From Acidisoma cellulosilyticum (GTDB taxonomy: Bacteria; Pseudomonadota; Alphaproteobacteria; Acetobacterales; Acetobacteraceae), in NCBI RefSeq assembly GCF_020621385.1, contig NZ_JAESVA010000003.1, forward strand, positions 496,001 through 560,000: DNA of 64,000 bases, given 5' to 3'. Below the pieces are notes generated by a model. The model did not search any database and was not told the DNA's origin. It saw only the letters and a list, made by a program, of their open reading frames with translations. Below, in pieces: positions 1 to 64,000 of the stretch. The translations under genes and the position numbers were made by a program. Position 1 is the first letter of the stretch. Each line of letters begins with the position of its first letter.

Positions 1-266
1 GCTACGATCAGGCCGCCAACCTGACTGCCGGCGAAGGCTTCAGCATCATCGAGATCAACGGCGTCGGCTCGGAAGCGACCCATATCTGGGACCCGCAGAC
101 GACGCTGCGCGAAGCCTATGCCGCGCAGTTCTTCCACTACCGCTCGGCTTTCGAGATCGCGGCCGCCAATCGCGCGGCCGGGCATAAGCCGACGGGGTTC
201 TTCACCCTGCTGCGCATGTGGCGGACCCAGAAGCGCCTTCTGGCCTCCTACCCCGCCAACGACTGA
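1..266 (+). CDS. ATP-grasp (D-Ala-D-Ala ligase-like) enzyme, C-terminal fragment
   Basis: The window opens inside this gene; 87 residues remain, read from base 3 to the TGA at 264-266. The stretch IEINGVGSEATHIWDP matches the C-terminal ATP-grasp strand in which an E-x-N pair binds the catalytic magnesium, and the following tail (HYRSAFEIAAANRAAGHKPTG) is typical of an uncharacterised D-alanine-D-alanine ligase-like family of proteobacteria. ATP-grasp enzymes join a carboxylate to an amine through an acyl phosphate; the substrate here cannot be told from the fragment. It ends 10 bases before tlyA on the same strand, so the two may be co-transcribed. Confidence 0.65.
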   Translation, partial: YDQAANLTAGEGFSIIEINGVGSEATHIWDPQTTLREAYAAQFFHYRSAFEIAAANRAAGHKPTGFFTLLRMWRTQKRLLASYPAND

Positions 267-276
267 CTGCCGCACC

Positions 277-1041
277 ATGACAGCGCCTGCCAAAATCCGG
301 CGCCTGCGGGCGGACCGGCTGCTCGTCGATCGCGGCTTGGTCGATAGTCTGGCACGCGCCCAGGCGGTGATCATGGCCGGCCAAGCCTATCTCGATACCC
401 GCCGCATCGACAAAGCCGGCGATCTGATCCCTGAGAACGGCGCCATCAGCCTTAAGGGCCAGGACCACCCCTGGGTCTCCCGCGGCGGTTTGAAGCTGGC
501 GCACGGCCTCGCCCATTTCGGCTTTTCCGCCGAAGGGCGCACGGCGATCGATGTTGGCGCCTCCACCGGCGGCTTCACCGACGTGCTGCTGACGAAGGGC
601 GCGACCCAGGTCTATGCCGTCGATGTCGGCCATGGGCAGCTCGCCTGGAAGCTGCGCAGCGACAGCCGCGTCGTGGTGCTGGAAAAGACCAACGCGCGGC
701 TGATCACGGCGGCACAGGTCCCCGGCCCGATCGAAGCGCTGGTCTGCGACGCGAGCTTCATCGGATTGCGCTCCGTGCTGCCCGCCCCTCTTGCACTCTG
801 CGTGCCGGGCGCCTGGGCCATCGCGCTGATCAAACCGCAGTTCGAGGCGACGCGGGCCGAAATCGGCCCCCGTGGCGTCATTACCGATCCAGCCATCAGG
901 GCGCATTACTGCGCTGAGATCGAGACCTGGTGGCGCGCTCTGCCGGGCTGGACAGTGATGGGCATCGTCGAAAGCCCCATCACCGGGCCGGAAGGCAACC
1001 ACGAATATCTGATCGGGGCATGCTTTCAGCCCGAGGGCTGA
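277..1041 (+). CDS. tlyA: TlyA-family rRNA (cytidine-2'-O)-methyltransferase / hemolysin A family
   Basis: A 254-residue protein with an N-terminal S4 RNA-binding domain (LRADRLLVDRGLVDS, about residues 6-65) followed by an FtsJ/RrmJ-like Rossmann methyltransferase fold with the SAM motif AIDVGASTGGFTDVLL and the C-terminal GPEGNHEYL block typical of TlyA. In the studied members the enzyme 2'-O-methylates cytidines of 16S and 23S rRNA in the cytoplasm; older annotations call it hemolysin. The reading frame is open further upstream, but ATG at 277 starts the S4 domain and does not run into the preceding gene, so it is preferred. Family assignment is firm; which rRNA sites are modified is not known from sequence. 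Confidence 0.92.
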   Translation: MTAPAKIRRLRADRLLVDRGLVDSLARAQAVIMAGQAYLDTRRIDKAGDLIPENGAISLKGQDHPWVSRGGLKLAHGLAHFGFSAEGRTAIDVGASTGGFTDVLLTKGATQVYAVDVGHGQLAWKLRSDSRVVVLEKTNARLITAAQVPGPIEALVCDASFIGLRSVLPAPLALCVPGAWAIALIKPQFEATRAEIGPRGVITDPAIRAHYCAEIETWWRALPGWTVMGIVESPITGPEGNHEYLIGACFQPEG

Positions 1042-1048
1042 TTGTCTG

Positions 1049-2296
1049 TCAGAGCGAGGACAGGATCGCGGGTGCGAGAGCGGAAATCTTGGCCGCCGGA
1101 TGCGCCGGATTGCGGAAGCGCAGCTCGCCCTCGGCCGCCGCGTCAGGACCGGACAGGCCGAACATTTCCATGCGACTGTAGCAGGTGACGGCGACCACGT
1201 TTGACGCCTCATCGGCCGTCATGAAGTGGCGGGCCGCGCCCTCCAGCTCCAGACTATCCATCAAGCCGCGCCATTCCGGCCGGTCGATATCCTCGACGAA
1301 GGTCGCGAGGATGGCCGGGCGATCGCTGGACACGCGCGCCAAGGCGATGCGGCTGAGGTCGCGGCGCACCAGCGCTGCCACCTCGTTGCGGCGGCCGGCC
1401 CTGGCGGCCATGGCCCAGATGCCCTCGGCACAGGCTGAGACCGAGAAATGCGCTTCCGGTCCGAATTCCCGCCGCAGCCGACCCATCAAATTTTCGACCG
1501 AGGTGTTATTGCCCGACAGTACCAGCGGCTCGATCCGCAGCACGGCGTCCGGGTCCTGATCCAGCCTTGCCCCCGACTCCAGCATCGCCACGACGCGGTC
1601 ATGCAATTGCGTCTGCATGCCCTCGTCCTTGTCGCGAAGCCCGGCGGCGAGCGTCATCTTGAGCAGGTAACGACCCGGGCGCGCGTCCAGCCAGGGTTTC
1701 ATCTGGCCTTCCACACGGTCGCAGAGTTCCGCCCAGGCAAAGCGATGAACGTCACGGCCGGCCTCGGCCGATATTGTTTCGCAAATGCATTCAACCTCCA
1801 CGCCGTCACGGCGCAGCAGAAGATCGTAGCGCGCGTCCTGTTCCAGCCCGTCATAGGCGACGGTGAAACCACGCGCCTGCTGCAAGGCAGCCGTGCGGAA
1901 GACGTGCAGAAGATCGACCAGACGACCGTCATCCTGCAGGGCCGCCTGCAAGCGCGACTGCAAACGCGCGCGACCTTGCGCGCCGAACCCGCCGGCAGCG
2001 GTCACAAGCTCCGCCAGGATGGCCTGCAGGCGCTGTTCCGCGACCGACGGCGCCGGTGCATTGGCAAGGCTCTCGCGGCCCAGCATGCGATCGATCGCGA
2101 GTTCCAGCGCATGGCGCTGCTTCAGCAGGCCGCCGACGCGGTTTGCCGCACAGGCGCGCGCGGCAATATTCGCAATCCGCGCCGCCCAGACATCGGCACC
2201 GGCGAGCAGAACGAACTGCTCGGCTACCGGCAAAGCCGAGACCGGAAATTCCTGGGCCGTTTGCTGAAGGGTCTCGTGCGAAAGAGTTTGTGTCAT
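1049..2296 (-). CDS. Uncharacterised protein, 415 aa
   Basis: I do not recognise this protein. From ATG at 2296 it reads as a soluble, alpha-helical, alanine/leucine/arginine-rich protein with no signal peptide or membrane segment. A central block near residues 147-185 (YDLLLRRDGVEVECICETIS, with D158, E167 and E169) resembles the acidic beta-hairpin of restriction-endonuclease-like folds, but the lysine of a true PD-(D/E)XK motif is missing, so nuclease activity is only a guess. Base composition and codon use match the neighbours. It lies 71 bases downstream of aroC on the same strand and ends tail-to-tail with tlyA, 7 bases away. It may be the last gene of a fabI-aroC run. Confidence 0.75.
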   Translation of the reverse strand: MTQTLSHETLQQTAQEFPVSALPVAEQFVLLAGADVWAARIANIAARACAANRVGGLLKQRHALELAIDRMLGRESLANAPAPSVAEQRLQAILAELVTAAGGFGAQGRARLQSRLQAALQDDGRLVDLLHVFRTAALQQARGFTVAYDGLEQDARYDLLLRRDGVEVECICETISAEAGRDVHRFAWAELCDRVEGQMKPWLDARPGRYLLKMTLAAGLRDKDEGMQTQLHDRVVAMLESGARLDQDPDAVLRIEPLVLSGNNTSVENLMGRLRREFGPEAHFSVSACAEGIWAMAARAGRRNEVAALVRRDLSRIALARVSSDRPAILATFVEDIDRPEWRGLMDSLELEGAARHFMTADEASNVVAVTCYSRMEMFGLSGPDAAAEGELRFRNPAHPAAKISALAPAILSSL

Positions 2297-2367
2297 GCGG
2301 CAGCGATACGCGATGCCGTCGCGCGCCTCAATCAATCGTCGCAACACAGAGTTGTGAGAGCGAAACC

Positions 2368-3453
2368 TTATCGGGCGCGCTGGCCGTTTTGCGCGCGGTC
2401 GCGCAGCAGGTGATCGGCCAGCACGCAAGCCATCATCGCCTCGCCCACCGGAACGGCGCGAATGCCGACGCAGGGATCATGCCGGCCTTTGGTGGAAACC
2501 TCGGTCTCCGCCCCCGCTTCATCGACCGAGCGACGCGCAATCAGGATCGAGCTTGTCGGTTTCACGGCGAAGCGGACGACCACAGGCTGGCCGGAGGAAA
2601 TGCCGCCCAGGATGCCGCCCGCGTGGTTGGAGAGAAATTCAATGCCGCCGTCCGCGTCCAGCCGCATCTCATCGGCATTATCCTCGCCGCGCAGCATCGC
2701 CGCCGCAAAACCGTCACCGATTTCGACGCCCTTCACGGCATTGATGCTCATCATCGCCGCTGCCAGATCGGCATCGAGCTTGCCGTAGATCGGCGCGCCG
2801 AGACCGGCCGGCACATGCTCGGCGACAATCTCGCACACCGCACCGATGGAAGATCCATCTTTGCGAATTTGCAATAATTCCTGCTCCCAAGCGACGGCCG
2901 TCTGCGCGTCCGGGCAGAAGAAGGCGTTCTCGTCGACCGCCCGCCAGTCCCAGCGGGACGGCTCGATCCGATGGGCTCCCATCTGCACCATGGCGCCGCG
3001 GATAACGACCTCAGACCCCAGCACCTTGCGCGCGACGGCACCCGCCGCCACCCGCATCGCAGTCTCCCGCGCCGAGGACCGGCCGCCGCCGCGATAGTCG
3101 CGGATGCCGTATTTCAGGTGATAGGTCAGATCGGCATGACCGGGGCGGAAGCTCCGCGCGATATTGCTGTAATCCTTCGACCGCTGATCGACATTGTCGA
3201 CCATCAGCCCGATCGGCGTGCCGGTGGTCATGCCCTCGAAGACGCCGGACATAATCCGGACCTGATCCGGCTCCTGCCGCTGGGTCGTGAAGCTGGACTG
3301 GCCGGGGCGGCGCTTGTCCAGATAGGGCTGGATATCGGCCTCCGACAGCGCAATGCCCGGCGGGCAGCCATCGATGACGCAGCCGATCGCCGGACCATGG
3401 CTTTCGCCCCAGGTCGTGACGCGGAAAAGATGGCCGAAACTATTGTGAGACAC
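2368..3453 (-). CDS. aroC: Chorismate synthase
   Basis: AroC performs the last common step of the shikimate pathway, converting EPSP to chorismate with reduced FMN. The 361-residue length is standard, and the family signatures are clear: [18 protein letters not shown] at the N-terminus, [11 protein letters not shown], the central [15 protein letters not shown] and C-terminal RHDPC. The start is GTG at 3453; the nearest upstream ATG is out of frame, and a GGAA stretch sits at a reasonable Shine-Dalgarno distance. It follows fabI on the minus strand, with a hairpin repeat in the 82-base gap. A second shikimate-pathway gene, aroQ, lies at 40.6 kb. Confidence 0.97.
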
Positions 3454-3472
3454 GCGACATTCCGCCCGGCCT

Positions 3473-3528
3473 TAGAAGCAATATCCCGTCAGGCGGGTAA
3501 GCCCGGCGGGAAGATCTGCGTTCTTTAT
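3473..3528. repeat. Intergenic hairpin repeat, family B copy 1
   Basis: Between fabI and aroC lies AGAAGCAATAT, a 10-bp stem (3485-3494 with 3501-3510, one G-T and one A-C pair), a 6-base loop, then AAGATCTGCGTTCTT. The copy at 60302 has the same flanks, stem length and loop length, but a different stem sequence that still pairs. Confidence 0.7.
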
Positions 3529-3535
3529 GAAAACG

Positions 3536-4378
3536 TTAACCAGTGACGGCGGCGATATCGGGTGCGGCCGGGTTCTTCATGCCGACGATGTGATAGCCGC
3601 AATCGACGTGATGCACCTCGCCGGTCACGCCCGCCGAAAGATCGGAGAGAAGGTACAGGCCCGACCCGCCGACTTCCTCGGTCGTGACATTGCGGGTCAG
3701 CGGCGCGTTCAGCTCGTTCCACTTCAGGATGTAGCGGAAGTCGCCGATACCACTGGCGGCCAGGGTCTTGATCGGGCCGGCGCTGATGGCATTGACGCGG
3801 ATATTCTTCTCGCCGAGGTCGGCCGCGAGATAACGGACGGAGGCCTCCAACGCCGCCTTGGCGACGCCCATCACGTTGTAGTGAGGCATCACGCGCTCGG
3901 CGCCCAGATAGGTGAGCGTCAGCAGCGAACCGCCCTCATTCATCATGGCAGCCGCCCGCTGGGACACCGCCACGAAGCTGTAACAGGAAATATCCATCGC
4001 CTGCAGAAAGGCGGCGCGCGGTGTATCCAGATAGCGGCCACGCAGATAGGCCTTGTCCGCCCAGCCGATGGCATGGACCAGAAAATCGATCTTGCCCCAA
4101 CGCTTTTCGACCTCGGCAAAGGCCGCGTCGATGCTCGCTTCATCGGCGACGTCACAGGGCAGCACGATATCGGCCCCGATGCTTTCCGCCAGCGGACGCA
4201 CGCGTTTCTCCAGCGCTTCGCCCTGATAGGTGAAGGCGATCTCCGCCCCCTGGGCCGCGCAGGCAGCGGCAATGCCCCAGGCGATCGAGCGATCATTCGC
4301 CACACCCATGACCACGCCACGCTTGCCGGCCATAAGCGTGCCTTTGGGCGGTTGGGGGGCCGAAGCTTCTTGAGACAT
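3536..4378 (-). CDS. fabI: Enoyl-[acyl-carrier-protein] reductase (NADH), FabI type
   Basis: FabI reduces trans-2-enoyl-ACP in the last step of each fatty-acid elongation cycle. This is a short-chain dehydrogenase with the atypical FabI nucleotide loop (GVANDRSIAWGIA), the active-site Y-x6-K (YNVMGVAK) rather than the Y-x3-K of other SDRs, and the C-terminal GEVHHVDCGYH strand. It is 280 residues from ATG 4378, which has GAGGT five bases upstream; an earlier in-frame ATG at 4390 has no better signal. It is transcribed away from pdxH and towards aroC. The FabI call is firm. Confidence 0.95.
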   Translation of the reverse strand: MSQEASAPQPPKGTLMAGKRGVVMGVANDRSIAWGIAAACAAQGAEIAFTYQGEALEKRVRPLAESIGADIVLPCDVADEASIDAAFAEVEKRWGKIDFLVHAIGWADKAYLRGRYLDTPRAAFLQAMDISCYSFVAVSQRAAAMMNEGGSLLTLTYLGAERVMPHYNVMGVAKAALEASVRYLAADLGEKNIRVNAISAGPIKTLAASGIGDFRYILKWNELNAPLTRNVTTEEVGGSGLYLLSDLSAGVTGEVHHVDCGYHIVGMKNPAAPDIAAVTG

Positions 4379-4615
4379 GCGAGACCTCATTCAGGGCTAG
4401 GACAGCGACGGACTTTAGCGATAAGGCCCCGAGCAAAGCCTGAGCGCAATGATCGTGCCGGAAAACCGCGTCCTGGCACAGGCTGGGGGGAACCGACAAG
4501 GGGACGCTGCTCTGCACGCTGCCGAGCCATCGCGGCACCTCGCTTGGCTGGGACGGCCGGGCAGGCCAGAATAGCGTCCGACAAGCCAGGCCAAAGATAA
4601 GGACAGCGCAGCATC
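4379..4615. promoter_or_regulatory. Divergent intergenic region fabI / pdxH
   Basis: This 237-base spacer separates two divergent genes and must carry both promoters, but I cannot point to convincing -35/-10 hexamers. It has no conserved open frame and none of the dispersed repeats. Confidence 0.4.
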
Positions 4616-5218
4616 ATGTCTTCCGCGCCATTACCGGATACCGATCCCTTCCGCCTGCTGACGGACTGGCTGGCCGAGGCCAAACGGACCGAAATCGCCG
4701 ACGCCAATGCCATGACCCTGGCCACCGCCGGCGCGGACGGCCAGCCCGACGCGCGCATTGTGCTGCTGAAAAGCCAGGATGAGCGCGGCCTTGTCTTCTA
4801 CACCAATTACGAAAGCCGCAAGGGCCTGGAACTGACGGAAAACCCCCGCGCCTGCCTCAATTTCCATTGGAAAAGCCTGCAGCGCCAGGTGCGCGTCCTG
4901 GGCCGGGTGGAAAAAGTGACGCCGGTCGAGGCGGATGAGTATTTCGCCTCCCGCCCGCGCATCTCCAAACTCGGGGCCTGGGCCTCCGACCAATCCCGGC
5001 CGCTGGCGGACCGCTCGGTCCTCGAAGCGCGGCTGGCGGAGACCGAGGCGCGCTTCCCGGATAACACCGTCGTGCGGCCGCCGCATTGGTCCGGTTTCCG
5101 GGTGGTACCCAATCGATTCGAATTCTGGCGCGAAATGCCTTACCGTCTGCATGACCGGCTGATCCTCAGCCGTGCGAGCGAAGCCAGCGCCTGGGAATCG
5201 AGCCGCCTCTTTCCCTGA
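4616..5218 (+). CDS. pdxH: Pyridoxamine/pyridoxine 5'-phosphate oxidase
   Basis: PdxH oxidises PNP or PMP to pyridoxal 5'-phosphate with FMN. The 200-residue length is typical. Visible family blocks are ARIVLLKSQDERGLVFYTNY (FMN and substrate binding), the LNFHWKSLQRQVRVLGRV strand, and the C-terminal FWREMPYRLHDR, close to the canonical FWxGxxxRLHDR with E-M-P in place of the usual residues. The protein supplies the cofactor used by several PLP enzymes in this window (MetC, CysK, PhnW). It is divergent from fabI. Confidence 0.95.
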   Translation: MSSAPLPDTDPFRLLTDWLAEAKRTEIADANAMTLATAGADGQPDARIVLLKSQDERGLVFYTNYESRKGLELTENPRACLNFHWKSLQRQVRVLGRVEKVTPVEADEYFASRPRISKLGAWASDQSRPLADRSVLEARLAETEARFPDNTVVRPPHWSGFRVVPNRFEFWREMPYRLHDRLILSRASEASAWESSRLFP

Positions 5219-5281
5219 GCTTCAAGTTAAGACAAATGTTGCGACAATAAGACACCGAGACCGAGAAACGGACTGATCCAC

Positions 5282-6148
5282 ATGCCGCTGCGCAAGGTTA
5301 TCCTGCTTTTGAACGAAACCGCGGCGGGGAAGGCTGCGCTCGACGCGGCGCTCGACACGGCGCGACTGTGGCAGGCCCATCTGACGGTCCTGCATGTCCG
5401 CGTCGATGCGCGGGACGTGGCCCCTCTGGCCGGCGAAGGCCTGTCCGGCGCCATGATCGAAGACATGATGGTCGCGACCGAAAAGGAAAGCGCCGTCCGC
5501 GCCCATGACGTCCGCGTGCTGTTCGAGCAGGCGGTCAACGCCCATGGCGTGACGATCGGCGAACCACGACCGGGTGCGGGCGTCGCCACCGCGAATTTCG
5601 TCTCCGTCGCCGGGCGCGAGGAAGAGATCATCGCCCAGCAGGCGCGCCTCGCGGACCTCACCGTCATCCCGCACCCCGAGGCGGGTCAGGACGTCTCCTC
5701 CTCCGACGCGCTGCATGCCGTGCTGTTCGATTCCGGCCGCCCGGTGCTGCTGGCCCCGGCGGCCGCGCCGAAAACAATTGGCCGCCGCATCTGCGTCGGC
5801 TGGAACGGCACCGCCGAATCCTCATCCGCCGTGCAGGCCGGCATTCCCTGGATGAAGCAGGCCGAAACCGTGCGCATCCTGACCTCGGACGATTATCAGC
5901 GTCGTGGTCCCGGTGCCGCCGATCTGGCCGCCTATCTCGCCTTGCATGATATTCACGCCGAAGTCGCGACCTTCCGCCCGATCGACAAATCGGTCGGCGC
6001 CGGGCTGATCGCCTCGGCCCGCGAATTCGGCGCCGACCTGCTGACGATGGGTGCCTATTCCCAGTCGCGCCTGCGCCAGCTCATCCTGGGCGGCGTGACC
6101 CGGCATATCCTGGAAAATTCCGACCTGCCGGTGCTGATGAGCCGCTGA
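5282..6148 (+). CDS. Universal stress protein, tandem UspA domains
   Basis: A 288-residue cytoplasmic protein made of two Usp domains. The second is the better conserved and ends with the ATP-binding signature GAYSQSRLRQLILGGVTRHIL followed by PVLMS; the first (residues 1-145) has the VILLLNETAAGKAALDAAL start and a degenerate nucleotide loop. Tandem Usp proteins are linked to stress survival, but the specific role cannot be deduced. It follows pdxH by 63 AT-richer bases that probably hold its own promoter. ATG 5282 begins the first beta strand. Confidence 0.88.
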   Translation: MPLRKVILLLNETAAGKAALDAALDTARLWQAHLTVLHVRVDARDVAPLAGEGLSGAMIEDMMVATEKESAVRAHDVRVLFEQAVNAHGVTIGEPRPGAGVATANFVSVAGREEEIIAQQARLADLTVIPHPEAGQDVSSSDALHAVLFDSGRPVLLAPAAAPKTIGRRICVGWNGTAESSSAVQAGIPWMKQAETVRILTSDDYQRRGPGAADLAAYLALHDIHAEVATFRPIDKSVGAGLIASAREFGADLLTMGAYSQSRLRQLILGGVTRHILENSDLPVLMSR

Positions 6149-6190
6149 GGCAGCGCAGCATTATTTTTGGTCGCCCACTCACCTGATCTT

Positions 6191-6291
6191 GTCATCCGCG
6201 GCTTCATGCCGCGGACCTACCTCTCGCGGCGCCCGGACGCCGTTTGGGCGCCGCAAGCGGTAGATCCGCGCAACGAATGCGCGGACGACTA
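6191..6291. repeat. Solo core of multi-palindromic repeat, family A copy 1
   Basis: About 100 bases built from three consecutive hairpins: CCGCGG-N7-CCGCGG, a central GCGGCGCCC/GGGCGCCGC pair, and CCGCGC-N7-GCGCGG. The outer ends (GTCATCCGCG and CGCGGACGAC) are also complementary, so it could fold as a cloverleaf. The right end is followed by TA; that TA and the last element base form the TAG stop of the minus-strand methyltransferase. Confidence 0.8.
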
Positions 6292-6945
6292 AGCTTCGGC
6301 TCCCAGCCGAAACACCGTCACCGGCCGTTCCCGGGTATCCTCCAGCTCCAGCGTCGTCGGCACCATCATCCGCTCGATGACCGTCATGCCCTCGCGCGGC
6401 AGATAGGCGCGACCGGGATCGGCGACCCAGACCTCGGCCCCTGACCTGACCATGGCGCGCAGCCAGGGCAGAATATGCCCGGTCATCGGTGCCTCGTAAC
6501 AGACGTCCCCGCACAGGATCAGGTCCCAGCGGCAGGCGTCCCCCACCACATCCCGCGTTTCGGCCGTGACAATGACGCCATTCTCCGCCGCGTTCAGGCG
6601 GGTGGCGGCAATGGCCAGCGCATCGATCTCGGCCGCTTCCACCGACGCGGCACCGGCCATGGCGCAGGCGATCGCCGCCAGACCGCAGCCGGCCGCGAAG
6701 TCCAGCACGCGCTTGCCCGCGACCAGTTCGGGCCGGTCCAGCACGATACGCGCCAACGCCTGGCTGCCCGGCCAGGCGAAGGCCCAGAAGGGCGGCTCGA
6801 TCCCGGTCTCATGCAGCCAGGCTTCGGTCGCCTGCCAGATCGGCGTGATCTCGGTCGCAAGATAGAGCGGGATTTCCGGTACGATCGTCGCCGCGGACAG
6901 CGCCGTGTGCTGGCGCAGAAAGGCCTCTGCCTCGTCCAAGCCCAT
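6289..6945 (-). CDS. Class I SAM-dependent methyltransferase, ETFB-lysine-methyltransferase-like
   Basis: A 218-residue Rossmann methyltransferase with SAM motif I KRVLDFAAGCGLAAIA, an acidic VEAAEIDALA strand, and the N-terminal EIPLYLATEITPIWQATE plus PPFWAFAWPGSQALAR blocks found in relatives of the human ETF-beta lysine methyltransferase and of ribosomal-protein L11 methyltransferase. A protein-lysine substrate is likely by family; which protein is unknown. ATG 6945 overlaps the ubiA stop codon (ATGA), so the gene is translationally coupled downstream of ubiA; the longer in-frame start at 6993 would lie deep in ubiA. Its TAG stop sits at the edge of a dispersed repeat. Confidence 0.82.
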   Translation of the reverse strand: MGLDEAEAFLRQHTALSAATIVPEIPLYLATEITPIWQATEAWLHETGIEPPFWAFAWPGSQALARIVLDRPELVAGKRVLDFAAGCGLAAIACAMAGAASVEAAEIDALAIAATRLNAAENGVIVTAETRDVVGDACRWDLILCGDVCYEAPMTGHILPWLRAMVRSGAEVWVADPGRAYLPREGMTVIERMMVPTTLELEDTRERPVTVFRLGAEA

Positions 6946-7844
6946 CACAGCCGACCCGCCAGGAAGGACAAGGCCACGACCAGACCGACCCATTTATTGC
7001 TCTTGAACAGCGCGAGGCAAAGCGGCGGGTTGTTGACGTCCAGCCGCGTCACCTGCCGGGCCAGCAGCCAGGCCGCCAGAATGAGGACGACCAGAAACCA
7101 CAGCGACAGATGCGCCAGGCTGCCGGCCAAAAGCAGCAGCAGCAGCGTCAATCCGTAACACACGGCCAGGAACGGCACCGAGGTATTGGCGAATAGCCGC
7201 GCGGTGGACCGGACGCCGACCAGCGCGTCATCCTCTCGGTCCTGATGCGCATAGATCGTGTCATAGCCCAGGATCCAGAAGAAGACGGCGGCATAAAGGG
7301 CTGCGGCGGCTGGGCTGAATTGCCCGGTGGCCGCGACATAGCCCAGCGGCGCGCCGAAGCCGAAGGTGATGCCCAGCATCGCCTGCGGCCACCAGGTGAC
7401 GCGCTTGGCGGCGGGATAAAGCGCCACCAGAATCAGCGAGGAGACGCCCAGCAGCTGCGCCGCATGGTTGAGGCTAAGCAGGATGATCAGGCCGATCGCC
7501 AGCAGCAGCACCAGGAAAGCCGCCGCCTGTCGCATCGACAGCGCGCCCGAGGCCAGCGGCCGCCCGGCCGTGCGTTCCACCATGCGGTCGATCTTGCGAT
7601 CCCACATATCGTTCACGACGCAGCCGGCGCTGCGCATGACGACCGAGCCGATGCCGAACAGGATAATCAGGCGCAGGCTCTGCTCCAGCGGCGCGCGCGG
7701 CAGCAGAATGCTCCACAACCCGGGCAGGAACAGCAGCCAGGCGCCGATCGGGCGATCCAGCCTTGCCAGGATGACATAGGGGACGAGGCCGGCGGGGAGC
7801 TTGCCGACCCAGCCGTCACGCTCGATATCTGTATGCGCCGTCAT
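6945..7844 (-). CDS. ubiA: 4-hydroxybenzoate octaprenyltransferase
   Basis: UbiA prenylates 4-hydroxybenzoate in ubiquinone synthesis at the inner membrane. The protein has about eight hydrophobic helices and both Asp-rich motifs of the superfamily: NDMWDRKIDRMVERTAGRPL in the first loop and DTIYAHQDREDD in the second, plus the LDRPIGAWLLFLPGLWS start. Starting at ATG 7844 gives 299 residues. That codon overlaps the start codon of the divergent rsmE by two bases within the palindrome CATG, so the two genes share no intergenic DNA. A longer in-frame start at 7880 would overlap rsmE further. Confidence 0.93.
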   Translation of the reverse strand: MTAHTDIERDGWVGKLPAGLVPYVILARLDRPIGAWLLFLPGLWSILLPRAPLEQSLRLIILFGIGSVVMRSAGCVVNDMWDRKIDRMVERTAGRPLASGALSMRQAAAFLVLLLAIGLIILLSLNHAAQLLGVSSLILVALYPAAKRVTWWPQAMLGITFGFGAPLGYVAATGQFSPAAAALYAAVFFWILGYDTIYAHQDREDDALVGVRSTARLFANTSVPFLAVCYGLTLLLLLLAGSLAHLSLWFLVVLILAAWLLARQVTRLDVNNPPLCLALFKSNKWVGLVVALSFLAGRL

Positions 7845-8568
7845 GACAGATCCATCCGCCCCACCCGATTCCGGGTCCATTCGCCTTCACGTGCAAGCCG
7901 ATCTTGCGGCCGGCGCCCCTGTCCTATTGGACGAAGGCCAATCGCGCTACCTCGGCACAGTCATGCGCAAGACGGCCGGGGATGCCTTGCGGCTGTTCAA
8001 CGGCCGTGACGGCGAGTGGCGCGCCGTCATCGGCGAAATCGGCAAGCGCGGCGCGCGCCTGGAAGCCGAGACGCTGATCCGCCCTCAGGCGCCCGAACCC
8101 GATCTCTGGCTGCTGATCTCGATCATCAAACGCGATGCGCTGGAATGGGTGGTGGAGAAGGCGACCGAACTGGGCGTGTCCGTCATCCTGCCCGTCATCA
8201 CCCAGCGCAGCCAGCCGGCCCGCCCGAACGCGGAGCGCCTGCAGACCATCGCGACCGAAGCCGCCGAGCAATGCGAGCGCCTGACGGTGCCGATGGTGCG
8301 CGGCGTCCAGCCGCTTGACGGCTTGCTGCGGCAATGGCCCAATGCGCGGCCGCTGATCGCCGCCGTTGAACGGGACGATGTGGCACCGCCACCGCCGCAA
8401 ACTTCCTCCCCAGCAGCCCTGCTGATTGGGCCGGAAGGCGGCTTCGATCCCCGGGAGCTTGACGCCATGCGTAAGCTTCCCTTTCTTGTGCCTGCGTCTC
8501 TCGGCCCCCGCATCCTGCGGGCAGAGACCGCTGCTATCGTGGGTCTCGCCTTACTGCAGCGCCCATAG
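7843..8568 (+). CDS. rsmE: 16S rRNA (uracil(1498)-N3)-methyltransferase
   Basis: RsmE methylates N3 of U1498 in 16S rRNA. It is a SPOUT (knotted) methyltransferase of 241 residues: an N-terminal PUA-like region (GQSRYLGTVMRKTAGD), then ISIIKRDALEWVVEKATELGV, and the C-terminal trefoil-knot SAM loop LLIGPEGGFDPRELD with LGPRILRAETA. ATG 7843 leaves a short Pro/Ser-rich leader before IRLHV; no later ATG precedes the conserved core, so this start is preferred over the upstream GTG/ATG options. It is divergent from ubiA with overlapping start codons and is followed after 36 bases by the glutamate-cysteine ligase. Confidence 0.92.
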   Translation: MTDPSAPPDSGSIRLHVQADLAAGAPVLLDEGQSRYLGTVMRKTAGDALRLFNGRDGEWRAVIGEIGKRGARLEAETLIRPQAPEPDLWLLISIIKRDALEWVVEKATELGVSVILPVITQRSQPARPNAERLQTIATEAAEQCERLTVPMVRGVQPLDGLLRQWPNARPLIAAVERDDVAPPPPQTSSPAALLIGPEGGFDPRELDAMRKLPFLVPASLGPRILRAETAAIVGLALLQRP

Positions 8569-8604
8569 CCATTCTTGAACAACGACGCTTGAGCGGAACA
8601 GCCG

Positions 8605-9966
8605 ATGTCTAACCCCGGCGAGGGCGACCTCACCCCTATCGACGGCCTCAGCCAGCTTGCCGGCTATTTCGAAGCCGGCTGCAAGCCGGCGGAGAAATTC
8701 CGCATCGGCACGGAGCACGAGAAGTTCGGCTTCCGACGCGATGACCTGACCCCCCCGCCCTATGAGCCCGGCGGCATCCGCGCGATGCTGGAAGGGATCG
8801 GCGCGGACGGCTGGTCGCCCATTCTGGATAAGGGCCAGCCCATCGGCCTGACGCGCGACGGCGCCTCGGTCTCGCTGGAACCCGCCGGGCAGTTCGAACT
8901 GTCGGGCGGTCTCTGTCGGACCTTGCATGAAACCAAGGCCGAGCTTGACGCCCATCTGGCCGAGGTCCGCGCCGTTGCCGAACCGCTCGGCCTCGGTTTC
9001 GCGCCGCTCGGCTTTCATCCCCTGGCGACCCAGGCCGAGATGCCCTGGATGCCGAAAGGCCGCTACGGCATCATGCGCCGCTATATGCCCAAGGTCGGGA
9101 CGCGCGGGCTGGATATGATGACCCGCACCTGCACCGTGCAGGTCAATCTCGATTTCGCCAGCGAGACCGACATGGTGCGCAAGCTCCGCGTCAGCCTGGC
9201 GCTGCAATCCTTCGCGACCGCACTTTTCGCCAATTCCCCCTTCTATGAGGGCAAGCCGAATGGCGCGCTCTCCAACCGCGCTTTGGTCTGGACCGATACC
9301 GACAAAGCGCGGTCCGGCATTCCGGCGGTCGTCTTTGAGGAGGGTTTCGGCTTCGAGCGCTTTTCGGATTTCGCGCTCGATGTGCCGATGTATTTCGTCT
9401 ACCGCGACGGCCATTACATCGACACGGCCGGCGCCGCCTTCCGGGATTTCATGGCCGGCAAGCTGCCGGGTCTGGAAGGCCAATACCCGACCATGGGCGA
9501 TTTCGCCGATCACCTGACGACGATCTTCACCGATGTGCGCCTCAAGCGGTTTCTGGAAATGCGCGGCGCGGATGCGGGCTCGCCCGCCATGATGGGCGCC
9601 TTCTCTGCCTTCTGGGTCGGGCTTCTGTATGATGACGCGGCGCTGACCGCGGCCGAGGACCTGGTGCGCGGGCTGACGGCGGCCGACCTCATGGTCACGC
9701 GCGCGGCCGTGCCGACCCAGGGGCTGGACGCCCCCTGGCGGCAGGGCAAGCTGCGCGACCTCCTCAAACCCTTGCTCGCCATCGCGGATAGCGGCTTGGC
9801 GGCCCGTGGGCTGACCAATGCCGATGGCGCGGACGAGCGGATCCATCTGGACCCGCTGCGCGCCATCGCGGAAGGCGGCCCCACCCAGGCCGAGCATTGG
9901 CTGTCCCGATTTAAGGGCGCCTGGGGCGGCGACGTGCGGCCCATCTTCGCGGAAGCCGCGATCTGA
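8605..9966 (+). CDS. gshA: Glutamate-cysteine ligase, GCS2 (plant/alphaproteobacterial) type
   Basis: This enzyme makes gamma-glutamylcysteine, the first step of glutathione synthesis. The 453-residue protein shows the GCS2 blocks FRIGTEHEKFGF, GASVSLEPAGQFELSGG, RYMPKVGTRGLDMMTRTCTVQVNLDF and NSPFYEGKPNG. This type is characteristic of alphaproteobacteria and plants rather than the E. coli GshA type. The glutathione product is needed by the formaldehyde dehydrogenase at 32.6 kb. The gene lies between rsmE and a methyltransferase whose reading frame begins at or near its own stop codon. Confidence 0.94.
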   Translation: MSNPGEGDLTPIDGLSQLAGYFEAGCKPAEKFRIGTEHEKFGFRRDDLTPPPYEPGGIRAMLEGIGADGWSPILDKGQPIGLTRDGASVSLEPAGQFELSGGLCRTLHETKAELDAHLAEVRAVAEPLGLGFAPLGFHPLATQAEMPWMPKGRYGIMRRYMPKVGTRGLDMMTRTCTVQVNLDFASETDMVRKLRVSLALQSFATALFANSPFYEGKPNGALSNRALVWTDTDKARSGIPAVVFEEGFGFERFSDFALDVPMYFVYRDGHYIDTAGAAFRDFMAGKLPGLEGQYPTMGDFADHLTTIFTDVRLKRFLEMRGADAGSPAMMGAFSAFWVGLLYDDAALTAAEDLVRGLTAADLMVTRAAVPTQGLDAPWRQGKLRDLLKPLLAIADSGLAARGLTNADGADERIHLDPLRAIAEGGPTQAEHWLSRFKGAWGGDVRPIFAEAAI

Positions 9967-10772
9967 CCGACAGTTCCGATATTTTCGACCGCGCGGCGGT
10001 CCGCCGTCACCGCGCACGCGCGGCAAGGACGGTTTCCGACGTCGCGCCGGTGCTTGAAGACGTCGCCGACCGGCTGCTGGACCGCGTGACGGAAACGACG
10101 CGGCATTTCACCGCCGCACTCGATATCGGCGGGCGCGGCATCATCGCGCCGCGTCTGCGCGCCATGGGCATCCCGACGGTCGCCATGGACCTCTCTGCCG
10201 AAATGGCCGCACTCAGCGGCGCGCCCTATCTGGCGGCCGACGAGGAGCTGCTGCCCTTCGGGCCGGGCAGTTTCGATCTCGTCGTCGCCAGTCTGTCTCT
10301 GCATTGGGTGAATGATCTGCCGGGCGCGCTGATCCAGATCCGCCGCGCGATGCGGCCGGACGGGCTGCTGCTCGCCAGCCTGCCACTGCTCGGGACACTG
10401 GATGAATTGCGGCGCGCCTTGACCGAGGCCGAGGCCGAATTGCGTGGCGGCGTCAGCCCACGCATCTCGCCCTTCCCCGAGCTCCGCGACTGCGCCGGGC
10501 TTCTGCAGCGCGCGGGCTTCACCTCGCCGGTCGCGGATCAGGAGGAGATCGAATTGCTCTACGGCAATCCGCTGGCGCTGCTGCGCGACCTGCAGGCGGC
10601 CGGTGAGCGCAATGCCATCCGGCAGCGGAGCCATAGGCCCGCACCAGCGGCTTTGTTTCCGTCAGCGCTGATGCGCATGCCGACCAATGCCGAAGGCCGC
10701 CTGCGGGTGACGCTGAAGCTCGGCATGATGACGGCCTGGTCCAGCCCCGGCGCATCAGCGCCGGCGCATTAG
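9963..10772 (+). CDS. BioC/NDUFAF5-like SAM-dependent methyltransferase
   Basis: A Rossmann methyltransferase with FTAALDIGGRGIIAPRL (SAM motif I), LPFGPGSFDLVVASLSLHWVNDLPGALIQI and GLLLASLPLLGTLDELR, the pattern of NDUFAF5 and BioC relatives. NDUFAF5 hydroxylates an arginine of complex I subunit NDUFS7 in mitochondria; the bacterial role is unproven. Homologues begin with a short sequence ending IFDRAAVRRHRARAA, encoded here directly after the gshA stop, but the only initiator-like codon in front is CTG 9963, overlapping gshA (CTGA). GTG 9999 or GTG 10050 are conventional alternatives that lose part of that motif. The TAG stop is formed at the edge of a mobile repeat. Confidence 0.8.
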   Translation: MTDSSDIFDRAAVRRHRARAARTVSDVAPVLEDVADRLLDRVTETTRHFTAALDIGGRGIIAPRLRAMGIPTVAMDLSAEMAALSGAPYLAADEELLPFGPGSFDLVVASLSLHWVNDLPGALIQIRRAMRPDGLLLASLPLLGTLDELRRALTEAEAELRGGVSPRISPFPELRDCAGLLQRAGFTSPVADQEEIELLYGNPLALLRDLQAAGERNAIRQRSHRPAPAALFPSALMRMPTNAEGRLRVTLKLGMMTAWSSPGASAPAH

Positions 10773-10936
10773 AGTCAGTCAGGTTTAGTTGGAAACGCCC
10801 CAGAATCTGTCGCCCGCGGCCTCGTGCCGCGGGTCTACCGGTTCCGGCGCCCATACGCCGATGTGGCGCCGCGGGGGGGTAGGTCCGCGCAACAAGTGCG
10901 CGGATGACGAATTTATCTATTAAAACCTGACCAACT

Positions 10937-10939
<3 letters not shown>
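10770..10939. mobile_element. MITE-like element, family A full copy (170 bp)
   Basis: Bounded by TA at 10770-10771 and 10938-10939. Inside the TAs are imperfect terminal inverted repeats, GAGTCAGTCAGGTTT on the left and AAACCTGACCAACTT on the right (12 of 15 match when inverted). The centre holds the multi-palindromic family A core. There is no coding frame for a transposase. Both neighbouring convergent genes end in it: the methyltransferase stop TAG and the ligA stop TAA each use the flanking TA plus one element base. Confidence 0.75.
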
Positions 10940-14715
<3,776 letters not shown>

Positions 14716-14743
14716 GGCGCCTATCCAGCCACAGGATCGAGGA

Positions 14744-15661
14744 TTAGAACAGCCAGCCGAGGAACCCGCCCGAGGATTTGGGCGGCGGCGTGGTGGTCGG
14801 CGCGGCGCTCACGCTGCCGGTGGCGTTCGTGGTTTCCGCGTCCGAATCGGCGCTATTCTCGGCGCCCGTCTGGCGGCTGATCACGCCCTGCGAGGCCAGC
14901 GCCGAATAAGCGGACTTGTACCAGGTGCTGCCGGGATAATTGAAGGCCAGCACCGCCGTGGTGCGTCGCGCTTCATCCGTCATGCCGAGCTTGAGATAGA
15001 CCTCGGTCAGACGTTCCAGCGCTTCCGCCGTATGGTTCGTCGTCTGATAGTTGTTGATGACGACCTGGTAGCGACCGATGGCCGCGGCATAAAGATGCTG
15101 CTTTTCGTAGAACTTGCCGATGACCATCTCATGCCCGGCCAGCTGATCCTCGCCCAGGTCGATCTTCAGCTGGGCATCACGGGCGTAGGAGCTGTTGGGG
15201 AAGCGGTTGACGACTTCCTGCAGCGCCGTAATGGCATCGGTGGTGGTGGACTGATCACGCTGCACGTCCGAGATCTGCTCGTAATAGCAGAGCGCGCGCA
15301 GGTAATAGGCGTAAGCGATGTCACGATCCGCCGGATGCAGATCGATATAGCGGTTCAGCGCGCTGATCGCGTCGGTGTAATGGCTGCGCAGATATTCGGT
15401 ATAGCCGTGCATCAGCTGCGCATTCGTCGCCCAGGGCGAATAGGGCGTGTTCTGCTCGATGTCGTTAAAGTTGTTAACGGCCGCCTGATAGTCCTGCTTC
15501 TGAATGGCGTTGATGCCATTATTGTAGACGACCTCAGGCGGCAGATGCGCATTGCGGGTCGAAATCTGGGCCGCTGTCGGGCCAGAATTGAACATCCCGC
15601 AGCCGGACAAAGCCGGGGCGAGGATCAGGACGATCGGAAGAATCCGGCGGTGCTGTGACAT
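14744..15661 (-). CDS. bamD: Outer membrane assembly lipoprotein BamD
   Basis: BamD is the essential lipoprotein of the BAM complex that inserts beta-barrel proteins into the outer membrane. From ATG 15661 the protein has a signal peptide ending in the lipobox LSGC (acylated Cys near residue 20), then TPR-like helices (NNGINAIQKQDYQAAVNNF, ALNRYIDLHPADRD, QLKIDLGEDQLAGHEM) and a low-complexity Ser/Thr/Pro tail. The longer in-frame start at 15775 would bury the signal peptide and is rejected. The two porins at 51-54 kb are expected clients. It precedes recN by 28 bases. Confidence 0.93.
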   Translation of the reverse strand: MSQHRRILPIVLILAPALSGCGMFNSGPTAAQISTRNAHLPPEVVYNNGINAIQKQDYQAAVNNFNDIEQNTPYSPWATNAQLMHGYTEYLRSHYTDAISALNRYIDLHPADRDIAYAYYLRALCYYEQISDVQRDQSTTTDAITALQEVVNRFPNSSYARDAQLKIDLGEDQLAGHEMVIGKFYEKQHLYAAAIGRYQVVINNYQTTNHTAEALERLTEVYLKLGMTDEARRTTAVLAFNYPGSTWYKSAYSALASQGVISRQTGAENSADSDAETTNATGSVSAAPTTTPPPKSSGGFLGWLF

Positions 15662-15725
15662 TGTCGGCGACTTATACCATTCCATGGCTTGCGCGAAGAC
15701 CCTTAACGCCTTGGGGCGGAGGCCG

Positions 15726-16301
15726 CTACCGGCTACCGCCGGGAACCCAGGCCACTTCGCGACCCGAACCGGCATTCAGCGCCCGGCTGAGGACGAAAAG
15801 GTGATCTGACAGACGGTTGAGATAGCGGATCGCGAGCGGGTTGACGGGTTCCTGGGCGGCCAGTGCTACGACCAGTCGCTCGGCCCGGCGGGTGATGGTG
15901 CGGGCGAGATGGGCAAAAGCGGCGGCCGGCGTGCCGCCCGGCAGGACGAAGCTGGTCAGCGGCGGCAGGTCCGCGTTCATGGCCTCGACCTCCGCCTCCA
16001 GCCGCAGAATGGCGTTTTCCTCTATCCGCAGACGGCTGCGTGCGGAGGGTTCGTCTCCCTCAGGCGCGCAAAGATCGGCGCCAAGATCGAACAGGTCGTT
16101 CTGGATCAGGCCGAGCATGGCGTCTTCCGTCGGATGGTCCGCCGTATGCAGGCGAATGAGGCCGATGGCGGCATTGGCTTCGTCGACGGTGCCGAAAGCC
16201 TCGACCCTCAGCGCGTCTTTGCGGACACGCGCCCCCGTGCCCAGAGAGGTCATGCCTTCATCGCCGCCGCGGGTCACCACCCGGTCGATCCGGATCGTCA
16301 T
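15726..16301 (-). CDS. Cob(I)yrinic acid a,c-diamide adenosyltransferase, PduO type
   Basis: This enzyme transfers the 5'-deoxyadenosyl group of ATP to cob(I)alamin to make coenzyme B12. The PduO-type N-terminal signature TRGGDEGMTSLGTGARVRKD is present, followed by VEAFGTVDEANAAIGL and the C-terminal ARTITRRAERLVVAL and YLNRLSDHLFVLSRALN helices. At 191 residues it is a normal single-domain enzyme. It is transcribed towards bamD, 64 bases away, and divergently from the ZapE-like ATPase. No other cobalamin gene is in view. Confidence 0.93.
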   Translation of the reverse strand: MTIRIDRVVTRGGDEGMTSLGTGARVRKDALRVEAFGTVDEANAAIGLIRLHTADHPTEDAMLGLIQNDLFDLGADLCAPEGDEPSARSRLRIEENAILRLEAEVEAMNADLPPLTSFVLPGGTPAAAFAHLARTITRRAERLVVALAAQEPVNPLAIRYLNRLSDHLFVLSRALNAGSGREVAWVPGGSR

Positions 16302-16471
16302 GCTCTCTCAGGTCCCAATGCTTGGCCGTCCAAAACGCAGCAAGGCCCGGATAGCCTGCCCGCCGGCCGCTGTCACGCGGGCGCGTCATCACTTACGCCC
16401 AAGGATGGCGCATCGGCCCTCCGAAATGCTGCATTGTGCGGAGGCAAAAGCCGGATTATGTGCGGTGCGGC

Positions 16472-17650
16472 ATGGATGTGTCCGCACCCGAACAGTCCGT
16501 CTTGAGCGGCGCCCCCACGGGGGTCGGGCCGCTGCCCGTCTATCGCTACGTGGTCGCGGAAAAGCGCATCGTGGCGGACCCGGCCCAGGCGGCGGCGGTC
16601 GAGCGGCTGCAGGCCCTTTGGACCAAGCTGCGTCATTACGATCCGCCGGCGCGTCTCGCGCGCAAATCCCTGATCGGGCGCTTTCTGCGCCGCAAGCCGG
16701 TCGATGAAGCGCCGGGGTCCGAGATCAACGGGCTTTACCTCGTGGGCGAAGTCGGTCGCGGCAAGTCCATGCTCATGGACATGTTTTTCGAGACTTCGGA
16801 CGTGCCGCGTCGCCGGCGCATCCATTTCCATGCCTTCATGCAGGAAGCCCATGCCCGCGTCTTCGCCTGGAAGCAGGCGAATCCGGGCGGCGATGACCCC
16901 ATCCCGCCGCTGGCCGACCGCATCGCCGATGAGGCGATCCTGCTTTGCTTCGACGAATTCCAGATCAATGACATTGCCGACGCCATCCTGCTCGGCCGCT
17001 TGTTCGAGGCGCTGTTCGAGCGTGGCGTCATCGTCGTCGCCACCTCCAATACCGTGCCGGATGATCTGTTCCGGGGTCAGCCGGGGCGCGACGCCTTCCT
17101 GCCCTTCATCGCGGTGCTCAAAAGGCATCTGGATGTGCTGGTCCTGGAGGCACAGCAGGATTATCGGCGCCTGCGGCCTAATACCGATGATACCTGGCAC
17201 GTTCCGCCCGGCCCGCAATCGCGCGCCAAGCTGGACGCCGCCTTCGCCGAGCTGAGCCGCAACGCAACCGTGAAGCCGGAGCAGCTGCATGTCATGGGCC
17301 GCGTTCTGCCCGTGCCGCAAGCGGCGGCCGGCGTCGCGCGGTTCAGCTTCCCTGAACTTTGCGCGCGCAATCTTGGTGCCGGGGACTACCTCGCCATCGC
17401 GACCCATTTCCAGGCGGTCATTCTGGACGATATTCCGTTGCTGACGCCTGACAATCACAACGAGGCGCGACGCTTCATCAACCTGATCGACAATCTTTAC
17501 GATCACCGCGTGAAGCTTATCGCCTCCGCCGCCGCGATGCCGGATCAACTTTATCCGACCGGGGATGGTGCGAAAGCCTTCGAACGCACAGCCTCGCGTC
17601 TCATGGAAATGCGGACGGAAGCCTATTTCGCGCTTGCGCATCTGACTTGA
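16472..17650 (+). CDS. zapE: Cell division ATPase ZapE / AFG1 family
   Basis: An AAA+-like P-loop ATPase of 392 residues with LYLVGEVGRGKSMLMDMFF (Walker A), RRIHFHAFMQEAHAR, LLCFDEFQINDIADAI (Walker B with FDEFQ) and IVVATSNTVPDDLF (sensor), the unmistakable AFG1/ZapE pattern. E. coli ZapE associates with the Z-ring; mitochondrial Afg1 works in protein quality control. ATG 16472 is preferred to the in-frame GTG 16436. In alphaproteobacteria this gene often precedes malate dehydrogenase, which is not seen here; instead the gene is followed by a cluster of dispersed repeats. Confidence 0.92.
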   Translation: MDVSAPEQSVLSGAPTGVGPLPVYRYVVAEKRIVADPAQAAAVERLQALWTKLRHYDPPARLARKSLIGRFLRRKPVDEAPGSEINGLYLVGEVGRGKSMLMDMFFETSDVPRRRRIHFHAFMQEAHARVFAWKQANPGGDDPIPPLADRIADEAILLCFDEFQINDIADAILLGRLFEALFERGVIVVATSNTVPDDLFRGQPGRDAFLPFIAVLKRHLDVLVLEAQQDYRRLRPNTDDTWHVPPGPQSRAKLDAAFAELSRNATVKPEQLHVMGRVLPVPQAAAGVARFSFPELCARNLGAGDYLAIATHFQAVILDDIPLLTPDNHNEARRFINLIDNLYDHRVKLIASAAAMPDQLYPTGDGAKAFERTASRLMEMRTEAYFALAHLT

Positions 17651-17675
17651 TTTTTATGGCCGCCCGCGATGACGG

Positions 17676-17704
17676 GTGGATCCGCGCAACGCGTGCGCGA
17701 CGAC
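17676..17704. repeat. Half core of family A repeat
   Basis: The short palindrome GATCCGCGCAACGCGTGCGC followed by GACGAC matches the right third of the family A core. The rest of that core is absent, and a full MITE-like copy begins 10 bases downstream. Confidence 0.5.
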
Positions 17705-17713
17705 CCAAAACCC

Positions 17714-17883
17714 TAGAGTCCGTCAGGTTTAGGTAGAAACGCCACTAAATCTGTCGTGCGCGGGCCCCGACCCGCGCATCTACCCGGCGGAGCAAGCAAT
17801 CGGCCGGCTGGGCGCCGCGGTGGGTAGGTCCGCGCAACAAGTGCGCAGATGACAAATTATCTATTAAAACCTGACAGGCTCTA
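17714..17883. mobile_element. MITE-like element, family A full copy (170 bp)
   Basis: Bounded by TA at 17714-17715 and 17882-17883, exactly the length of the copy at 10770. Its terminal repeats, GAGTCCGTCAGGTTT and AAACCTGACAGGCTC, match at 13 of 15 positions when inverted. The core contains CGCGGGCCCCGACCCGCG and a right arm GTCCGCGCAACAAGTGCGC shared with the 10770 copy. The TAG stop of the minus-strand glycosyltransferase is the right-hand TA plus the last element base. Confidence 0.78.
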
Positions 17884-18981
17884 AGCCCTGAGCCCCTGCG
17901 GCAGACGAGCCGTTGTGAAACCCTTCGGTTTCTGAGCGGATTTGCGCGACGCAATGGGCACCAGATTGTTCAGGAACATGGTGCTCGCCGCCGACCAGGA
18001 GAAGCGCTCCGCGAAGCGGCGGCAGGCCGAGCGATCGGCCGTCAGCGCCGCCATGGCGGCAATCCGCAGATCCTCGTCAAGCTTGCCCACGGCAGGCTCG
18101 ACACCGCCCAGGATGTCGCGCGGGCCGGGCACGGGATAGGCCGCCACGGGCGTGCCGCAAGCCAAAGCCTCCAGCATCACCAGCCCGAACGTATCCGTCC
18201 GGCTGGGGAAGACGAAGACATCGGCCGAGGCATAGGCGCGGGTCAGCGCCGTGCCGGACAGCATGCCGGTGAAGCGCGCATCCGGGTAACGCCGCTGAAG
18301 CCCGGCGCGATCCGGCCCGTCACCGACGACAAGCTTCGATCCGGGCAGATCGAGGGACAGGAAGGCTTCGATATTCTTCTCGACCGCCAGACGGCCGGCA
18401 TAGAGGAAGACCGGCCGCACCAGCCCTTCCGTCTCCTGCCGCAGCTCGGGCGTGAAGCCGGCCGTGTCCACGCCCCGCGTCCAATGGCAGACATTGGCGA
18501 AGCCGCGACCGGACAATTCCTTGATCAGGCTCGGCGTCGCCGCCATGACGGCAGATCCCGCGCCATGGAAGGAGCGGATCCAGCGATAGACCATGCGTTC
18601 GGTCCAGGCGCGCGGAAAGGGCAGCCGGGCCGCCACATATTCCGGAAAACGCGTATGGAAGGACGTCGTGAAGGCATAGCGCTCAACCCGCGCCCAGCGC
18701 CGCGCGGACAGGCCCAGCGGCCCCTCGGTCGCGATATGCAGCGCGTCGGGCTTGAACTCCCGCAGCATCTTATGCAGCCGCTGGCCCGGCAGCAGGGCCA
18801 GGCGGATTTCCGGATAAAAGGGGCAAGGCAGGGTGCGGAAGCGGTCGGGCCCGAAGACCTCGACCTCGATCCCACGGCTGCGCAGCTCGGCCACCAATTG
18901 GCCCAGGCTGCGGACCACGCCATTGACCTGCGGATGCCAGGCATCCGAGATGATGGCAACGCGCTGGGGCCAACCCGTCAT
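17881..18981 (-). CDS. Glycosyltransferase family 4 (GT-B), Agt-like
   Basis: A 366-residue GT-B glycosyltransferase: N-terminal VAIISDAWHPQVNGVVRSLGQL acceptor domain, then the GT4 donor-binding region with FLYAGRLAVEKNIEAFLSL and the E-x7-E-like block PSRTDTFGLVMLEALACGTPVAAYPVPGP. It overlaps the upstream metallophosphoesterase by four bases (ATGA), so the pair is co-translated. This pairing is the arrangement of PlcP and Agt, which replace phospholipids by glycolipids under phosphate starvation in several alphaproteobacteria; that role is inferred from context. A mannosyl- or glucosyltransferase for another lipid or polysaccharide remains possible. The stop codon TAG is formed at the edge of a mobile repeat. 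Confidence 0.85.
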   Translation of the reverse strand: MTGWPQRVAIISDAWHPQVNGVVRSLGQLVAELRSRGIEVEVFGPDRFRTLPCPFYPEIRLALLPGQRLHKMLREFKPDALHIATEGPLGLSARRWARVERYAFTTSFHTRFPEYVAARLPFPRAWTERMVYRWIRSFHGAGSAVMAATPSLIKELSGRGFANVCHWTRGVDTAGFTPELRQETEGLVRPVFLYAGRLAVEKNIEAFLSLDLPGSKLVVGDGPDRAGLQRRYPDARFTGMLSGTALTRAYASADVFVFPSRTDTFGLVMLEALACGTPVAAYPVPGPRDILGGVEPAVGKLDEDLRIAAMAALTADRSACRRFAERFSWSAASTMFLNNLVPIASRKSAQKPKGFTTARLPQGLRA

Positions 18982-19880
18982 GCGGGTATCGGCGCGTTCT
19001 CGGCCAAGGCATCGGCGACCGGTGCGGCAGCGGTCGCCGGCAAGCGGGCCGGAGCGGCCTCGCGCCGGCTGGCGCGGATGACGCTCGGCCAGTCGATCAG
19101 CTCAAAGCGGCCGTCATGATGCTCGACCAGCGCGGTGCAGCTTTCCACCCAATCGCCGGTGTTGAAGTAGCGGGTCTCGCCGATCATGCGCATTTCGGCG
19201 TGATGGATATGGCCGCAGATGACGCCGTCCATTTCGCGGTTGCGCGCCTCCTGGGACAGGGCGACCTCGAAACTGTCGATGAACTTCACCGCCTCCTTCA
19301 CCTGGCGCTTCAGCCAGGCCGAGAGCGACCAGTAGGGGTAGCCGAAATGGCGGCGGCCCCAATTGAACCAGCGGTTGGCGACCAGCGCCACGGTATAGGC
19401 ATGGTCGCCGAGATGGGCGAGGAACTTGGCGTAGCGGACAACGCTGTCGAAGGCATCGCCGTGAATGACGAGCAGCTTCTCGCCCTTGGCGGTGACATGG
19501 ACCGCCTCTTCCATCAGCTTGATGCCGGCGATTTCCAGGCCCAGCGGCAGCCAGGCGCGCACCATCTCGTCATGATTGCCGGGGATATAGATGACCTCGG
19601 TGCCATGTTTCGCGTGGCGCAGGATGGTGCGCAGCAGCGCGTCATGGTGGCGGTCCCAGAACCAGGATTTGCGCAGCCGCCAGCCGTCGATGATGTCACC
19701 GACCAGATACAGCTTCTCGCAACTGGCATCGGCCAGAAACGCGTTCAGCATCTCGGGCTGACTGCCCTTGGTGCCAAGATGCACGTCTGAGACGAAAACT
19801 GCGCGGTAAAGCGGAGCCTTCGGCGATTGTGCCTGGTCCCGCATGGCGCGGGCGGCGATATCGTAAGGCATGTCGTTCAT
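18978..19880 (-). CDS. Calcineurin-like metallophosphoesterase, PlcP / LpxH-like
   Basis: A 300-residue metallophosphoesterase with the full metal-binding set: FVSDVHLGTKGSQPE (D-x-H), YLVGDIIDGW (GDxxD), YIPGNHDEM (GNHD), IHGDAFD and CGHIHHAEM (GHxH), then FNTGDWVESC. It is commonly annotated as UDP-2,3-diacylglucosamine diphosphatase, but the family includes Sinorhizobium PlcP, a phospholipase C induced by phosphate limitation. Tight coupling to a GT4 glycosyltransferase favours the PlcP reading; this is inference. ATG 19880 is chosen over the GTG at 19910; ATG 19871 is also possible. A weak Pho-box-like repeat lies about 65 bases upstream. Confidence 0.87.
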   Translation of the reverse strand: MNDMPYDIAARAMRDQAQSPKAPLYRAVFVSDVHLGTKGSQPEMLNAFLADASCEKLYLVGDIIDGWRLRKSWFWDRHHDALLRTILRHAKHGTEVIYIPGNHDEMVRAWLPLGLEIAGIKLMEEAVHVTAKGEKLLVIHGDAFDSVVRYAKFLAHLGDHAYTVALVANRWFNWGRRHFGYPYWSLSAWLKRQVKEAVKFIDSFEVALSQEARNREMDGVICGHIHHAEMRMIGETRYFNTGDWVESCTALVEHHDGRFELIDWPSVIRASRREAAPARLPATAAAPVADALAENAPIPA

Positions 19881-19944
19881 GGCGCGACTCGCGATCGATT
19901 GTCCGAACACGCATCCGACTAGTCGGTTGAGACCTCACGCCCTA

Positions 19945-19962
19945 GTGACACTTGGATGAACC
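19945..19962 (-). promoter_or_regulatory. Weak Pho-box-like direct repeat
   Basis: On the minus strand the sequence GGTTCAT-CCAA-GTGTCAC has two 7-base units 11 bases apart, the geometry of a PhoB site (CTGTCAT-N4-CTGTCAT), but only 9 of 14 positions match. It lies upstream of the metallophosphoesterase. This could easily be chance. Confidence 0.22.
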
Positions 19963-20041
19963 ACTCAAAACGTCATAATTCCTGCCCTGATAAGGAGGAA
20001 TTGCGCTTCCCAGGCCCTTGGCCGATGCCGTCGCGCGCCTG

Positions 20042-20070
20042 TTACCCTTTTGCCGCGCCGCGCGTATAGT
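20042..20070 (+). promoter_or_regulatory. Candidate sigma-70-type promoter of DUF3553-moaA
   Basis: TTACCC (20042-20047) and TATAGT (20065-20070) are 17 bases apart, giving a good -10 and a poor -35, 30 bases before the DUF3553 start codon. The sigma-70 reading is tentative. Confidence 0.3.
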
Positions 20071-20099
20071 TTCCACAGTCGCAAAGGATAACCGCCTAG

Positions 20100-20282
20100 A
20101 TGGCGAGCCGCCGATTTCTGTTTGTCGAGCCTGGAGCGTGGGTGCGCCATCCCGGCTGCCCGGAATGGGGACCGGGTCAGGTGCAATCCGTCATCGACGA
20201 CCGCATTACGGTGAATTTCGAGGATGCCGGCAAGGTGCTGATCAATGCCCGCGTCGTCAGCCTCGAACTGGTGGATGATTGA
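20100..20282 (+). CDS. DUF3553 small protein
   Basis: A 60-residue protein whose sequence ([20 protein letters not shown], then [15 protein letters not shown]) matches the DUF3553 family, a small all-beta, Tudor-like module related to the CarD/Mfd/UvrD-tail type of RNA-polymerase-binding domain. The function is unknown. It is separated from moaA by a one-base overlap (TGATG), so translation of moaA is probably coupled to it. The short length and the absence of a signal or membrane segment fit a cytoplasmic protein. Confidence 0.83.
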
Positions 20283-21325
20283 TGGCAAGCCAAGCGCATC
20301 CTTTGATCGACCCGTTCGGCCGCGCGATTTCCTATCTCCGCATCTCGGTCACCGATCGCTGCGACCTTCGTTGTGTCTATTGCATGCAGGAACACATGAC
20401 CTTCCTGCCGCGCGAGGAGCTGCTGACCTTCGAGGAATTGGAGCGGCTGGGGCGCCTGTTCATCCGCCTCGGCACCACCAAGCTGCGCATCACGGGCGGC
20501 GAGCCGCTGGTTCGCCGCGACGTCATGCAGCTGATCGCCTCACTCGGTCAGGATATCGGTCAGGACGGGGCTATGGGCGGTTTGCAGGAGCTGACGCTCA
20601 CCACCAATGGCAGCCAGCTCGCCCGCCATGCGGCGGCGCTGGTGCATGCCGGCATGCGCCGCATCAATGTCAGCCTCGACACGCTCAACCCCGACCGCTT
20701 CCGAACGATTACCCGTGGCGGCCGGCTGGAGCAGACGCTGGACGGCCTTCTTGCCGCCAAGGCCGCCGGATTGCACATCAAGATCAATACGGTGGCATTG
20801 CGCGGGCTGAACGAGGATGAGATCGACGATCTGATCGCCTGGTGCGGCATGCAGGGTTTCGACCTCTGCCTGATCGAGACCATGCCTCTGGGCGAGACCG
20901 GGGAGAACAGGCTCGACCAGTATCTGCCGCTGTCGGTTCTGCGTCCGAAGCTGGAGCGACGCTGGACGCTGACGCGCGAGCTTAAGCCGGAAACGGCCGT
21001 CACCGGCATCGCGCCGGGGCCGGCGCGCTATTGGCGGATTGCCGAAACCGGCGGGCGGATCGGCTTCATCACGCCGCTGACCGAGCATTTCTGCGATAGT
21101 TGCAACCGCGTGCGGCTGACCTGCACGGGCACGCTGTTCATGTGCCTCGGCCAGGAAGACCAGGCCGATCTGCGCACGCCGCTGCGGGCGGGGGCCAGCG
21201 ATCAGGATATGGAAATGCTGGTGCGGGACGCCATTGCGCGCAAGCCGCACAAGCATGACTTCATGATCGCGCCTGACGCGCCCCAGAAACAGCTAACCCG
21301 CCACATGAGTGTGACGGGCGGCTGA
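20282..21325 (+). CDS. moaA: GTP 3',8-cyclase (molybdenum cofactor biosynthesis protein A)
   Basis: MoaA is the radical-SAM enzyme that starts molybdopterin synthesis from GTP. The N-terminal cluster motif CDLRCVYC, the [12 protein letters not shown] block, and the C-terminal second cluster cysteines in [18 protein letters not shown] are all present. The protein is 347 residues. ATG 20282 overlaps the TGA of the DUF3553 gene; a TTG one codon earlier is less likely. The usual C-terminal GG pair appears as the last two residues (SVTGG). Confidence 0.96.
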
Positions 21326-21346
21326 TAGCGCGGTTCGTTCAGGCAA

Positions 21347-21371
21347 ACGCCTCTGCTGAAGGCAGAGGCGT
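21347..21371. terminator. Convergent hairpin between moaA and rpmB
   Basis: A perfect 10-bp stem, ACGCCTCTGC/GCAGAGGCGT, with a 5-base loop lies between the two convergent genes. The U-tract is weak on both strands (TTTG on the minus side), so it may terminate both transcripts inefficiently. Confidence 0.6.
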
Positions 21372-21385
21372 CAATCCGTCAGAAT

Positions 21386-21697
21386 TCAGGCGGTCGGGGC
21401 GGCGGCAGCGCTCTTGCGGGCGGCGGCGCGCTCAAGGCGACGCTTGATCACCTTCGCTTCGAGCGTCAGGCGGCTCGTGGGCGTGCTGAGCAGGAAGTTG
21501 TCGATCCCGCCATTGTGCTCGATCGTGCGCAGGCCGCGCGGCGTGACGCGCAGGCTGATCGGGGCACCCAGGATCTCAGACATCACGGACGCGTCCTGAA
21601 CATTGGGCAGGAAGCGGCGGCGGGTCTTGTTATTGGCGTGGCTGACATTGTTGCCAGACATAACGCCCTTACCGGTAATTTCGCAGCGACGGGACAT
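21386..21697 (-). CDS. rpmB: 50S ribosomal protein L28
   Basis: L28 binds near the base of the large ribosomal subunit. The protein opens with the family signature [29 protein letters not shown] and has the alphaproteobacterial length of 103 residues, with an Ala/Lys/Arg-rich C-terminal tail that is longer than in E. coli. It stands alone, convergent with moaA and separated from the ABC-exporter operon by 137 bases, so it probably has its own promoter just upstream. Confidence 0.96.
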
Positions 21698-21834
21698 AGG
21701 AACCTCGACACATCAAACAGGAATTCTCGCGCATAAAACCGTCACGCGGCATCCCGACGGAGGCGGGCTTATGACGAAAGGAGCGCCGAGCGTCAAGCAG
21801 CAGCGCCCGATTCTTATCGCCCACCGTGAGGGGG

Positions 21835-22113
21835 TCAGGCATGCCCCTTCGCGGGCGGATGCGAAAGTTCGGCCATTTCGCCCGATTCCACGCTCGCCCG
21901 CGCCTGATCCAGCACCGCCAGCACAGCGCCGCGCGGCAGATTGCCGGACAGCATGCCGAGCGCGCCGCCGAGCAGGGCGGAGGCGATGGAGATCGGGTCG
22001 ATATGCTCTTTCGTCATATATTCGATCGCCTGATCCACCACCGCGCCGGCATGGCGCAGATTGGGATTGGCTTCCGCCAGACCTTCGAAATCAGGAGGAT
22101 TGTGGTCGCTCAT
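21835..22113 (-). CDS. Small conserved protein of unknown function
   Basis: A 92-residue acidic protein with two helical segments (GAVVDQAIEYMTKEHIDPIS, GALGMLSGNLPRGAVLAVLDQAR) and a mildly hydrophobic glycine-rich middle. I do not recognise the family. ATG 22113 overlaps the stop of the Atm1-like ABC exporter (ATGA), so it is translated from the exporter message and may be a partner or regulator of it. No signal peptide, cysteines or metal motifs are visible. Confidence 0.7.
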   Translation of the reverse strand: MSDHNPPDFEGLAEANPNLRHAGAVVDQAIEYMTKEHIDPISIASALLGGALGMLSGNLPRGAVLAVLDQARASVESGEMAELSHPPAKGHA

Positions 22114-24071
22114 TCGGTTATTTCCTTTGTCGAATAGGACGAGGCCAAATCTGGCCGGTCCCGCGGACCTTGATCCCGATCGGTGCCAAGGTCAGAGAGC
22201 GCCTGCTCGGCGGCAGCCCCCTCCTCCTGTTCGGCTTGCGCCGCCCACATCTTGGCATAGATGCCGCCACGGGCGAGCAAATTCCAGTGGCTGCCGCGCT
22301 CTGCGACCTGGCCTTGTTCCAGCACCAGGATTTCATCGGCATCGACGACCGTGGACAGCCGATGCGCGATCGTCAGCGTCGTGCGGTCCCGTGCGATCGC
22401 CCGCAACGCCGTCTGGATTTCCTGCTCGGTCTTGGTGTCGAGCGCGCTGGTCGCCTCATCCAGGATGAGAATGGCCGGGTTTTTCAGCAGCGTGCGCGCA
22501 ATGGCGACGCGCTGCTTCTCCCCGCCCGAGAGCTTCAGCCCGCGCTCGCCGACCTTGGTCTCGTAGCCCTGGGGCAAGGTCTTGATGAAGGCGTCAAGCT
22601 GGGCGAGGCGCGCGGCCTCCTCGACCTCGGCCTCACTCGCGCCAGGACGGCCGTAGGCGATGTTGTAGCGGATGGTGTCGTTGAACAGCACCGTATCCTG
22701 CGGCACGACCCCGATCACGGCCCTGATGCTGTCCTGGGTCAGATCGCGCAGGTCCTGCCCGTCGATGCAGATGGCGCCTGAATTGGCGTCATAGAAGCGG
22801 AACAGCAGCCGCGTCAGGGTGGATTTGCCCGCACCCGTCGGGCCGACCACGGCCAGATTGCCGCCGGCCGGGATCGCGAAGCTGACGCCCTTGAGGATTT
22901 CCCGCTCCGGATTGTAGCCGAAACGGACATCCTCGAAGGCGAGAGCGGCGGTGCGGCCCTGCGGCACCAGCGCATGCGCGCCCGGACGATCCGCGATCTC
23001 GGCGCCTACGCGCATGAGGCGGAACAGATGCTCGGTATCGACCAGCCCCTGCTTCACCTCCCGATAGACGAAACCCAGGAAATTCAGCGGCGTATAGAGC
23101 TGCATGAGATAGGTATTGGCGAGCACGAAGCGCCCGACCGACATATGGCCCGATGCCACGCCCTGCGCTGACAGCAGCATGATGGCGCCGAGCGCGAGCG
23201 CGATGATGACGGATTGCCCGACATTGAGCAGGTTGAGCGTTACCTGGGAGCGTACGGCCGCCCGCTCGTATTTTTCCAGCGCCTTGTCGAAACGGCTGAT
23301 TTCCAGCCTCTCATTGCCGAAATACTTCACCGTCTCGTAGTTCAGCAGGCTGTCGACGGCCTTGGTCTGCGCATCGGCGTCCGAATCATTCATCAGCCGC
23401 CGGTAGCGCACCCGGTAATTGGTGAAGACCAGCGTGAAGCCGACATAAAGGGCGACCGCGACCAGCGTCGTCAGCGCATAGCGCCAGCCGAAAATGCGCC
23501 ACATGATGATCGTGACAAGGGCCAGCTCGAACAGCGTCGGCACGATATTGAAGACGGCGAAGCGCAGCACCTGTTCGATACCCGTCGTGCCACGGTCGAT
23601 GGCGCGGGACAGGCCGCCGGTATGCCGATCCAGGTGGAAGCGCAATGACAGCTTGTGCAGATGCTCGAAGGTCTGGGACGCGATGCGGCGGACGGCGCGC
23701 TGCTGGACGGCGGCAAAGACCGCGTCCCGCAATTCGGCGAAAGCACCGGAGGCGATGCGCAGCAGGCAATAGCCGATGATCAGCGCGACGGGGACAGTAA
23801 TGGCGGCAGCGGCTGCCCCATTGCCAAGCGCATGCGCGCCCTTGGGCGCCAGATGGTCCACGGCCTTGGCGTAGAAGATCGGGATATAGACGGTCGCGAC
23901 CTTGGCCAAAATGAGGAGAGCGACAGCCGCCACCACCCGCATACGGGCCATGGTATCGCCCGGCGGCCAGAGGTAGGGAAGAAGCATCCGCAGCGTATGG
24001 GCAGTGGTCGCGGTCTCGCCGGCCGCTGCCGCACCTTGACCTACGGGATTAGATGTCGGGGCATCGGCCAT
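22110..24071 (-). CDS. ABC exporter, Atm1/HMT1 (ABCB7) family
   Basis: A half-transporter of 653 residues: six membrane helices in the first 330 residues, then an ATPase domain with Walker [11 protein letters not shown], signature [14 protein letters not shown], Walker [14 protein letters not shown] and the H-loop TIAHRLSTV. The membrane part ([52 protein letters not shown]) is that of Atm1/ABCB7 proteins, which in bacteria export glutathione-bound metals or sulfur compounds. ATG 24071 is preferred over the ATG nine bases upstream. It is divergent from the Nudix gene and coupled to the small downstream gene. Glutathione synthesis is encoded at 8.6 kb. Confidence 0.92.
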
Positions 24072-24118
24072 GGCTCGCATGTGGCATGCGCCCTTCCCCT
24101 TGCAAAGGCTTCTTGCGC

Positions 24119-24967
24119 ATGGCTGACAGCGTTGCCGATTTCTTCCAGCGGCATATTACATCTTCGCGTAGCGCGACCTTGCCGGGGGACCGCGTTTTGT
24201 TTCGGCTCGGGGATCGCGCGGTCGGCTGGCTTAAGCCCGATTTCGCCCGCGCCCTCGCCCAGACGGCCGGCATCGCGCCCAACCTGGATGGTGGCGTGAC
24301 CCTGCCCCAGGCCCGCGCGGCCGCGCTGCCGGCTCTGGCACAAGCGATGGGGGAGGCCGGCTGGTTCCGCCTGCGGGGGGAAATGTTCGACGTCCGCGCG
24401 GGGGACGAAGGCCCCGCCGTCACCATGCTGGATCGCGGCGCCGTGCCCTCCTTCGGCATCCTCTCTCACGGCGTTCACTGCAACGGTCTGGTGGAGCGCG
24501 CGGATGGGCTGCACCTATGGGTCGCCCGGCGTTCGGCCAGCAAACTGCTGGACCCCGGCAAGCTCGACCATATCGTCGCCGGCGGCATCTCCGCCGGCAT
24601 GGGGGCCGATGACACGATGATCAAGGAAGCGGGCGAGGAAGCCGGCATTCCTCCGGCGCTGGCGGCCCGCGCCCAGCGCGTCGGGCGCCTGCGCTACGAT
24701 ATGGAACGTCCAGAAGGGCTGCGGCGCGACCTGCTCTATTGCTACGACCTTGTTTTGCCGCAGGATTTTACGCCCGTCCCGAGTGACGGCGAGGTCGAAG
24801 CCTTCGAGCTTTGGCCCATAGAGCAGGCGGTGGAGGCGGTCCGCACCAGCGATCATTTCAAGTTCAATGTGAACCTTGTGCTGATCGATCTTTTCCTGCG
24901 CCGTGATCTTATCGCGCCCGCCGAAGCGGCTCACGCTTTGCGACAGGGATTGGATCAGCCGGCATGA
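24119..24967 (+). CDS. Nudix hydrolase with N-terminal DUF4743-like domain
   Basis: The first 120 residues resemble DUF4743 (DRVLFRLGDRAVGWLKPDFA, HGVHCNGLV), found in front of Nudix domains in Tnr3-like proteins that hydrolyse oxidised thiamine diphosphates. The Nudix box reads GGISAGMGADDTMIKEAGEEAGI: the core KEAGEEAG is intact, but the glutamate of the first half (GX5E) is replaced by glycine, as in this subfamily. The thiamine-damage role is inference. ATG 24119 is 47 bases from the divergent ABC exporter start. Confidence 0.85.
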   Translation: MADSVADFFQRHITSSRSATLPGDRVLFRLGDRAVGWLKPDFARALAQTAGIAPNLDGGVTLPQARAAALPALAQAMGEAGWFRLRGEMFDVRAGDEGPAVTMLDRGAVPSFGILSHGVHCNGLVERADGLHLWVARRSASKLLDPGKLDHIVAGGISAGMGADDTMIKEAGEEAGIPPALAARAQRVGRLRYDMERPEGLRRDLLYCYDLVLPQDFTPVPSDGEVEAFELWPIEQAVEAVRTSDHFKFNVNLVLIDLFLRRDLIAPAEAAHALRQGLDQPA

Positions 24968-25123
24968 AAGTGTCGTATAAAAACTTTTAAATTCAGCACT
25001 TTATCCGGTAACACTGGGCAACAATCATTGACTGGCTGTTGCCATTAATGAATGCTTCTCTGCTCCCCAGATTAACAGAGGCTGTTTTTGGCCTTTCGCT
25101 TGGATGAACTGGGGACTGAAGGC

Positions 25124-26107
25124 ATGGATGGACTGCCGGGATATTATACCGAGACGGCAATCCCTGCTGCATCCCGCACGATCCGTAACGCCATCGATTG
25201 TTGCGGCGTCGGCCTGCACACGGGGCGCAATACCCGGCTGGTTCTTCTGCCGGCCGCTATCGGCACGGGCATCGTCTTCCGCCGCACCGATGTCGGGATC
25301 GAAATCCCCGCCCTTTTCGACCGCGTGCTCGACACCCGGCTTTGCACCAAGCTGACCTCGGCTGAGCGGCCGGACATCTCCGTCGGCACGATCGAACACA
25401 TCATGGCGGCCCTCGCCGCCCTCGCGATCGACAATATCATCGTCGAGGTTGACGGTCCGGAAGTGCCTATTCTGGATGGCTCGGCCGCGCCCTTCCTGTT
25501 CCTGCTCGACTGCGCCGGCTTGGTCGATCTCGCGGCCCCGCGCGAGATGATCGAAATCCTGCGCACCGTGACCGTCACCGACAAGGGCGCGACCGCGACG
25601 TTCGAGCCGCTGCCCGCCGGCGGTAGCTGGGTCGGGCTAGACCTTTCGGTCTCGATCGATTTCGCGGCCGGCGCCATCGGCTGCCAGTCCCTCGACCTGC
25701 GCCTGACCGAGACAAGCTTCCGTCAGGAACTCGCCCGCGCGCGCACCTTTGCCCAGGCGCATGAAATTGATCAGCTGCGCGCCGCCGGCCTTGCCCTGGG
25801 TGGCAGCCTGGACAATGCCGTTCTGATCGACGGTGAAGATATCGTGAACCCGGCGGGCCTGCGCATGAGCCACGAGTTCGTCCGCCACAAGGTGCTGGAC
25901 GCGGTGGGCGATCTGTCGCTGGCCGGCGCCGCGATCATCGGCCGTTTCACGGGTGACCGTTCGGGCCATCGCACCAACAACCTGCTGCTGCGCGCGCTGT
26001 TCGCGGATCCCGCCGCTTTCCGCCGTGTCACGGCCGGCGGCATGATCAGCCGCAGCTATGGCAGTGCTATGCAGATGCCGCTGGGAATTGCGGCCTCCGC
26101 CGCCTGA
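25124..26107 (+). CDS. lpxC: UDP-3-O-acyl-N-acetylglucosamine deacetylase
   Basis: LpxC catalyses the committed, zinc-dependent step of lipid A synthesis. The protein has the start CCGVGLHTGRNTRLVL, the TIEHIMAALAALAIDN zinc-histidine block, DGSAAPFLFLL, and the C-terminal HKVLDAVGDLSLAG with the second zinc site and active residues. ATG 25124 gives 327 residues; a TTG at 25088 in the same frame is possible but unneeded. It is not in the usual ftsZ-lpxC cluster; lolA follows, so this stretch serves the envelope. Confidence 0.95.
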   Translation: MDGLPGYYTETAIPAASRTIRNAIDCCGVGLHTGRNTRLVLLPAAIGTGIVFRRTDVGIEIPALFDRVLDTRLCTKLTSAERPDISVGTIEHIMAALAALAIDNIIVEVDGPEVPILDGSAAPFLFLLDCAGLVDLAAPREMIEILRTVTVTDKGATATFEPLPAGGSWVGLDLSVSIDFAAGAIGCQSLDLRLTETSFRQELARARTFAQAHEIDQLRAAGLALGGSLDNAVLIDGEDIVNPAGLRMSHEFVRHKVLDAVGDLSLAGAAIIGRFTGDRSGHRTNNLLLRALFADPAAFRRVTAGGMISRSYGSAMQMPLGIAASAA

Positions 26108-26191
26108 GCAGCGGCTACCCAACAATTCCTTAATCCGGCTGACACCGGAAACGACTTCTCAATTGGCCCTGGCGATGCCACATCCGGTGCC

Positions 26192-26833
26192 ATGAACCGT
26201 CGTATTCTTCTCGCTGCTCTACCGGCCCTCGCTCTGACGCTGGCGGCCCTGCCGTTTGGCGGGGCGCATGCGCAATTGGTATCTGCCCCACCCTCGACCC
26301 CGCAGGATCAGACCGATATCGCCGCCATTCAGACCTATCTGAACGGCGTGAAATCGCTCAAGGCGCGCTTCCTGCAGGTCGATGCCAGTGGCAATTCCAT
26401 CGGCGGCAATGTCTGGATGATGCGGCCCGGCCGCATGCGGTTCGAATATGATCCGCCGGACAAAATGTTGCTCGTCGCGGGTCACGGCTTGCTTGTCTAT
26501 TATGACCCGGCTGTGAAGCAGACGACGAATATCTTCCTCTCCTCGACCCCGCTCGGCCTGCTGCTGCAGGACAATCTGAAACTGTCCGGCGACGTCACCG
26601 TCACCGGCATCGCCCGTGCCAAAGGGCAGATCCAGCTCACGATCATCCGCACCGGCAAGGAAGGGGCGGGGTCGATCACGCTGATTTTCGCGACCGACCC
26701 GATGACGCTGCGCAGCTGGATCATCCGCGACGCGCAAGGTCGGCAGACCCAGATCAGCCTCTATGACGTGACCTATGGCGGCGATTACCCGAACAGCATG
26801 TTCACCTTTGTGGGCCCGCAATTCGAGCACTAA
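26192..26833 (+). CDS. lolA: Outer-membrane lipoprotein carrier protein LolA
   Basis: LolA ferries lipoproteins across the periplasm from LolCDE to the outer membrane. The 213-residue precursor has a signal peptide (residues 1-28, hydrophobic LLAALPALALTLAALPF, cleavage near AHA) and the LolA beta-sheet pattern: VKSLKARFLQVDASGNSIGG, MMRPGRMRFEYDPPDKMLLV, GHGLLVYYDPAVKQTTNIF and LLQDNLKLSGDV. Clients encoded nearby would be BamD, LptE and the DUF3576 lipoprotein. It lies 84 bases after lpxC on the same strand. Confidence 0.93.
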   Translation: MNRRILLAALPALALTLAALPFGGAHAQLVSAPPSTPQDQTDIAAIQTYLNGVKSLKARFLQVDASGNSIGGNVWMMRPGRMRFEYDPPDKMLLVAGHGLLVYYDPAVKQTTNIFLSSTPLGLLLQDNLKLSGDVTVTGIARAKGQIQLTIIRTGKEGAGSITLIFATDPMTLRSWIIRDAQGRQTQISLYDVTYGGDYPNSMFTFVGPQFEH

Positions 26834-26931
26834 GCAGCCGCGCGCAGAAACCGATATTGCGCTGCGGCAAAAGCCTGTAGGGGAACCAGCTTCGGCCAAG
26901 CTTGGCTTCCCCCTTCCCGGCAAATTTCGAC

Positions 26932-28563
26932 ATGATCAAGATTGACGGCCTTATCTTCAACGCCTGGGGACGACGCTTTTTCGACCGGGCGTCCGTCACC
27001 CTGCCCGTCAATGCCAAGGTCGGCCTCGTCGGCCGCAACGGCGTCGGCAAATCGACGCTGTTCAAGCTCATCCTCGGCTCATTGCAGGCCGATAGCGGCG
27101 AAATCGTCATCCCCCGCGCGGCTCGCGTCGCGGCGGTGGACCAGGAACATGCGGCGACCCCGATCTCCCTGCTGGAAACGATCCTCGCCGCCGATACCGA
27201 ACGTGACGCGCTCAATGCCGAGCTGGAAACGGCAGAGCCCGAGCGAATGGGCGATATCTATGGCCGGCTGATCGAAATCGACGCCGACCGCGCGCCGGCC
27301 CGCGCCGGCGAAATTCTCGGCGGTCTCGGCTTTTCGATCGAGGATCTGGACCGGCCGATGGCCGAATTCTCGGGCGGCTGGCGAATGCGCGTGGCCCTCG
27401 CCTCCGCCTTGTTCGCCCAGCCCGACCTGCTGCTGCTCGATGAGCCGACCAATTATCTCGATCTTGAAGGCGCGCTTTGGCTGGAAGCGCGGCTGCAGAA
27501 ATACCCCTATTCCGCGCTCATCATCAGCCATGACCGCGAATTGCTGAACAATTCCGTGCAGAACATCCTGCATGTGAACGAGGGCAAGCTCGACCTCTAT
27601 ACCGGCGGCTATGATGATTTCGAGCGCCAGCGGGCCGAGAAGCTGCGCCTGCAAGCCTCGTCCCGCGCCAAGCAGGAAGCCGAGCGCGCGCATCTGCAAA
27701 GCTTCGTTGACCGCTTCCGCGCCAAGGCCAGCAAGGCCGCGCAGGCGCAGTCGCGCATGAAGCGCCTCGCCAAGCTGGAACCCATCGGCGAGACGATCGA
27801 GGAGCGGGTCGCGCCCTTCATGCTGCCCTCGCCCGCGCGGCCCTTGGCGCCGCCGCTGATGCGGCTGGAAGGGGTCGATGTCGGCTACGGCGAGGACCCG
27901 CCGATCCTCAAAGGTCTCAACCTCCGGCTCGATATCGACGATCGTATCGGGCTGCTGGGCGTGAACGGCGCCGGCAAATCGACCTTCGCCAAAATGGCGG
28001 CCGGCGCGCTCGCGATCCGCTCAGGCCATATGCAGCGCGAAGGCCGCATCAAGGTCGGCTGGTTCCACCAGCATCAGATCGAGGCGCTGGACCCGGACGA
28101 TACCCCGCTTGAGATCATCAGCCGCACTTTGCCGGAGATCAGCGAATCCGCCCGCCGGTCCCGCTTGGCGCAATGGGGCCTGGCGCGTTCGAAGCAGGAG
28201 ACGACGGTCTTCGACCTGTCGGGCGGAGAGCGGGCGCGGCTATTGCTCAACCTCGTGGCCCAGGCCGCGCCGCATCTGCTGATCCTCGATGAGCCGACGA
28301 ACCATCTCGATATCGACAGCCGCCGCGCGCTGCTGGATGCGTTGAACGAGTATGAGGGCGCGGTGATCCTCATCACCCATGACCGGTCGCTGATGGAGTT
28401 GGTCGCCGACCGGCTTTGGCTGGCGGCCGACGGCACGGTCGCGCCCTTCGACGGCGATATGGACGATTACGCGAAATTCGTGCTTGAGCGGGCGAAGGGT
28501 GGCGCGGCGCCAACGCAGATCGCGCGCGAAGGCAATAGCAAGAAGAAGAAAAAGAAGGGCTGA
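26932..28563 (+). CDS. ABC-F family ATPase
   Basis: A soluble protein of 543 residues with two ABC ATPase domains and no membrane segments. Domain 1 has GRNGVGKST, FSGGWRMR and LLLLDEPTNYLD; domain 2 has GVNGAGKST, LSGGERARLLL and LLILDEPTNHLD. The linker contains the charged arm helices (RQRAEKLRLQASSRAKQEAER). ABC-F proteins act on ribosomes; this one looks closest to the Uup/YheS housekeeping groups rather than to resistance factors, which is a judgement from sequence flavour. ATG 26932 starts the first strand. The C-terminus ends in a run of six lysines. Confidence 0.92.
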   Translation: MIKIDGLIFNAWGRRFFDRASVTLPVNAKVGLVGRNGVGKSTLFKLILGSLQADSGEIVIPRAARVAAVDQEHAATPISLLETILAADTERDALNAELETAEPERMGDIYGRLIEIDADRAPARAGEILGGLGFSIEDLDRPMAEFSGGWRMRVALASALFAQPDLLLLDEPTNYLDLEGALWLEARLQKYPYSALIISHDRELLNNSVQNILHVNEGKLDLYTGGYDDFERQRAEKLRLQASSRAKQEAERAHLQSFVDRFRAKASKAAQAQSRMKRLAKLEPIGETIEERVAPFMLPSPARPLAPPLMRLEGVDVGYGEDPPILKGLNLRLDIDDRIGLLGVNGAGKSTFAKMAAGALAIRSGHMQREGRIKVGWFHQHQIEALDPDDTPLEIISRTLPEISESARRSRLAQWGLARSKQETTVFDLSGGERARLLLNLVAQAAPHLLILDEPTNHLDIDSRRALLDALNEYEGAVILITHDRSLMELVADRLWLAADGTVAPFDGDMDDYAKFVLERAKGGAAPTQIAREGNSKKKKKKG

Positions 28564-28565
28564 AT

Positions 28566-28731
28566 CGTCATCCGCGTGCTGGTCACGCGGACCCACTCAT
28601 CGTGGCGTTTCGGCGGCGGCCCCTTCTATGGTCGTCCCCGCGCTTGTCGCGGGGATCTACCCAGCGCGGCGCCCTGACGGTGTTCGCGCGCCAAAGCGGG
28701 TAGACCCGCGGAACGAGTCCGCGGGCGACTA
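28566..28731. repeat. Family A repeat: half unit plus complete core
   Basis: A hairpin beginning GTCATCCGCGTGCTG (from 28568) is followed by a full core at about 28631-28729, CCCCGCG-N4-CGCGGGG at the left and CCCGCGG-N7-CCGCGGG at the right, ending GCGAC and TA. Only the core is present; there is no GTCAGGTTT terminal repeat. Confidence 0.72.
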
Positions 28732-28739
28732 AAATGCAA

Positions 28740-29147
28740 TCAGCTGCGATACAGCGCGTCCGGCGACACTTCCGGCGCGGCGATCTCCACCAGCCCCTCG
28801 GGCCGGGCGGCGCGGTAGAAGCAGGACCGCCGACCGGTATGGCAGGCGACGCCGGTCTGATCGACCAGCAGCAGCAAGGCGTCACCGTCACAATCCAGGC
28901 GCAGATCGACCAGCCGCTGGGTCTGGCCCGAGCTTTCGCCCTTGCGCCAAAGCTTGCCCCGGCTGCGGCTGAAATAGCAGACGCGGCGGGTGGCCAGCGT
29001 CTCCGCCAGCGCCTCGGCGTTCATCCAGGCCATCATCAGCACTTCGCCGGTATCGTGCTGTTGCGCGATCGCGGCCACCAGCCCGTCCGCGTTGAAGGCA
29101 ACCTCCTTCAACACGGCGTCGATGTCGTCAGCCACCTGTGACCTCAT
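28740..29147 (-). CDS. hisI: Phosphoribosyl-AMP cyclohydrolase
   Basis: HisI opens the adenine ring of PR-AMP, the third step of histidine synthesis. Signature blocks are [30 protein letters not shown] and [26 protein letters not shown], containing the zinc cysteines and metal-binding aspartates. The 135-residue single-domain form without the HisE domain is normal for alphaproteobacteria. ATG 29147 overlaps the end of metC by 20 bases, and a GTG at 29135 is an alternative. It sits last in the sseA-metC-hisI run; the rest of the histidine operon is elsewhere. Confidence 0.95.
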
Positions 29148-30345
29148 TCAGCTTCGCAAAGCCGCGTTCCAGATCGGCCTTGATATCGGCGACGTCTTCC
29201 AGGCCGATGTGAAGCCGCATCATCTCGCCACCGAACTTACCGGTGCCGGCCGTGCGCTGGATGGTGCCGGAGGTCGGCAGGATCAGGCTCTCGAACCCAC
29301 CCCAGGACGCGCCGATACCGAACAGCGTCATGCCGTCGATCATGGCCCCGACCGCATCGACGCCGTGATTGGGCTTCAGCACGACGCCGAACAGGCTGGA
29401 CGCGCCGGTGAAATCACGCTTCCACAGCGCGTGGCCCGGGCTGTCCGGCAATGCCGGATGCAGGACGCGCAGCACTTCCGGCCGCTCGGCCAGCCAGTTT
29501 GCCACTTCAAGCCCCGCCGCCATCTGGTGCTTCAGACGCACGCCCAGGCTGCGGATACCGCGCAGCGCCAGCCAGCAATCATCGGGGCTGGCATATTGGC
29601 CCAGCGCCATGGAAGCGTCGCGCAAGCGGTGCCAATCGCTCTCATCCGCGACCGTCACGGCGCCGAGGATGATATCAGAATGGCCGCCGATATATTTCGT
29701 CGCCGCCTGGATCGAGACATCGACGCCATGGCGGAAGGGCTGAAAGAAGTGGATGCCCCAGGTATTGTCCATCAGCACGCGGGCGCCATGGGCATGGGCG
29801 ACGGCGGAGAGCGCCGGCACGTCCTGCACCTCGAACGTATGGCTGCCGGGGCTTTCCAGAAACAGAACGCGGGTCTCGGGGCGCATCAGCCCTTCCAGGG
29901 CCTCGGGCGTGATCATCGGGTCGTAATAGGTCGTCTTGATGCCAAGACCGGCCAGCATGCCGTCGCAGAAACGGCGGGTCGGGCCATAGACGCAATCCGG
30001 CACCAGCACATGCTCGCCCGTCTTCAGGAAAGCGAGCAGCGGCGTCGTGATGGCCGAAAGACCGGAGGAGACGATCTGGCAGCGGGTGCCGCCCTCGATC
30101 TCCGCGATGGCGTTTTCCAGCGCGAAATGCGTCGGCGTGCCATGGGTGCCGTAGACCATCGCCTGTTCGTTCCGCAGGCTTTCCACGCTCTTGCGATGCG
30201 CGAGATCGGGATGCAGCACGGTCGATCCGCGAACGACGGCGGTATTGACGAAGCCATGGGCCCGCGCACCTGGGCGCCCGACCTGCGTCAGCCGCGTCGC
30301 GAAACGCGTGGTCTCTGAAGTCTCGTCCAGTCGATCATCCGGCAT
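29128..30345 (-). CDS. metC: Cystathionine beta-lyase (PLP-dependent)
   Basis: A Cys/Met-metabolism PLP enzyme that cleaves cystathionine to homocysteine. The 405 residues show [37 protein letters not shown] (cofactor phosphate site), [11 protein letters not shown] and the Schiff-base lysine in [13 protein letters not shown], with the C-terminal [17 protein letters not shown]. The YGTHGTPT block and overall form fit the alphaproteobacterial cystathionine beta-lyase branch rather than gamma-synthase. ATG 30345 overlaps the sseA end by 11 bases; the earlier in-frame ATGs lie inside sseA. It forms a sulfur-metabolism unit with sseA. Confidence 0.93.
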
Positions 30346-31186
30346 CGGTTGCAGCTTCCACTTGGGTATCGGGGCGGCCGCCCCATTCCGTCCAAGAGCC
30401 ATCATAAAGCGCGCCTTCCGGCAAGCCCGCGACGGCGAGACCCAGCGTCAGCACGGCCGCCGTGACGCCGGTGCCGCAGCTGGTCACCACCGGTCGGCTG
30501 CCATCCGCGCCCTCGGCCACGAAGCGCGCGCGCAACTGATCAGGCGGCAGCATGGTGCCGTCGGCCGCCAGCAGCTGATTGAAGGGAATATTATGGGCGC
30601 CGGGCATATGGCCGCCGCGCACGCCGGCCCGCGGCTCGGGCGCTGTCCCGGCAAAGCGCCCGTCCGGACGCGCGTCGAGGATCAGCGCCGAACCGTCCTC
30701 CACGATCGCCTTCATGGCGGTAAGATCGCGGACCAGGTCAGCGCGCTCAGCCGGCGTGAAGACCGCCGCTATCGACGCAACGGGCGCGGAGGTGTCCAGC
30801 GGCCTGCCTTCGGCCCGCCATTTCGGCAATCCGCCGTCCAGCACCGCCGCCCGGTCATGGCCGAAGACGCGCATCATCCACCAGCCGCGCGCGGCCGAAA
30901 ACAGCCCGAGCTGATCGTAGAAGATGATCTTGGCGGCATTGGATATGCCCAGACGCCCCATGTGCTCGGCCATGACCCCCGGTGAGGGCAGCATATGCGG
31001 CAGGTCAGACGTCGCGTCCTTGATGGCATCGATATCGAAGAAACGTGCGCCGGGAATCCTTGCTTCCGCGAACAGGCCAGCCGCATTGCGCGGGTCGTTC
31101 GGCAGATAGAAAGAGCAATCGCAGACGACGATATCCGGATCATCCAGATGGTCGGCCAGCCAGTCTGTCGTCACGATCGGCGTCAT
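30335..31186 (-). CDS. sseA: 3-mercaptopyruvate sulfurtransferase
   Basis: A two-domain rhodanese of 283 residues. The inactive N-terminal domain begins VTTDWLADHLDDPDIVVCDCSFYLPN, and the C-terminal domain has the catalytic loop TSCGTGVTAAVL. A CG(S/T)G(V/K)T loop is typical of mercaptopyruvate sulfurtransferases, whereas thiosulfate rhodaneses have CRKGVT, so mercaptopyruvate is the likelier sulfur donor. It is the first gene of the minus-strand run with metC and hisI. Confidence 0.92.
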   Translation of the reverse strand: MTPIVTTDWLADHLDDPDIVVCDCSFYLPNDPRNAAGLFAEARIPGARFFDIDAIKDATSDLPHMLPSPGVMAEHMGRLGISNAAKIIFYDQLGLFSAARGWWMMRVFGHDRAAVLDGGLPKWRAEGRPLDTSAPVASIAAVFTPAERADLVRDLTAMKAIVEDGSALILDARPDGRFAGTAPEPRAGVRGGHMPGAHNIPFNQLLAADGTMLPPDQLRARFVAEGADGSRPVVTSCGTGVTAAVLTLGLAVAGLPEGALYDGSWTEWGGRPDTQVEAATDAG

Positions 31187-31351
31187 GTCGGTCTCCGTCT
31201 TAGAGCCCGGCAGTCTCTACCCGCTGACATCCTGCGACAAGGCCAGGGCTGCGTGACAGGTCCGGGACGGAAAACCACGGTCTGACGTATCGCTGCAATA
31301 TGCTGTAACAAGACGGCTCCCGCTCGCTTGGCCCAAAGGATTGCGCGCACC

Positions 31352-32473
31352 TTGACCGAACGATTGCTCATCTGGGTGCTGCTCGGCACGCTGATCGCCG
31401 GCTGTCTGGCCGTGCTGCAACCCTTCATCGCGGCCATCGCCTGGGCTGCGATCCTGACCTTCACGACCTGGCCGATCTTCCTTTGGCTGCGCGCGCGCCT
31501 GCACCTGTCGCGCGGTCTGGCGGCGCTCATCATGATCGTCATGATGGCACTCGTGATCCTGCTGCCGCTGGGGCTGATCGCACAGAGCGGGTTGCAGAAC
31601 GCCGCGAATATCCGCCGCATGATCAATGAAGTGCTGATCTTCGGCCTGCCGCCCGCGCCCGGCTGGGTCGCCAATGTGCCGCTTTTCGGCACGACGGTGA
31701 GCGATCTCTGGAACCACTGGTCGGCAGATTTGGAAAGCCTGCGGGCGGCCGTTCACCCCTATCTCGGCATGGCGGCGAAAGAGGGCCTGCACATCCTGGT
31801 TTTGGCGACGGATGGCGTGGTCCGCATGGGCCTGGCTTTATTCATCGCCTTCTTTTTCTTCCTCTATGGCGACGGCCTTGCCCGCCATATCGGCAATATC
31901 CTGTTCCGTATCATCGGCGCGCAGGCGGACCGGCTGCTTGGCATCGTCGGCGCTACCGTGCGGGGCGCGGTCTACGGCATTCTCAGCACGGCGCTGGTGC
32001 AAGGGCTGATGCTGAGCCTCGGCCTTTGGGTCAGCGGTGTGCCGAACGCCGCCCCTCTGGCGCTGGCCGGTACCTTCTTCTCGCTCGTGCCCGGCGGCGG
32101 CGCGCTGATCTGGGTGCCGGCGGCGATCTGGCTGCTGAGTTCCGGCGACACCATCTCGGGCCTCGCTCTGGCCGCCTATTGCGGCATCGGCATCTCGATC
32201 GCCGATAGTTTCGTGCGCCCCTGGTTCATCGCGCGCGGCGCCCACCTGCCCTTCATCCTGACGCTGCTCGGTGTGCTGGGCGGGGCCTTGGCCTTCGGTA
32301 TCCTGGGCGTGTTTCTGGGACCGGTGCTACTGGGCGTGGGCTTCATCCTCGCCGAGGAATTCTCGCGCGGGGCGCCGATCGCAAGCGCCACCGATATCGA
32401 GGCCGCCAGCCGGCGGGAAGCGCAGGCAGCGGCCAAGACCATCGCCGCGCTGCGCCGCAGCCGGGGCAGTTGA
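31352..32473 (+). CDS. AI-2E family transporter (PerM/YdiK-like membrane protein)
   Basis: A polytopic inner-membrane protein with about eight hydrophobic segments and the AI-2E family layout: an N-terminal pair of helices (ERLLIWVLLGTLIAGCLAVLQPF), a large soluble loop around residues 90-150, and the C-terminal FFSLVPGGGALIWVPAAIWLL and GILGVFLGPVLLGVGFIL blocks. The family name comes from one autoinducer exporter; most members have unknown or ion-linked roles. Start codons are unusual: no ATG is available, and TTG 31352 with AAAGGA 11 bases upstream gives the usual family N-terminus; TTG 31328 is the alternative. Confidence 0.85.
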   Translation: MTERLLIWVLLGTLIAGCLAVLQPFIAAIAWAAILTFTTWPIFLWLRARLHLSRGLAALIMIVMMALVILLPLGLIAQSGLQNAANIRRMINEVLIFGLPPAPGWVANVPLFGTTVSDLWNHWSADLESLRAAVHPYLGMAAKEGLHILVLATDGVVRMGLALFIAFFFFLYGDGLARHIGNILFRIIGAQADRLLGIVGATVRGAVYGILSTALVQGLMLSLGLWVSGVPNAAPLALAGTFFSLVPGGGALIWVPAAIWLLSSGDTISGLALAAYCGIGISIADSFVRPWFIARGAHLPFILTLLGVLGGALAFGILGVFLGPVLLGVGFILAEEFSRGAPIASATDIEAASRREAQAAAKTIAALRRSRGS

Positions 32474-32509
32474 CGAGGTCCATCACTATCAATCGTCTCA
32501 CCATCAATC

Positions 32510-32610
32510 GTCATCCGCGCATTTATTGCGCGGACCTACCCCTCACGGCGCCCAAACACCGTCGCGGCGCCACAACGGGTAGATGCGCGGCATGAAGCCG
32601 CGCACGACAG
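32510..32610. repeat. Solo core of family A repeat
   Basis: GTCATCCGCGC-N8-GCGCGGAC at the left, a central GCGCC-based pair, and TGCGCGGCATGAAGCCGCGCACGACAG at the right form the three-hairpin core. It lies between the AI-2E transporter and the formaldehyde dehydrogenase, which converge on it. A 10-base direct repeat (ATCAATCGTC) precedes it. Confidence 0.75.
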
Positions 32611-32622
32611 TTAAAGTGGCAA

Positions 32623-33732
<1,110 letters not shown>

Positions 33733-33743
33733 GGGTTCGCTCC

Positions 33744-34883
33744 CTAAACGAGAAGGTCGGCAGGATGATCGGCAGCAGGGCTTCCCTGCTTGAGCGTCTT
33801 TTGGCCCAAGGCCAGGCATTTGGCCATCAGACTCGGCAAGGCTTGCGCGTGAAGATCGCCAGCCGGACAAAGAAAACCTTGCCCGATCGCGCCTTCGGGG
33901 ATTGTCACAAGCGACGCGCCATAGACATCGAGCAGCAATTCGAAATGCGTGAAGACATGACGCACGCTGCCGAGCTTGACCCAATGGGCCTGGGTCACCG
34001 GGGCCTGGGCCAAGGCATCCTGCCGGCTCCATGCCTCCGCTCGCCATGCGGTGCCGGGGATTTCCGCCATCCCGCCGAGCAGGCCTTTCGCCGGGCGGCG
34101 CCGCAGCAGCACATGCCCTTCGGCGTCCGACAGATGAAAATGCGCGCCATGGCGGCGCGGGCGCACCGCTTTCGGCGCCTTGCGCGGCAGGCTGGCCGCG
34201 ATCCCCTTGCGATGCCCCTCGCATTCCGGCGCCCAAGGACAAAGCCCGCAGGCAGGCGAGGTGGTCGAACACAGCGTGGCACCCAGATCGAACAGCGCTT
34301 GCGCTGTATCGGACGGCGCGTCCCGCGCTTCCGTCTGCGCCATCAGCGCGGCCGCGCGCTCCCGGATCAGCGGTTTGGACTGGGGCAGCGGCGTCTCGAT
34401 CGCCCAGACTCGGCTCATCACGCGGTCGACATTGCCGTCCACCGGCACCGCCGGCAGGCCGAAAGCGATGGCGCCCACGGCGGCGGCCGTATAGTCGCCA
34501 ATGCCGGGCAGCGCCCTGAGACCGTCCAGGTCGGCCGGGAATTCGCCGCCCAGCTCCACCACCCGGCGGGCGCAGGCGAGCAGATTGCGGGCGCGGGCGT
34601 AGTAGCCAAGGCCCGCCCAGGCCGCCATCACCTTGTCATCCGGCGCTGCCGCCAGAGTCCTTACGGTTGGGAACAGGCTTAGGAAACGTTCATAATAGGG
34701 GATGACGGCGGTGACCGTCGTCTGTTGTAGCATGATCTCGGAGAGCCAGACCCGATAGGGATCGGCGGTCTCGCCAGGCTGCGCCCGCCAGGGCAGCGTC
34801 CTGCGATGCCGCGCATACCAATCGAGCAGGCGCGCGACAGAGGGTGAAGGCTGGATGGCTTTGGACGAGCGGGATGGCGGCAC
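33744..34883 (-). CDS. mutY: Adenine DNA glycosylase
   Basis: MutY removes adenine opposite 8-oxoguanine. It has the helix-hairpin-helix [18 protein letters not shown] with the catalytic Asp in [13 protein letters not shown], the iron-sulfur cluster spacing C-x6-C-x2-C-x5-C ([17 protein letters not shown]), and a C-terminal Nudix-like domain ([33 protein letters not shown] region). The conserved part starts at [18 protein letters not shown] 34883 is the nearest initiator that avoids overlapping dciA, while an in-frame GTG/ATG up to 34961 would overlap it by about 70 bases. The true start is therefore uncertain. Confidence 0.92.
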
Positions 34884-34893
34884 ATCGAAGAAG

Positions 34894-35412
34894 ATGACGC
34901 CAGCGGCGGCCGGTCGCAAGACGTCAGCGCCCGGCGCCGCGCCCGAAGCGCCGTCGCGCACCTATACCATGCGCCCGATCGGCGGTCTTATCGCGCGCGT
35001 CACCCAGCCGGGTTTCCGCCGCCGTGCGCCGGCGACCGCCCAGATCATGATGGATTGGGTGCAGATCATGGGGCCGGAATTCGGCGCCCGCACCCAGCCG
35101 CAGAAGTTTTCCGCCGGCACGCTGACCATCGCCTGCCAGGGACCGACGGCGATGGAGCTGCAGCACCTGACGCCGCAGCTCATCGCGCGGCTGAACAATC
35201 ACATCGGGTCCTTCGGCGAGAATGCGCTCATCAAGCGTCTGCGCTTCGTGCAGCTGACCACCCTGCCCGCCTCCGCCCGGCCTGTCGCGCCCGTCCGCAA
35301 ACCGCGACCCGCTGGTCCGCCGCCCGAGATTTCCGGCATCGAACCCGGCCCCCTGCATGATGCCTTGCAGCGTCTGGGGCTGGCGATTCGCATCCATCGG
35401 GGCGGGGGCTGA
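34894..35412 (+). CDS. DUF721 / DciA-like protein
   Basis: A 172-residue protein with the DUF721 core (MDWVQIMGPEFGARTQPQKF, LTIACQGPTAMELQHLTPQL, IKRLRFVQ) and a Pro-rich C-terminal tail. DciA-type DUF721 proteins load the replicative helicase in bacteria lacking DnaC, which is likely but unproven here. ATG 34894 is taken; the divergent mutY start is about 10 bases away, so the two 5' ends nearly touch and the promoters must be inside coding sequence. ATG 34969 is a shorter alternative that would free space. Confidence 0.85.
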   Translation: MTPAAAGRKTSAPGAAPEAPSRTYTMRPIGGLIARVTQPGFRRRAPATAQIMMDWVQIMGPEFGARTQPQKFSAGTLTIACQGPTAMELQHLTPQLIARLNNHIGSFGENALIKRLRFVQLTTLPASARPVAPVRKPRPAGPPPEISGIEPGPLHDALQRLGLAIRIHRGGG

Positions 35413-35499
35413 ACACCCGTTCCTGCCACTATCCAGGACTGAATTATCGACAGTTAGTGGCTGATCTGCTATCCACCACAAGATATTGAAGGTTCCGTC

Positions 35500-36126
35500 A
35501 TGCTGACACGTCGCTTTCTTGTAACAACCGGCGCCGCCGCCGTCGGTGCGCTGGCCTTGCCGCGCCTCGGCCATGCCGACAGCTTGCCCGCGACCGGCGT
35601 GCCGGCCACGGAAGGCCCGCGTTCCATCGGCTCACCGACCGCGCCAGTGACGGTCGAGGAGTTCTTCTCCCTCACCTGCACCCATTGCGCGCATTTCTCG
35701 ATGACGACGATGCCGGACGTGATGGACAAGCTCGTGAAGCCGGGCAAGCTGCGCATGGTCTATCATGACTTCCCGCTCGACGCCGTGGCGCTGGAAGCCG
35801 CGATGATCGCGCGCTATCTTCCCGACGCGGAATATTACCCCTTCGTCACGGCCCTGTTCGCGAGCCAGGATACCTGGGCCTTTGCGCCGGGCGTGAACTA
35901 CACGGATGAGCTTTGGAAAATGGCGGCCCTCGCCGGCATGAGCCGTGATACCTTCGACAAGGCGGTTGCCGACAGCGCACTCAAGAACTGGATTCAAACC
36001 CAGCAGGTCGCGGACGAAAAAATGTACAATATCGAAGCCACGCCCTCCTTCTTCATCAAGGGCAAAACCCAGGCCGGCGACATGGCATATAGCGATTTCG
36101 TCTCCGCCATCGGCCTGGCAGGCTAA
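35500..36126 (+). CDS. DsbA-family thiol:disulfide interchange protein
   Basis: A periplasmic thioredoxin-fold oxidoreductase of 208 residues. The N-terminus MLTRRFLVTTGAAAVGALAL carries a twin-arginine-like TRRFLV motif before the hydrophobic stretch, so Tat export is possible; cleavage would be near GHA. The active site is LTCTHCAHFS (C-x2-C), followed by the helical insert and the cis-proline loop EATPSFFIKG. The best match is the DsbA/BdbD-like group common in alphaproteobacteria. GAAGG precedes ATG 35500 by about seven bases. Only six bases separate it from smc. Confidence 0.88.
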   Translation: MLTRRFLVTTGAAAVGALALPRLGHADSLPATGVPATEGPRSIGSPTAPVTVEEFFSLTCTHCAHFSMTTMPDVMDKLVKPGKLRMVYHDFPLDAVALEAAMIARYLPDAEYYPFVTALFASQDTWAFAPGVNYTDELWKMAALAGMSRDTFDKAVADSALKNWIQTQQVADEKMYNIEATPSFFIKGKTQAGDMAYSDFVSAIGLAG

Positions 36127-36132
36127 GCGACC

Positions 36133-39100
36133 TTGCCCGCCCGGGTCGCCCGTCTACGCATCGCGGGGTTCAAAAGCTTCGCCGATTCGACCAGCGTCGA
36201 GATTTTGCCGGGCCTGACCGGCATCATCGGTCCGAACGGCTGCGGCAAATCCAATATCGTCGATGCGCTGCGATGGGCGATGGGTGAGGGCAATGCCCGC
36301 TCGCTGCGCGGCGGAGAGATGGATGACATCATCTTCGCCGGCACGACGACGCGCCCCTCCCGCAATATGGCGGAAGTTACCGTCACGCTGGAGGATGCGC
36401 TCGGCATCATTCCGCCGCCGCTGCATGAGCAGTCGGAGCTGGAGATTACCCGCAAGATCGAGCGCGGCGCGGGCAGTGGCTATCGCATCAACGGGCGCGA
36501 AATGCGCGCCCGCGACGTGCAGACGCTGTTCGCGGATATGGCGAGCGGCGCACGCAGCTGTGCCATGGTCGGCCAGGGCCGGGTCGCGGCCATCGTCAAT
36601 GCCAAGCCGGAAGAGCGGCGGCAGATTCTGGAGGAGGCCGCCGGCATCGCTGGCCTCTCCGCCCGCCGGCATGAGGCCGAGCTGAAGCTCCGTGCGACGG
36701 AAGGCAATCTGCAACGCGCCGAGGATATGCGCGGGCAGGTGGAAATTCAGCTGCAGGGCCTGCAGCGTCAGGCCCGTCAGGCCGCCCGCTACCGCAATAT
36801 TTCCGGCCTCATCCGCGCCAGCGAGGCCGAATTCCTGGCCATCCAGCATCTGCGGGTCGAGCGCGCCCGCGAAGCCGCGCGCCTCGCGCTGGATGAGGCG
36901 AAGATCAAAGCCGCGGAAGCGGCGGAAGCCAATCGCGTCGCCGAACAGGCGCATGGCCAGGGCCATGACATTCTCCCGGCGCTCCGCGCGGCGGAAGCCG
37001 AAGCCCGCACGGCGCTGGAACGCCAGCGCGTCGCCAGCGAACAACTGGCCGCCGAGGAAGCGCGCGCGAAAGCCGCCATCGGCGCCGCGACCCAACGTTT
37101 GGAGCAGGCGCTGCGCGATCTCGGCCGCGCCGAAGGCATGATGCGGGACGCGGCCGAGGCCGAACAGCGCCTGGGCGCCGAGGACGCGACCCTCGCCGCC
37201 GCGGAAGCCGAGGCCGAAGCGAAACTGGCCGAAGCCGTTGCTGCCATGACCCGCGCGGCCGAGGTCGCGCGTGACGCCGAAGCGACCGCCCAGGCCGCGA
37301 CTGAACGCAATGCGGCGCTGACCGCGACCGCCCAGGCCATGACCGGCCGGCTGTCCCAGGCCGAGCAGCGCGCCCGCCGTGTCGGTGAGCAGGTGGCCCG
37401 CCTTTCGATCGAGCGGGATCGCCTGGCGCAGGACCTCATCGCGCCGGACAAGCTCGCCGAAGCGAAACAATCGGCCGAAACGGCCGAGGCCGCGCGCAAG
37501 GAAGCGGCCGCCCGGTTGGAAACTGCCGAACGCGGCCGCGTGACGGCACAGGCGGCGCTGACCAAGGCCCGCGAACAGGCCAATACGGCGGAAGCGGCAG
37601 CGACCAAACTCGGCGCCGAAATCCGCGCGCTGAACGAAGTGTTGAGCGTCGGCGGCACCCAGGGTGGTCCGCAGCTGGTCGATGAACTGACCGTGCCGGC
37701 CGGTCTGGAAGCGGCCCTTGGTGCGGCTTTCGGTGAGGAACTCAGCGCCTCCGCCGGCCGCGAAGCCGCGCGCTATTGGCGGGAATTGCCGCCCATCGAC
37801 GGCAGCGCCGTCATGCCCGCAGGCTGCCAGCCGCTGGGCGAGGTGGTACAGGGTCCGCCCGCGCTCGCCCGGGCGCTCGCTCATATTCTTCTTGCCCCGG
37901 CCGACGCCGCCCCGGGTCTTCAGGCCGATTTGAAACCCGGCCAGATCATCGTCTCCGCCGAAGGTGGCGTCTGGCGTTGGGACGGCTATACCGTCCGCGC
38001 CGGCACGCCGACAGCCGCGACCGTGCGCCTGACCCAACGCAACCGCCTGCGCCGCCTGCGCGAAGATGGTGCGACCGCCGATCAGGCCACCAGTGAAGCG
38101 AAAGCCAAGCAGGAGGCCGCGCAGACGGCGGACCGCGCGACGGTCGCCGAGGAACAGGCCGCCCGCAACGCGCGTCGTGAAGCCGATCAGGCGGCCGAAC
38201 GGCTGCGCAATACGGCCGCCGCCTTGGCCACCCGTGCCGCCGCCGCCGAACAGCGGCTGGCCGGTGTCGTCTCCCAATTGGAAGCCGCCCAGCCGGAAAA
38301 GACCGAGGCTGACGCGGCGCTGGCTGGCATTCGCGAGGAAGCCGCCGCCCTCCCCGATCTGTCCGCCATGCGCGCTGAGGTGGAGACCGCCCGCAGCGCG
38401 CTGCAACTGGCGCGGCGGGAGGAAGGCGACAGCCGCACCCGGCATGACGGGTTGACGCGCGACCGCGCGACCCGCGCCCAGCGGCGGCAGGCTTTGGCAA
38501 AGGAACGGGAGGGCTGGGCCGAACGCGCCGAGGCCGCCAAAACCCATAGCGCCGATCTCGATCAGCGGCGGCAGGACGCGGCCACGGACCACGCCGCCTT
38601 GGCCGCTGAGCCTGAGCGGCTGGCGACGGCGCGCGCCGCGCAGACATCCGAACTCGCGGAAGCCGGAACGGTGCATCAGCAGGCGGCCAGTCGCTTGAAG
38701 ACGGCCGAGGACGAAGCCCGCGCCGCCGAAAAGGCTTCCCGCGCTGCCGAGACCGCTCAGGCCCTGACGCGCGAGAACCTCGTCCGCGCCGAAAGTGCCG
38801 TGGAACAGGCGAACCATGCCTGGGGCACGGTCGCCGAGCGCATTCTGGAACGGCTGGGCGCGGAGCCTGCTTTCCCCGAAATCACGGCCGAGCCGAGCCA
38901 GGAGAATGAGGACAAGGCCCGCCGCCGGTTTGAGCGTCTGACCAAGGAGCGGGACGAGATGGGTCCGGTGAACCTGCGGGCAGAGCTGGAATCCGAGGAG
39001 ATCACCCGCCAGATCGAGCTGATCGATCGCGAAAAGGGTGACCTTGTCGCGGCCATCGCCAAGCTGCGCGGCTCGGTCGGGCATCTGAACCGCGAAGGCC

Positions 39101-39606
39101 GCGAACGACTGTCGACCGCCTTCGCGGAAATCGACAAGAACTTTCAGGCCTTCTATGCGCGCATGTTCGGCGGCGGTCGCGCCCATCTGGCCCTCGTCGG
39201 GTCCGATGATCCGCTGGAAGCCGGGCTCGAAATCTACGCCCAGCCGCTGGGCAAGAAACTCTCCACGCTATCCCTGCTGTCGGGCGGCGAGCAGGCGCTG
39301 ACCGCGCTTTCCCTCATCTTCGCGGTCTTCCGCAGCAATCCGGCGCCGCTCGCGGTGCTGGATGAGGTCGATGCGCCGCTGGATGACGCGAATGTCGAGC
39401 GGCTTTGCACCTTGCTGAACGAAGTCGTGAAGGAAACCGGCACGCGCTTCATGGTCGTGACCCATCACCATCACACCATGGCGCGGATGGACCGGCTCTA
39501 TGGCGTCACCATGATGGAACGCGGCGTCTCCCGCCTGCTGTCGGTCGATCTCAACCGTGCGGTCGCGATGACGGAGCAACCGCCGCCGCGTATGGCGGCA
39601 GAATAG
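36133..39606 (+). CDS. smc: Chromosome segregation protein SMC
   Basis: SMC is the ATPase of the condensin complex. The 1157 residues have the head halves at the two ends: Walker A IIGPNGCGKSN (near residue 35) and, at the C-terminus, signature LLSGGEQALTAL, Walker B LAVLDEVDAPLDD and VVTHHHHTM. Between lie two Ala/Glu/Arg-rich coiled-coil arms and a hinge around residues 510-610 (GGPQLVDELTVPAGLEAALG). The start is TTG 36133, just after the dsbA-like stop; there is no ATG before the conserved RLRIAGFKSF. The 3' end is partly duplicated in the following spacer. Confidence 0.94.
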   Translation: MPARVARLRIAGFKSFADSTSVEILPGLTGIIGPNGCGKSNIVDALRWAMGEGNARSLRGGEMDDIIFAGTTTRPSRNMAEVTVTLEDALGIIPPPLHEQSELEITRKIERGAGSGYRINGREMRARDVQTLFADMASGARSCAMVGQGRVAAIVNAKPEERRQILEEAAGIAGLSARRHEAELKLRATEGNLQRAEDMRGQVEIQLQGLQRQARQAARYRNISGLIRASEAEFLAIQHLRVERAREAARLALDEAKIKAAEAAEANRVAEQAHGQGHDILPALRAAEAEARTALERQRVASEQLAAEEARAKAAIGAATQRLEQALRDLGRAEGMMRDAAEAEQRLGAEDATLAAAEAEAEAKLAEAVAAMTRAAEVARDAEATAQAATERNAALTATAQAMTGRLSQAEQRARRVGEQVARLSIERDRLAQDLIAPDKLAEAKQSAETAEAARKEAAARLETAERGRVTAQAALTKAREQANTAEAAATKLGAEIRALNEVLSVGGTQGGPQLVDELTVPAGLEAALGAAFGEELSASAGREAARYWRELPPIDGSAVMPAGCQPLGEVVQGPPALARALAHILLAPADAAPGLQADLKPGQIIVSAEGGVWRWDGYTVRAGTPTAATVRLTQRNRLRRLREDGATADQATSEAKAKQEAAQTADRATVAEEQAARNARREADQAAERLRNTAAALATRAAAAEQRLAGVVSQLEAAQPEKTEADAALAGIREEAAALPDLSAMRAEVETARSALQLARREEGDSRTRHDGLTRDRATRAQRRQALAKEREGWAERAEAAKTHSADLDQRRQDAATDHAALAAEPERLATARAAQTSELAEAGTVHQQAASRLKTAEDEARAAEKASRAAETAQALTRENLVRAESAVEQANHAWGTVAERILERLGAEPAFPEITAEPSQENEDKARRRFERLTKERDEMGPVNLRAELESEEITRQIELIDREKGDLVAAIAKLRGSVGHLNREGRERLSTAFAEIDKNFQAFYARMFGGGRAHLALVGSDDPLEAGLEIYAQPLGKKLSTLSLLSGGEQALTALSLIFAVFRSNPAPLAVLDEVDAPLDDANVERLCTLLNEVVKETGTRFMVVTHHHHTMARMDRLYGVTMMERGVSRLLSVDLNRAVAMTEQPPPRMAAE

Positions 39607-39710
39607 TCGGATCGCGCATGGCGGCGGAATAATCTGCGCGCGCCGGGACGTTGATCGGATCGGGGCGCGTGCTATCAGTTCCCGGCGCTTAAGGCTTGGG
39701 GATCGGGCGA

Positions 39711-40490
39711 ATGACGGACGTGACTGAGACGAACGAAAAGCTGACGACCGAAGACGCGGTGCCGGCTCACTTGCCCGCGGCCGCGGCGGCGCCCGACCAC
39801 GACATGACGCTCGGCGAAAAACTCATCGCAGCCGATATCGCGATCCCCGAGGACGAAACACCCGCCGAGACGGTGGTTGCGGAACCGCCTGCGCCGAAAG
39901 TGTTTCCCTATGATCTGGAAAGCGCCGAACTCGCCCGCGCATTCCTTCATGCCCGCACGCCCAGCGCCTGGACCGACCGGCAGATCGACGAAGAGACCTA
40001 TCGGCACCTTTACGACCTTGTGAAGCTGGGCCCGACCTCGGCCAATACCTCCCCCATGCGGCTGGTCTTCGTCCGCAGCCCGGAGGCGAAGGAACGTCTC
40101 CGCACCGCGCTGACGCCCGCCAATGTGGAAGCGGTGATGACAGCCCCCGTCACGGTGATCGTCGCCTTCGACCCGTCCTTTTATGATTTTCTGACGCGCC
40201 TTTATCCGCAGGCCGATGCCCGGCCCTGGTTCGCCTGGAATGACGAATTCTCCCAGGAAACCGCGATACGCAATAGCAGCCTGCAAGGCGGCTATCTGAT
40301 CATGGCCGCGCGCCTGCTGGGTCTTGATTGCTGGCCGATGTCGGGCTTCGACAATGCGCGGGTCGATGCGCTGTTCCTGGACGGGCGCGGCTGGCGCTCC
40401 AATTTCCTGCTCGGCCTCGGCTATGCCGAGACCGTGGCCACGGCGCGGAACACGCGTCTTATGTTCGAAGAAACCTGCGAGGTCATCTGA
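39711..40490 (+). CDS. Nitroreductase-family oxidoreductase, RutE/malonic semialdehyde reductase-like
   Basis: An FMN-dependent nitroreductase-fold protein. The catalytic part starts near residue 80 (ARAFLHARTPSAWTDRQIDEE, then LVKLGPTSANTSPMRLVFVRS) and ends with GFDNARVDALFL and SNFLLGLGYA, as in RutE/HadB-type 3-hydroxypropionate dehydrogenases of pyrimidine breakdown. The first 65 or so residues are an acidic, Ala/Pro-rich extension not found in RutE. ATG 39711 is the start. No other rut gene is nearby, so the in vivo substrate is uncertain. Confidence 0.82.
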   Translation: MTDVTETNEKLTTEDAVPAHLPAAAAAPDHDMTLGEKLIAADIAIPEDETPAETVVAEPPAPKVFPYDLESAELARAFLHARTPSAWTDRQIDEETYRHLYDLVKLGPTSANTSPMRLVFVRSPEAKERLRTALTPANVEAVMTAPVTVIVAFDPSFYDFLTRLYPQADARPWFAWNDEFSQETAIRNSSLQGGYLIMAARLLGLDCWPMSGFDNARVDALFLDGRGWRSNFLLGLGYAETVATARNTRLMFEETCEVI

Positions 40491-40575
40491 TTTCATGGCA
40501 GGGCGCTATGACATCGGCCAATGGGATCGGGGTTAGGCATTGGCCCCGCCCTTGGCCTATGCTAGCCCCCGTTCC

Positions 40576-41025
40576 ATGACACTACCGCTCATCGCCGTTC
40601 TGAACGGCCCCAATCTGAATATGCTCGGCCTGCGTCAGCCCGAAGTCTATGGCTCGGCGACGCTGGACGATGTCGAGCAGCTTTGCGCCGAAACCGCCGA
40701 AGGCCTTGGTTTTGCGATCGATTTTCGCCAGACGAACAGCGAAGGCGAGCTGATATCCTGGGTGCAGGAATGCCGCGGCCGCGCCAGCGGCATCGTCATC
40801 AACCCGGCGGGGTTGAGCCATACCTCCATCTCCCTGATGGATGCGCTATTGTCAGCCGAACTCCCGGTCGTGGAAGTTCACATTTCTAATATCCATCGCC
40901 GTGAGCAATTCCGGCATCTCTCTTATATTTCCAAGATAGCAACGGGTGTGCTGTGCGGTTTCGGAACACATGGCTACGCCCTGGGTTTGATCGCGATGGC
41001 ACGGATTCTGGAGGGCGGGCAATGA
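40576..41025 (+). CDS. aroQ: 3-dehydroquinate dehydratase, type II
   Basis: AroQ dehydrates 3-dehydroquinate in the shikimate pathway. The 149-residue protein has LNGPNLNMLGLRQPEVYG (catalytic Tyr), FRQTNSEGELISWVQEC, INPAGLSHTSISLMDALL and EVHISNIHRREQFRHLSY, all diagnostic. ATG 40576 is preferred to an earlier in-frame start at 40540. It overlaps accB by four bases (ATGA), giving the common alphaproteobacterial aroQ-accB-accC operon. Its pathway partner aroC is at 2.4 kb. Confidence 0.96.
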   Translation: MTLPLIAVLNGPNLNMLGLRQPEVYGSATLDDVEQLCAETAEGLGFAIDFRQTNSEGELISWVQECRGRASGIVINPAGLSHTSISLMDALLSAELPVVEVHISNIHRREQFRHLSYISKIATGVLCGFGTHGYALGLIAMARILEGGQ

Positions 41026-41486
41026 ACCGGATGTCTTTTGATCCTGAGGATATTCGCGAGCTCGCGGCCATTCTCGACGAGACCGGCCTCAGCGAGATCG
41101 AGATCTCGGAAAAGGACCGCCGCATCCGTATCGTCCGCGCGGCAGCCCCCGTGACCTACGGTCTGGCGCCGGCCGCCGCAGCAGCAGCCCCGGTCGCCGC
41201 TGTCGTGCCGGTCGCGGCCCCCGTCGCGGCGCAGGCGCTCGATGCCAGCCATCCCGGTGCGGTCACCAGCCCCATGGTCGGCGTCGCCTATCTGTCGCCC
41301 GACCCGGAAAGCCCGAATTTCGTCTCCGTCGGCCAGCGCGTCGAAGCCGGCCAGACCCTGCTTCTGATCGAGGCCATGAAGACCTTCAATCAGATCAAGG
41401 CGCCGCGCGGCGGCACCGTTTCCCAGATCATCATCGGCAGCGGGGCACCGGTGGAATTTGGCGAAGTCCTGTTGATTCTGGACTGA
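41022..41486 (+). CDS. accB: Acetyl-CoA carboxylase, biotin carboxyl carrier protein
   Basis: AccB carries biotin between the carboxylase and the transferase in malonyl-CoA formation. The 154-residue protein has an N-terminal helical domain (DPEDIRELAAILDETGLSEIEI), an Ala/Pro/Val-rich linker (residues 41-75) and the C-terminal biotinyl domain with attachment lysine K120 in IEAMKTFNQI. ATG 41022 overlaps the aroQ stop. It is followed after five bases by accC, so the three genes should be co-transcribed. Confidence 0.96.
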   Translation: MNRMSFDPEDIRELAAILDETGLSEIEISEKDRRIRIVRAAAPVTYGLAPAAAAAAPVAAVVPVAAPVAAQALDASHPGAVTSPMVGVAYLSPDPESPNFVSVGQRVEAGQTLLLIEAMKTFNQIKAPRGGTVSQIIIGSGAPVEFGEVLLILD

Positions 41487-41491
41487 TCCAG

Positions 41492-42831
<1,340 letters not shown>

Positions 42832-42835
<4 letters not shown>

Positions 42836-43485
42836 GGCAAAGGCCATGGCGGACAGGCTTGATCGCTTTCGGTCTTTGCCTGTTGCCCGTCATGGCCGCC
42901 GCTGATTTTTCCCTGGCCTGGCCGAATACCCAGGCCAATCGGACCGAGGCTGGCAATCGCCTCGCCCGTCTGCAGCAGGCGCTGTCGCAGGAGCCCAGCG
43001 CCACGCTGGTGCTGACACGCTGGTGCGCTGACTATCACCTCGCCCCTGTCCCGAAAATCATCGCCCTGCGGGTCGAAGGCCAGCCGAAAGCGGCCCCCGA
43101 CAGCGTGCGGCATAACCTGCAACTCGCACCGGGCGAGGCGCTGGGCTATCGGCGGGTTCAGCTTTTCTGCGGCGATCACATTCTCTCGGATGCCGATAAC
43201 TGGTACGTGCCGGATCGCCTGACGCCCGCCATGAACGGGCTGCTGGATCATACCGACACGCCCTTCGGTCTCGCCGTGCGCAGCCTGCATTTCCAGCGCC
43301 GGACCATCAGCAGCGAGCGGCTATGGGCGCCGCTGACCAGCCAGACCGGCGGCTCGCTCGCTATCCCCGAGCATGTGCTGCGCAATGTCGGCCTGCTGAC
43401 AACCCCCGGCGGGCAACCCATATCGCAGGTCGTCGAAAGCTATACCGGGGCGGTGTTAGGAACGGCTCTCAATTCCGCCCCCTGA
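42832..43485 (+). CDS. Exported protein, chorismate-lyase-like fold
   Basis: A 217-residue protein with a signal peptide (residues 1-24, LIAFGLCLLPVMAAA). Its middle has YRRVQLFCGDHILSDADNWYVP and LDHTDTPFGLAV, which recall the CGD and late PLG blocks of chorismate pyruvate-lyase (UbiC) folds. The residues needed for chorismate lyase cannot be confirmed, and the apparent export would place it outside the cytoplasm, so enzymatic function is open. It is coupled to accC by an ATGA overlap. Confidence 0.72.
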
Positions 43486-43614
43486 TCGTCCGACCATTCG
43501 CATTTTGCCAATCTCGGACAGCGAATTGTGGGTAGCGCCTGCGCGGATCAAGGCGCAAGAATGGCCGATAAAATCAAATGATCAGTCCCGCAACAGGGGC
43601 TGGGGGACCCGACC

Positions 43615-45159
43615 ATGCTGAACACGCTTTCGTCCACCATGCATCTCAACCTGCTCGACAATGTCGTCATCGCCCGTGTGGAAATCCCGCAAGGCACCAA
43701 GCTGCCGGACCGCGGGGTAACGGCGGGGCAGCGCATTCCGCGCGGCCACAAGATGGCGCTGACGGCTATTCCCAAGGGCGAACCGATCCTCCGCTACGGC
43801 CAGGTCATCGGCTTCGCCAAGGCGGATATCGCGCCCGGCGACCATATCCATGTCCATAACTGCGAAATCCATGAATTCGCGCGCGACCATGCCTTCGGCG
43901 TCGATGCGAAGCCCACCGTCTATATCCAGCCGCAGGCGACGTTTCAGGGCATCATCCGCGCCGACGGCCGGGTCGCGACCCGCAATTACATCGGCATCCT
44001 GACCTCGGTGAACTGCTCGGCCGGCACCGCGCGTTATGTGGCCGAAGCCTTCCGCCGCAATCCCTTCACCGGGGACCAGGGGCTGCTCGCGGACTATCCG
44101 AATATCGACGGGGTCGTGGCGCTGACCCACAAGACCGGCTGCGGCATGGCGATCGCGGGTGACGGCATGGATACGCTCCGCCGCACCATCGCGGGCTATG
44201 CAAGCCACGTGAATTTTGCCGCCGTGCTGATCATCGGCCTGGGCTGCGAAACGAACCAGATCGGCCCGATCATGCAAAGCCGCGGCATCCAGCCCAGCGC
44301 CAAGATGGCGACCATGATCATTCAGGAGACCGGTGGCGCCCGCAAGACGGTCGAGGCCGGCATCGCGAAGGTCTGCGAATTGCTGCCCGAGGCCAATGCC
44401 GTGACCCGCGTCACGGTCCCGGCCTCGCATCTCAATGTCGCCCTGCAATGCGGCGGGTCGGACAGCTTTTCGGGCCTCACAGCCAACCCCGCCCTTGGCT
44501 ATGCCTCGGACCTCATCGTCCGCCACGGCGGGACAGTGGTACTGACCGAGACGACCGAGATCTATGGCGCCGAGCATCTGCTGACGCGCCGCGCCGTCTC
44601 GCCCGAAGTCGGCCAGAAGCTGCTCGACCGGCTGACCTGGTGGGAAGAATACACCCGCCGCAATGGCGGGGAGATCGATAACAACCCCTCCCCCGGCAAC
44701 AAGGCCGGCGGCCTGACGAATATCGTCGAGAAGTCGCTCGGTGCTGTCGCCAAGGCCGGCACCACCAATCTTGTCGACGTGGTCGGCTATGCCGATCCGG
44801 TGACGGAGAAAGGTCTGGTCGTCATGGACGGGCCAGGCTTCGATCCGGTCTCGGCCACCGGCCAGATTGCGGGCGGGTGCAACGTGCTGTGCTTCACCAC
44901 CGGTCGCGGCTCGGTCTTCGGCTGCAAGCCGACGCCGTCGCTCAAACTCGCGACCAATACGCCGCTCTATGATCGGCAGCCGGACGACATGGACATCAAT
45001 TGTGGCACCATCGCAGACGGCGTGGAAACGGTGGAGGAATGCGGCCAGCGCATTTTCGAAACCATCCTGCGCATCGCGTCCGGCGAGCGCACCAAAAGCG
45101 AAGAGATCGGTTTTGGGGATGACGAATTCGCGCCCTGGCAGCTCGGGGCGACCGTGTGA
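43615..45159 (+). CDS. UxaA-family sugar-acid dehydratase (altronate/galactarate dehydratase-like)
   Basis: This 514-residue protein has an N-terminal SAF domain (VVIARVEIPQGTKLPDRGV, GDHIHVHNCEIHE) followed by the large UxaA/GarD catalytic domain: GVVALTHKTGCGMA, LIIGLGCETNQI, CGGSDSFSGLTANPALG and NPSPGNKAGGLTNIVEKSLG. Such iron-dependent enzymes dehydrate altronate, galactarate or related acids; the substrate cannot be read from the sequence. Together with the arabinose/galactose dehydrogenase at 59.3 kb it suggests sugar-acid catabolism. It ends in a four-base overlap (GTGA) with a SufU-like gene. Confidence 0.88.
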   Translation: MLNTLSSTMHLNLLDNVVIARVEIPQGTKLPDRGVTAGQRIPRGHKMALTAIPKGEPILRYGQVIGFAKADIAPGDHIHVHNCEIHEFARDHAFGVDAKPTVYIQPQATFQGIIRADGRVATRNYIGILTSVNCSAGTARYVAEAFRRNPFTGDQGLLADYPNIDGVVALTHKTGCGMAIAGDGMDTLRRTIAGYASHVNFAAVLIIGLGCETNQIGPIMQSRGIQPSAKMATMIIQETGGARKTVEAGIAKVCELLPEANAVTRVTVPASHLNVALQCGGSDSFSGLTANPALGYASDLIVRHGGTVVLTETTEIYGAEHLLTRRAVSPEVGQKLLDRLTWWEEYTRRNGGEIDNNPSPGNKAGGLTNIVEKSLGAVAKAGTTNLVDVVGYADPVTEKGLVVMDGPGFDPVSATGQIAGGCNVLCFTTGRGSVFGCKPTPSLKLATNTPLYDRQPDDMDINCGTIADGVETVEECGQRIFETILRIASGERTKSEEIGFGDDEFAPWQLGATV

Positions 45160-45611
45160 CGGCAGCCTCCACGATCAGGGCCTCCGCCGAGGACATCTAC
45201 CAGGCGGTCATCATGGATCGGGCCAGGCGGCCGCGACATCAGCGGCTGCTGGTGGCTGCAGCCGTTGAAGCCGAGGCGCGCAATCCGCTCTGCGGCGACC
45301 GAGTTATGGTGCAGCTCTGTTTTTCCGAGGATGGCCGGGTCACGTCATTCGGCTATCGGGCGCGGGCCTGCGCCATCTGCTTGGCCGCGACCGATCTGAT
45401 GGCGGAGATCCTTCCCGGCCTGGATGAAACCGGCATCGGCCAGGCTGCCTCGGCCTTCGAATCCGCGCTCCGGACCGGAGAGCGGATTCCGGCAGACAGT
45501 TCTATTGCGGCATTGACGCCCTTTGCGCCGCTGCATGACACGCCGTCGCGCATCCAATGTGCGCTGCTCGGCTGGCAGGCGGTCAGCGCCGCCCTCGCCC
45601 AGCGGCGATAG
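45156..45611 (+). CDS. SufU/IscU-like Fe-S cluster scaffold protein
   Basis: A 151-residue IscU-fold protein with the scaffold residues C46 and D48 in NPLCGDRV, C72/C75 in RACAICLAA, and C135 in SRIQCALLGW. The RACAIC-LAA form is closer to SufU than to IscU. GTG 45156 overlaps the dehydratase stop, so the two are translationally coupled. It may deliver an iron-sulfur cluster to the iron-dependent dehydratase or be a general scaffold; the sequence does not decide. There is no sufB, sufC or sufS gene in view. Confidence 0.85.
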   Translation: MTAASTIRASAEDIYQAVIMDRARRPRHQRLLVAAAVEAEARNPLCGDRVMVQLCFSEDGRVTSFGYRARACAICLAATDLMAEILPGLDETGIGQAASAFESALRTGERIPADSSIAALTPFAPLHDTPSRIQCALLGWQAVSAALAQRR

Positions 45612-45652
45612 CAATCGCGACCGGCTGGCATCCGATCAAACCTGACGGAGAC

Positions 45653-45821
45653 TAGAGTCTGTCAGGTTTTAATAGATAATCCGTCATCCGCGCACTTGTT
45701 GCGCGGACTGACCCGCCGCGGCGCCCAGACGGCCGTTTGCCTGCACGCCAGGGTAGATGCGCGGCATGAAGCCGCGCACGACAGATTTGGGAACGCTTCC
45801 GATCAAACCTGACGGAGACTA
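45653..45821. mobile_element. MITE-like element, family A full copy (169 bp, reverse orientation)
   Basis: Bounded by TA at 45653-45654 and 45820-45821. Left end GAGTCTGTCAGGTTTTAATAG, right end AAACCTGACGGAGAC; the core lies between. Compared with the 10770 and 17714 copies it is inverted (the AATAGAT stretch is on the left). An extra copy of the right end (45631-45654) abuts its left side. The TAG stop of the Rrf2 gene is the right TA plus the last element base. Confidence 0.78.
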
Positions 45822-46271
45822 AATCGCGAAAACGATCGGCGCATGCGCCGGACGTTTCAGGCCCTGGGCCTGACCGCGCTGGATCAGCGATTCCAGCGTG
45901 ACGCTTTTCAGATGCGTCTGCACATGCTGCTCAAGCTCGGTCCAGAGCGGTTCGACCACGCTGACCTGCAACTCGCCGCCCGCTTCCGTCTCGGCTTGAT
46001 CGGTACCGTCGCCAGTGACGGCATCGACGATCTCGGCCAGGGTGATCTGTCGCGCGCTTTTGCCCAGGCGATAGCCGCCCTTGGGGCCGCGCGTGCTGTC
46101 CAACAGACCGGCCCGCGCCAGACCCTGCAATACCGGTTCGATGCCGCGCCTTGCCATGGAAAGTCGGTCCGCGATGTCGCCGGCACTTTCCAGACGCTGC
46201 CGACCGGCATACCACCCTATATCCAGCATTACCGCGACGGCGGTATAGGCACGTTCACGACGCATGAGCAT
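45819..46271 (-). CDS. Rrf2-family transcriptional regulator (no cysteines)
   Basis: An Rrf2 winged-helix regulator of 150 residues with the recognition helix RRGIEPVLQGLARAGLLDS and the wing GPKGGYRLGK. It contains no cysteine, so it cannot bind an Fe-S cluster as IscR does; it fits the CymR/CysR-type branch that senses cysteine-related metabolites. It is divergent from a cysteine synthase with a 158-base gap to that gene's preferred start, so cysK is the obvious target, though the SufU-like gene is also near. ATG 46271 is used; ATG 46265 is equally possible. Its stop codon lies at the edge of the mobile repeat. Confidence 0.88.
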   Translation of the reverse strand: MLMRRERAYTAVAVMLDIGWYAGRQRLESAGDIADRLSMARRGIEPVLQGLARAGLLDSTRGPKGGYRLGKSARQITLAEIVDAVTGDGTDQAETEAGGELQVSVVEPLWTELEQHVQTHLKSVTLESLIQRGQAQGLKRPAHAPIVFAI

Positions 46272-46429
46272 GGGCTTGTCCCCATCCGACTCTCAGGCCA
46301 GATTAATTTCACTTCTACCAAGGGTTATATAGGCTGATGAGGGCGACCAAAGTAGAGGCTTCAGCGAAGCGCGTGAAAAATTCTGCCGAAAAACCTGCAT
46401 CTCAGCTCAGCGTTCTGCCGCATCACCCG
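46272..46429. promoter_or_regulatory. Divergent Rrf2 / cysK regulatory region
   Basis: The 158 bases contain an AT-rich tract (46301-46332, ATTAATTTCAC and GGTTATATAGG) unlike the surrounding GC-rich DNA. TTATAT at 46325 is a plausible -10 for cysK and would start transcription near 46337, where another ATG in frame with cysK occurs. The Rrf2 operator should lie here; I see no clear palindrome. Confidence 0.45.
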
Positions 46430-47380
46430 ATGGCCGAGGCGCGTGGGCGCATTTTCGGCAGTATTCTGGATGCGATCGGCGGCACGCCGCTGGTGCGCCT
46501 GGCCCGCTTCGCGGAGCATGAGCGTCTGAATGCGGAAATTCTGCTCAAGATCGAATATCTCAACCCGCTCGGCTCGATCAAAGACCGCATCGGCCTTGCC
46601 ATGGTAGAACAGGCCGAGCGCGAGGGGCTGCTGGTCCCGGGCGTGGGCCATATCGTGGAACCGACCTCGGGCAATACCGGCATCGCGCTGGCCTTCGTCG
46701 CCGCCGCCAAGGGGTATCGCCTGACCGTCGTCATGCCCGATTCCGCTTCCATCGAGCGGCAGAAGATGCTGCGCCTGATGGGCGCGACCGTTGAGCTGAC
46801 ACCGGCGCGCGAGGGCATGGCCGGCGCCATCGGCCGGGCGGACGCGATCGTCGCCAGCTCGCAGGATGCCTGGATGGCAAGGCAGTTCGACAATCCGGCC
46901 AATCCCGACATTCACCAGGCGACCACGGCCGAGGAACTCTGGACCGATTGCGGCGGCGAGATCGACATCCTGGTCGCCGGCGCCGGCACCGGCGGCACCA
47001 TTACCGGCATCGCGCGCGCGCTGAAGCCAAGGCGCCCCGGCTTTCAGATCGTGGCCGTCGAACCAGCGGAAAGCGCCGTTCTCTCGGGCGACGATCCCGG
47101 CCCGCATGAAATCCAGGGCATCGGCCCCGGCTTCTGCCCCTCCATCCTCGATATGAGCCTGGTCGATCGTGTGATGCCGATTTCCGAGCGCGATGCGATG
47201 AAGACGGCACGTCTCTGTGCGCGGCTGGAAGGGATTCCCATCGGCATTTCCTCCGGCGCCACGCTGGCCGCTGCGATTCAGCTTGCCCGCGAACCCGTCA
47301 ATAAAGGTCGCCGGATCGTGGCGATCGCCGCATCCTCGGCTGAGCGTTATCTGTCGACCAATCTTTTCAATGGTTTATAA
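46430..47380 (+). CDS. cysK: Cysteine synthase (O-acetylserine sulfhydrylase)
   Basis: CysK condenses O-acetylserine and sulfide to cysteine. The PLP-fold type II motifs are the Schiff-base lysine in NPLGSIKDRIG, the substrate loop PTSGNTGIALAF, GGTITGIARALK and the C-terminal SGATLAAAIQLA. From ATG 46430 the protein is 316 residues and starts MAEARGRIFGSI. ATG 46337 in the same frame would add 31 Lys/Ala-rich residues, but it sits where transcription probably begins. It is divergent from the Rrf2 gene, its likely regulator. Confidence 0.92.
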   Translation: MAEARGRIFGSILDAIGGTPLVRLARFAEHERLNAEILLKIEYLNPLGSIKDRIGLAMVEQAEREGLLVPGVGHIVEPTSGNTGIALAFVAAAKGYRLTVVMPDSASIERQKMLRLMGATVELTPAREGMAGAIGRADAIVASSQDAWMARQFDNPANPDIHQATTAEELWTDCGGEIDILVAGAGTGGTITGIARALKPRRPGFQIVAVEPAESAVLSGDDPGPHEIQGIGPGFCPSILDMSLVDRVMPISERDAMKTARLCARLEGIPIGISSGATLAAAIQLAREPVNKGRRIVAIAASSAERYLSTNLFNGL

Positions 47381-47460
47381 AAATTCAAATCCTAGTATTT
47401 AAAAAGACATTAGTCGCTATAACGAATATGTGACGGAACTGCATGCCTGTTTGCTGCATT

Positions 47461-47488
47461 GCGCAATAGGCAAGCGGTTGGCTTGCGC
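47461..47488 (+). other. Mutually exclusive hairpins in the DUF1127 leader
   Basis: GCGCAA (47461-47466) can pair with TTGCGC (47483-47488), while GCAAGC (47470-47475) can pair with GCTTGC (47481-47486). The partners overlap, so the leader may have two folds. A 10-base palindrome, ATTGCGCAAT, spans 47458-47467. Confidence 0.4.
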
Positions 47489-47496
47489 ATATGTTT

Positions 47497-47520
47497 CTCC
47501 TCAGAACAAATGCTGAGGAG
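47497..47520 (+). promoter_or_regulatory. Hairpin sequestering the DUF1127 ribosome-binding site
   Basis: CTCCTCAG (47497-47504) is perfectly complementary to CTGAGGAG (47513-47520), with an 8-base loop. The 3' arm is the Shine-Dalgarno sequence, seven bases before the GTG start at 47528, so the folded RNA should block ribosome binding. Opening by temperature, a protein or an sRNA could control translation. Confidence 0.6.
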
Positions 47521-47527
47521 CATACCC

Positions 47528-47746
47528 GTGACCACTCTCGCCCAATCCCAGAACCGTACCGTTGCACGCTTCCTGGCTGATGGCGTCCGGTCTCTCCGCG
47601 CGCGCTTCGACGCCCAGATGGCCGTCGTGGGTGAGCGCCGCCGCATCAGCCGCGAGCTCATGACCTATTCCGACGACGAGCTGGCCGAACTCGGCTTCAG
47701 CCGCTTCGACATCCCGGCGATCGCCAGCGGCTCCTACCGCCGCTAA
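47528..47746 (+). CDS. DUF1127 small protein
   Basis: A 72-residue, Arg-rich protein whose C-terminal half, RISRELMTYSDDELAELGFSRFDIPAIA, is the DUF1127 motif. DUF1127 proteins are small alphaproteobacterial proteins; one in Rhodobacter (CcaF1) binds RNA and another affects phosphate uptake in Agrobacterium. GTG 47528, with GAGGAG seven bases upstream, is clearly the start; the in-frame extension upstream crosses the leader hairpins. Hairpins flank the gene on both sides, suggesting post-transcriptional control. Confidence 0.87.
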   Translation: MTTLAQSQNRTVARFLADGVRSLRARFDAQMAVVGERRRISRELMTYSDDELAELGFSRFDIPAIASGSYRR

Positions 47747-47751
47747 TTCTG

Positions 47752-47802
47752 ACGCTCCTCGCGCCTTGGCTGGTCCGGATTGGGCCAGCCAAGCAGGAGC
47801 GT
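47752..47802 (+). terminator. Long hairpin downstream of DUF1127
   Basis: ACGCTCCT pairs with AGGAGCGT and CTTGGCTGG with CCAGCCAAG, giving 17 base pairs interrupted by a 5-by-1 internal loop, closed by an 11-base loop. It lacks a U-tract, so it may stabilise the 3' end rather than terminate. Its 5' arm (GCTCCTC, 47754-47760) is also complementary to the gene's Shine-Dalgarno region. Confidence 0.55.
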
Positions 47803-47895
47803 GACGGCTTGCCTTCTCCGCTTTGGCTCCGCTAAGGCCAAAGCCATGCTGGATCATCCAAAGACCGCTTGTCGCTGTCGCCGCATGACGCAGCC

Positions 47896-49182
47896 ATGAG
47901 CCTTGCCGCTCTTCGCCGCGGCGATCTGGCCGGCGCGCGGGTCCTGCGGATCAACGAAGATCTGACGGAATTCCCGGACGAGATCTTCGGCCTCGCCGAT
48001 ACGCTCGAAATGCTTGATCTTTCCGGTAACCGGCTGACGACGCTGCCTGCCGATCTTGGCCGCCTGCATCGGCTGAAAATCTTTTTCGGATCGCGCAACC
48101 GCTTCGACATATTGCCGGCGGCGCTGGGTGACTGCCCCAGCCTCAGCCAGATCGGCTGCCGCGACGCGGGCCTCACGCACATCCCTGGCGAATCGCTACC
48201 GCCTGCGCTGCGCTGGCTAACCGTCACGGACAATGCGATCGCTGAGCTGCCCGCCGCTTTGGGGCAGCGGCCAGCGCTGCAAAAGCTACTGCTCTCCGGC
48301 AACCGGCTGCGGGCCTTGCCGGAAACGCTGAGCGCGGCCGGCAATCTCGAACTCCTCCGAATTTCGGCCAATGCTTTCGACGTTTGGCCAGGCTGGGTCG
48401 CGTCCCTGCCGCGCCTGGCCTGGCTGGCGATGGCCGGCAATCCCTATGACCCGCCGCGGCCGCCGGCTGAGCATCGGCAGATCCCCTGGTCCAGCCTCTC
48501 GGCATCATCGGTGCTCGGCGAAGGCGCGTCAGGCGTCGTGCATCGCATGCTCTGGAAAGCGGCCGACCCTGCGGCAGCACAGCCCGTCGCCGTGAAACTC
48601 TTCAAGGGCCGCATGACGAGCGACGGCGCGGCCTTGGACGAGATGGCGGCGATGCTGGCGATCGGCCAGCATCCGCATCTGACCGCCCCGCTCGGTGCGG
48701 TCACCGGCCACCCCGAGGGCGTGGACGGCCTGGTGATGCCGCTGCTGCCCGAAAGCTGGCGACCGCTGGCCGGTCCGCCGAGTTTTGAGACCTGTTCGCG
48801 GGATGTCTATGACCCGGCCTTGCGGCTTGACCGGGCTGCTGGCCTCCGGCTGGCATTGGGCGTCGCCGAAGCCACATCCCATCTCCATGCGCGCGGCCTG
48901 ATCCATGGCGATCTCTACGCCCACAATATCCTGTGGGACGGTGAGCGGGGTGAGGCCGTGCTGAGTGATTTCGGCGCCGCCGCTTTCTGCCCGAGCGGCG
49001 CAAAACCAGCCGATCTCCAGCTTGTCGAAATGCGCGCCTGGGGCATTCTGGCGGCCGAGATCGCGGATCGCTGCACCGATGGCTTTCCGGCTTTGCAGGA
49101 CATCGCCACGCGCTGCCAGCAACCTGACCTGACGACCCGACCGCTGATGGACGCGGTATGCGCCGACCTCCGCAGCCTATAG
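47896..49182 (+). CDS. Leucine-rich-repeat/protein-kinase fusion
   Basis: The first 185 residues are leucine-rich repeats of the LxxLxLxxNxLxxLP type (DTLEMLDLSGNRLTTLP, ALQKLLLSGNRLRALP, LELLRISANAF). Residues 200-428 form a compact protein kinase: glycine loop LGEGASGVV (207-215), VAVK lysine K234, helix C glutamate near E249, catalytic HGDLYAHN (338-344) and SDFGAA (DFG 358-360). Kinases with HGD instead of HRD lack the regulatory arginine and often have different activation. The architecture is rare in bacteria and suggests eukaryote-like signalling; target and cue are unknown. ATG 47896 is the start. The 3' end overlaps the convergent XRE gene by six bases. Confidence 0.85.
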   Translation: MSLAALRRGDLAGARVLRINEDLTEFPDEIFGLADTLEMLDLSGNRLTTLPADLGRLHRLKIFFGSRNRFDILPAALGDCPSLSQIGCRDAGLTHIPGESLPPALRWLTVTDNAIAELPAALGQRPALQKLLLSGNRLRALPETLSAAGNLELLRISANAFDVWPGWVASLPRLAWLAMAGNPYDPPRPPAEHRQIPWSSLSASSVLGEGASGVVHRMLWKAADPAAAQPVAVKLFKGRMTSDGAALDEMAAMLAIGQHPHLTAPLGAVTGHPEGVDGLVMPLLPESWRPLAGPPSFETCSRDVYDPALRLDRAAGLRLALGVAEATSHLHARGLIHGDLYAHNILWDGERGEAVLSDFGAAAFCPSGAKPADLQLVEMRAWGILAAEIADRCTDGFPALQDIATRCQQPDLTTRPLMDAVCADLRSL

Positions 49183-49578
49183 GCGCGAATTCGCGCGCCG
49201 GCGCAGACGTGGCTTGGGCAAGGGGGCAGTCGCATCCAGCAAGGCATGCATGGCCGCGATCGTTTCCGGCGACAGCCGATGGATCGTCTGGGCAAGCCTA
49301 TTCGCCAAGGCCGTCTGTTCCGGCAGCAGCCCCGCCGTATTCACCGTCACACGCGGATGGGACAGCTTCGCGAGCCGCGCCAGTTCCTCCGCATCGTCCC
49401 AGATAAGACCGAAAAACTCGCAGACCTGATGAACCAGGCCCGCGCTCGGCCGCCCACGGCGGCCATGCTCCAAGGCCGAGAGATAGGCTGGTGAGACCTG
49501 AAGCTGAGCGGCCAGCTGCGCGAGTGTCACCTGCCGATCAGCCCTGAGCGCGCGCAACCTTGCCCCGAACGGTGTCAT
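49177..49578 (-). CDS. XRE-family helix-turn-helix regulator
   Basis: A 133-residue regulator with an N-terminal HTH (FGARLRALRADRQVTLAQLAAQLQVSPAYLSALEHG, residues 4-39) and a helical C-terminal part ending LRRRANSRL. It contains no ligand-binding motif I recognise. ATG 49578 overlaps the smr stop (ATGA), making it the last gene of a yggS-smr-xre operon. Its end overlaps the LRR-kinase gene by six bases, tail to tail. The regulated genes are unknown. Confidence 0.88.
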   Translation of the reverse strand: MTPFGARLRALRADRQVTLAQLAAQLQVSPAYLSALEHGRRGRPSAGLVHQVCEFFGLIWDDAEELARLAKLSHPRVTVNTAGLLPEQTALANRLAQTIHRLSPETIAAMHALLDATAPLPKPRLRRRANSRL

Positions 49579-50129
49579 CTGATGCGTTTAAGCAGCAGCA
49601 CGACCGCACCGGTATTGGCACGATGCGGATGAGCGGCCGCCAGAATGACGCTCCGGATATGCGGGAGATTGAGCCAATGCGGCAGTTCGCGCCGCAACAC
49701 GCCGCCTTCGCCCGCGCCTCGGCCGGTGACGATCTCCACACAGCGCAGACCATCGGCCCGCGCCGACAGGATGAAACGCTCGAAGGCGGCGAAGGCGGGC
49801 TGCACCGTGCGGCCATGCAGGTCGAGTATCCGCTCGGGGCGCATCTGGCCGCGCCTTAGCTTATTCCAGGACGTCCCGTCCAACCCGCCGGCGAGCTTGC
49901 CGACTTCGATTTCGGGAATTTTCCATGTCGCGGCGGGCCGTCCGGCCGTCCGCATGATCACCGGTGACGCCGGCGGCGGCACCACGGCCGGCGCGTCAGG
50001 CTTGGCGGCCGCCGCGCGGGCTTCCTCCATCGCCCGCACCTGAGCCGGCCGCAAGGGCTTCGTCCCAATCACATGGGCGAAGTGCAGCCACTCGTTCCGC
50101 TCTTTGTCAGAGAGACGGCGTGGAGACAT
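49575..50129 (-). CDS. Smr-domain protein (MutS2-type nuclease domain)
   Basis: A 184-residue protein with a C-terminal Smr domain: ERILDLHGRTVQPAFAAF (LDLHGxT), VEIVTGRGAG (VxGxG) and a closing strand. Smr domains nick DNA or cleave RNA in stalled ribosomes and also occur in MutS2. The N-terminal 90 residues are a charged, Pro/Ala-rich linker with no known fold. It overlaps yggS by 23 bases and the XRE gene by four. Confidence 0.87.
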   Translation of the reverse strand: MSPRRLSDKERNEWLHFAHVIGTKPLRPAQVRAMEEARAAAAKPDAPAVVPPPASPVIMRTAGRPAATWKIPEIEVGKLAGGLDGTSWNKLRRGQMRPERILDLHGRTVQPAFAAFERFILSARADGLRCVEIVTGRGAGEGGVLRRELPHWLNLPHIRSVILAAAHPHRANTGAVVLLLKRIR

Positions 50130-50853
50130 CGGCCGTTCCGGCTGCGGGGCGATGGCCGAAAATGGCCGTGCCGATGCGAACCTGCGTCGCCCCGCAGGCG
50201 ATGGCCGCGGCGAAATCCCCGGACATGCCCATCGAGAGTTCGGCCAGGCCGTGGCGCTTCGCGCAGCCTTGCAGCCAAAGGAAATGCGGCTTGGGATCGC
50301 TTTCCGCCGGCGGGATGCACATCAGGCCGCGCAATCTGGCGCCGAAGCGCTGCTGCACGGACTCGATAAAGGAATCGGCCTCCGCCATCGCAACCCCACC
50401 TTTCTGCGCCTCGTCGCCGACATTCACCTGAACGAACAGATCCGGTAGACGCCCCTCGCGCTCGGCAGCCTCGGCGATGGCGTCCGCCAGCTTCGGCCGG
50501 TCCAGGGTCTCGATGACATCGGCGATCCGCACCGCGTTGCGCGCCTTATTGGTCTGCAATCCACCGATGATATGGAGACGGAATTCCGTCCGCTCGGCGC
50601 GCAGAGCCGCGAATTTGCCTGCGGCTTCCTGGACCCTGTTCTCCCCAAAGACGCGCTGCCCGGCCAGTATGGCCGCGCGCACGGCCGCTTCGGGGTGGAA
50701 TTTCGACACTGCCACGAGGCTGACGGCCGCCGGATCGCGCCCGGCCGCCAATGCCGCCGCATCAAGCTCCCCGCGCATGCGGGTAAGGGATGCGGTGATC
50801 GCATGCCGGAGCGGTTCGAAATCAGAATCAGGGGAGTCTTGGGCCATAGGCAC
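50107..50853 (-). CDS. YggS-family PLP homeostasis protein
   Basis: YggS/PLPBP binds pyridoxal phosphate and keeps the free pool balanced, without known catalytic activity. The barrel protein has VSLVAVSKFHPEAAV (PLP lysine in SK), VFGENRVQEA, HIIGGLQTNKARNAV, and LSMGMSGDFAAAIACGATQVRIGTAIFG. It is 248 residues long from ATG 50853, or 246 from the ATG at 50847. First gene of the minus-strand yggS-smr-xre run. Its promoter shares the 217-base spacer with porin 1. Confidence 0.93.
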   Translation of the reverse strand: MPMAQDSPDSDFEPLRHAITASLTRMRGELDAAALAAGRDPAAVSLVAVSKFHPEAAVRAAILAGQRVFGENRVQEAAGKFAALRAERTEFRLHIIGGLQTNKARNAVRIADVIETLDRPKLADAIAEAAEREGRLPDLFVQVNVGDEAQKGGVAMAEADSFIESVQQRFGARLRGLMCIPPAESDPKPHFLWLQGCAKRHGLAELSMGMSGDFAAAIACGATQVRIGTAIFGHRPAAGTADVSTPSL

Positions 50854-51070
50854 AGAATCCGCTCAACCGACGGCCAGGGTCAAGCACAGCCCCGTAACGA
50901 ACTCCTTCCGTTGTCTCGGAACCTTAACACCAAGCTATCAATGCCCTGTGGCACTTAGCGCACACACCACTGTGACAAATTTGTTGGTCGTGGTTTTCGG
51001 TCGGTTTCCATACCGGCCACCCCGCAGCCCCCTTTCGGTTGCGGTTTTTCAACCGGAGGATACCTCTTCG

Positions 51071-52315
51071 ATGCGACAGTTTCTTCTGGCCGGCGCTGCG
51101 ACGCTGACGGCCGCAATCGGTCTCGCGGGCGCTGCCCAGGCTCAGGTTTCAAGCCCTGACTTCACCAAGACGATCTCGCCGGGCTCTATCGTCGTCCGCC
51201 TGGACGGCCGCGTGTCTCAGTTCTACGGCGTGAACGGCTTCACGGGCCAAAGCACCGGTGGCACCAAGTATTCCGGTTCCGGCCTGGGCGGTTACTTCCG
51301 CATTTACCCCGGCTTCGACGGCGTTGCCGCCAACGGCCTGCAATATGGCGCCCAGGCTGAAATCCGTGAAAACACGGAAACCAGCGCTGCCGCCGGCGCC
51401 AGCACCGAAACGCTCTATGTCCTCCGCGACTTCGGCTATCTTGCTCTGCCCCAGCTCGGCCTCGTTCGCTTCGGCCAGCAGGAAGGCGCTCTGTATCTGA
51501 ACGACGCCGGTCGCTTCGAGAGCGGCAAGGAAGCCTTCGACGACGGCGGCTGGAACGGTGATATCCAGAACTTCTTCGTCAATTCCTCGGCTCGCCCGAT
51601 CTATGCCTGGACCTGGAGCAACAGCACCCGCACCACGGACAAGATCGACTACGTCACGCCGTCCTTCAGCGGTCTGAGCTTCGCCCTCAGCTTCGAACCG
51701 AACCAGACCGGTGAGAACTTCAGCCCGGCCGTGACCTCCTCCACGACCGCGACCGACCTGCGCCGCAACACCTTCGAAGTTGGCGCCACCTACAAGGCCA
51801 AGTTTGACGGCGTCGGCCTCATCGTCGATGGCGGCTACATGAACGCGGGCGCCGTGGGCTACACCGGCACCGCCAAGGCGGGCCTCCCCTACCAGGGCCT
51901 GAGCGTCGGCAGCGCCGGTGCGACCCTGAGCTATGCCGGCTTCACCGTTGGCGGCAACACCAAGTTCGGCAACATGAACGGCCAGTTCGAGCCGAACTAC
52001 GCCGGTGGCGCGAACGCGGTCGGCTGGCTCGCCGGCGGCCTCTACACCACGGGTCAGCTGACGGTCGGCGCCAGCTACTTCAACTACAAAAGCCAGGGCG
52101 ACTACTCCAGCCCGACGACCGAAGGCCAGCGCGACGAAACCGGTCTTTCCGCCGGTGCGACCTATGTGCTGGTTCCGGGCGTGAAGCTGTTCGCTTCCTA
52201 CCTGTATGGCACCCGCTGGCAGGGCGGCTACAACTTCGTCTCCGGTGCCGCCGGTTCCGCCAACAACAAGATGCAGGCTCAGGTCTTCGCCCTCGGCACC
52301 TGGCTCTACTGGTAA
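51071..52315 (+). CDS. Outer-membrane porin 1
   Basis: A 414-residue beta-barrel porin with a signal peptide (MRQFLLAGAATLTAAIGLAGAAQAQ, cleaved after AQA), many alternating amphipathic strands (GSIVVRLDGRVSQFYGV, YFRIYPGFDGVAANGLQYGAQ, ETLYVLRDFGYLALPQLGLVRFGQQ), and a C-terminal aromatic (LGTWLYW) that BAM recognises. It resembles the Acetobacteraceae porin type. CGGAGGA lies about 10 bases before ATG 51071. A strong terminator follows. Its paralogue is 545 bases downstream on the same strand. Pore substrates cannot be predicted. Confidence 0.92.
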   Translation: MRQFLLAGAATLTAAIGLAGAAQAQVSSPDFTKTISPGSIVVRLDGRVSQFYGVNGFTGQSTGGTKYSGSGLGGYFRIYPGFDGVAANGLQYGAQAEIRENTETSAAAGASTETLYVLRDFGYLALPQLGLVRFGQQEGALYLNDAGRFESGKEAFDDGGWNGDIQNFFVNSSARPIYAWTWSNSTRTTDKIDYVTPSFSGLSFALSFEPNQTGENFSPAVTSSTTATDLRRNTFEVGATYKAKFDGVGLIVDGGYMNAGAVGYTGTAKAGLPYQGLSVGSAGATLSYAGFTVGGNTKFGNMNGQFEPNYAGGANAVGWLAGGLYTTGQLTVGASYFNYKSQGDYSSPTTEGQRDETGLSAGATYVLVPGVKLFASYLYGTRWQGGYNFVSGAAGSANNKMQAQVFALGTWLYW

Positions 52316-52343
52316 TACCTAACGCGACAGGCGCTTTTGCCTG

Positions 52344-52378
52344 AAAGGCGGCCGGCAGAAATGCCGGCCGCCTTTTTT
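52344..52378 (+). terminator. Rho-independent terminator of porin 1
   Basis: An 11-bp perfect stem (GGCGGCCGGCA/TGCCGGCCGCC) with a GAAA tetraloop, three more A-T pairs, and a run of T. A classic strong terminator. Confidence 0.92.
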
Positions 52379-52393
52379 ATTGGCCGGACGGCC

Positions 52394-52450
52394 AGAGCAT
52401 CTTCACCCGGTCAGATGGAATCATCTGACCGGGTGAAGATACTCGCAAAA
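52394..52450. repeat. Perfect 19-bp inverted repeat, possible family B copy
   Basis: ATCTTCACCCGGTCAGATG (52399-52417) and its exact reverse complement (52422-52440) flank a 4-base GAAT loop. The AGAGCA before it and GAAGATACTCGC after it recall the copies at 3473 and 60302. It follows a terminator, so it is not needed for termination. Confidence 0.6.
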
Positions 52451-52859
52451 ACAATGATCTAGCGCGGCGCCTGTCAGTGTTGGCGAACCGGAAACGCTCT
52501 GGCGCGGATCGCACGACGATCTGCCTAACGGCGTCGACCTGCGCGGCCGGCAGCTTGCGCCACCGCTGAAATTTACCCTCCCAAGATTTTCCGGTGAAAG
52601 GCGGTCGGCAAAGGCGCTGACCTTCCCTTTTGTTTACGAAACTTACTGGCCACATCAAATGTGCAGATTTGTGTCTTTTCAGTCACAGTGTTTCGTAAAT
52701 GTCATGCTTTGCTCCTCCCACCGTTGCGGATTCAAGTCACCGATGACCATTATTCGCCGCGCTACTTCCGAGCCGAAGCGGCCCTAACGGGCAGTTGGTG
52801 GATCCAGGCGGGGCGAGTTTTTTGACGGCCGGTCATCCGGCATTAACGAGGAGGAACTA
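52451..52859. promoter_or_regulatory. Upstream region of porin 2
   Basis: These 409 bases contain no gene I can support. The middle (52620-52720) is AT-rich, and a 10-base inverted pair, TTTACGAAAC (52633-52642) and GTTTCGTAAA (52690-52699), is split by 47 bases; this looks like two operator half-sites or a large stem-loop. A strong GAGGAGG ribosome site (52850-52856) precedes ATG 52860. No clear sigma-70 hexamers are visible. Confidence 0.5.
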
Positions 52860-54125
52860 ATGCGTAAGCTCCTACTAGCGACTGTCGCCACGATGGGCGC
52901 CTCATTGGGTCTGGCGGCTGTCGCCCAGGCTCAGACTGCTGCTCCCGGCTCCGTGACGGTCCGTCTGAACGGCCGCGTCAACTGGTACGCCGGCATCGAA
53001 GGCTCAACGCTCGATAATATCGGCGGCGAAAAAACCTCGACCACCAGCTTCCTCGGCTATCTGCGCCTCTATCCGGGTTTCGACGGCGTCGCCGCCAACG
53101 GCCTGCATTACGGTGCCGGTTCTGAAATCCGTATGAACGGCGGGCAGTCGGCCAGCAGCGAAACGCTGTATGTCTTCCAGGCCTATGGCTATCTCGGCCT
53201 GCCCGAACTTGGCCAGGTCAGCTTCGGCCAGGAAAACGGCCCGACCGTCCTGTTTGAGACCGGCACCTTCGAAGGCTTCAACGACGGCGCATGGTGGGGC
53301 GATCTTCCGGCTATCGTTCCTGGTGCCGCGGAAATCGCCTATCCCTTCGTCGACTCGAACTTCAACCAGACGTCCAGCAAGATCGTCTACTTGTCGCCGA
53401 CGCTGTCCGGCTTCCAGTTCGCCGTTGGCTTCACGCCGAACCAGAACGCGGAAAACTACGTTCCCGCGACGACGTCTTCCAGCAACCCGGCCTATTCACA
53501 GCTGTCGGGCGGCCTGCCGAAGAACCTGCTTGATATCGGTGGCCAGTTCACCAAGACCTTCGGTGCCGTTGGCATCCAGATCGGCGCTGACTATCAGTAT
53601 GCCGGTCAGGTCGCTTACACCGGCTCCGCCGATGCGGCGAATAACCTGTCCTACCATAACCTGAACATCGTCTCCGGCGGCGCCACGGCGACGGTCGCGG
53701 GCTTCACCTTCGGCGGCAACGTCGTCTACGGTGCGTTCAACGGTGGCGCCGGCGCCGGCTCCTTCCAGCTTGAACCCGATGGCGGCGACGCTGCTATCGC
53801 CTTCTTGATGGGCCTTGAATACACGGCTGGCCCGCTCGTGGTCGGCGGCAGCGTCTTCCGCTTCAACACGACGGGCGCGCTTCCGAGTGGAACTGAAGGC
53901 GACGGCGTCATCACCTCGCACGGCCTGACGACCGGCCAGCAGGTCAATAACGGTCTCGCCCTCGGCGGCACCTATACCCTGGTTCCGGGCGTCAATCTGT
54001 TCGTCGACTACGACTACGGCTGGCGTTCGCAGGGCGGTTACGACTTCGCGACCGGCGCTGCCGGCTCGGACAACAACCGCGTCCAGGCTCAGCTGTTCGG
54101 CGTCGGCACCCAGATCCAGTGGTAA
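52860..54125 (+). CDS. Outer-membrane porin 2
   Basis: A 421-residue paralogue of porin 1, with the signal peptide MRKLLLATVATMGASLGLAA (cleavage after AQA) and the same strand pattern (GSVTVRLNGRVNWYAGI, YLRLYPGFDGVAANGLHYGAG, ETLYVFQAYGYLGLPELGQVSFGQE), the same GAAGSDNNRVQAQLFGVGT end and a terminal Trp. Loop sequences differ, so pore specificity may differ. Its long, AT-rich leader with an inverted repeat contrasts with porin 1, suggesting separate regulation. A terminator follows immediately. Confidence 0.92.
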   Translation: MRKLLLATVATMGASLGLAAVAQAQTAAPGSVTVRLNGRVNWYAGIEGSTLDNIGGEKTSTTSFLGYLRLYPGFDGVAANGLHYGAGSEIRMNGGQSASSETLYVFQAYGYLGLPELGQVSFGQENGPTVLFETGTFEGFNDGAWWGDLPAIVPGAAEIAYPFVDSNFNQTSSKIVYLSPTLSGFQFAVGFTPNQNAENYVPATTSSSNPAYSQLSGGLPKNLLDIGGQFTKTFGAVGIQIGADYQYAGQVAYTGSADAANNLSYHNLNIVSGGATATVAGFTFGGNVVYGAFNGGAGAGSFQLEPDGGDAAIAFLMGLEYTAGPLVVGGSVFRFNTTGALPSGTEGDGVITSHGLTTGQQVNNGLALGGTYTLVPGVNLFVDYDYGWRSQGGYDFATGAAGSDNNRVQAQLFGVGTQIQW

Positions 54126-54151
54126 TCTGACCACTTAAACTGGTGTGAATG

Positions 54152-54186
54152 AGGCGGCGGGACCCAGTCCCGCCGCCTTTCTTTTT
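54152..54186 (+). terminator. Rho-independent terminator of porin 2
   Basis: An 11-bp stem, AGGCGGCGGGA/TCCCGCCGCCT, with a 5-base loop is followed by TTCTTTTTG. Confidence 0.9.
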
Positions 54187-54279
54187 GCTCCCTGGCCGCT
54201 TGAAGCTTGGCAGGATTGGCCATGGGCAGTAGAGACAAAGCCCCCGCATCCCTGCGGGCAATTTCTCCGGGCAGGCTCA

Positions 54280-54852
54280 ATGGAATTGACGATAAGGACT
54301 TCCACTTTCCTCAGCAGGGGCTTCGCGGCCGTCGCCGTCGCCGGCGTGCTCGCCTTGACTGCCTGCGGAAATGCGCCGTCGACGCCAGTGGATCCCCAGG
54401 TGCTGAACGGTGACGAAGTCAGCGGCGCCGGTTTCAAGAATTCGGGCGGCGGTCTGCTCGGTGCGGATGGTCTGGCCTTCGGCATCAATAAAAATCCGCA
54501 TGCCAATGGCGGCGGCTCCGCCAATACGGGTATCGGCGTCAACGCCTATCTGTGGCGCGGCGCGCTCGATACGCTCTCCTTCATGCCGCTCTCCTCGGCC
54601 GACCCCTTCGGCGGCGTCATCATCACCGACTGGTATCAGCCGCCGGGTGACGCAGGCGAACGCTACAAGGCGACCGCCTATATCCTGGGCCAGGATCTGC
54701 GCGCCGACGGTGTCCGCGTGACGGTTTTCAAGCAGGTCATGCAGAGCGGCCAATGGACGGATGCCGAGGTTTCCCCCGGCACCAACGAGCAGGTTGAGGA
54801 TAAGGTGCTTGCCCGCGCCCGTCAGCTGCGCGTGCAGTCCGCCACCAACTAA
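54280..54852 (+). CDS. DUF3576 lipoprotein
   Basis: From ATG 54280 the protein has a signal peptide ending in the lipobox LTAC (Cys near 30), then a Gly/Asn-rich stretch and the DUF3576 domain (IGVNAYLWRGALDTLSFMPL, FGGVIITDWY, RYKATAYILGQDLRADGVRVTVFKQ). The family is conserved in alphaproteobacteria next to leuS and lptE, as here, and is probably an outer-membrane-associated lipoprotein, though its job is unknown. An upstream in-frame start at 54145 lies over the porin terminator and is rejected. Confidence 0.87.
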   Translation: MELTIRTSTFLSRGFAAVAVAGVLALTACGNAPSTPVDPQVLNGDEVSGAGFKNSGGGLLGADGLAFGINKNPHANGGGSANTGIGVNAYLWRGALDTLSFMPLSSADPFGGVIITDWYQPPGDAGERYKATAYILGQDLRADGVRVTVFKQVMQSGQWTDAEVSPGTNEQVEDKVLARARQLRVQSATN

Positions 54853-54977
54853 CGCCGAAGGCGTCCGGCCAGGCGCGACCGCTATCGCCTTGGGCCGGAT
54901 TGTTCTTTTGACTTCTTCCGCCTGAGGATCGCCTGCGTGTCGCCCCTGGCCGCAGGACGTGCCGGATAGACACCCCG

Positions 54978-57593
54978 ATGACTGACGCCATTTCGACCGA
55001 ACCGCAGACCCCGCGCTACGATTTCCGGACCCAGGAGCCGCTTTGGCAAGAGGCCTGGAATGCGCACGGCTGTTTCTCGGTCGAGGATGTGCCGACGGAC
55101 GGGCGTCCGAAATACTATGTGCTGGAGATGTTCCCCTACCCGTCGGGGAAGATCCATATGGGCCATGTCCGCAACTATACGCTGGGCGATGTCGTCGCCC
55201 GCTATCGTCGCGCGCGCGGCTTCAATGTTTTGCATCCCATGGGCTGGGACGCCTTCGGCCTGCCGGCGGAAAATGCAGCGCGTGAGCGGAAGACCCATCC
55301 CTCGGCCTGGACCTGGGAGAATATCCGTAATATGCGCGGCGAGTTGCAGCGCATGGGCCTGTCCATCGACTGGTCCCGCGAATTCGCGACCTGCCAGCCC
55401 GAATATTACGGCAAGCAGCAGGAGCTGTTCCTCCGTTTCTTCGAAACCGGCCTGGTCGAGCGTAAGGAAAGCTGGGTCAATTGGGACCCGGTGGACGGCA
55501 CCGTGCTCGCCAATGAACAGGTCATCGACGGGCGTGGCTGGCGTTCCGGCGCGCTGATCGAGAAAAAGAAGCTGTCGCAGTGGTTCTTCGCGATCACCAA
55601 ATTCGCGCCGGAACTGCTCTCGGCGCTTGACGGTCTGGACCGCTGGCCGGAGCGCGTGCGGCTGATGCAGGCGAATTGGATCGGCCGCAGCGAAGGCGCG
55701 CGCGTCCGTTTCCCCTTGACGGCGCCCGAAGGCGATATCGCCGACGTCGAAGTCTATACCACGCGGCCAGACACGCTGTTCGGCATGTCCTTCCTGGCGC
55801 TTGCCCCGGAACATCCCCTCGCGCTCGCGATCGGCGCACAGAATGCCGAGGCCGACGCCTTCATCGCCGAATGTCGCCGAGTGGGCACCACCGCCGCTGC
55901 GATCGAGACCACCGAGAAGCGCGGTTTCGCCACGGGCCTGTCCGTGCGCCATCCTTTCCTGCCGGATCGTGAGATCCCGGTCTGGATCGCGAATTTCGTG
56001 CTGATGGATTACGGCACCGGCGCCATTTTCGGCTGCCCGGCGCATGACCAGCGCGACTATGATTTTGCCTCCCTCTACGGCCTGCCGATCCCGCCCGTGG
56101 TCAAGCCTGCCCAGGGCGAATTGCCGGGCGGCGAGGCCTATACCGGCCCCGGCACATTGATGAATTCCGGCTTCCTCGATGGGCTTGAGGTCGAGGAGGC
56201 GAAACGCCAGGCCATCGCGCGCCTGTCCGAGATGGGTTGGGGCCAGGGCGAAACCAATTGGCGGTTGCGGGACTGGGGCGTCAGCCGCCAGCGCTATTGG
56301 GGCTGTCCTATCCCGGTCATCCATTGCGACAATTGCGGCATGGTCCCGGTTCCGCTCGAACAGCTTCCGGTCGTGCTGCCCGAGGATGTCACCTTCGATC
56401 GTCCGGGCAATCCGCTCGATCATCATCCGACCTGGAAACATGTGACCTGCCCGCAGTGCAATGCCGCGGCCGTCCGCGAGACCGATACCTGCGACACCTT
56501 CGTCGACAGTTCCTGGTATTTCTCGCGCTTCTGCTCGCCGCACAGTGCCGCGCCTGTTTCACGTGAAGCGACCGACTACTGGATGCCCGTCGACCAGTAT
56601 ATCGGCGGCATCGAACACGCGATTCTGCATCTTCTCTATTCACGCTTCTTCACCCGCGCCATGCAGGCGAGCGGTCAGATCGGGGTGGCCGAACCCTTCG
56701 CCGGCCTGTTCACCCAGGGCATGGTCACGCATGAAAGCTATCGCGGCGCCGACGGTCGCTGGCTTTACCCGACCGAGGTCGAGCGTCGCGCTGATGGCAA
56801 CTCCGTCGTCGCCGGCAGCGATGAGCCGGTGACGGTCGGCCGTATCGAGGCGATGTCGAAATCCAAGCGCAATACCATCGACCCGGGCGCGATCATCGAG
56901 CGCTACGGCGCGGATACCGCGCGCTGGTTCATCCTCTCCGACAACCCGCCTGACCGGGATATGGAATGGACGGAAAGCGGCGTCGCCGGGGCCTATCGCT
57001 TCACCCAGCGCCTGTTCCGTCTGGCGGAGAGCATCGCGTCCCTCGGCGTGGTCGCGACGCCGGATGAGTGGACGGCGCCCGCGCGGAAACTGCGCCGCGC
57101 CACGCATCGCACGATCGCCGCCGTCACCGAAGCGCTGGAAAGCTTCAGCTTCAATGTCGCTGTTGCCCGTCTCTATGAAATCGCGGGCGCCATGACGGAC
57201 GCGGAAAAGGAAGCGGCCAACGCGCCCGATGACAGCGCATTGTCGGCTGCCCGGATCGAGGCTTTGGAAATGGTGACGCGCCTTGCTGCCCCGATGATGC
57301 CGCATCTGGCCGAATCGATGAACGCGCTGCTGCACCCCGAGGGCGGACTGGTCGCGAACGAGGCCTGGCCCGGTTTCGACGACAGCCTGACGGCGGCGGA
57401 AACGGTGACGATCGCGGTTCAGGTCATGGGCAAGCTGCGCGGCACGGTGGAGTTTCCGCCCGGCAGCCCGGCCGAGGCGGTCATCGCCGCGGCCGAAGCC
57501 GAGCCCAATGTCGCCCGCCTGCTGGAAGGCAAGCGTATCGTGAAGAAGGTCCATGTGCCGGACCGTATCGTCAACTTCGTCATTGCAGGCTGA
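54978..57593 (+). CDS. leuS: Leucyl-tRNA synthetase
   Basis: LeuRS charges tRNA-Leu. The 871-residue class I enzyme has the HIGH-type motif [15 protein letters not shown], the editing domain ([12 protein letters not shown] region, residues about 250-420), the zinc-like insert [10 protein letters not shown] and CPQCNAAAV, and the KMSKS loop as MSKSKRNT. Length and domain order are complete. It is followed by lptE after seven bases and preceded by the DUF3576 gene, the usual alphaproteobacterial order. Confidence 0.98.
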
Positions 57594-57599
57594 CCGGTC

Positions 57600-58187
57600 A
57601 TGAGCGCGCTCTTCCGTCGCCGCCTTCTCCATCTTGGGGGAGCCTTATTCGGTCTGGGCGTGATGGGCGGACTGACCGGCTGTTCCCTGCATCCGCTTTA
57701 CGCACCGGATGCCTTCGGCAATGGCCCCACCGGTGGTTCGTCCGTTCAGTCTCAACTACGGCAGATCGCGGTGCCGGTGCTGGGCGGCCGTAGCGGACAG
57801 CAGTTCCAGGAAGCCCTGGAATCGCGACTGGAAGCGGGCGAGATGCCCAGCCTGACGCGCTACAATCTATCGGTCTCCTTGAATGTCTCGCAGGTTGGCT
57901 TGGGCGTTCAAAGCGACAGCACAACCACCTATGTGCGCTTCATCGCGTCCGCGCCCTGGTCGCTGACCTCTCAGGATGATCCCGGCCATAAGATTCTGAT
58001 CAGCGGCAACGCCCAGGCGGCCGATAGTCTGAACTCTTTCGACAACCAACCCTTCGGGCAGGAGTTGGAGACCAATACGGTCAATCAGCGTCTGGCCGAT
58101 GCGCTCGCTGACCAGATCGTCATCCGCCTCGCGCATTATTTCACGGTCACCGAACGCAAGCGCGAGCAGGAAAAGCAGCCGGGCTGA
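57600..58187 (+). CDS. lptE: LPS-assembly lipoprotein LptE
   Basis: LptE plugs the LptD barrel that delivers LPS to the outer leaflet. The 195-residue precursor has a signal peptide with the lipobox LTGC (Cys near 28) followed by SLHPLYAPD, then the repeat-like strands of the family (RQIAVPVLGGRSGQQFQEALESRL, LADALADQIVIRLAHYF). Sequence similarity in this family is low, but the position between leuS and holA is diagnostic. ATG 57600 gives the correct signal peptide. Confidence 0.9.
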   Translation: MSALFRRRLLHLGGALFGLGVMGGLTGCSLHPLYAPDAFGNGPTGGSSVQSQLRQIAVPVLGGRSGQQFQEALESRLEAGEMPSLTRYNLSVSLNVSQVGLGVQSDSTTTYVRFIASAPWSLTSQDDPGHKILISGNAQAADSLNSFDNQPFGQELETNTVNQRLADALADQIVIRLAHYFTVTERKREQEKQPG

Positions 58188-58221
58188 CCCTGTCGGTTCT
58201 GGCTTGTAAGGTGCGCCGATC

Positions 58222-59235
58222 ATGAAACTCGACGCCCGTGACTTCACTGGTCTTTGCAAGGATGCTGGCCGGCTCAGGGCCATCCTCATCTACGGTCCCG
58301 ATGCCGGGCTGGTGCGGGAACGTGGCGAAACACTCGCCCGCGCCGTCGCCGGTGCGCTGGATGATCCCTTCCGCTTCACCGAACTCACCAAACCCGATGC
58401 CGGCACCCTGGCGCTGGAAGCGACCGCCTTGTCCTTCACCGGCGGCCGGCGCGTCGTCCGCGTGCGTGAGGCCGGCGACACGCTTACCGCCACGCTCACC
58501 GCCACCTGCAAGGACGCCGAAGGGTCGCTGATCATCCTCGAAGCGGGCGAATTGACCCCGCGATCGAAATTGCGCAGTTGGGCTGAGAAAGATGCCCGTG
58601 CCGGTGCACTCGCTTGCTACGCGGAAGAAGGTGCGGCGCTGAAAACCACGCTGCGGTCGCTATTCGAATCCGAGAAAGTGGCGGTCGCCAACGATGCGCT
58701 GGACTGGCTGGTGCAGCATGCGGGTGCCGATCGCGGCATGGTCCGCGCCGAGGTCGAGAAACTCTCGCTCCTCGTGGGTGAAGGCGGCACGGTCGATCTC
58801 GATGCCGTGCAACTGGTCGCGGGCGACCAGGCTGATCTGTCCATCGAGGACGCGCTGTTTGCCGCAACCCGCGGGGCGGTGGCGGAGGCCGACCGCGCGA
58901 CGGCCGCCGCCCTCGCCGAGGGTGCGTCAGCGGTCGGACTGATCCGCGCCGCCCATGGTCATATGGACAAACTAGCCCGTATCGCCGCCGCGCGAGAGAC
59001 CGGCCTCAGCGCACAGGATGCGGTCAAGGCGCTCAGGCCGCCGATCTTCTTCCGCCGCGAGCGCGCCATGCTGGACGCGGCCGAGCTTTGGCGCGCCGCC
59101 GCCATCTCGGTCATTCAGCTCGCGCTCAGGGATGCCGAGATGCAGTGCAAACGCACGGGCCTGCCGGCGGAGGCGATTGCCCATGCCGCCGTTCTCGCCA
59201 TCGCCCGCCGCGCCGCGCGACTGAAAAATCGTTAG
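58222..59235 (+). CDS. holA: DNA polymerase III subunit delta
   Basis: HolA opens the beta clamp in the clamp-loader complex. The 337-residue protein has the N-terminal fold RAILIYGPDAGLVRERGE and GTLALEATALSFTGGRRVVRV, and the C-terminal helices typical of delta. It sits directly after lptE, as in many alphaproteobacteria. Identity is by sequence and position together; the family is divergent. Confidence 0.92.
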   Translation: MKLDARDFTGLCKDAGRLRAILIYGPDAGLVRERGETLARAVAGALDDPFRFTELTKPDAGTLALEATALSFTGGRRVVRVREAGDTLTATLTATCKDAEGSLIILEAGELTPRSKLRSWAEKDARAGALACYAEEGAALKTTLRSLFESEKVAVANDALDWLVQHAGADRGMVRAEVEKLSLLVGEGGTVDLDAVQLVAGDQADLSIEDALFAATRGAVAEADRATAAALAEGASAVGLIRAAHGHMDKLARIAAARETGLSAQDAVKALRPPIFFRRERAMLDAAELWRAAAISVIQLALRDAEMQCKRTGLPAEAIAHAAVLAIARRAARLKNR

Positions 59236-59312
59236 CGCTCTGTCCGACCAGTCTGGACCGGCCCCAAAATCAAAATCAGTCGTGCGCGGATGACGTTTAT
59301 ATTTGGTTAACC

Positions 59313-60251
59313 TCAGTCCTCGAAAGCCTCCACCGCGACGCGGTCACCGACCAGATAGGCGTCCGCCACCAGGCGCAGCGGCCGGACATCGACATGCGAT
59401 GTCCGGGAAGCGAGCAGATCCGCGAACATCGCGTAAATACGCTGATATTCCTGCGACTCCTCGGCCAGGGCCGGCTTGCCGTCGACAGCCAGCTTGGCGC
59501 CGCCATCCGTCAGCTCCAACACCGTACCTTCGGTCGTCTCGGCCGTGATGTTCCAGCTCTGCGGGCCTTCCTGACGCCAGTCGAAAATGGCGGTGAGATC
59601 GGCACCCGCGACCGGGTCGGGGGTCGCGAAAGTCATCTCGGCACCGATCGGCGTCTGCCGGTTGGACGGCACTTCCAGTCGCGCGTGCGAGACAAACAGC
59701 GGCTCGGGCGCGATTTCGGTGACGATCGACAGCGCGTTGATGCCAGGATCAAACACGCCGAAGCCGCCCGGCTGCCAGATCCAGGCCTGGCCGGGATGCC
59801 AGCGGCGGACATCCTCGCGCCAATCGACGCGAAGGCGCGCCAAGCGCTTGCCGGTCAGCTGACGCTTTGCCTCGGTCACGGCCGGATTGAAGCGGGAATG
59901 CCAGGTCGTGAAGAAGACCTTTTCCTGATCCTCGGCGATGGTCGTGAGTTCCGCGATCTCACCCAAGGTCGCGGCCGGCGGCTTTTCGATCAGCACGTCG
60001 CGCCCGGCAAGCAGGGCCGCGCGCGTCGTCTCGAAACGCCCGGCGGGCGGGGTGCAGAGGGCGACCGCCGTCACATCCGGCATCGCCGCATACAGCTCTT
60101 CCTGGGTGCGGAAGCTGGGCAGGCCGTTCACGGTGGCCAGCCGGCCGCTGACGATGGCCGCGAGCTCGAAATTCTCGTTCCCCGTGATCGAGGGCACATG
60201 CTGATCGATCGCAATCTTGCCCAGACCGATGATGGCAATACGGGTTTTCAT
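59313..60251 (-). CDS. Gfo/Idh/MocA sugar 1-dehydrogenase (L-arabinose/D-galactose type)
   Basis: A 312-residue NAD(P)-dependent oxidoreductase with IAIIGLGKIAIDQHVPSI (Rossmann), IEKPPAATLGEIAEL (E-K-P motif), and REDVRRWHPGQAWIWQPGG with FGVFDPGINALSIVT, the distinctive blocks of Azospirillum L-arabinose 1-dehydrogenase and related D-galactose dehydrogenases. It would oxidise the sugar to a lactone. AGGGAGA precedes ATG 60251 by about ten bases. No lactonase is adjacent; a UxaA-family dehydratase is at 43.6 kb. Confidence 0.87.
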   Translation of the reverse strand: MKTRIAIIGLGKIAIDQHVPSITGNENFELAAIVSGRLATVNGLPSFRTQEELYAAMPDVTAVALCTPPAGRFETTRAALLAGRDVLIEKPPAATLGEIAELTTIAEDQEKVFFTTWHSRFNPAVTEAKRQLTGKRLARLRVDWREDVRRWHPGQAWIWQPGGFGVFDPGINALSIVTEIAPEPLFVSHARLEVPSNRQTPIGAEMTFATPDPVAGADLTAIFDWRQEGPQSWNITAETTEGTVLELTDGGAKLAVDGKPALAEESQEYQRIYAMFADLLASRTSHVDVRPLRLVADAYLVGDRVAVEAFED

Positions 60252-60301
60252 CTGTGACGTCTCCCTGAGCGGCGGCGCGGTTGGCGCGACGCCTTCGCGC
60301 C

Positions 60302-60354
60302 TAGAGCAATATCCGATCAGGTCGTTTCACCTGATCGGAAGATTTGCGTTCTTG
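60302..60354. repeat. Intergenic hairpin repeat, family B copy 2
   Basis: AGAGCAATAT, a perfect 10-bp stem (CCGATCAGGT at 60313-60322 with ACCTGATCGG at 60329-60338), a 6-base loop, then AAGATTTGCGTTCTT. Flanks match the copy at 3473, and stem positions 3, 4 and 10 show compensatory changes. Confidence 0.75.
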
Positions 60355-60395
60355 AACAAAATTCTAAACCGGTCTGCCTTCAGGCCGGTTTAGAA
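60355..60395 (-). terminator. Terminator overlapping the fhs stop codon
   Basis: ATTCTAAACCGG and CCGGTTTAGAAT form a perfect 12-bp stem, and the minus strand continues TTTTG. The fhs TAA stop (60390-60392) lies inside the stem. Confidence 0.8.
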
Positions 60396-62066
60396 TAGTC
60401 CGATGATTTGGCCCTCGGCGTCCAGCCCGATCCGCTCGGCGGCAGGAACGCGCGGCAGGCCGGGCATGGTCATGATGGTTCCGGCCAGCACGACGACGAA
60501 ACCGGCACCGGCCGCAAGCCGCACCTCCCGCACCGGCAAGCGGTGCCCCGTCGGCGCGCCCAGCAGCGTCGGATCGGCGCTGAAACTATATTGCGTCTTG
60601 GCGATGCAGATCGGCAGATGGCCGAAACCCGCCGCGGTGATGGCCGCCAGGCGCTTCGCGGCTGCCGGTGCCACATCAATCCCGGCCGCGCCGTAGATCT
60701 CGCGCGCGATGGTCTCGATCTTATCCGTCAGGCTGAGGTCATCGGCATAGATCGGCGCGAAATCCGCCTGACCTTCAGCGATGCGCGCATTGACGGCGCG
60801 GGCCAGTTCCAAAGCACCGGCAGCGCCATCGGCCCAATGCGTGCAGGGCACCAGCGTCACCCCCATCGGCGCCAGCAGGTCGGTCAGCGCCTGCTGCTCC
60901 TCCGGCGTATCGCTTGTGAAGGCGTTCAGCGCCACCACGACCGGCAGGCCGAATTTCCGCATATTCTCGATATGGCGCAGCAGATTGGCCGCACCCTTCA
61001 AGACGGCCGCGACATCGGGCGCGCCCAGCGCATCCTTCGCCACACCGCCATGCATCTTCAGCGCGCGGATCGTCGCCACAATGACGCTACAGGCCGGTTT
61101 CAGCCCGGCCTGCCGGCATTTGATGTCGAGGAATTTCTCGCCGCCGAGATCGGCACCGAAACCGGCCTCCGTCACCACGACATCGGCGAGGGTCAGGCCA
61201 AGCCGGGTCGCGATCACCGAATTGCAGCCATGGGCGATATTGGCGAAAGGCCCGCCATGGACCAGGGCCGGGGAGCCTTCCAGCGTCTGCACCAGATTGG
61301 GCGCCAGCGCATCACGCAGCAGGGCGGCCATGGCGCCGTCCGCCTTCAGGTCCCGCGCCGTCACGGCTGAACCGTCACGGCGTTCGGCCACGACGATGCG
61401 ACCCAGCCGCGCCTGCAGATCATCCAGATCGCGCGCTAAGCAGAAGATCGCCATGACTTCGGAGGCGACGGTGATATCGAACCCGTCCTCACGCGGGGCG
61501 CCGTTGGACACGCCGCCCAGACCATTGACGATGGCGCGCAGCGCGCGGTCGTTCATGTCCATCACACGGCGCCAACGGATGCGGCGCGGGTCGATCTCCA
61601 GCGGATTGTCCCAGAACAGCGAATTATCGAGCATCGCCGCCAGCAGGTTGTGGGCCGAGGTGATGGCGTGGAAATCGCCCGTGAAATGAAGGTTGATCTG
61701 ATCCATCGGCCCGACCTGGGCGCGGCCGCCGCCGGTCGCCCCACCCTTGATGCCGAAACAGGGCCCAAGGCTGGGCTCACGCAGGCAGATCATGGTCTTG
61801 GTGCCAAGCTGGTTCAGCGCATCGCCCAGCCCGATCGTCGTCGTGGTCTTGCCTTCGCCGGCCGGCGTCGGGCTGATGCCGCTGACCAGCACCAGCGCGC
61901 CTTCGGGCCGCCGAGAGGCTTCGGCCGCGAAGTCGAGCGAAACCTTGGCCTTCAACCGGCCATAGGGTTCCAGCGCGGTATCGGGAATGCCCGCCTTCGC
62001 CGCGATCTCGGCAATGGGGCGAAGAACCGCGGCCCGGGCAATGGCTTCGTCGTGACCCATGCTCAT
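60390..62066 (-). CDS. fhs: Formate-tetrahydrofolate ligase
   Basis: Fhs makes 10-formyl-THF from formate, ATP and THF. The 558-residue enzyme has [19 protein letters not shown] (P-loop), [37 protein letters not shown], and [15 protein letters not shown]. It can handle formate from glutathione-dependent formaldehyde oxidation (adhC at 32.6 kb), linking the two. ATG 62066 follows GAGAAAG; the ATG at 62060 is close. The stop lies inside a terminator stem. It follows phnW on the same strand. Confidence 0.96.
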
Positions 62067-62104
62067 GCTATTTCTTTCTCATCCTCTTTAGCCTCGGCAC
62101 GCCG

Positions 62105-63232
62105 TCAGGACCGAAAACCAAGCTCGTCCAATGTCTGGCCGATGGCCGTCACGGCCTGTTCTATATCGGTGCGGCCGATCGCGCCGATAGCGCCGATCCG
62201 CATGCTCGGCGCTTCGGTATTCCTGAAATTGCTGATCAGCACGCCGCGGCGCTTCAGCGCCTCGACGAAAAGTTTGAGGTCCCAGGCGTCGCTCTGTGGC
62301 GCCAGCACATTCATGATGATCGGCCCCTGCAAGGCGCGCGGCAGGCAAGGTTGCAGCCCAAGCGCCACCATCCCGTCATAAAGGGCTGCCATATTATCCT
62401 GATACCGGCGCAGCCGAACGGTCGGGCCGCCTTCCGCATCCAGCCGGTCCAGCGCGGTGTGCAGCGCCGCCATCGGCTGGATCGGTGGCGTGAACCTTGC
62501 CGCCCCCGGGCCGTTTTCCAGCCCATTCTGGTAAAGATCGGCAAGATCGAAGGACCAGCTATCGGCATGACCCCGGCGTTCCAGCAGGCGCGCGATGGGC
62601 GAGACGCACAGGCTGAAACCCGGCAGGCTTTCCAGGCATTTATTGGCGGTGAAGACCATGGCGTCGATTTCGGGATGCGCCGCGACATCGATCGGCAGTG
62701 CGCCGAAGGCCGAGACCGCGTCCAGGATCATGCGGCGGCCGTGACGATGCACGACCGCGCCGACCGCCCTTGGGTCATGGATGATGCCGGTGCTGGTCTC
62801 GCTATAGATCATGCCCAGATGGGTGATCGTCGGATCGGCCGCCAAAGCCGCATCGACCGCAGCCGGGTCCAGCGGCTGGTCGAGTGCGACCGGCAGTTCG
62901 ACGACACGACGAGCGGCGGCACGGGCCAGCCGCATCATGCGCTGGGCGTATTGGCCGGAAGCCGGGATCAGAATGCCGCCACCGGCGCCCTGACCCTGGT
63001 CTTTCTCTGGCGGCACGAAGGTCCGCACCGCCGCTTCGATGATGAAATGGCCCGAACCAGGCAAGGGCATGGCGACATGCACATCCACCACCCCGCCGGC
63101 CATAATGCGCAGCCGGGTCAACAGATCGCCGATCTCCTCTCGCACCGCCTGGTCCCAGGGGGCAATATCGCGATCGGCCGCAGCACGGACATCGGGGTGG
63201 GTCATGACAGGACCGGGAATTAGCAGCAACAT
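62105..63232 (-). CDS. phnW: 2-Aminoethylphosphonate-pyruvate transaminase (PhnW-like)
   Basis: A fold-type I aminotransferase of class V. It opens LLLIPGPVMTHPDVRAA, has DAVSAFGALPIDV, FTANKCLESLPGFSLCV (PLP lysine in NKCLE) and ends ISNFRNTEAPSMRIGAIG, the signature set of PhnW, which transaminates 2-aminoethylphosphonate to phosphonoacetaldehyde. ATG 63232 directly precedes the first strand; the open frame continues to 63307 without a better start. No phnX, phnY or phosphonate transporter is near, so other alanine/glyoxylate-type class V activities cannot be excluded. Confidence 0.82.
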   Translation of the reverse strand: MLLLIPGPVMTHPDVRAAADRDIAPWDQAVREEIGDLLTRLRIMAGGVVDVHVAMPLPGSGHFIIEAAVRTFVPPEKDQGQGAGGGILIPASGQYAQRMMRLARAAARRVVELPVALDQPLDPAAVDAALAADPTITHLGMIYSETSTGIIHDPRAVGAVVHRHGRRMILDAVSAFGALPIDVAAHPEIDAMVFTANKCLESLPGFSLCVSPIARLLERRGHADSWSFDLADLYQNGLENGPGAARFTPPIQPMAALHTALDRLDAEGGPTVRLRRYQDNMAALYDGMVALGLQPCLPRALQGPIIMNVLAPQSDAWDLKLFVEALKRRGVLISNFRNTEAPSMRIGAIGAIGRTDIEQAVTAIGQTLDELGFRS

Positions 63233-63342
63233 CAGGCAAACTCTCTCAGGCGCTCTGCCTCTGGGCTTGGCATGATGCGCGGCCCAAATCCACCCCACGG
63301 ATGCCATCGCAGGCGCGCAGAATTGCTGTTAAGGAGATTGGC

Positions 63343-63768
63343 ATGACGATGCCCTTTACGCTTCCTCCCTGGCTGCCTTGGTGGGTGCCGATCCTGGTCC
63401 TGGTTCCGGCGATCCTGTACGGCCTGGTCTTTCTGCTGATGCCCTTCAGCGTGCTCGGCCTGAAGGGCCGGTTGGACGTGATCGAGGCAAGGCTGGACGA
63501 GGTGCAGCATGAGATCCGCACCTTGTCGCTGCGCCTGGGTGAGCCCGCCCGCCACTACCGTCCGGACGAAGACGCCTATGACACCAGTCCTTTGCCGGCC
63601 CCGCCCGCACAGACGCCGCGCAGCCGTCCGCCGGTGCCGCCTGCCCATGACCCCTATCGCTATGATGACGAGCCCGAGCCACGCGCGGACCAGCGTCAGC
63701 GCCCCGTGCGGGCCGAGCGGTATGAACCCCGGCCGGCCACACGGTCAGAGCCGCGTTTCGACCGCTGA
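63343..63768 (+). CDS. Small membrane-anchored protein, unknown function
   Basis: A 141-residue protein with one N-terminal transmembrane helix (LPWWVPILVLVPAILYGLVFLLMPF, residues about 10-35), a short charged coiled coil (LDVIEARLDEVQHEIRTLSLRLG) and a long Pro/Arg/Asp-rich disordered tail. I do not recognise the family. AAGGAGA eight bases before ATG 63343 is a strong ribosome site. It may be co-transcribed with the following hydrolase, 62 bases on. Confidence 0.72.
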   Translation: MTMPFTLPPWLPWWVPILVLVPAILYGLVFLLMPFSVLGLKGRLDVIEARLDEVQHEIRTLSLRLGEPARHYRPDEDAYDTSPLPAPPAQTPRSRPPVPPAHDPYRYDDEPEPRADQRQRPVRAERYEPRPATRSEPRFDR

Positions 63769-63830
63769 CATTGATCGCCCCGCCCAAACCGCCCCGCCTC
63801 ATCGCAAGCCAGCCAGGAGTACGGTCGTAA

Positions 63831-64000
63831 ATGCGCATCAGTGCGATCCAGATGAACCCGGGTGCGGATAAGGCGCAGAACCTCGCGCAGGCGCGGGAAT
63901 TGATCCAGGGCGCATTGGCTGACGGTCGTCCGCGCATCGTCGCCTTGCCTGAAATGTGGACCTGCCTCGGCGGCGACCGGGCCAAGAAATTCGCCGCCGC
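63831..64000 (+). CDS. Nitrilase-superfamily carbon-nitrogen hydrolase, N-terminal part
   Basis: The gene runs off the window end; 56 residues are visible. MRISAIQMNPGADKAQNL and VALPEMWTCLGG match the first strand and the catalytic-glutamate block (PE) of nitrilase-like amidases such as NIT1/YbeM relatives. CCAGGAG precedes ATG 63831. Substrate is unknown. Confidence 0.82.
   Translation, partial: MRISAIQMNPGADKAQNLAQARELIQGALADGRPRIVALPEMWTCLGGDRAKKFAA

Follow-up and report, generated by a model that had tools for sequence, protein, structure and literature searches.

Several genes in a 64,000-nucleotide stretch of Acidisoma cellulosilyticum DNA (the whole stretch analysed, hereafter the window) stop exactly at the edge of a repeat, which raises the question of whether a mobile element seeks stop codons or reaches them by way of a simpler target. 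The earlier note on this DNA described five such junctions in four elements, in which the flank provides the TA of the stop and the repeat its third base. Four junctions, belonging to three elements with common inverted ends and flanking TA, were found as described, and in each of them the stop is divided between flank and element in that manner; the fifth is a real TAG that adjoins a repeat of another kind. The features concerned are as follows:

About 6191-6289, no strand assigned: bare palindromic repeat, its edge adjoining the TAG stop at 6289-6291.
10770-10772, plus strand: TAG stop of a BioC-like methyltransferase gene (10050-10772), TA from the flank and G as first base of the element.
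10772-10937, plus strand: MITE copy of type B, 166 nt, with ends GAGTCAGTCAGGTTT and (reverse complement) AAGTTGGTCAGGTTT; target TTAG.
10937-10939, minus strand: TAA stop of ligA (10937-13018), TA from the flank and A from the element.
17716-17881, plus strand: MITE copy of type B, 166 nt; target CTAA.
17881-17883, minus strand: TAG stop of a glycosyltransferase gene (17881-18981), TA from the flank and the last base from the element.
45638-45652, minus strand: leftover end of a second copy, adjoining the copy 45655-45819 across a common TA (45653-45654).
45655-45819, minus strand: MITE copy of type B, 165 nt; target CTAA.
45819-45821, minus strand: TAG stop of an Rrf2 regulator gene (45819-46271), TA from the flank and the last base from the element.

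The repeat at 6191-6289 has neither the GAGTCYGTCAGGTTT ends of the other elements nor a TA on its far side. Among 33 hairpin starts of this bare type, read in the window and 40 background stretches, two were preceded by TA and one adjoined a stop, namely that at 6289, and the bare palindrome was ruled out as a stop-seeker. At the same gene in the sister species (G004) a similar palindrome is located 9 nt after a TGA stop, and the junction at 6289 therefore looks like a coincidence.

The element family and its target

The remaining elements belong to a MITE-like family: short (mostly 157-194 nt), with terminal inverted repeats GAGTCYGTCAGGTTT, present in many copies and flanked by a duplicated TA. 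At least 74 copies of 139-225 nt were paired by their ends, with at least one flanking TA required, in 72 stretches of the genome including the window; they were drawn from the end matches listed first and from the 40 that were scored out of 185 candidates, plus neighbours in the same stretches. A strict two-ended pattern matched nothing, known copies included, and was dropped. The genome contains at least 87 and 88 matches to the two ends, compared to 22 and 11 in the control, and the copy 17716-17881 used as query gave, with 40 of the 185 candidates scored, at least 41 matches, of which 40 exceed 110 bases. None of 119 other genomes contains the exact 17-base end; with two mismatches allowed, in ten genomes, 12 and 13 matches were obtained in G004 and one and one in each of G003 and G018. 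Rfam at gathering scores gave no match in the window.

TA flanks both sides in 64 of the 74 copies and one side in 10. A duplication of four bases was ruled out, since the left and right tetramers differ, and the duplication is thus of TA only. The element begins with G at 139 of the 148 edges (A at 7, T at 2), and G also leads at the non-stop edges (92 of 99; A 5, T 2), so that the base restoring the stop characterises the ends in general. These mostly start with GAGTC, TAGAGTC being read at 84 of the 148 edges; in type A one end reads GAGTT. Type A copies show a mean identity of 96% to their consensus and are therefore presumably young; no match to type A was found in the plasmid collection.

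All 64 complete copies have TA duplicated within YTAR (CTAA 23, CTAG 20, TTAG 16 and TTAA 5), a feature of the IS5/IS711-like group, and duplication of TA is likewise a feature of IS630/Tc1-mariner elements. IS711 is an IS5-family element, and IS630 prefers CTAG; no such preference was observed, CTAG (20/64) being less frequent than CTAA. An autonomous partner was looked for in two families in the 59-contig assembly: 4 DDE_3 matches, representing IS630 elements, and 6 matches to DUF4096, which we take to be the mark of the IS5/IS711-like group, were all devoid of ends matching those of the element.

Occupation of stop codons

When the flanks of the 64 complete copies were rejoined without the element, 40 fell on a stop, 24 were intergenic and none was coding or in a divergent gap; the rejoined flanks hold an in-frame TAA or TAG at the existing stop codon. 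Background YTAR sites in 862 kb comprised 119 stops, 833 intergenic and 460 coding sites, as called by a simple home-made gene finder, whose missed genes inflate the intergenic class. Stops thus account for 40/64 copies compared to 119/952 non-coding background YTAR sites (odds ratio 11.7, p = 7e-19), an excess beyond chance for the copies read. The share remains 5- to 6-fold over background at four gene-calling thresholds (22/64 vs 75/1125 at the strictest). The lack of coding positions among the 64 has p = 1e-11 under random picking from all YTAR sites. The stop, gap, regression and threshold counts exclude ten copies whose TA duplication is incomplete.

It is likely that the family is a non-autonomous transposon targeting YTAR, that stop codons are occupied as the in-frame form of this word, and that selection clears most insertions elsewhere. 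On this reading the repeat is a DNA transposon (MITE) which enters the TA of YTAR and duplicates it. A TA leading a codon and followed by a purine is always a TAA or TAG stop, and this is the sole form of YTAR in which TA heads a codon. In this GC-rich genome the word is far rarer per base within genes than outside; in a first background (62% G+C), where YTAR made up 559 of 2426 non-coding TA sites, 239 coding sites were counted in 392,703 called-gene bases and 559 in the remaining 71,297. Owing to this rarity, many of the targets open to the element at gene 3' ends are pyrimidine-preceded stops. Insertion into such a stop leaves the coding sequence unchanged and rebuilds the stop, usually as TAG since the ends nearly always begin with G; where convergent genes use one common TA, both stops are rebuilt together. 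One element ends both neighbouring genes in 4 of 74 cases, and at the rejoined site of 10772-10937 the ligA and methyltransferase stops use one TA. The absence from coding interiors and divergent gaps would be explained most simply by selective removal, with copies remaining at gene 3' ends, above all between convergent genes. We infer, besides this filter, that a transposase supplied in trans moves the element.

In this way a transposon whose target is four bases long can persist in a genome that is compact and rich in GC, with little apparent burden for the host, the leading purine of its ends making insertion into a stop silent, even for two convergent genes together. A TA target preceded by pyrimidine, purine-first ends and high GC could serve as a rule for where such elements gather, and in annotation gene ends may have to be regarded as partly consisting of mobile DNA.

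Convergent gene pairs hold 39 of the 64 complete copies compared to 100/952 background non-coding YTAR sites, and within convergent gaps 31/39 copies occupy stops compared to 33/100 (p = 1e-6). Such figures could suggest that the transposition complex actively prefers gene 3' ends or stops beyond YTAR, guided perhaps by supercoiling where transcripts converge or by a broader sequence context, a less probable reading. In the 23 informative gaps 14 stops were observed against 7.8 expected (convergent p = 0.013, tandem p = 0.14). In a regression including convergence, flanking GC, gap length and tetramer, the odds ratio was 4.3 (2.1-9.0) for the stop, 5.6 (3.2-12) for the convergent setting and 0.95 (0.45-1.87) for CTAG; moreover, 15 of 28 complete type A copies, presumably young, already lie on stops. 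On the other hand, the stop is the lone YTAR in many gaps, so that a match is forced once the gap has been chosen, tandem gaps show no clear excess (9/24 stops against 6.9 expected), and the convergent bias could be obtained from selection alone. No strong consensus was found within 8 bases on either side of YTAR, only a somewhat higher flanking GC (62% at copies vs 54% in the background).

Much of the stop enrichment can follow from the rarity of YTAR in genes and the location of copies mainly at convergent 3' ends: with the gap given, 33.8 stops were expected and 40 observed (n = 63, one further copy without a gene on both sides being left out here and in the regression). The gap test cannot show that passive choice suffices, being blind in 40 of the 63 gaps, where the YTAR sites are all stops or none. 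There may be an added, unexplained preference for the stop codon itself, beyond YTAR and selection. That the machinery favours stops or convergent ends beyond YTAR, that the leading G evolved to rebuild the stop and that the stop codon is the niche of the element seems to us doubtful.

The concentration between convergent genes would also be expected if copies at 3' ends were retained because their palindrome acts as an insulator between convergent genes or adds to transcript stability, and the consensus sequences are predicted to be able to fold as RNA over most of their length. We regard such a benefit as unlikely. An advantage at the 3' end could be gained without insertion at position zero; the sole stretch scanned for intrinsic terminators, 10700-11000, showed no such pattern; and at the 47 stop genes the two element ends face the gene almost equally (24 vs 20, 3 unassigned).

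Comparison with the sister species

Orthologues in G004 were compared for 30 of the 47 stop genes, the other 17 lacking, among the compared loci, one of at least 70% identity that extends over the C-terminus. The C-terminal length is equal in 21 of the 30 and differs by 1-13 residues in 9; in control genes it differs in 11/134. The G004 stop is TAR in 17/30 and TGA in 13/30, while TAR was found in 31/51 untouched genes having TAR here (Y before it in 14/31) and in 9/83 having TGA here. Judged from the G004 sequences, these data show the TAR stops at these genes to be ancestral.

In the window, the glycosyltransferase gene of G004 has equal C-terminal length and a TAG stop with a single undivided TA. 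The Rrf2 C-terminus is the same in four congeners, the G004 stop being TGA. The methyltransferase gene ends in G004 8 residues earlier, with TGA, and ligA 6 residues earlier, with TAA; both genes being longer here, the old stop positions at 10772-10937 are not confirmed by this species. These two genes are among the nine that differ in C-terminal length.

The nine altered C-termini and the thirteen TGA stops could be taken to indicate that the element itself makes the stop, truncating or extending genes or converting TGA to TAG. This is very improbable, as the rejoined flanks already carry the stop in frame, and TAR is as frequent in G004 as in untouched TAR genes, well above TGA genes. That TA plus G merely yields TAG in one frame, at which spurious ORFs appear to end, is hardly credible even though the calls include short low-scoring ORFs (e.g. 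84 and 96 residues), because background and rejoined flanks were treated with one finder, even the strictest threshold does not abolish the excess, and the 30 genes have orthologues, 21 of which end at the same residue.

Most of the copies examined lie exactly in a TAA or TAG stop; the stop is restored and the product of the gene essentially preserved. The proposal of insertion into stops restored by the element is supported in this sense, with YTAR rather than stops as such for target; the phrase that damage is avoided implies design, where the data show such insertions to spare the gene in essence.

An element end occurs at the same gene in G004 in 1/30 orthologues only. Diverged copies there adjoin a stop at 10/24 readable ends, one of 25 places being too close to the contig start; TA is preceded by a pyrimidine in 7 of these 10 and by a purine in 3, so that YTAR is not seen as strictly there. 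For only 11 of the 74 copies was an alignment to G004 across the TA of the rejoined site possible, G004 having TA in 5 of the 11 and TG, TC, TT or gaps in the others. A LigA scan of named genomes gave two relatives of 54-62% identity, too distant for site comparison.

Relation to known elements

In a literature search no report of a MITE family seated in stop codons was found. IS711 of Brucella, reported to insert in palindromic repeats, resembles the present MITE in TA duplication, target YTAR and alphaproteobacterial host; it differs in being 842 bp long with its own overlapping ORFs, and the term 'stop codon' is absent from the main texts of both papers (PMC2266754, PMC3163539). MITEPsy1 of Pseudomonas syringae, a 100-nt MITE listed as 'IS5?', has CTAG or YTAA as target and duplicates four bases instead of TA alone (PMC3189936). 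RUP of pneumococcus (107 bp, inverted ends, TA target, 108 intergenic copies), for which mobilisation by IS630-Spn1 was proposed, has a reported bias toward IS-element regions and not, like our family, toward stop codons (PMC2229807). The CIR repeats of Caulobacter and Brucella, intergenic and of about 110 bp, consist, compared by description only, of two arms with GANTC in the loop, whereas in the present family GAGTC forms the very tip of the inverted ends (PMC2229807). QMITE2 of Coxiella is located at the 3' end of enhC and affects its stop; that case concerns one gene, which the element lengthens in one strain, whereas in the present MITE the occupation of stop codons extends over the family (PMC5896051).

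Element family and target site

The repeat is bounded by inverted ends, GAGTCYGTCAGGTTT, the other end of type A being GAGTTTGTCTGATTT. In type A the length is about 157 nt (29 copies of 156-158 nt) and the mean identity to the consensus is 96%, the lowest being 62%; type B falls into length classes of about 165 (22 copies), 180 (5) and 193 nt (13), and five copies have other lengths. The 6.0 Mb genome contains 87 + 88 end matches with at most two mismatches, compared with 22 + 11 for a reversed-pattern control. In 71 stretches chosen among the listed end and query matches, together with the window, the ends were paired into 74 copies, 64 of them complete, with TA on both sides, and 10 with TA on one side only.

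In all 64 complete copies the left TA follows a pyrimidine and the right TA precedes a purine, the target words being CTAA (23), CTAG (20), TTAG (16) and TTAA (5). The left and right tetramers differ, and the duplication is therefore TA alone. YTAR accounts for 559 of 2426 non-coding TA sites in the first background. With YTAR as the target, an insertion whose TA heads a codon must lie in a TAA or TAG stop. At 146 of 148 edges the element begins with G or A, at stop and non-stop edges alike, which makes the stop-restoring base a property of the family and not one specific to stop sites. TAGAGTC occurs at 84 of the 148 edges in the genome (72 stretches). The GAGTC of the edges fits GANTC, named as a methylation site in PMC2229807, and one might guess that methylation governs transposition of the element. 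At four places (window 45638-45655; stretches L053 2752/2755, L069 4160/4163 and L098 2589/2592) the ends of two copies adjoin across one common TA, as if a newer copy had entered the CTAG made at the edge of an older one.

Position relative to stop codons

In the present sequence, at least one gene ends exactly at the element edge in 45 of the 74 copies, four of which end genes on both sides. When the flanks were rejoined without the element, 43 of 74 copies lay on a stop, involving 47 genes; the stops of the rejoined sites were TAG in 36 and TAA in 11, and those present today are TAG in 45 and TAA in 2. The complete copies were compared with YTAR sites in 862 kb of background.

Position of complete copies and of background YTAR sites
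Class	Complete copies	Background
Stop	40	119
Stop, convergent	31	33
Stop, tandem	9	81
Intergenic	24	833
Intergenic, convergent	8	67
Intergenic, tandem	15	436
Intergenic, divergent	0	169
Coding	0	460

Two further copies, one TA missing in each, were called coding. The stop excess persists at four gene-calling thresholds (stop share 0.62, 0.61, 0.52 and 0.34 in copies versus 0.125, 0.114, 0.089 and 0.067 in the background).

Within their own gaps, 40 of 63 copies were on a stop versus 33.8 expected from YTAR sites, and 14 versus 7.8 in the 23 gaps with both kinds of site. When a YTAR-containing convergent gap was drawn at random, and then one of its sites in the same way, the stop share was 0.525 (47/86 gaps) versus 31/39 seen; the tandem share was 0.305 versus 9/24. 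In a regression excluding divergent sites the odds ratio was 4.3 (2.1-9.0) for a stop, 5.6 (3.2-12) for a convergent gap and 1.37 (1.06-1.75) per 10% flanking GC. The gap expectations and the regression indicate that target word and gap choice can explain much of the excess; beyond this, stops as such may be preferred two- to fourfold, subject to gene-calling errors. We consider it fairly probable that the pattern reflects the YTAR target together with removal by selection of most insertions elsewhere, and unlikely that stop codons or gene 3' ends are actively favoured beyond YTAR. The former is not rated higher, nor the latter lower, because 40 of the 63 gaps carry no information in the own-gap test, in either direction.

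Comparison with the sister species

Among the loci compared, orthologues with at least 70% protein identity (range 74-96%) were available in the sister species G004, a congener, for 30 of the 47 stop genes. C-terminal length was equal in 21 and differed by 1 to 13 residues in nine; element-free control genes were equal in 123 of 134. In the window, the glycosyltransferase and Rrf2 genes share their end point with the G004 orthologues, and the methyltransferase and ligA extend 8 and 6 residues beyond theirs. The G004 stop was TAA or TAG (TAR) in 17 of the 30 orthologues, in 31/51 controls with TAR here (14/31 when a pyrimidine precedes) and in 9/83 with TGA here. From the equal C-termini and the TAR usage, most insertions appear to have struck an existing TAR stop. 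Alignment of the rejoined site with G004 across the TA was feasible for 11 of 74 copies, and TA was present there in five, most clearly at stretches L040 and L070.

G004 itself gave 12 + 13 end matches with at most two mismatches (control 1), none being an exact element end. A gene ends exactly at the edge in 10 of the 24 readable places out of 25, a count for the side examined with no separate G004 background, and in neither of two places in another genome, G003. At 7 of the 10 G004 ends TA follows a pyrimidine, and at the other 3 a purine. Such an end occurs in G004 at just one of the 30 genes compared, so the G004 ends are probably mostly separate insertions. Orthologous genes at L064 2586 here and at L269 1795 / L324 in G004 end at such an element in both species, reflecting either one old common insertion or two separate events.

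Related elements and bare palindromes

Like the present element, the Brucella element IS711 duplicates the TA of a YTAR target (PMC2266754 and PMC3163539), and YTAR is also used by IS5 (PMC10359306); small elements of a comparable kind are RUP and MITEPsy1. Matching ends are absent around the IS630-type and DUF4096-type genes of the genome, and hence we call the element a YTAR-specific MITE with an unassigned parent transposase. Partial IS630-type transposase matches occur on small contigs of G000 (C26, C29 and C31; stretches L122-L125); the match in C26 is split in two places around an open 377-residue ORF that resembles an IS110-type transposase. No report of a MITE seated in stop codons was found in titles and passages, subscription papers being mostly outside this scope, and a word search of the main text of a 2024 review of prokaryotic MITEs (PMC10969869) gave no 'stop codon'; such silence is weak evidence that no report exists.

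The fifth junction of the earlier note (6289-6291) does not belong to this family: neither the element ends nor a second TA are present in the repeat at about 6191-6289. Of 33 hairpin starts of this type, TA precedes two and a stop adjoins one, that of 6191-6289 itself. A palindrome of the same kind lies inside the ends of both types A and B, which may be why the repeat had been grouped with them. The window contains the following bare palindromic repeats, which begin GTC[A/G]T and have no inverted ends:

6191-6289, bare palindromic repeat
28567-28734, bare palindromic repeat
32510-32608, bare palindromic repeat

In G003 and G004, it is chiefly the inner palindromic part of the element that the type B query matches.
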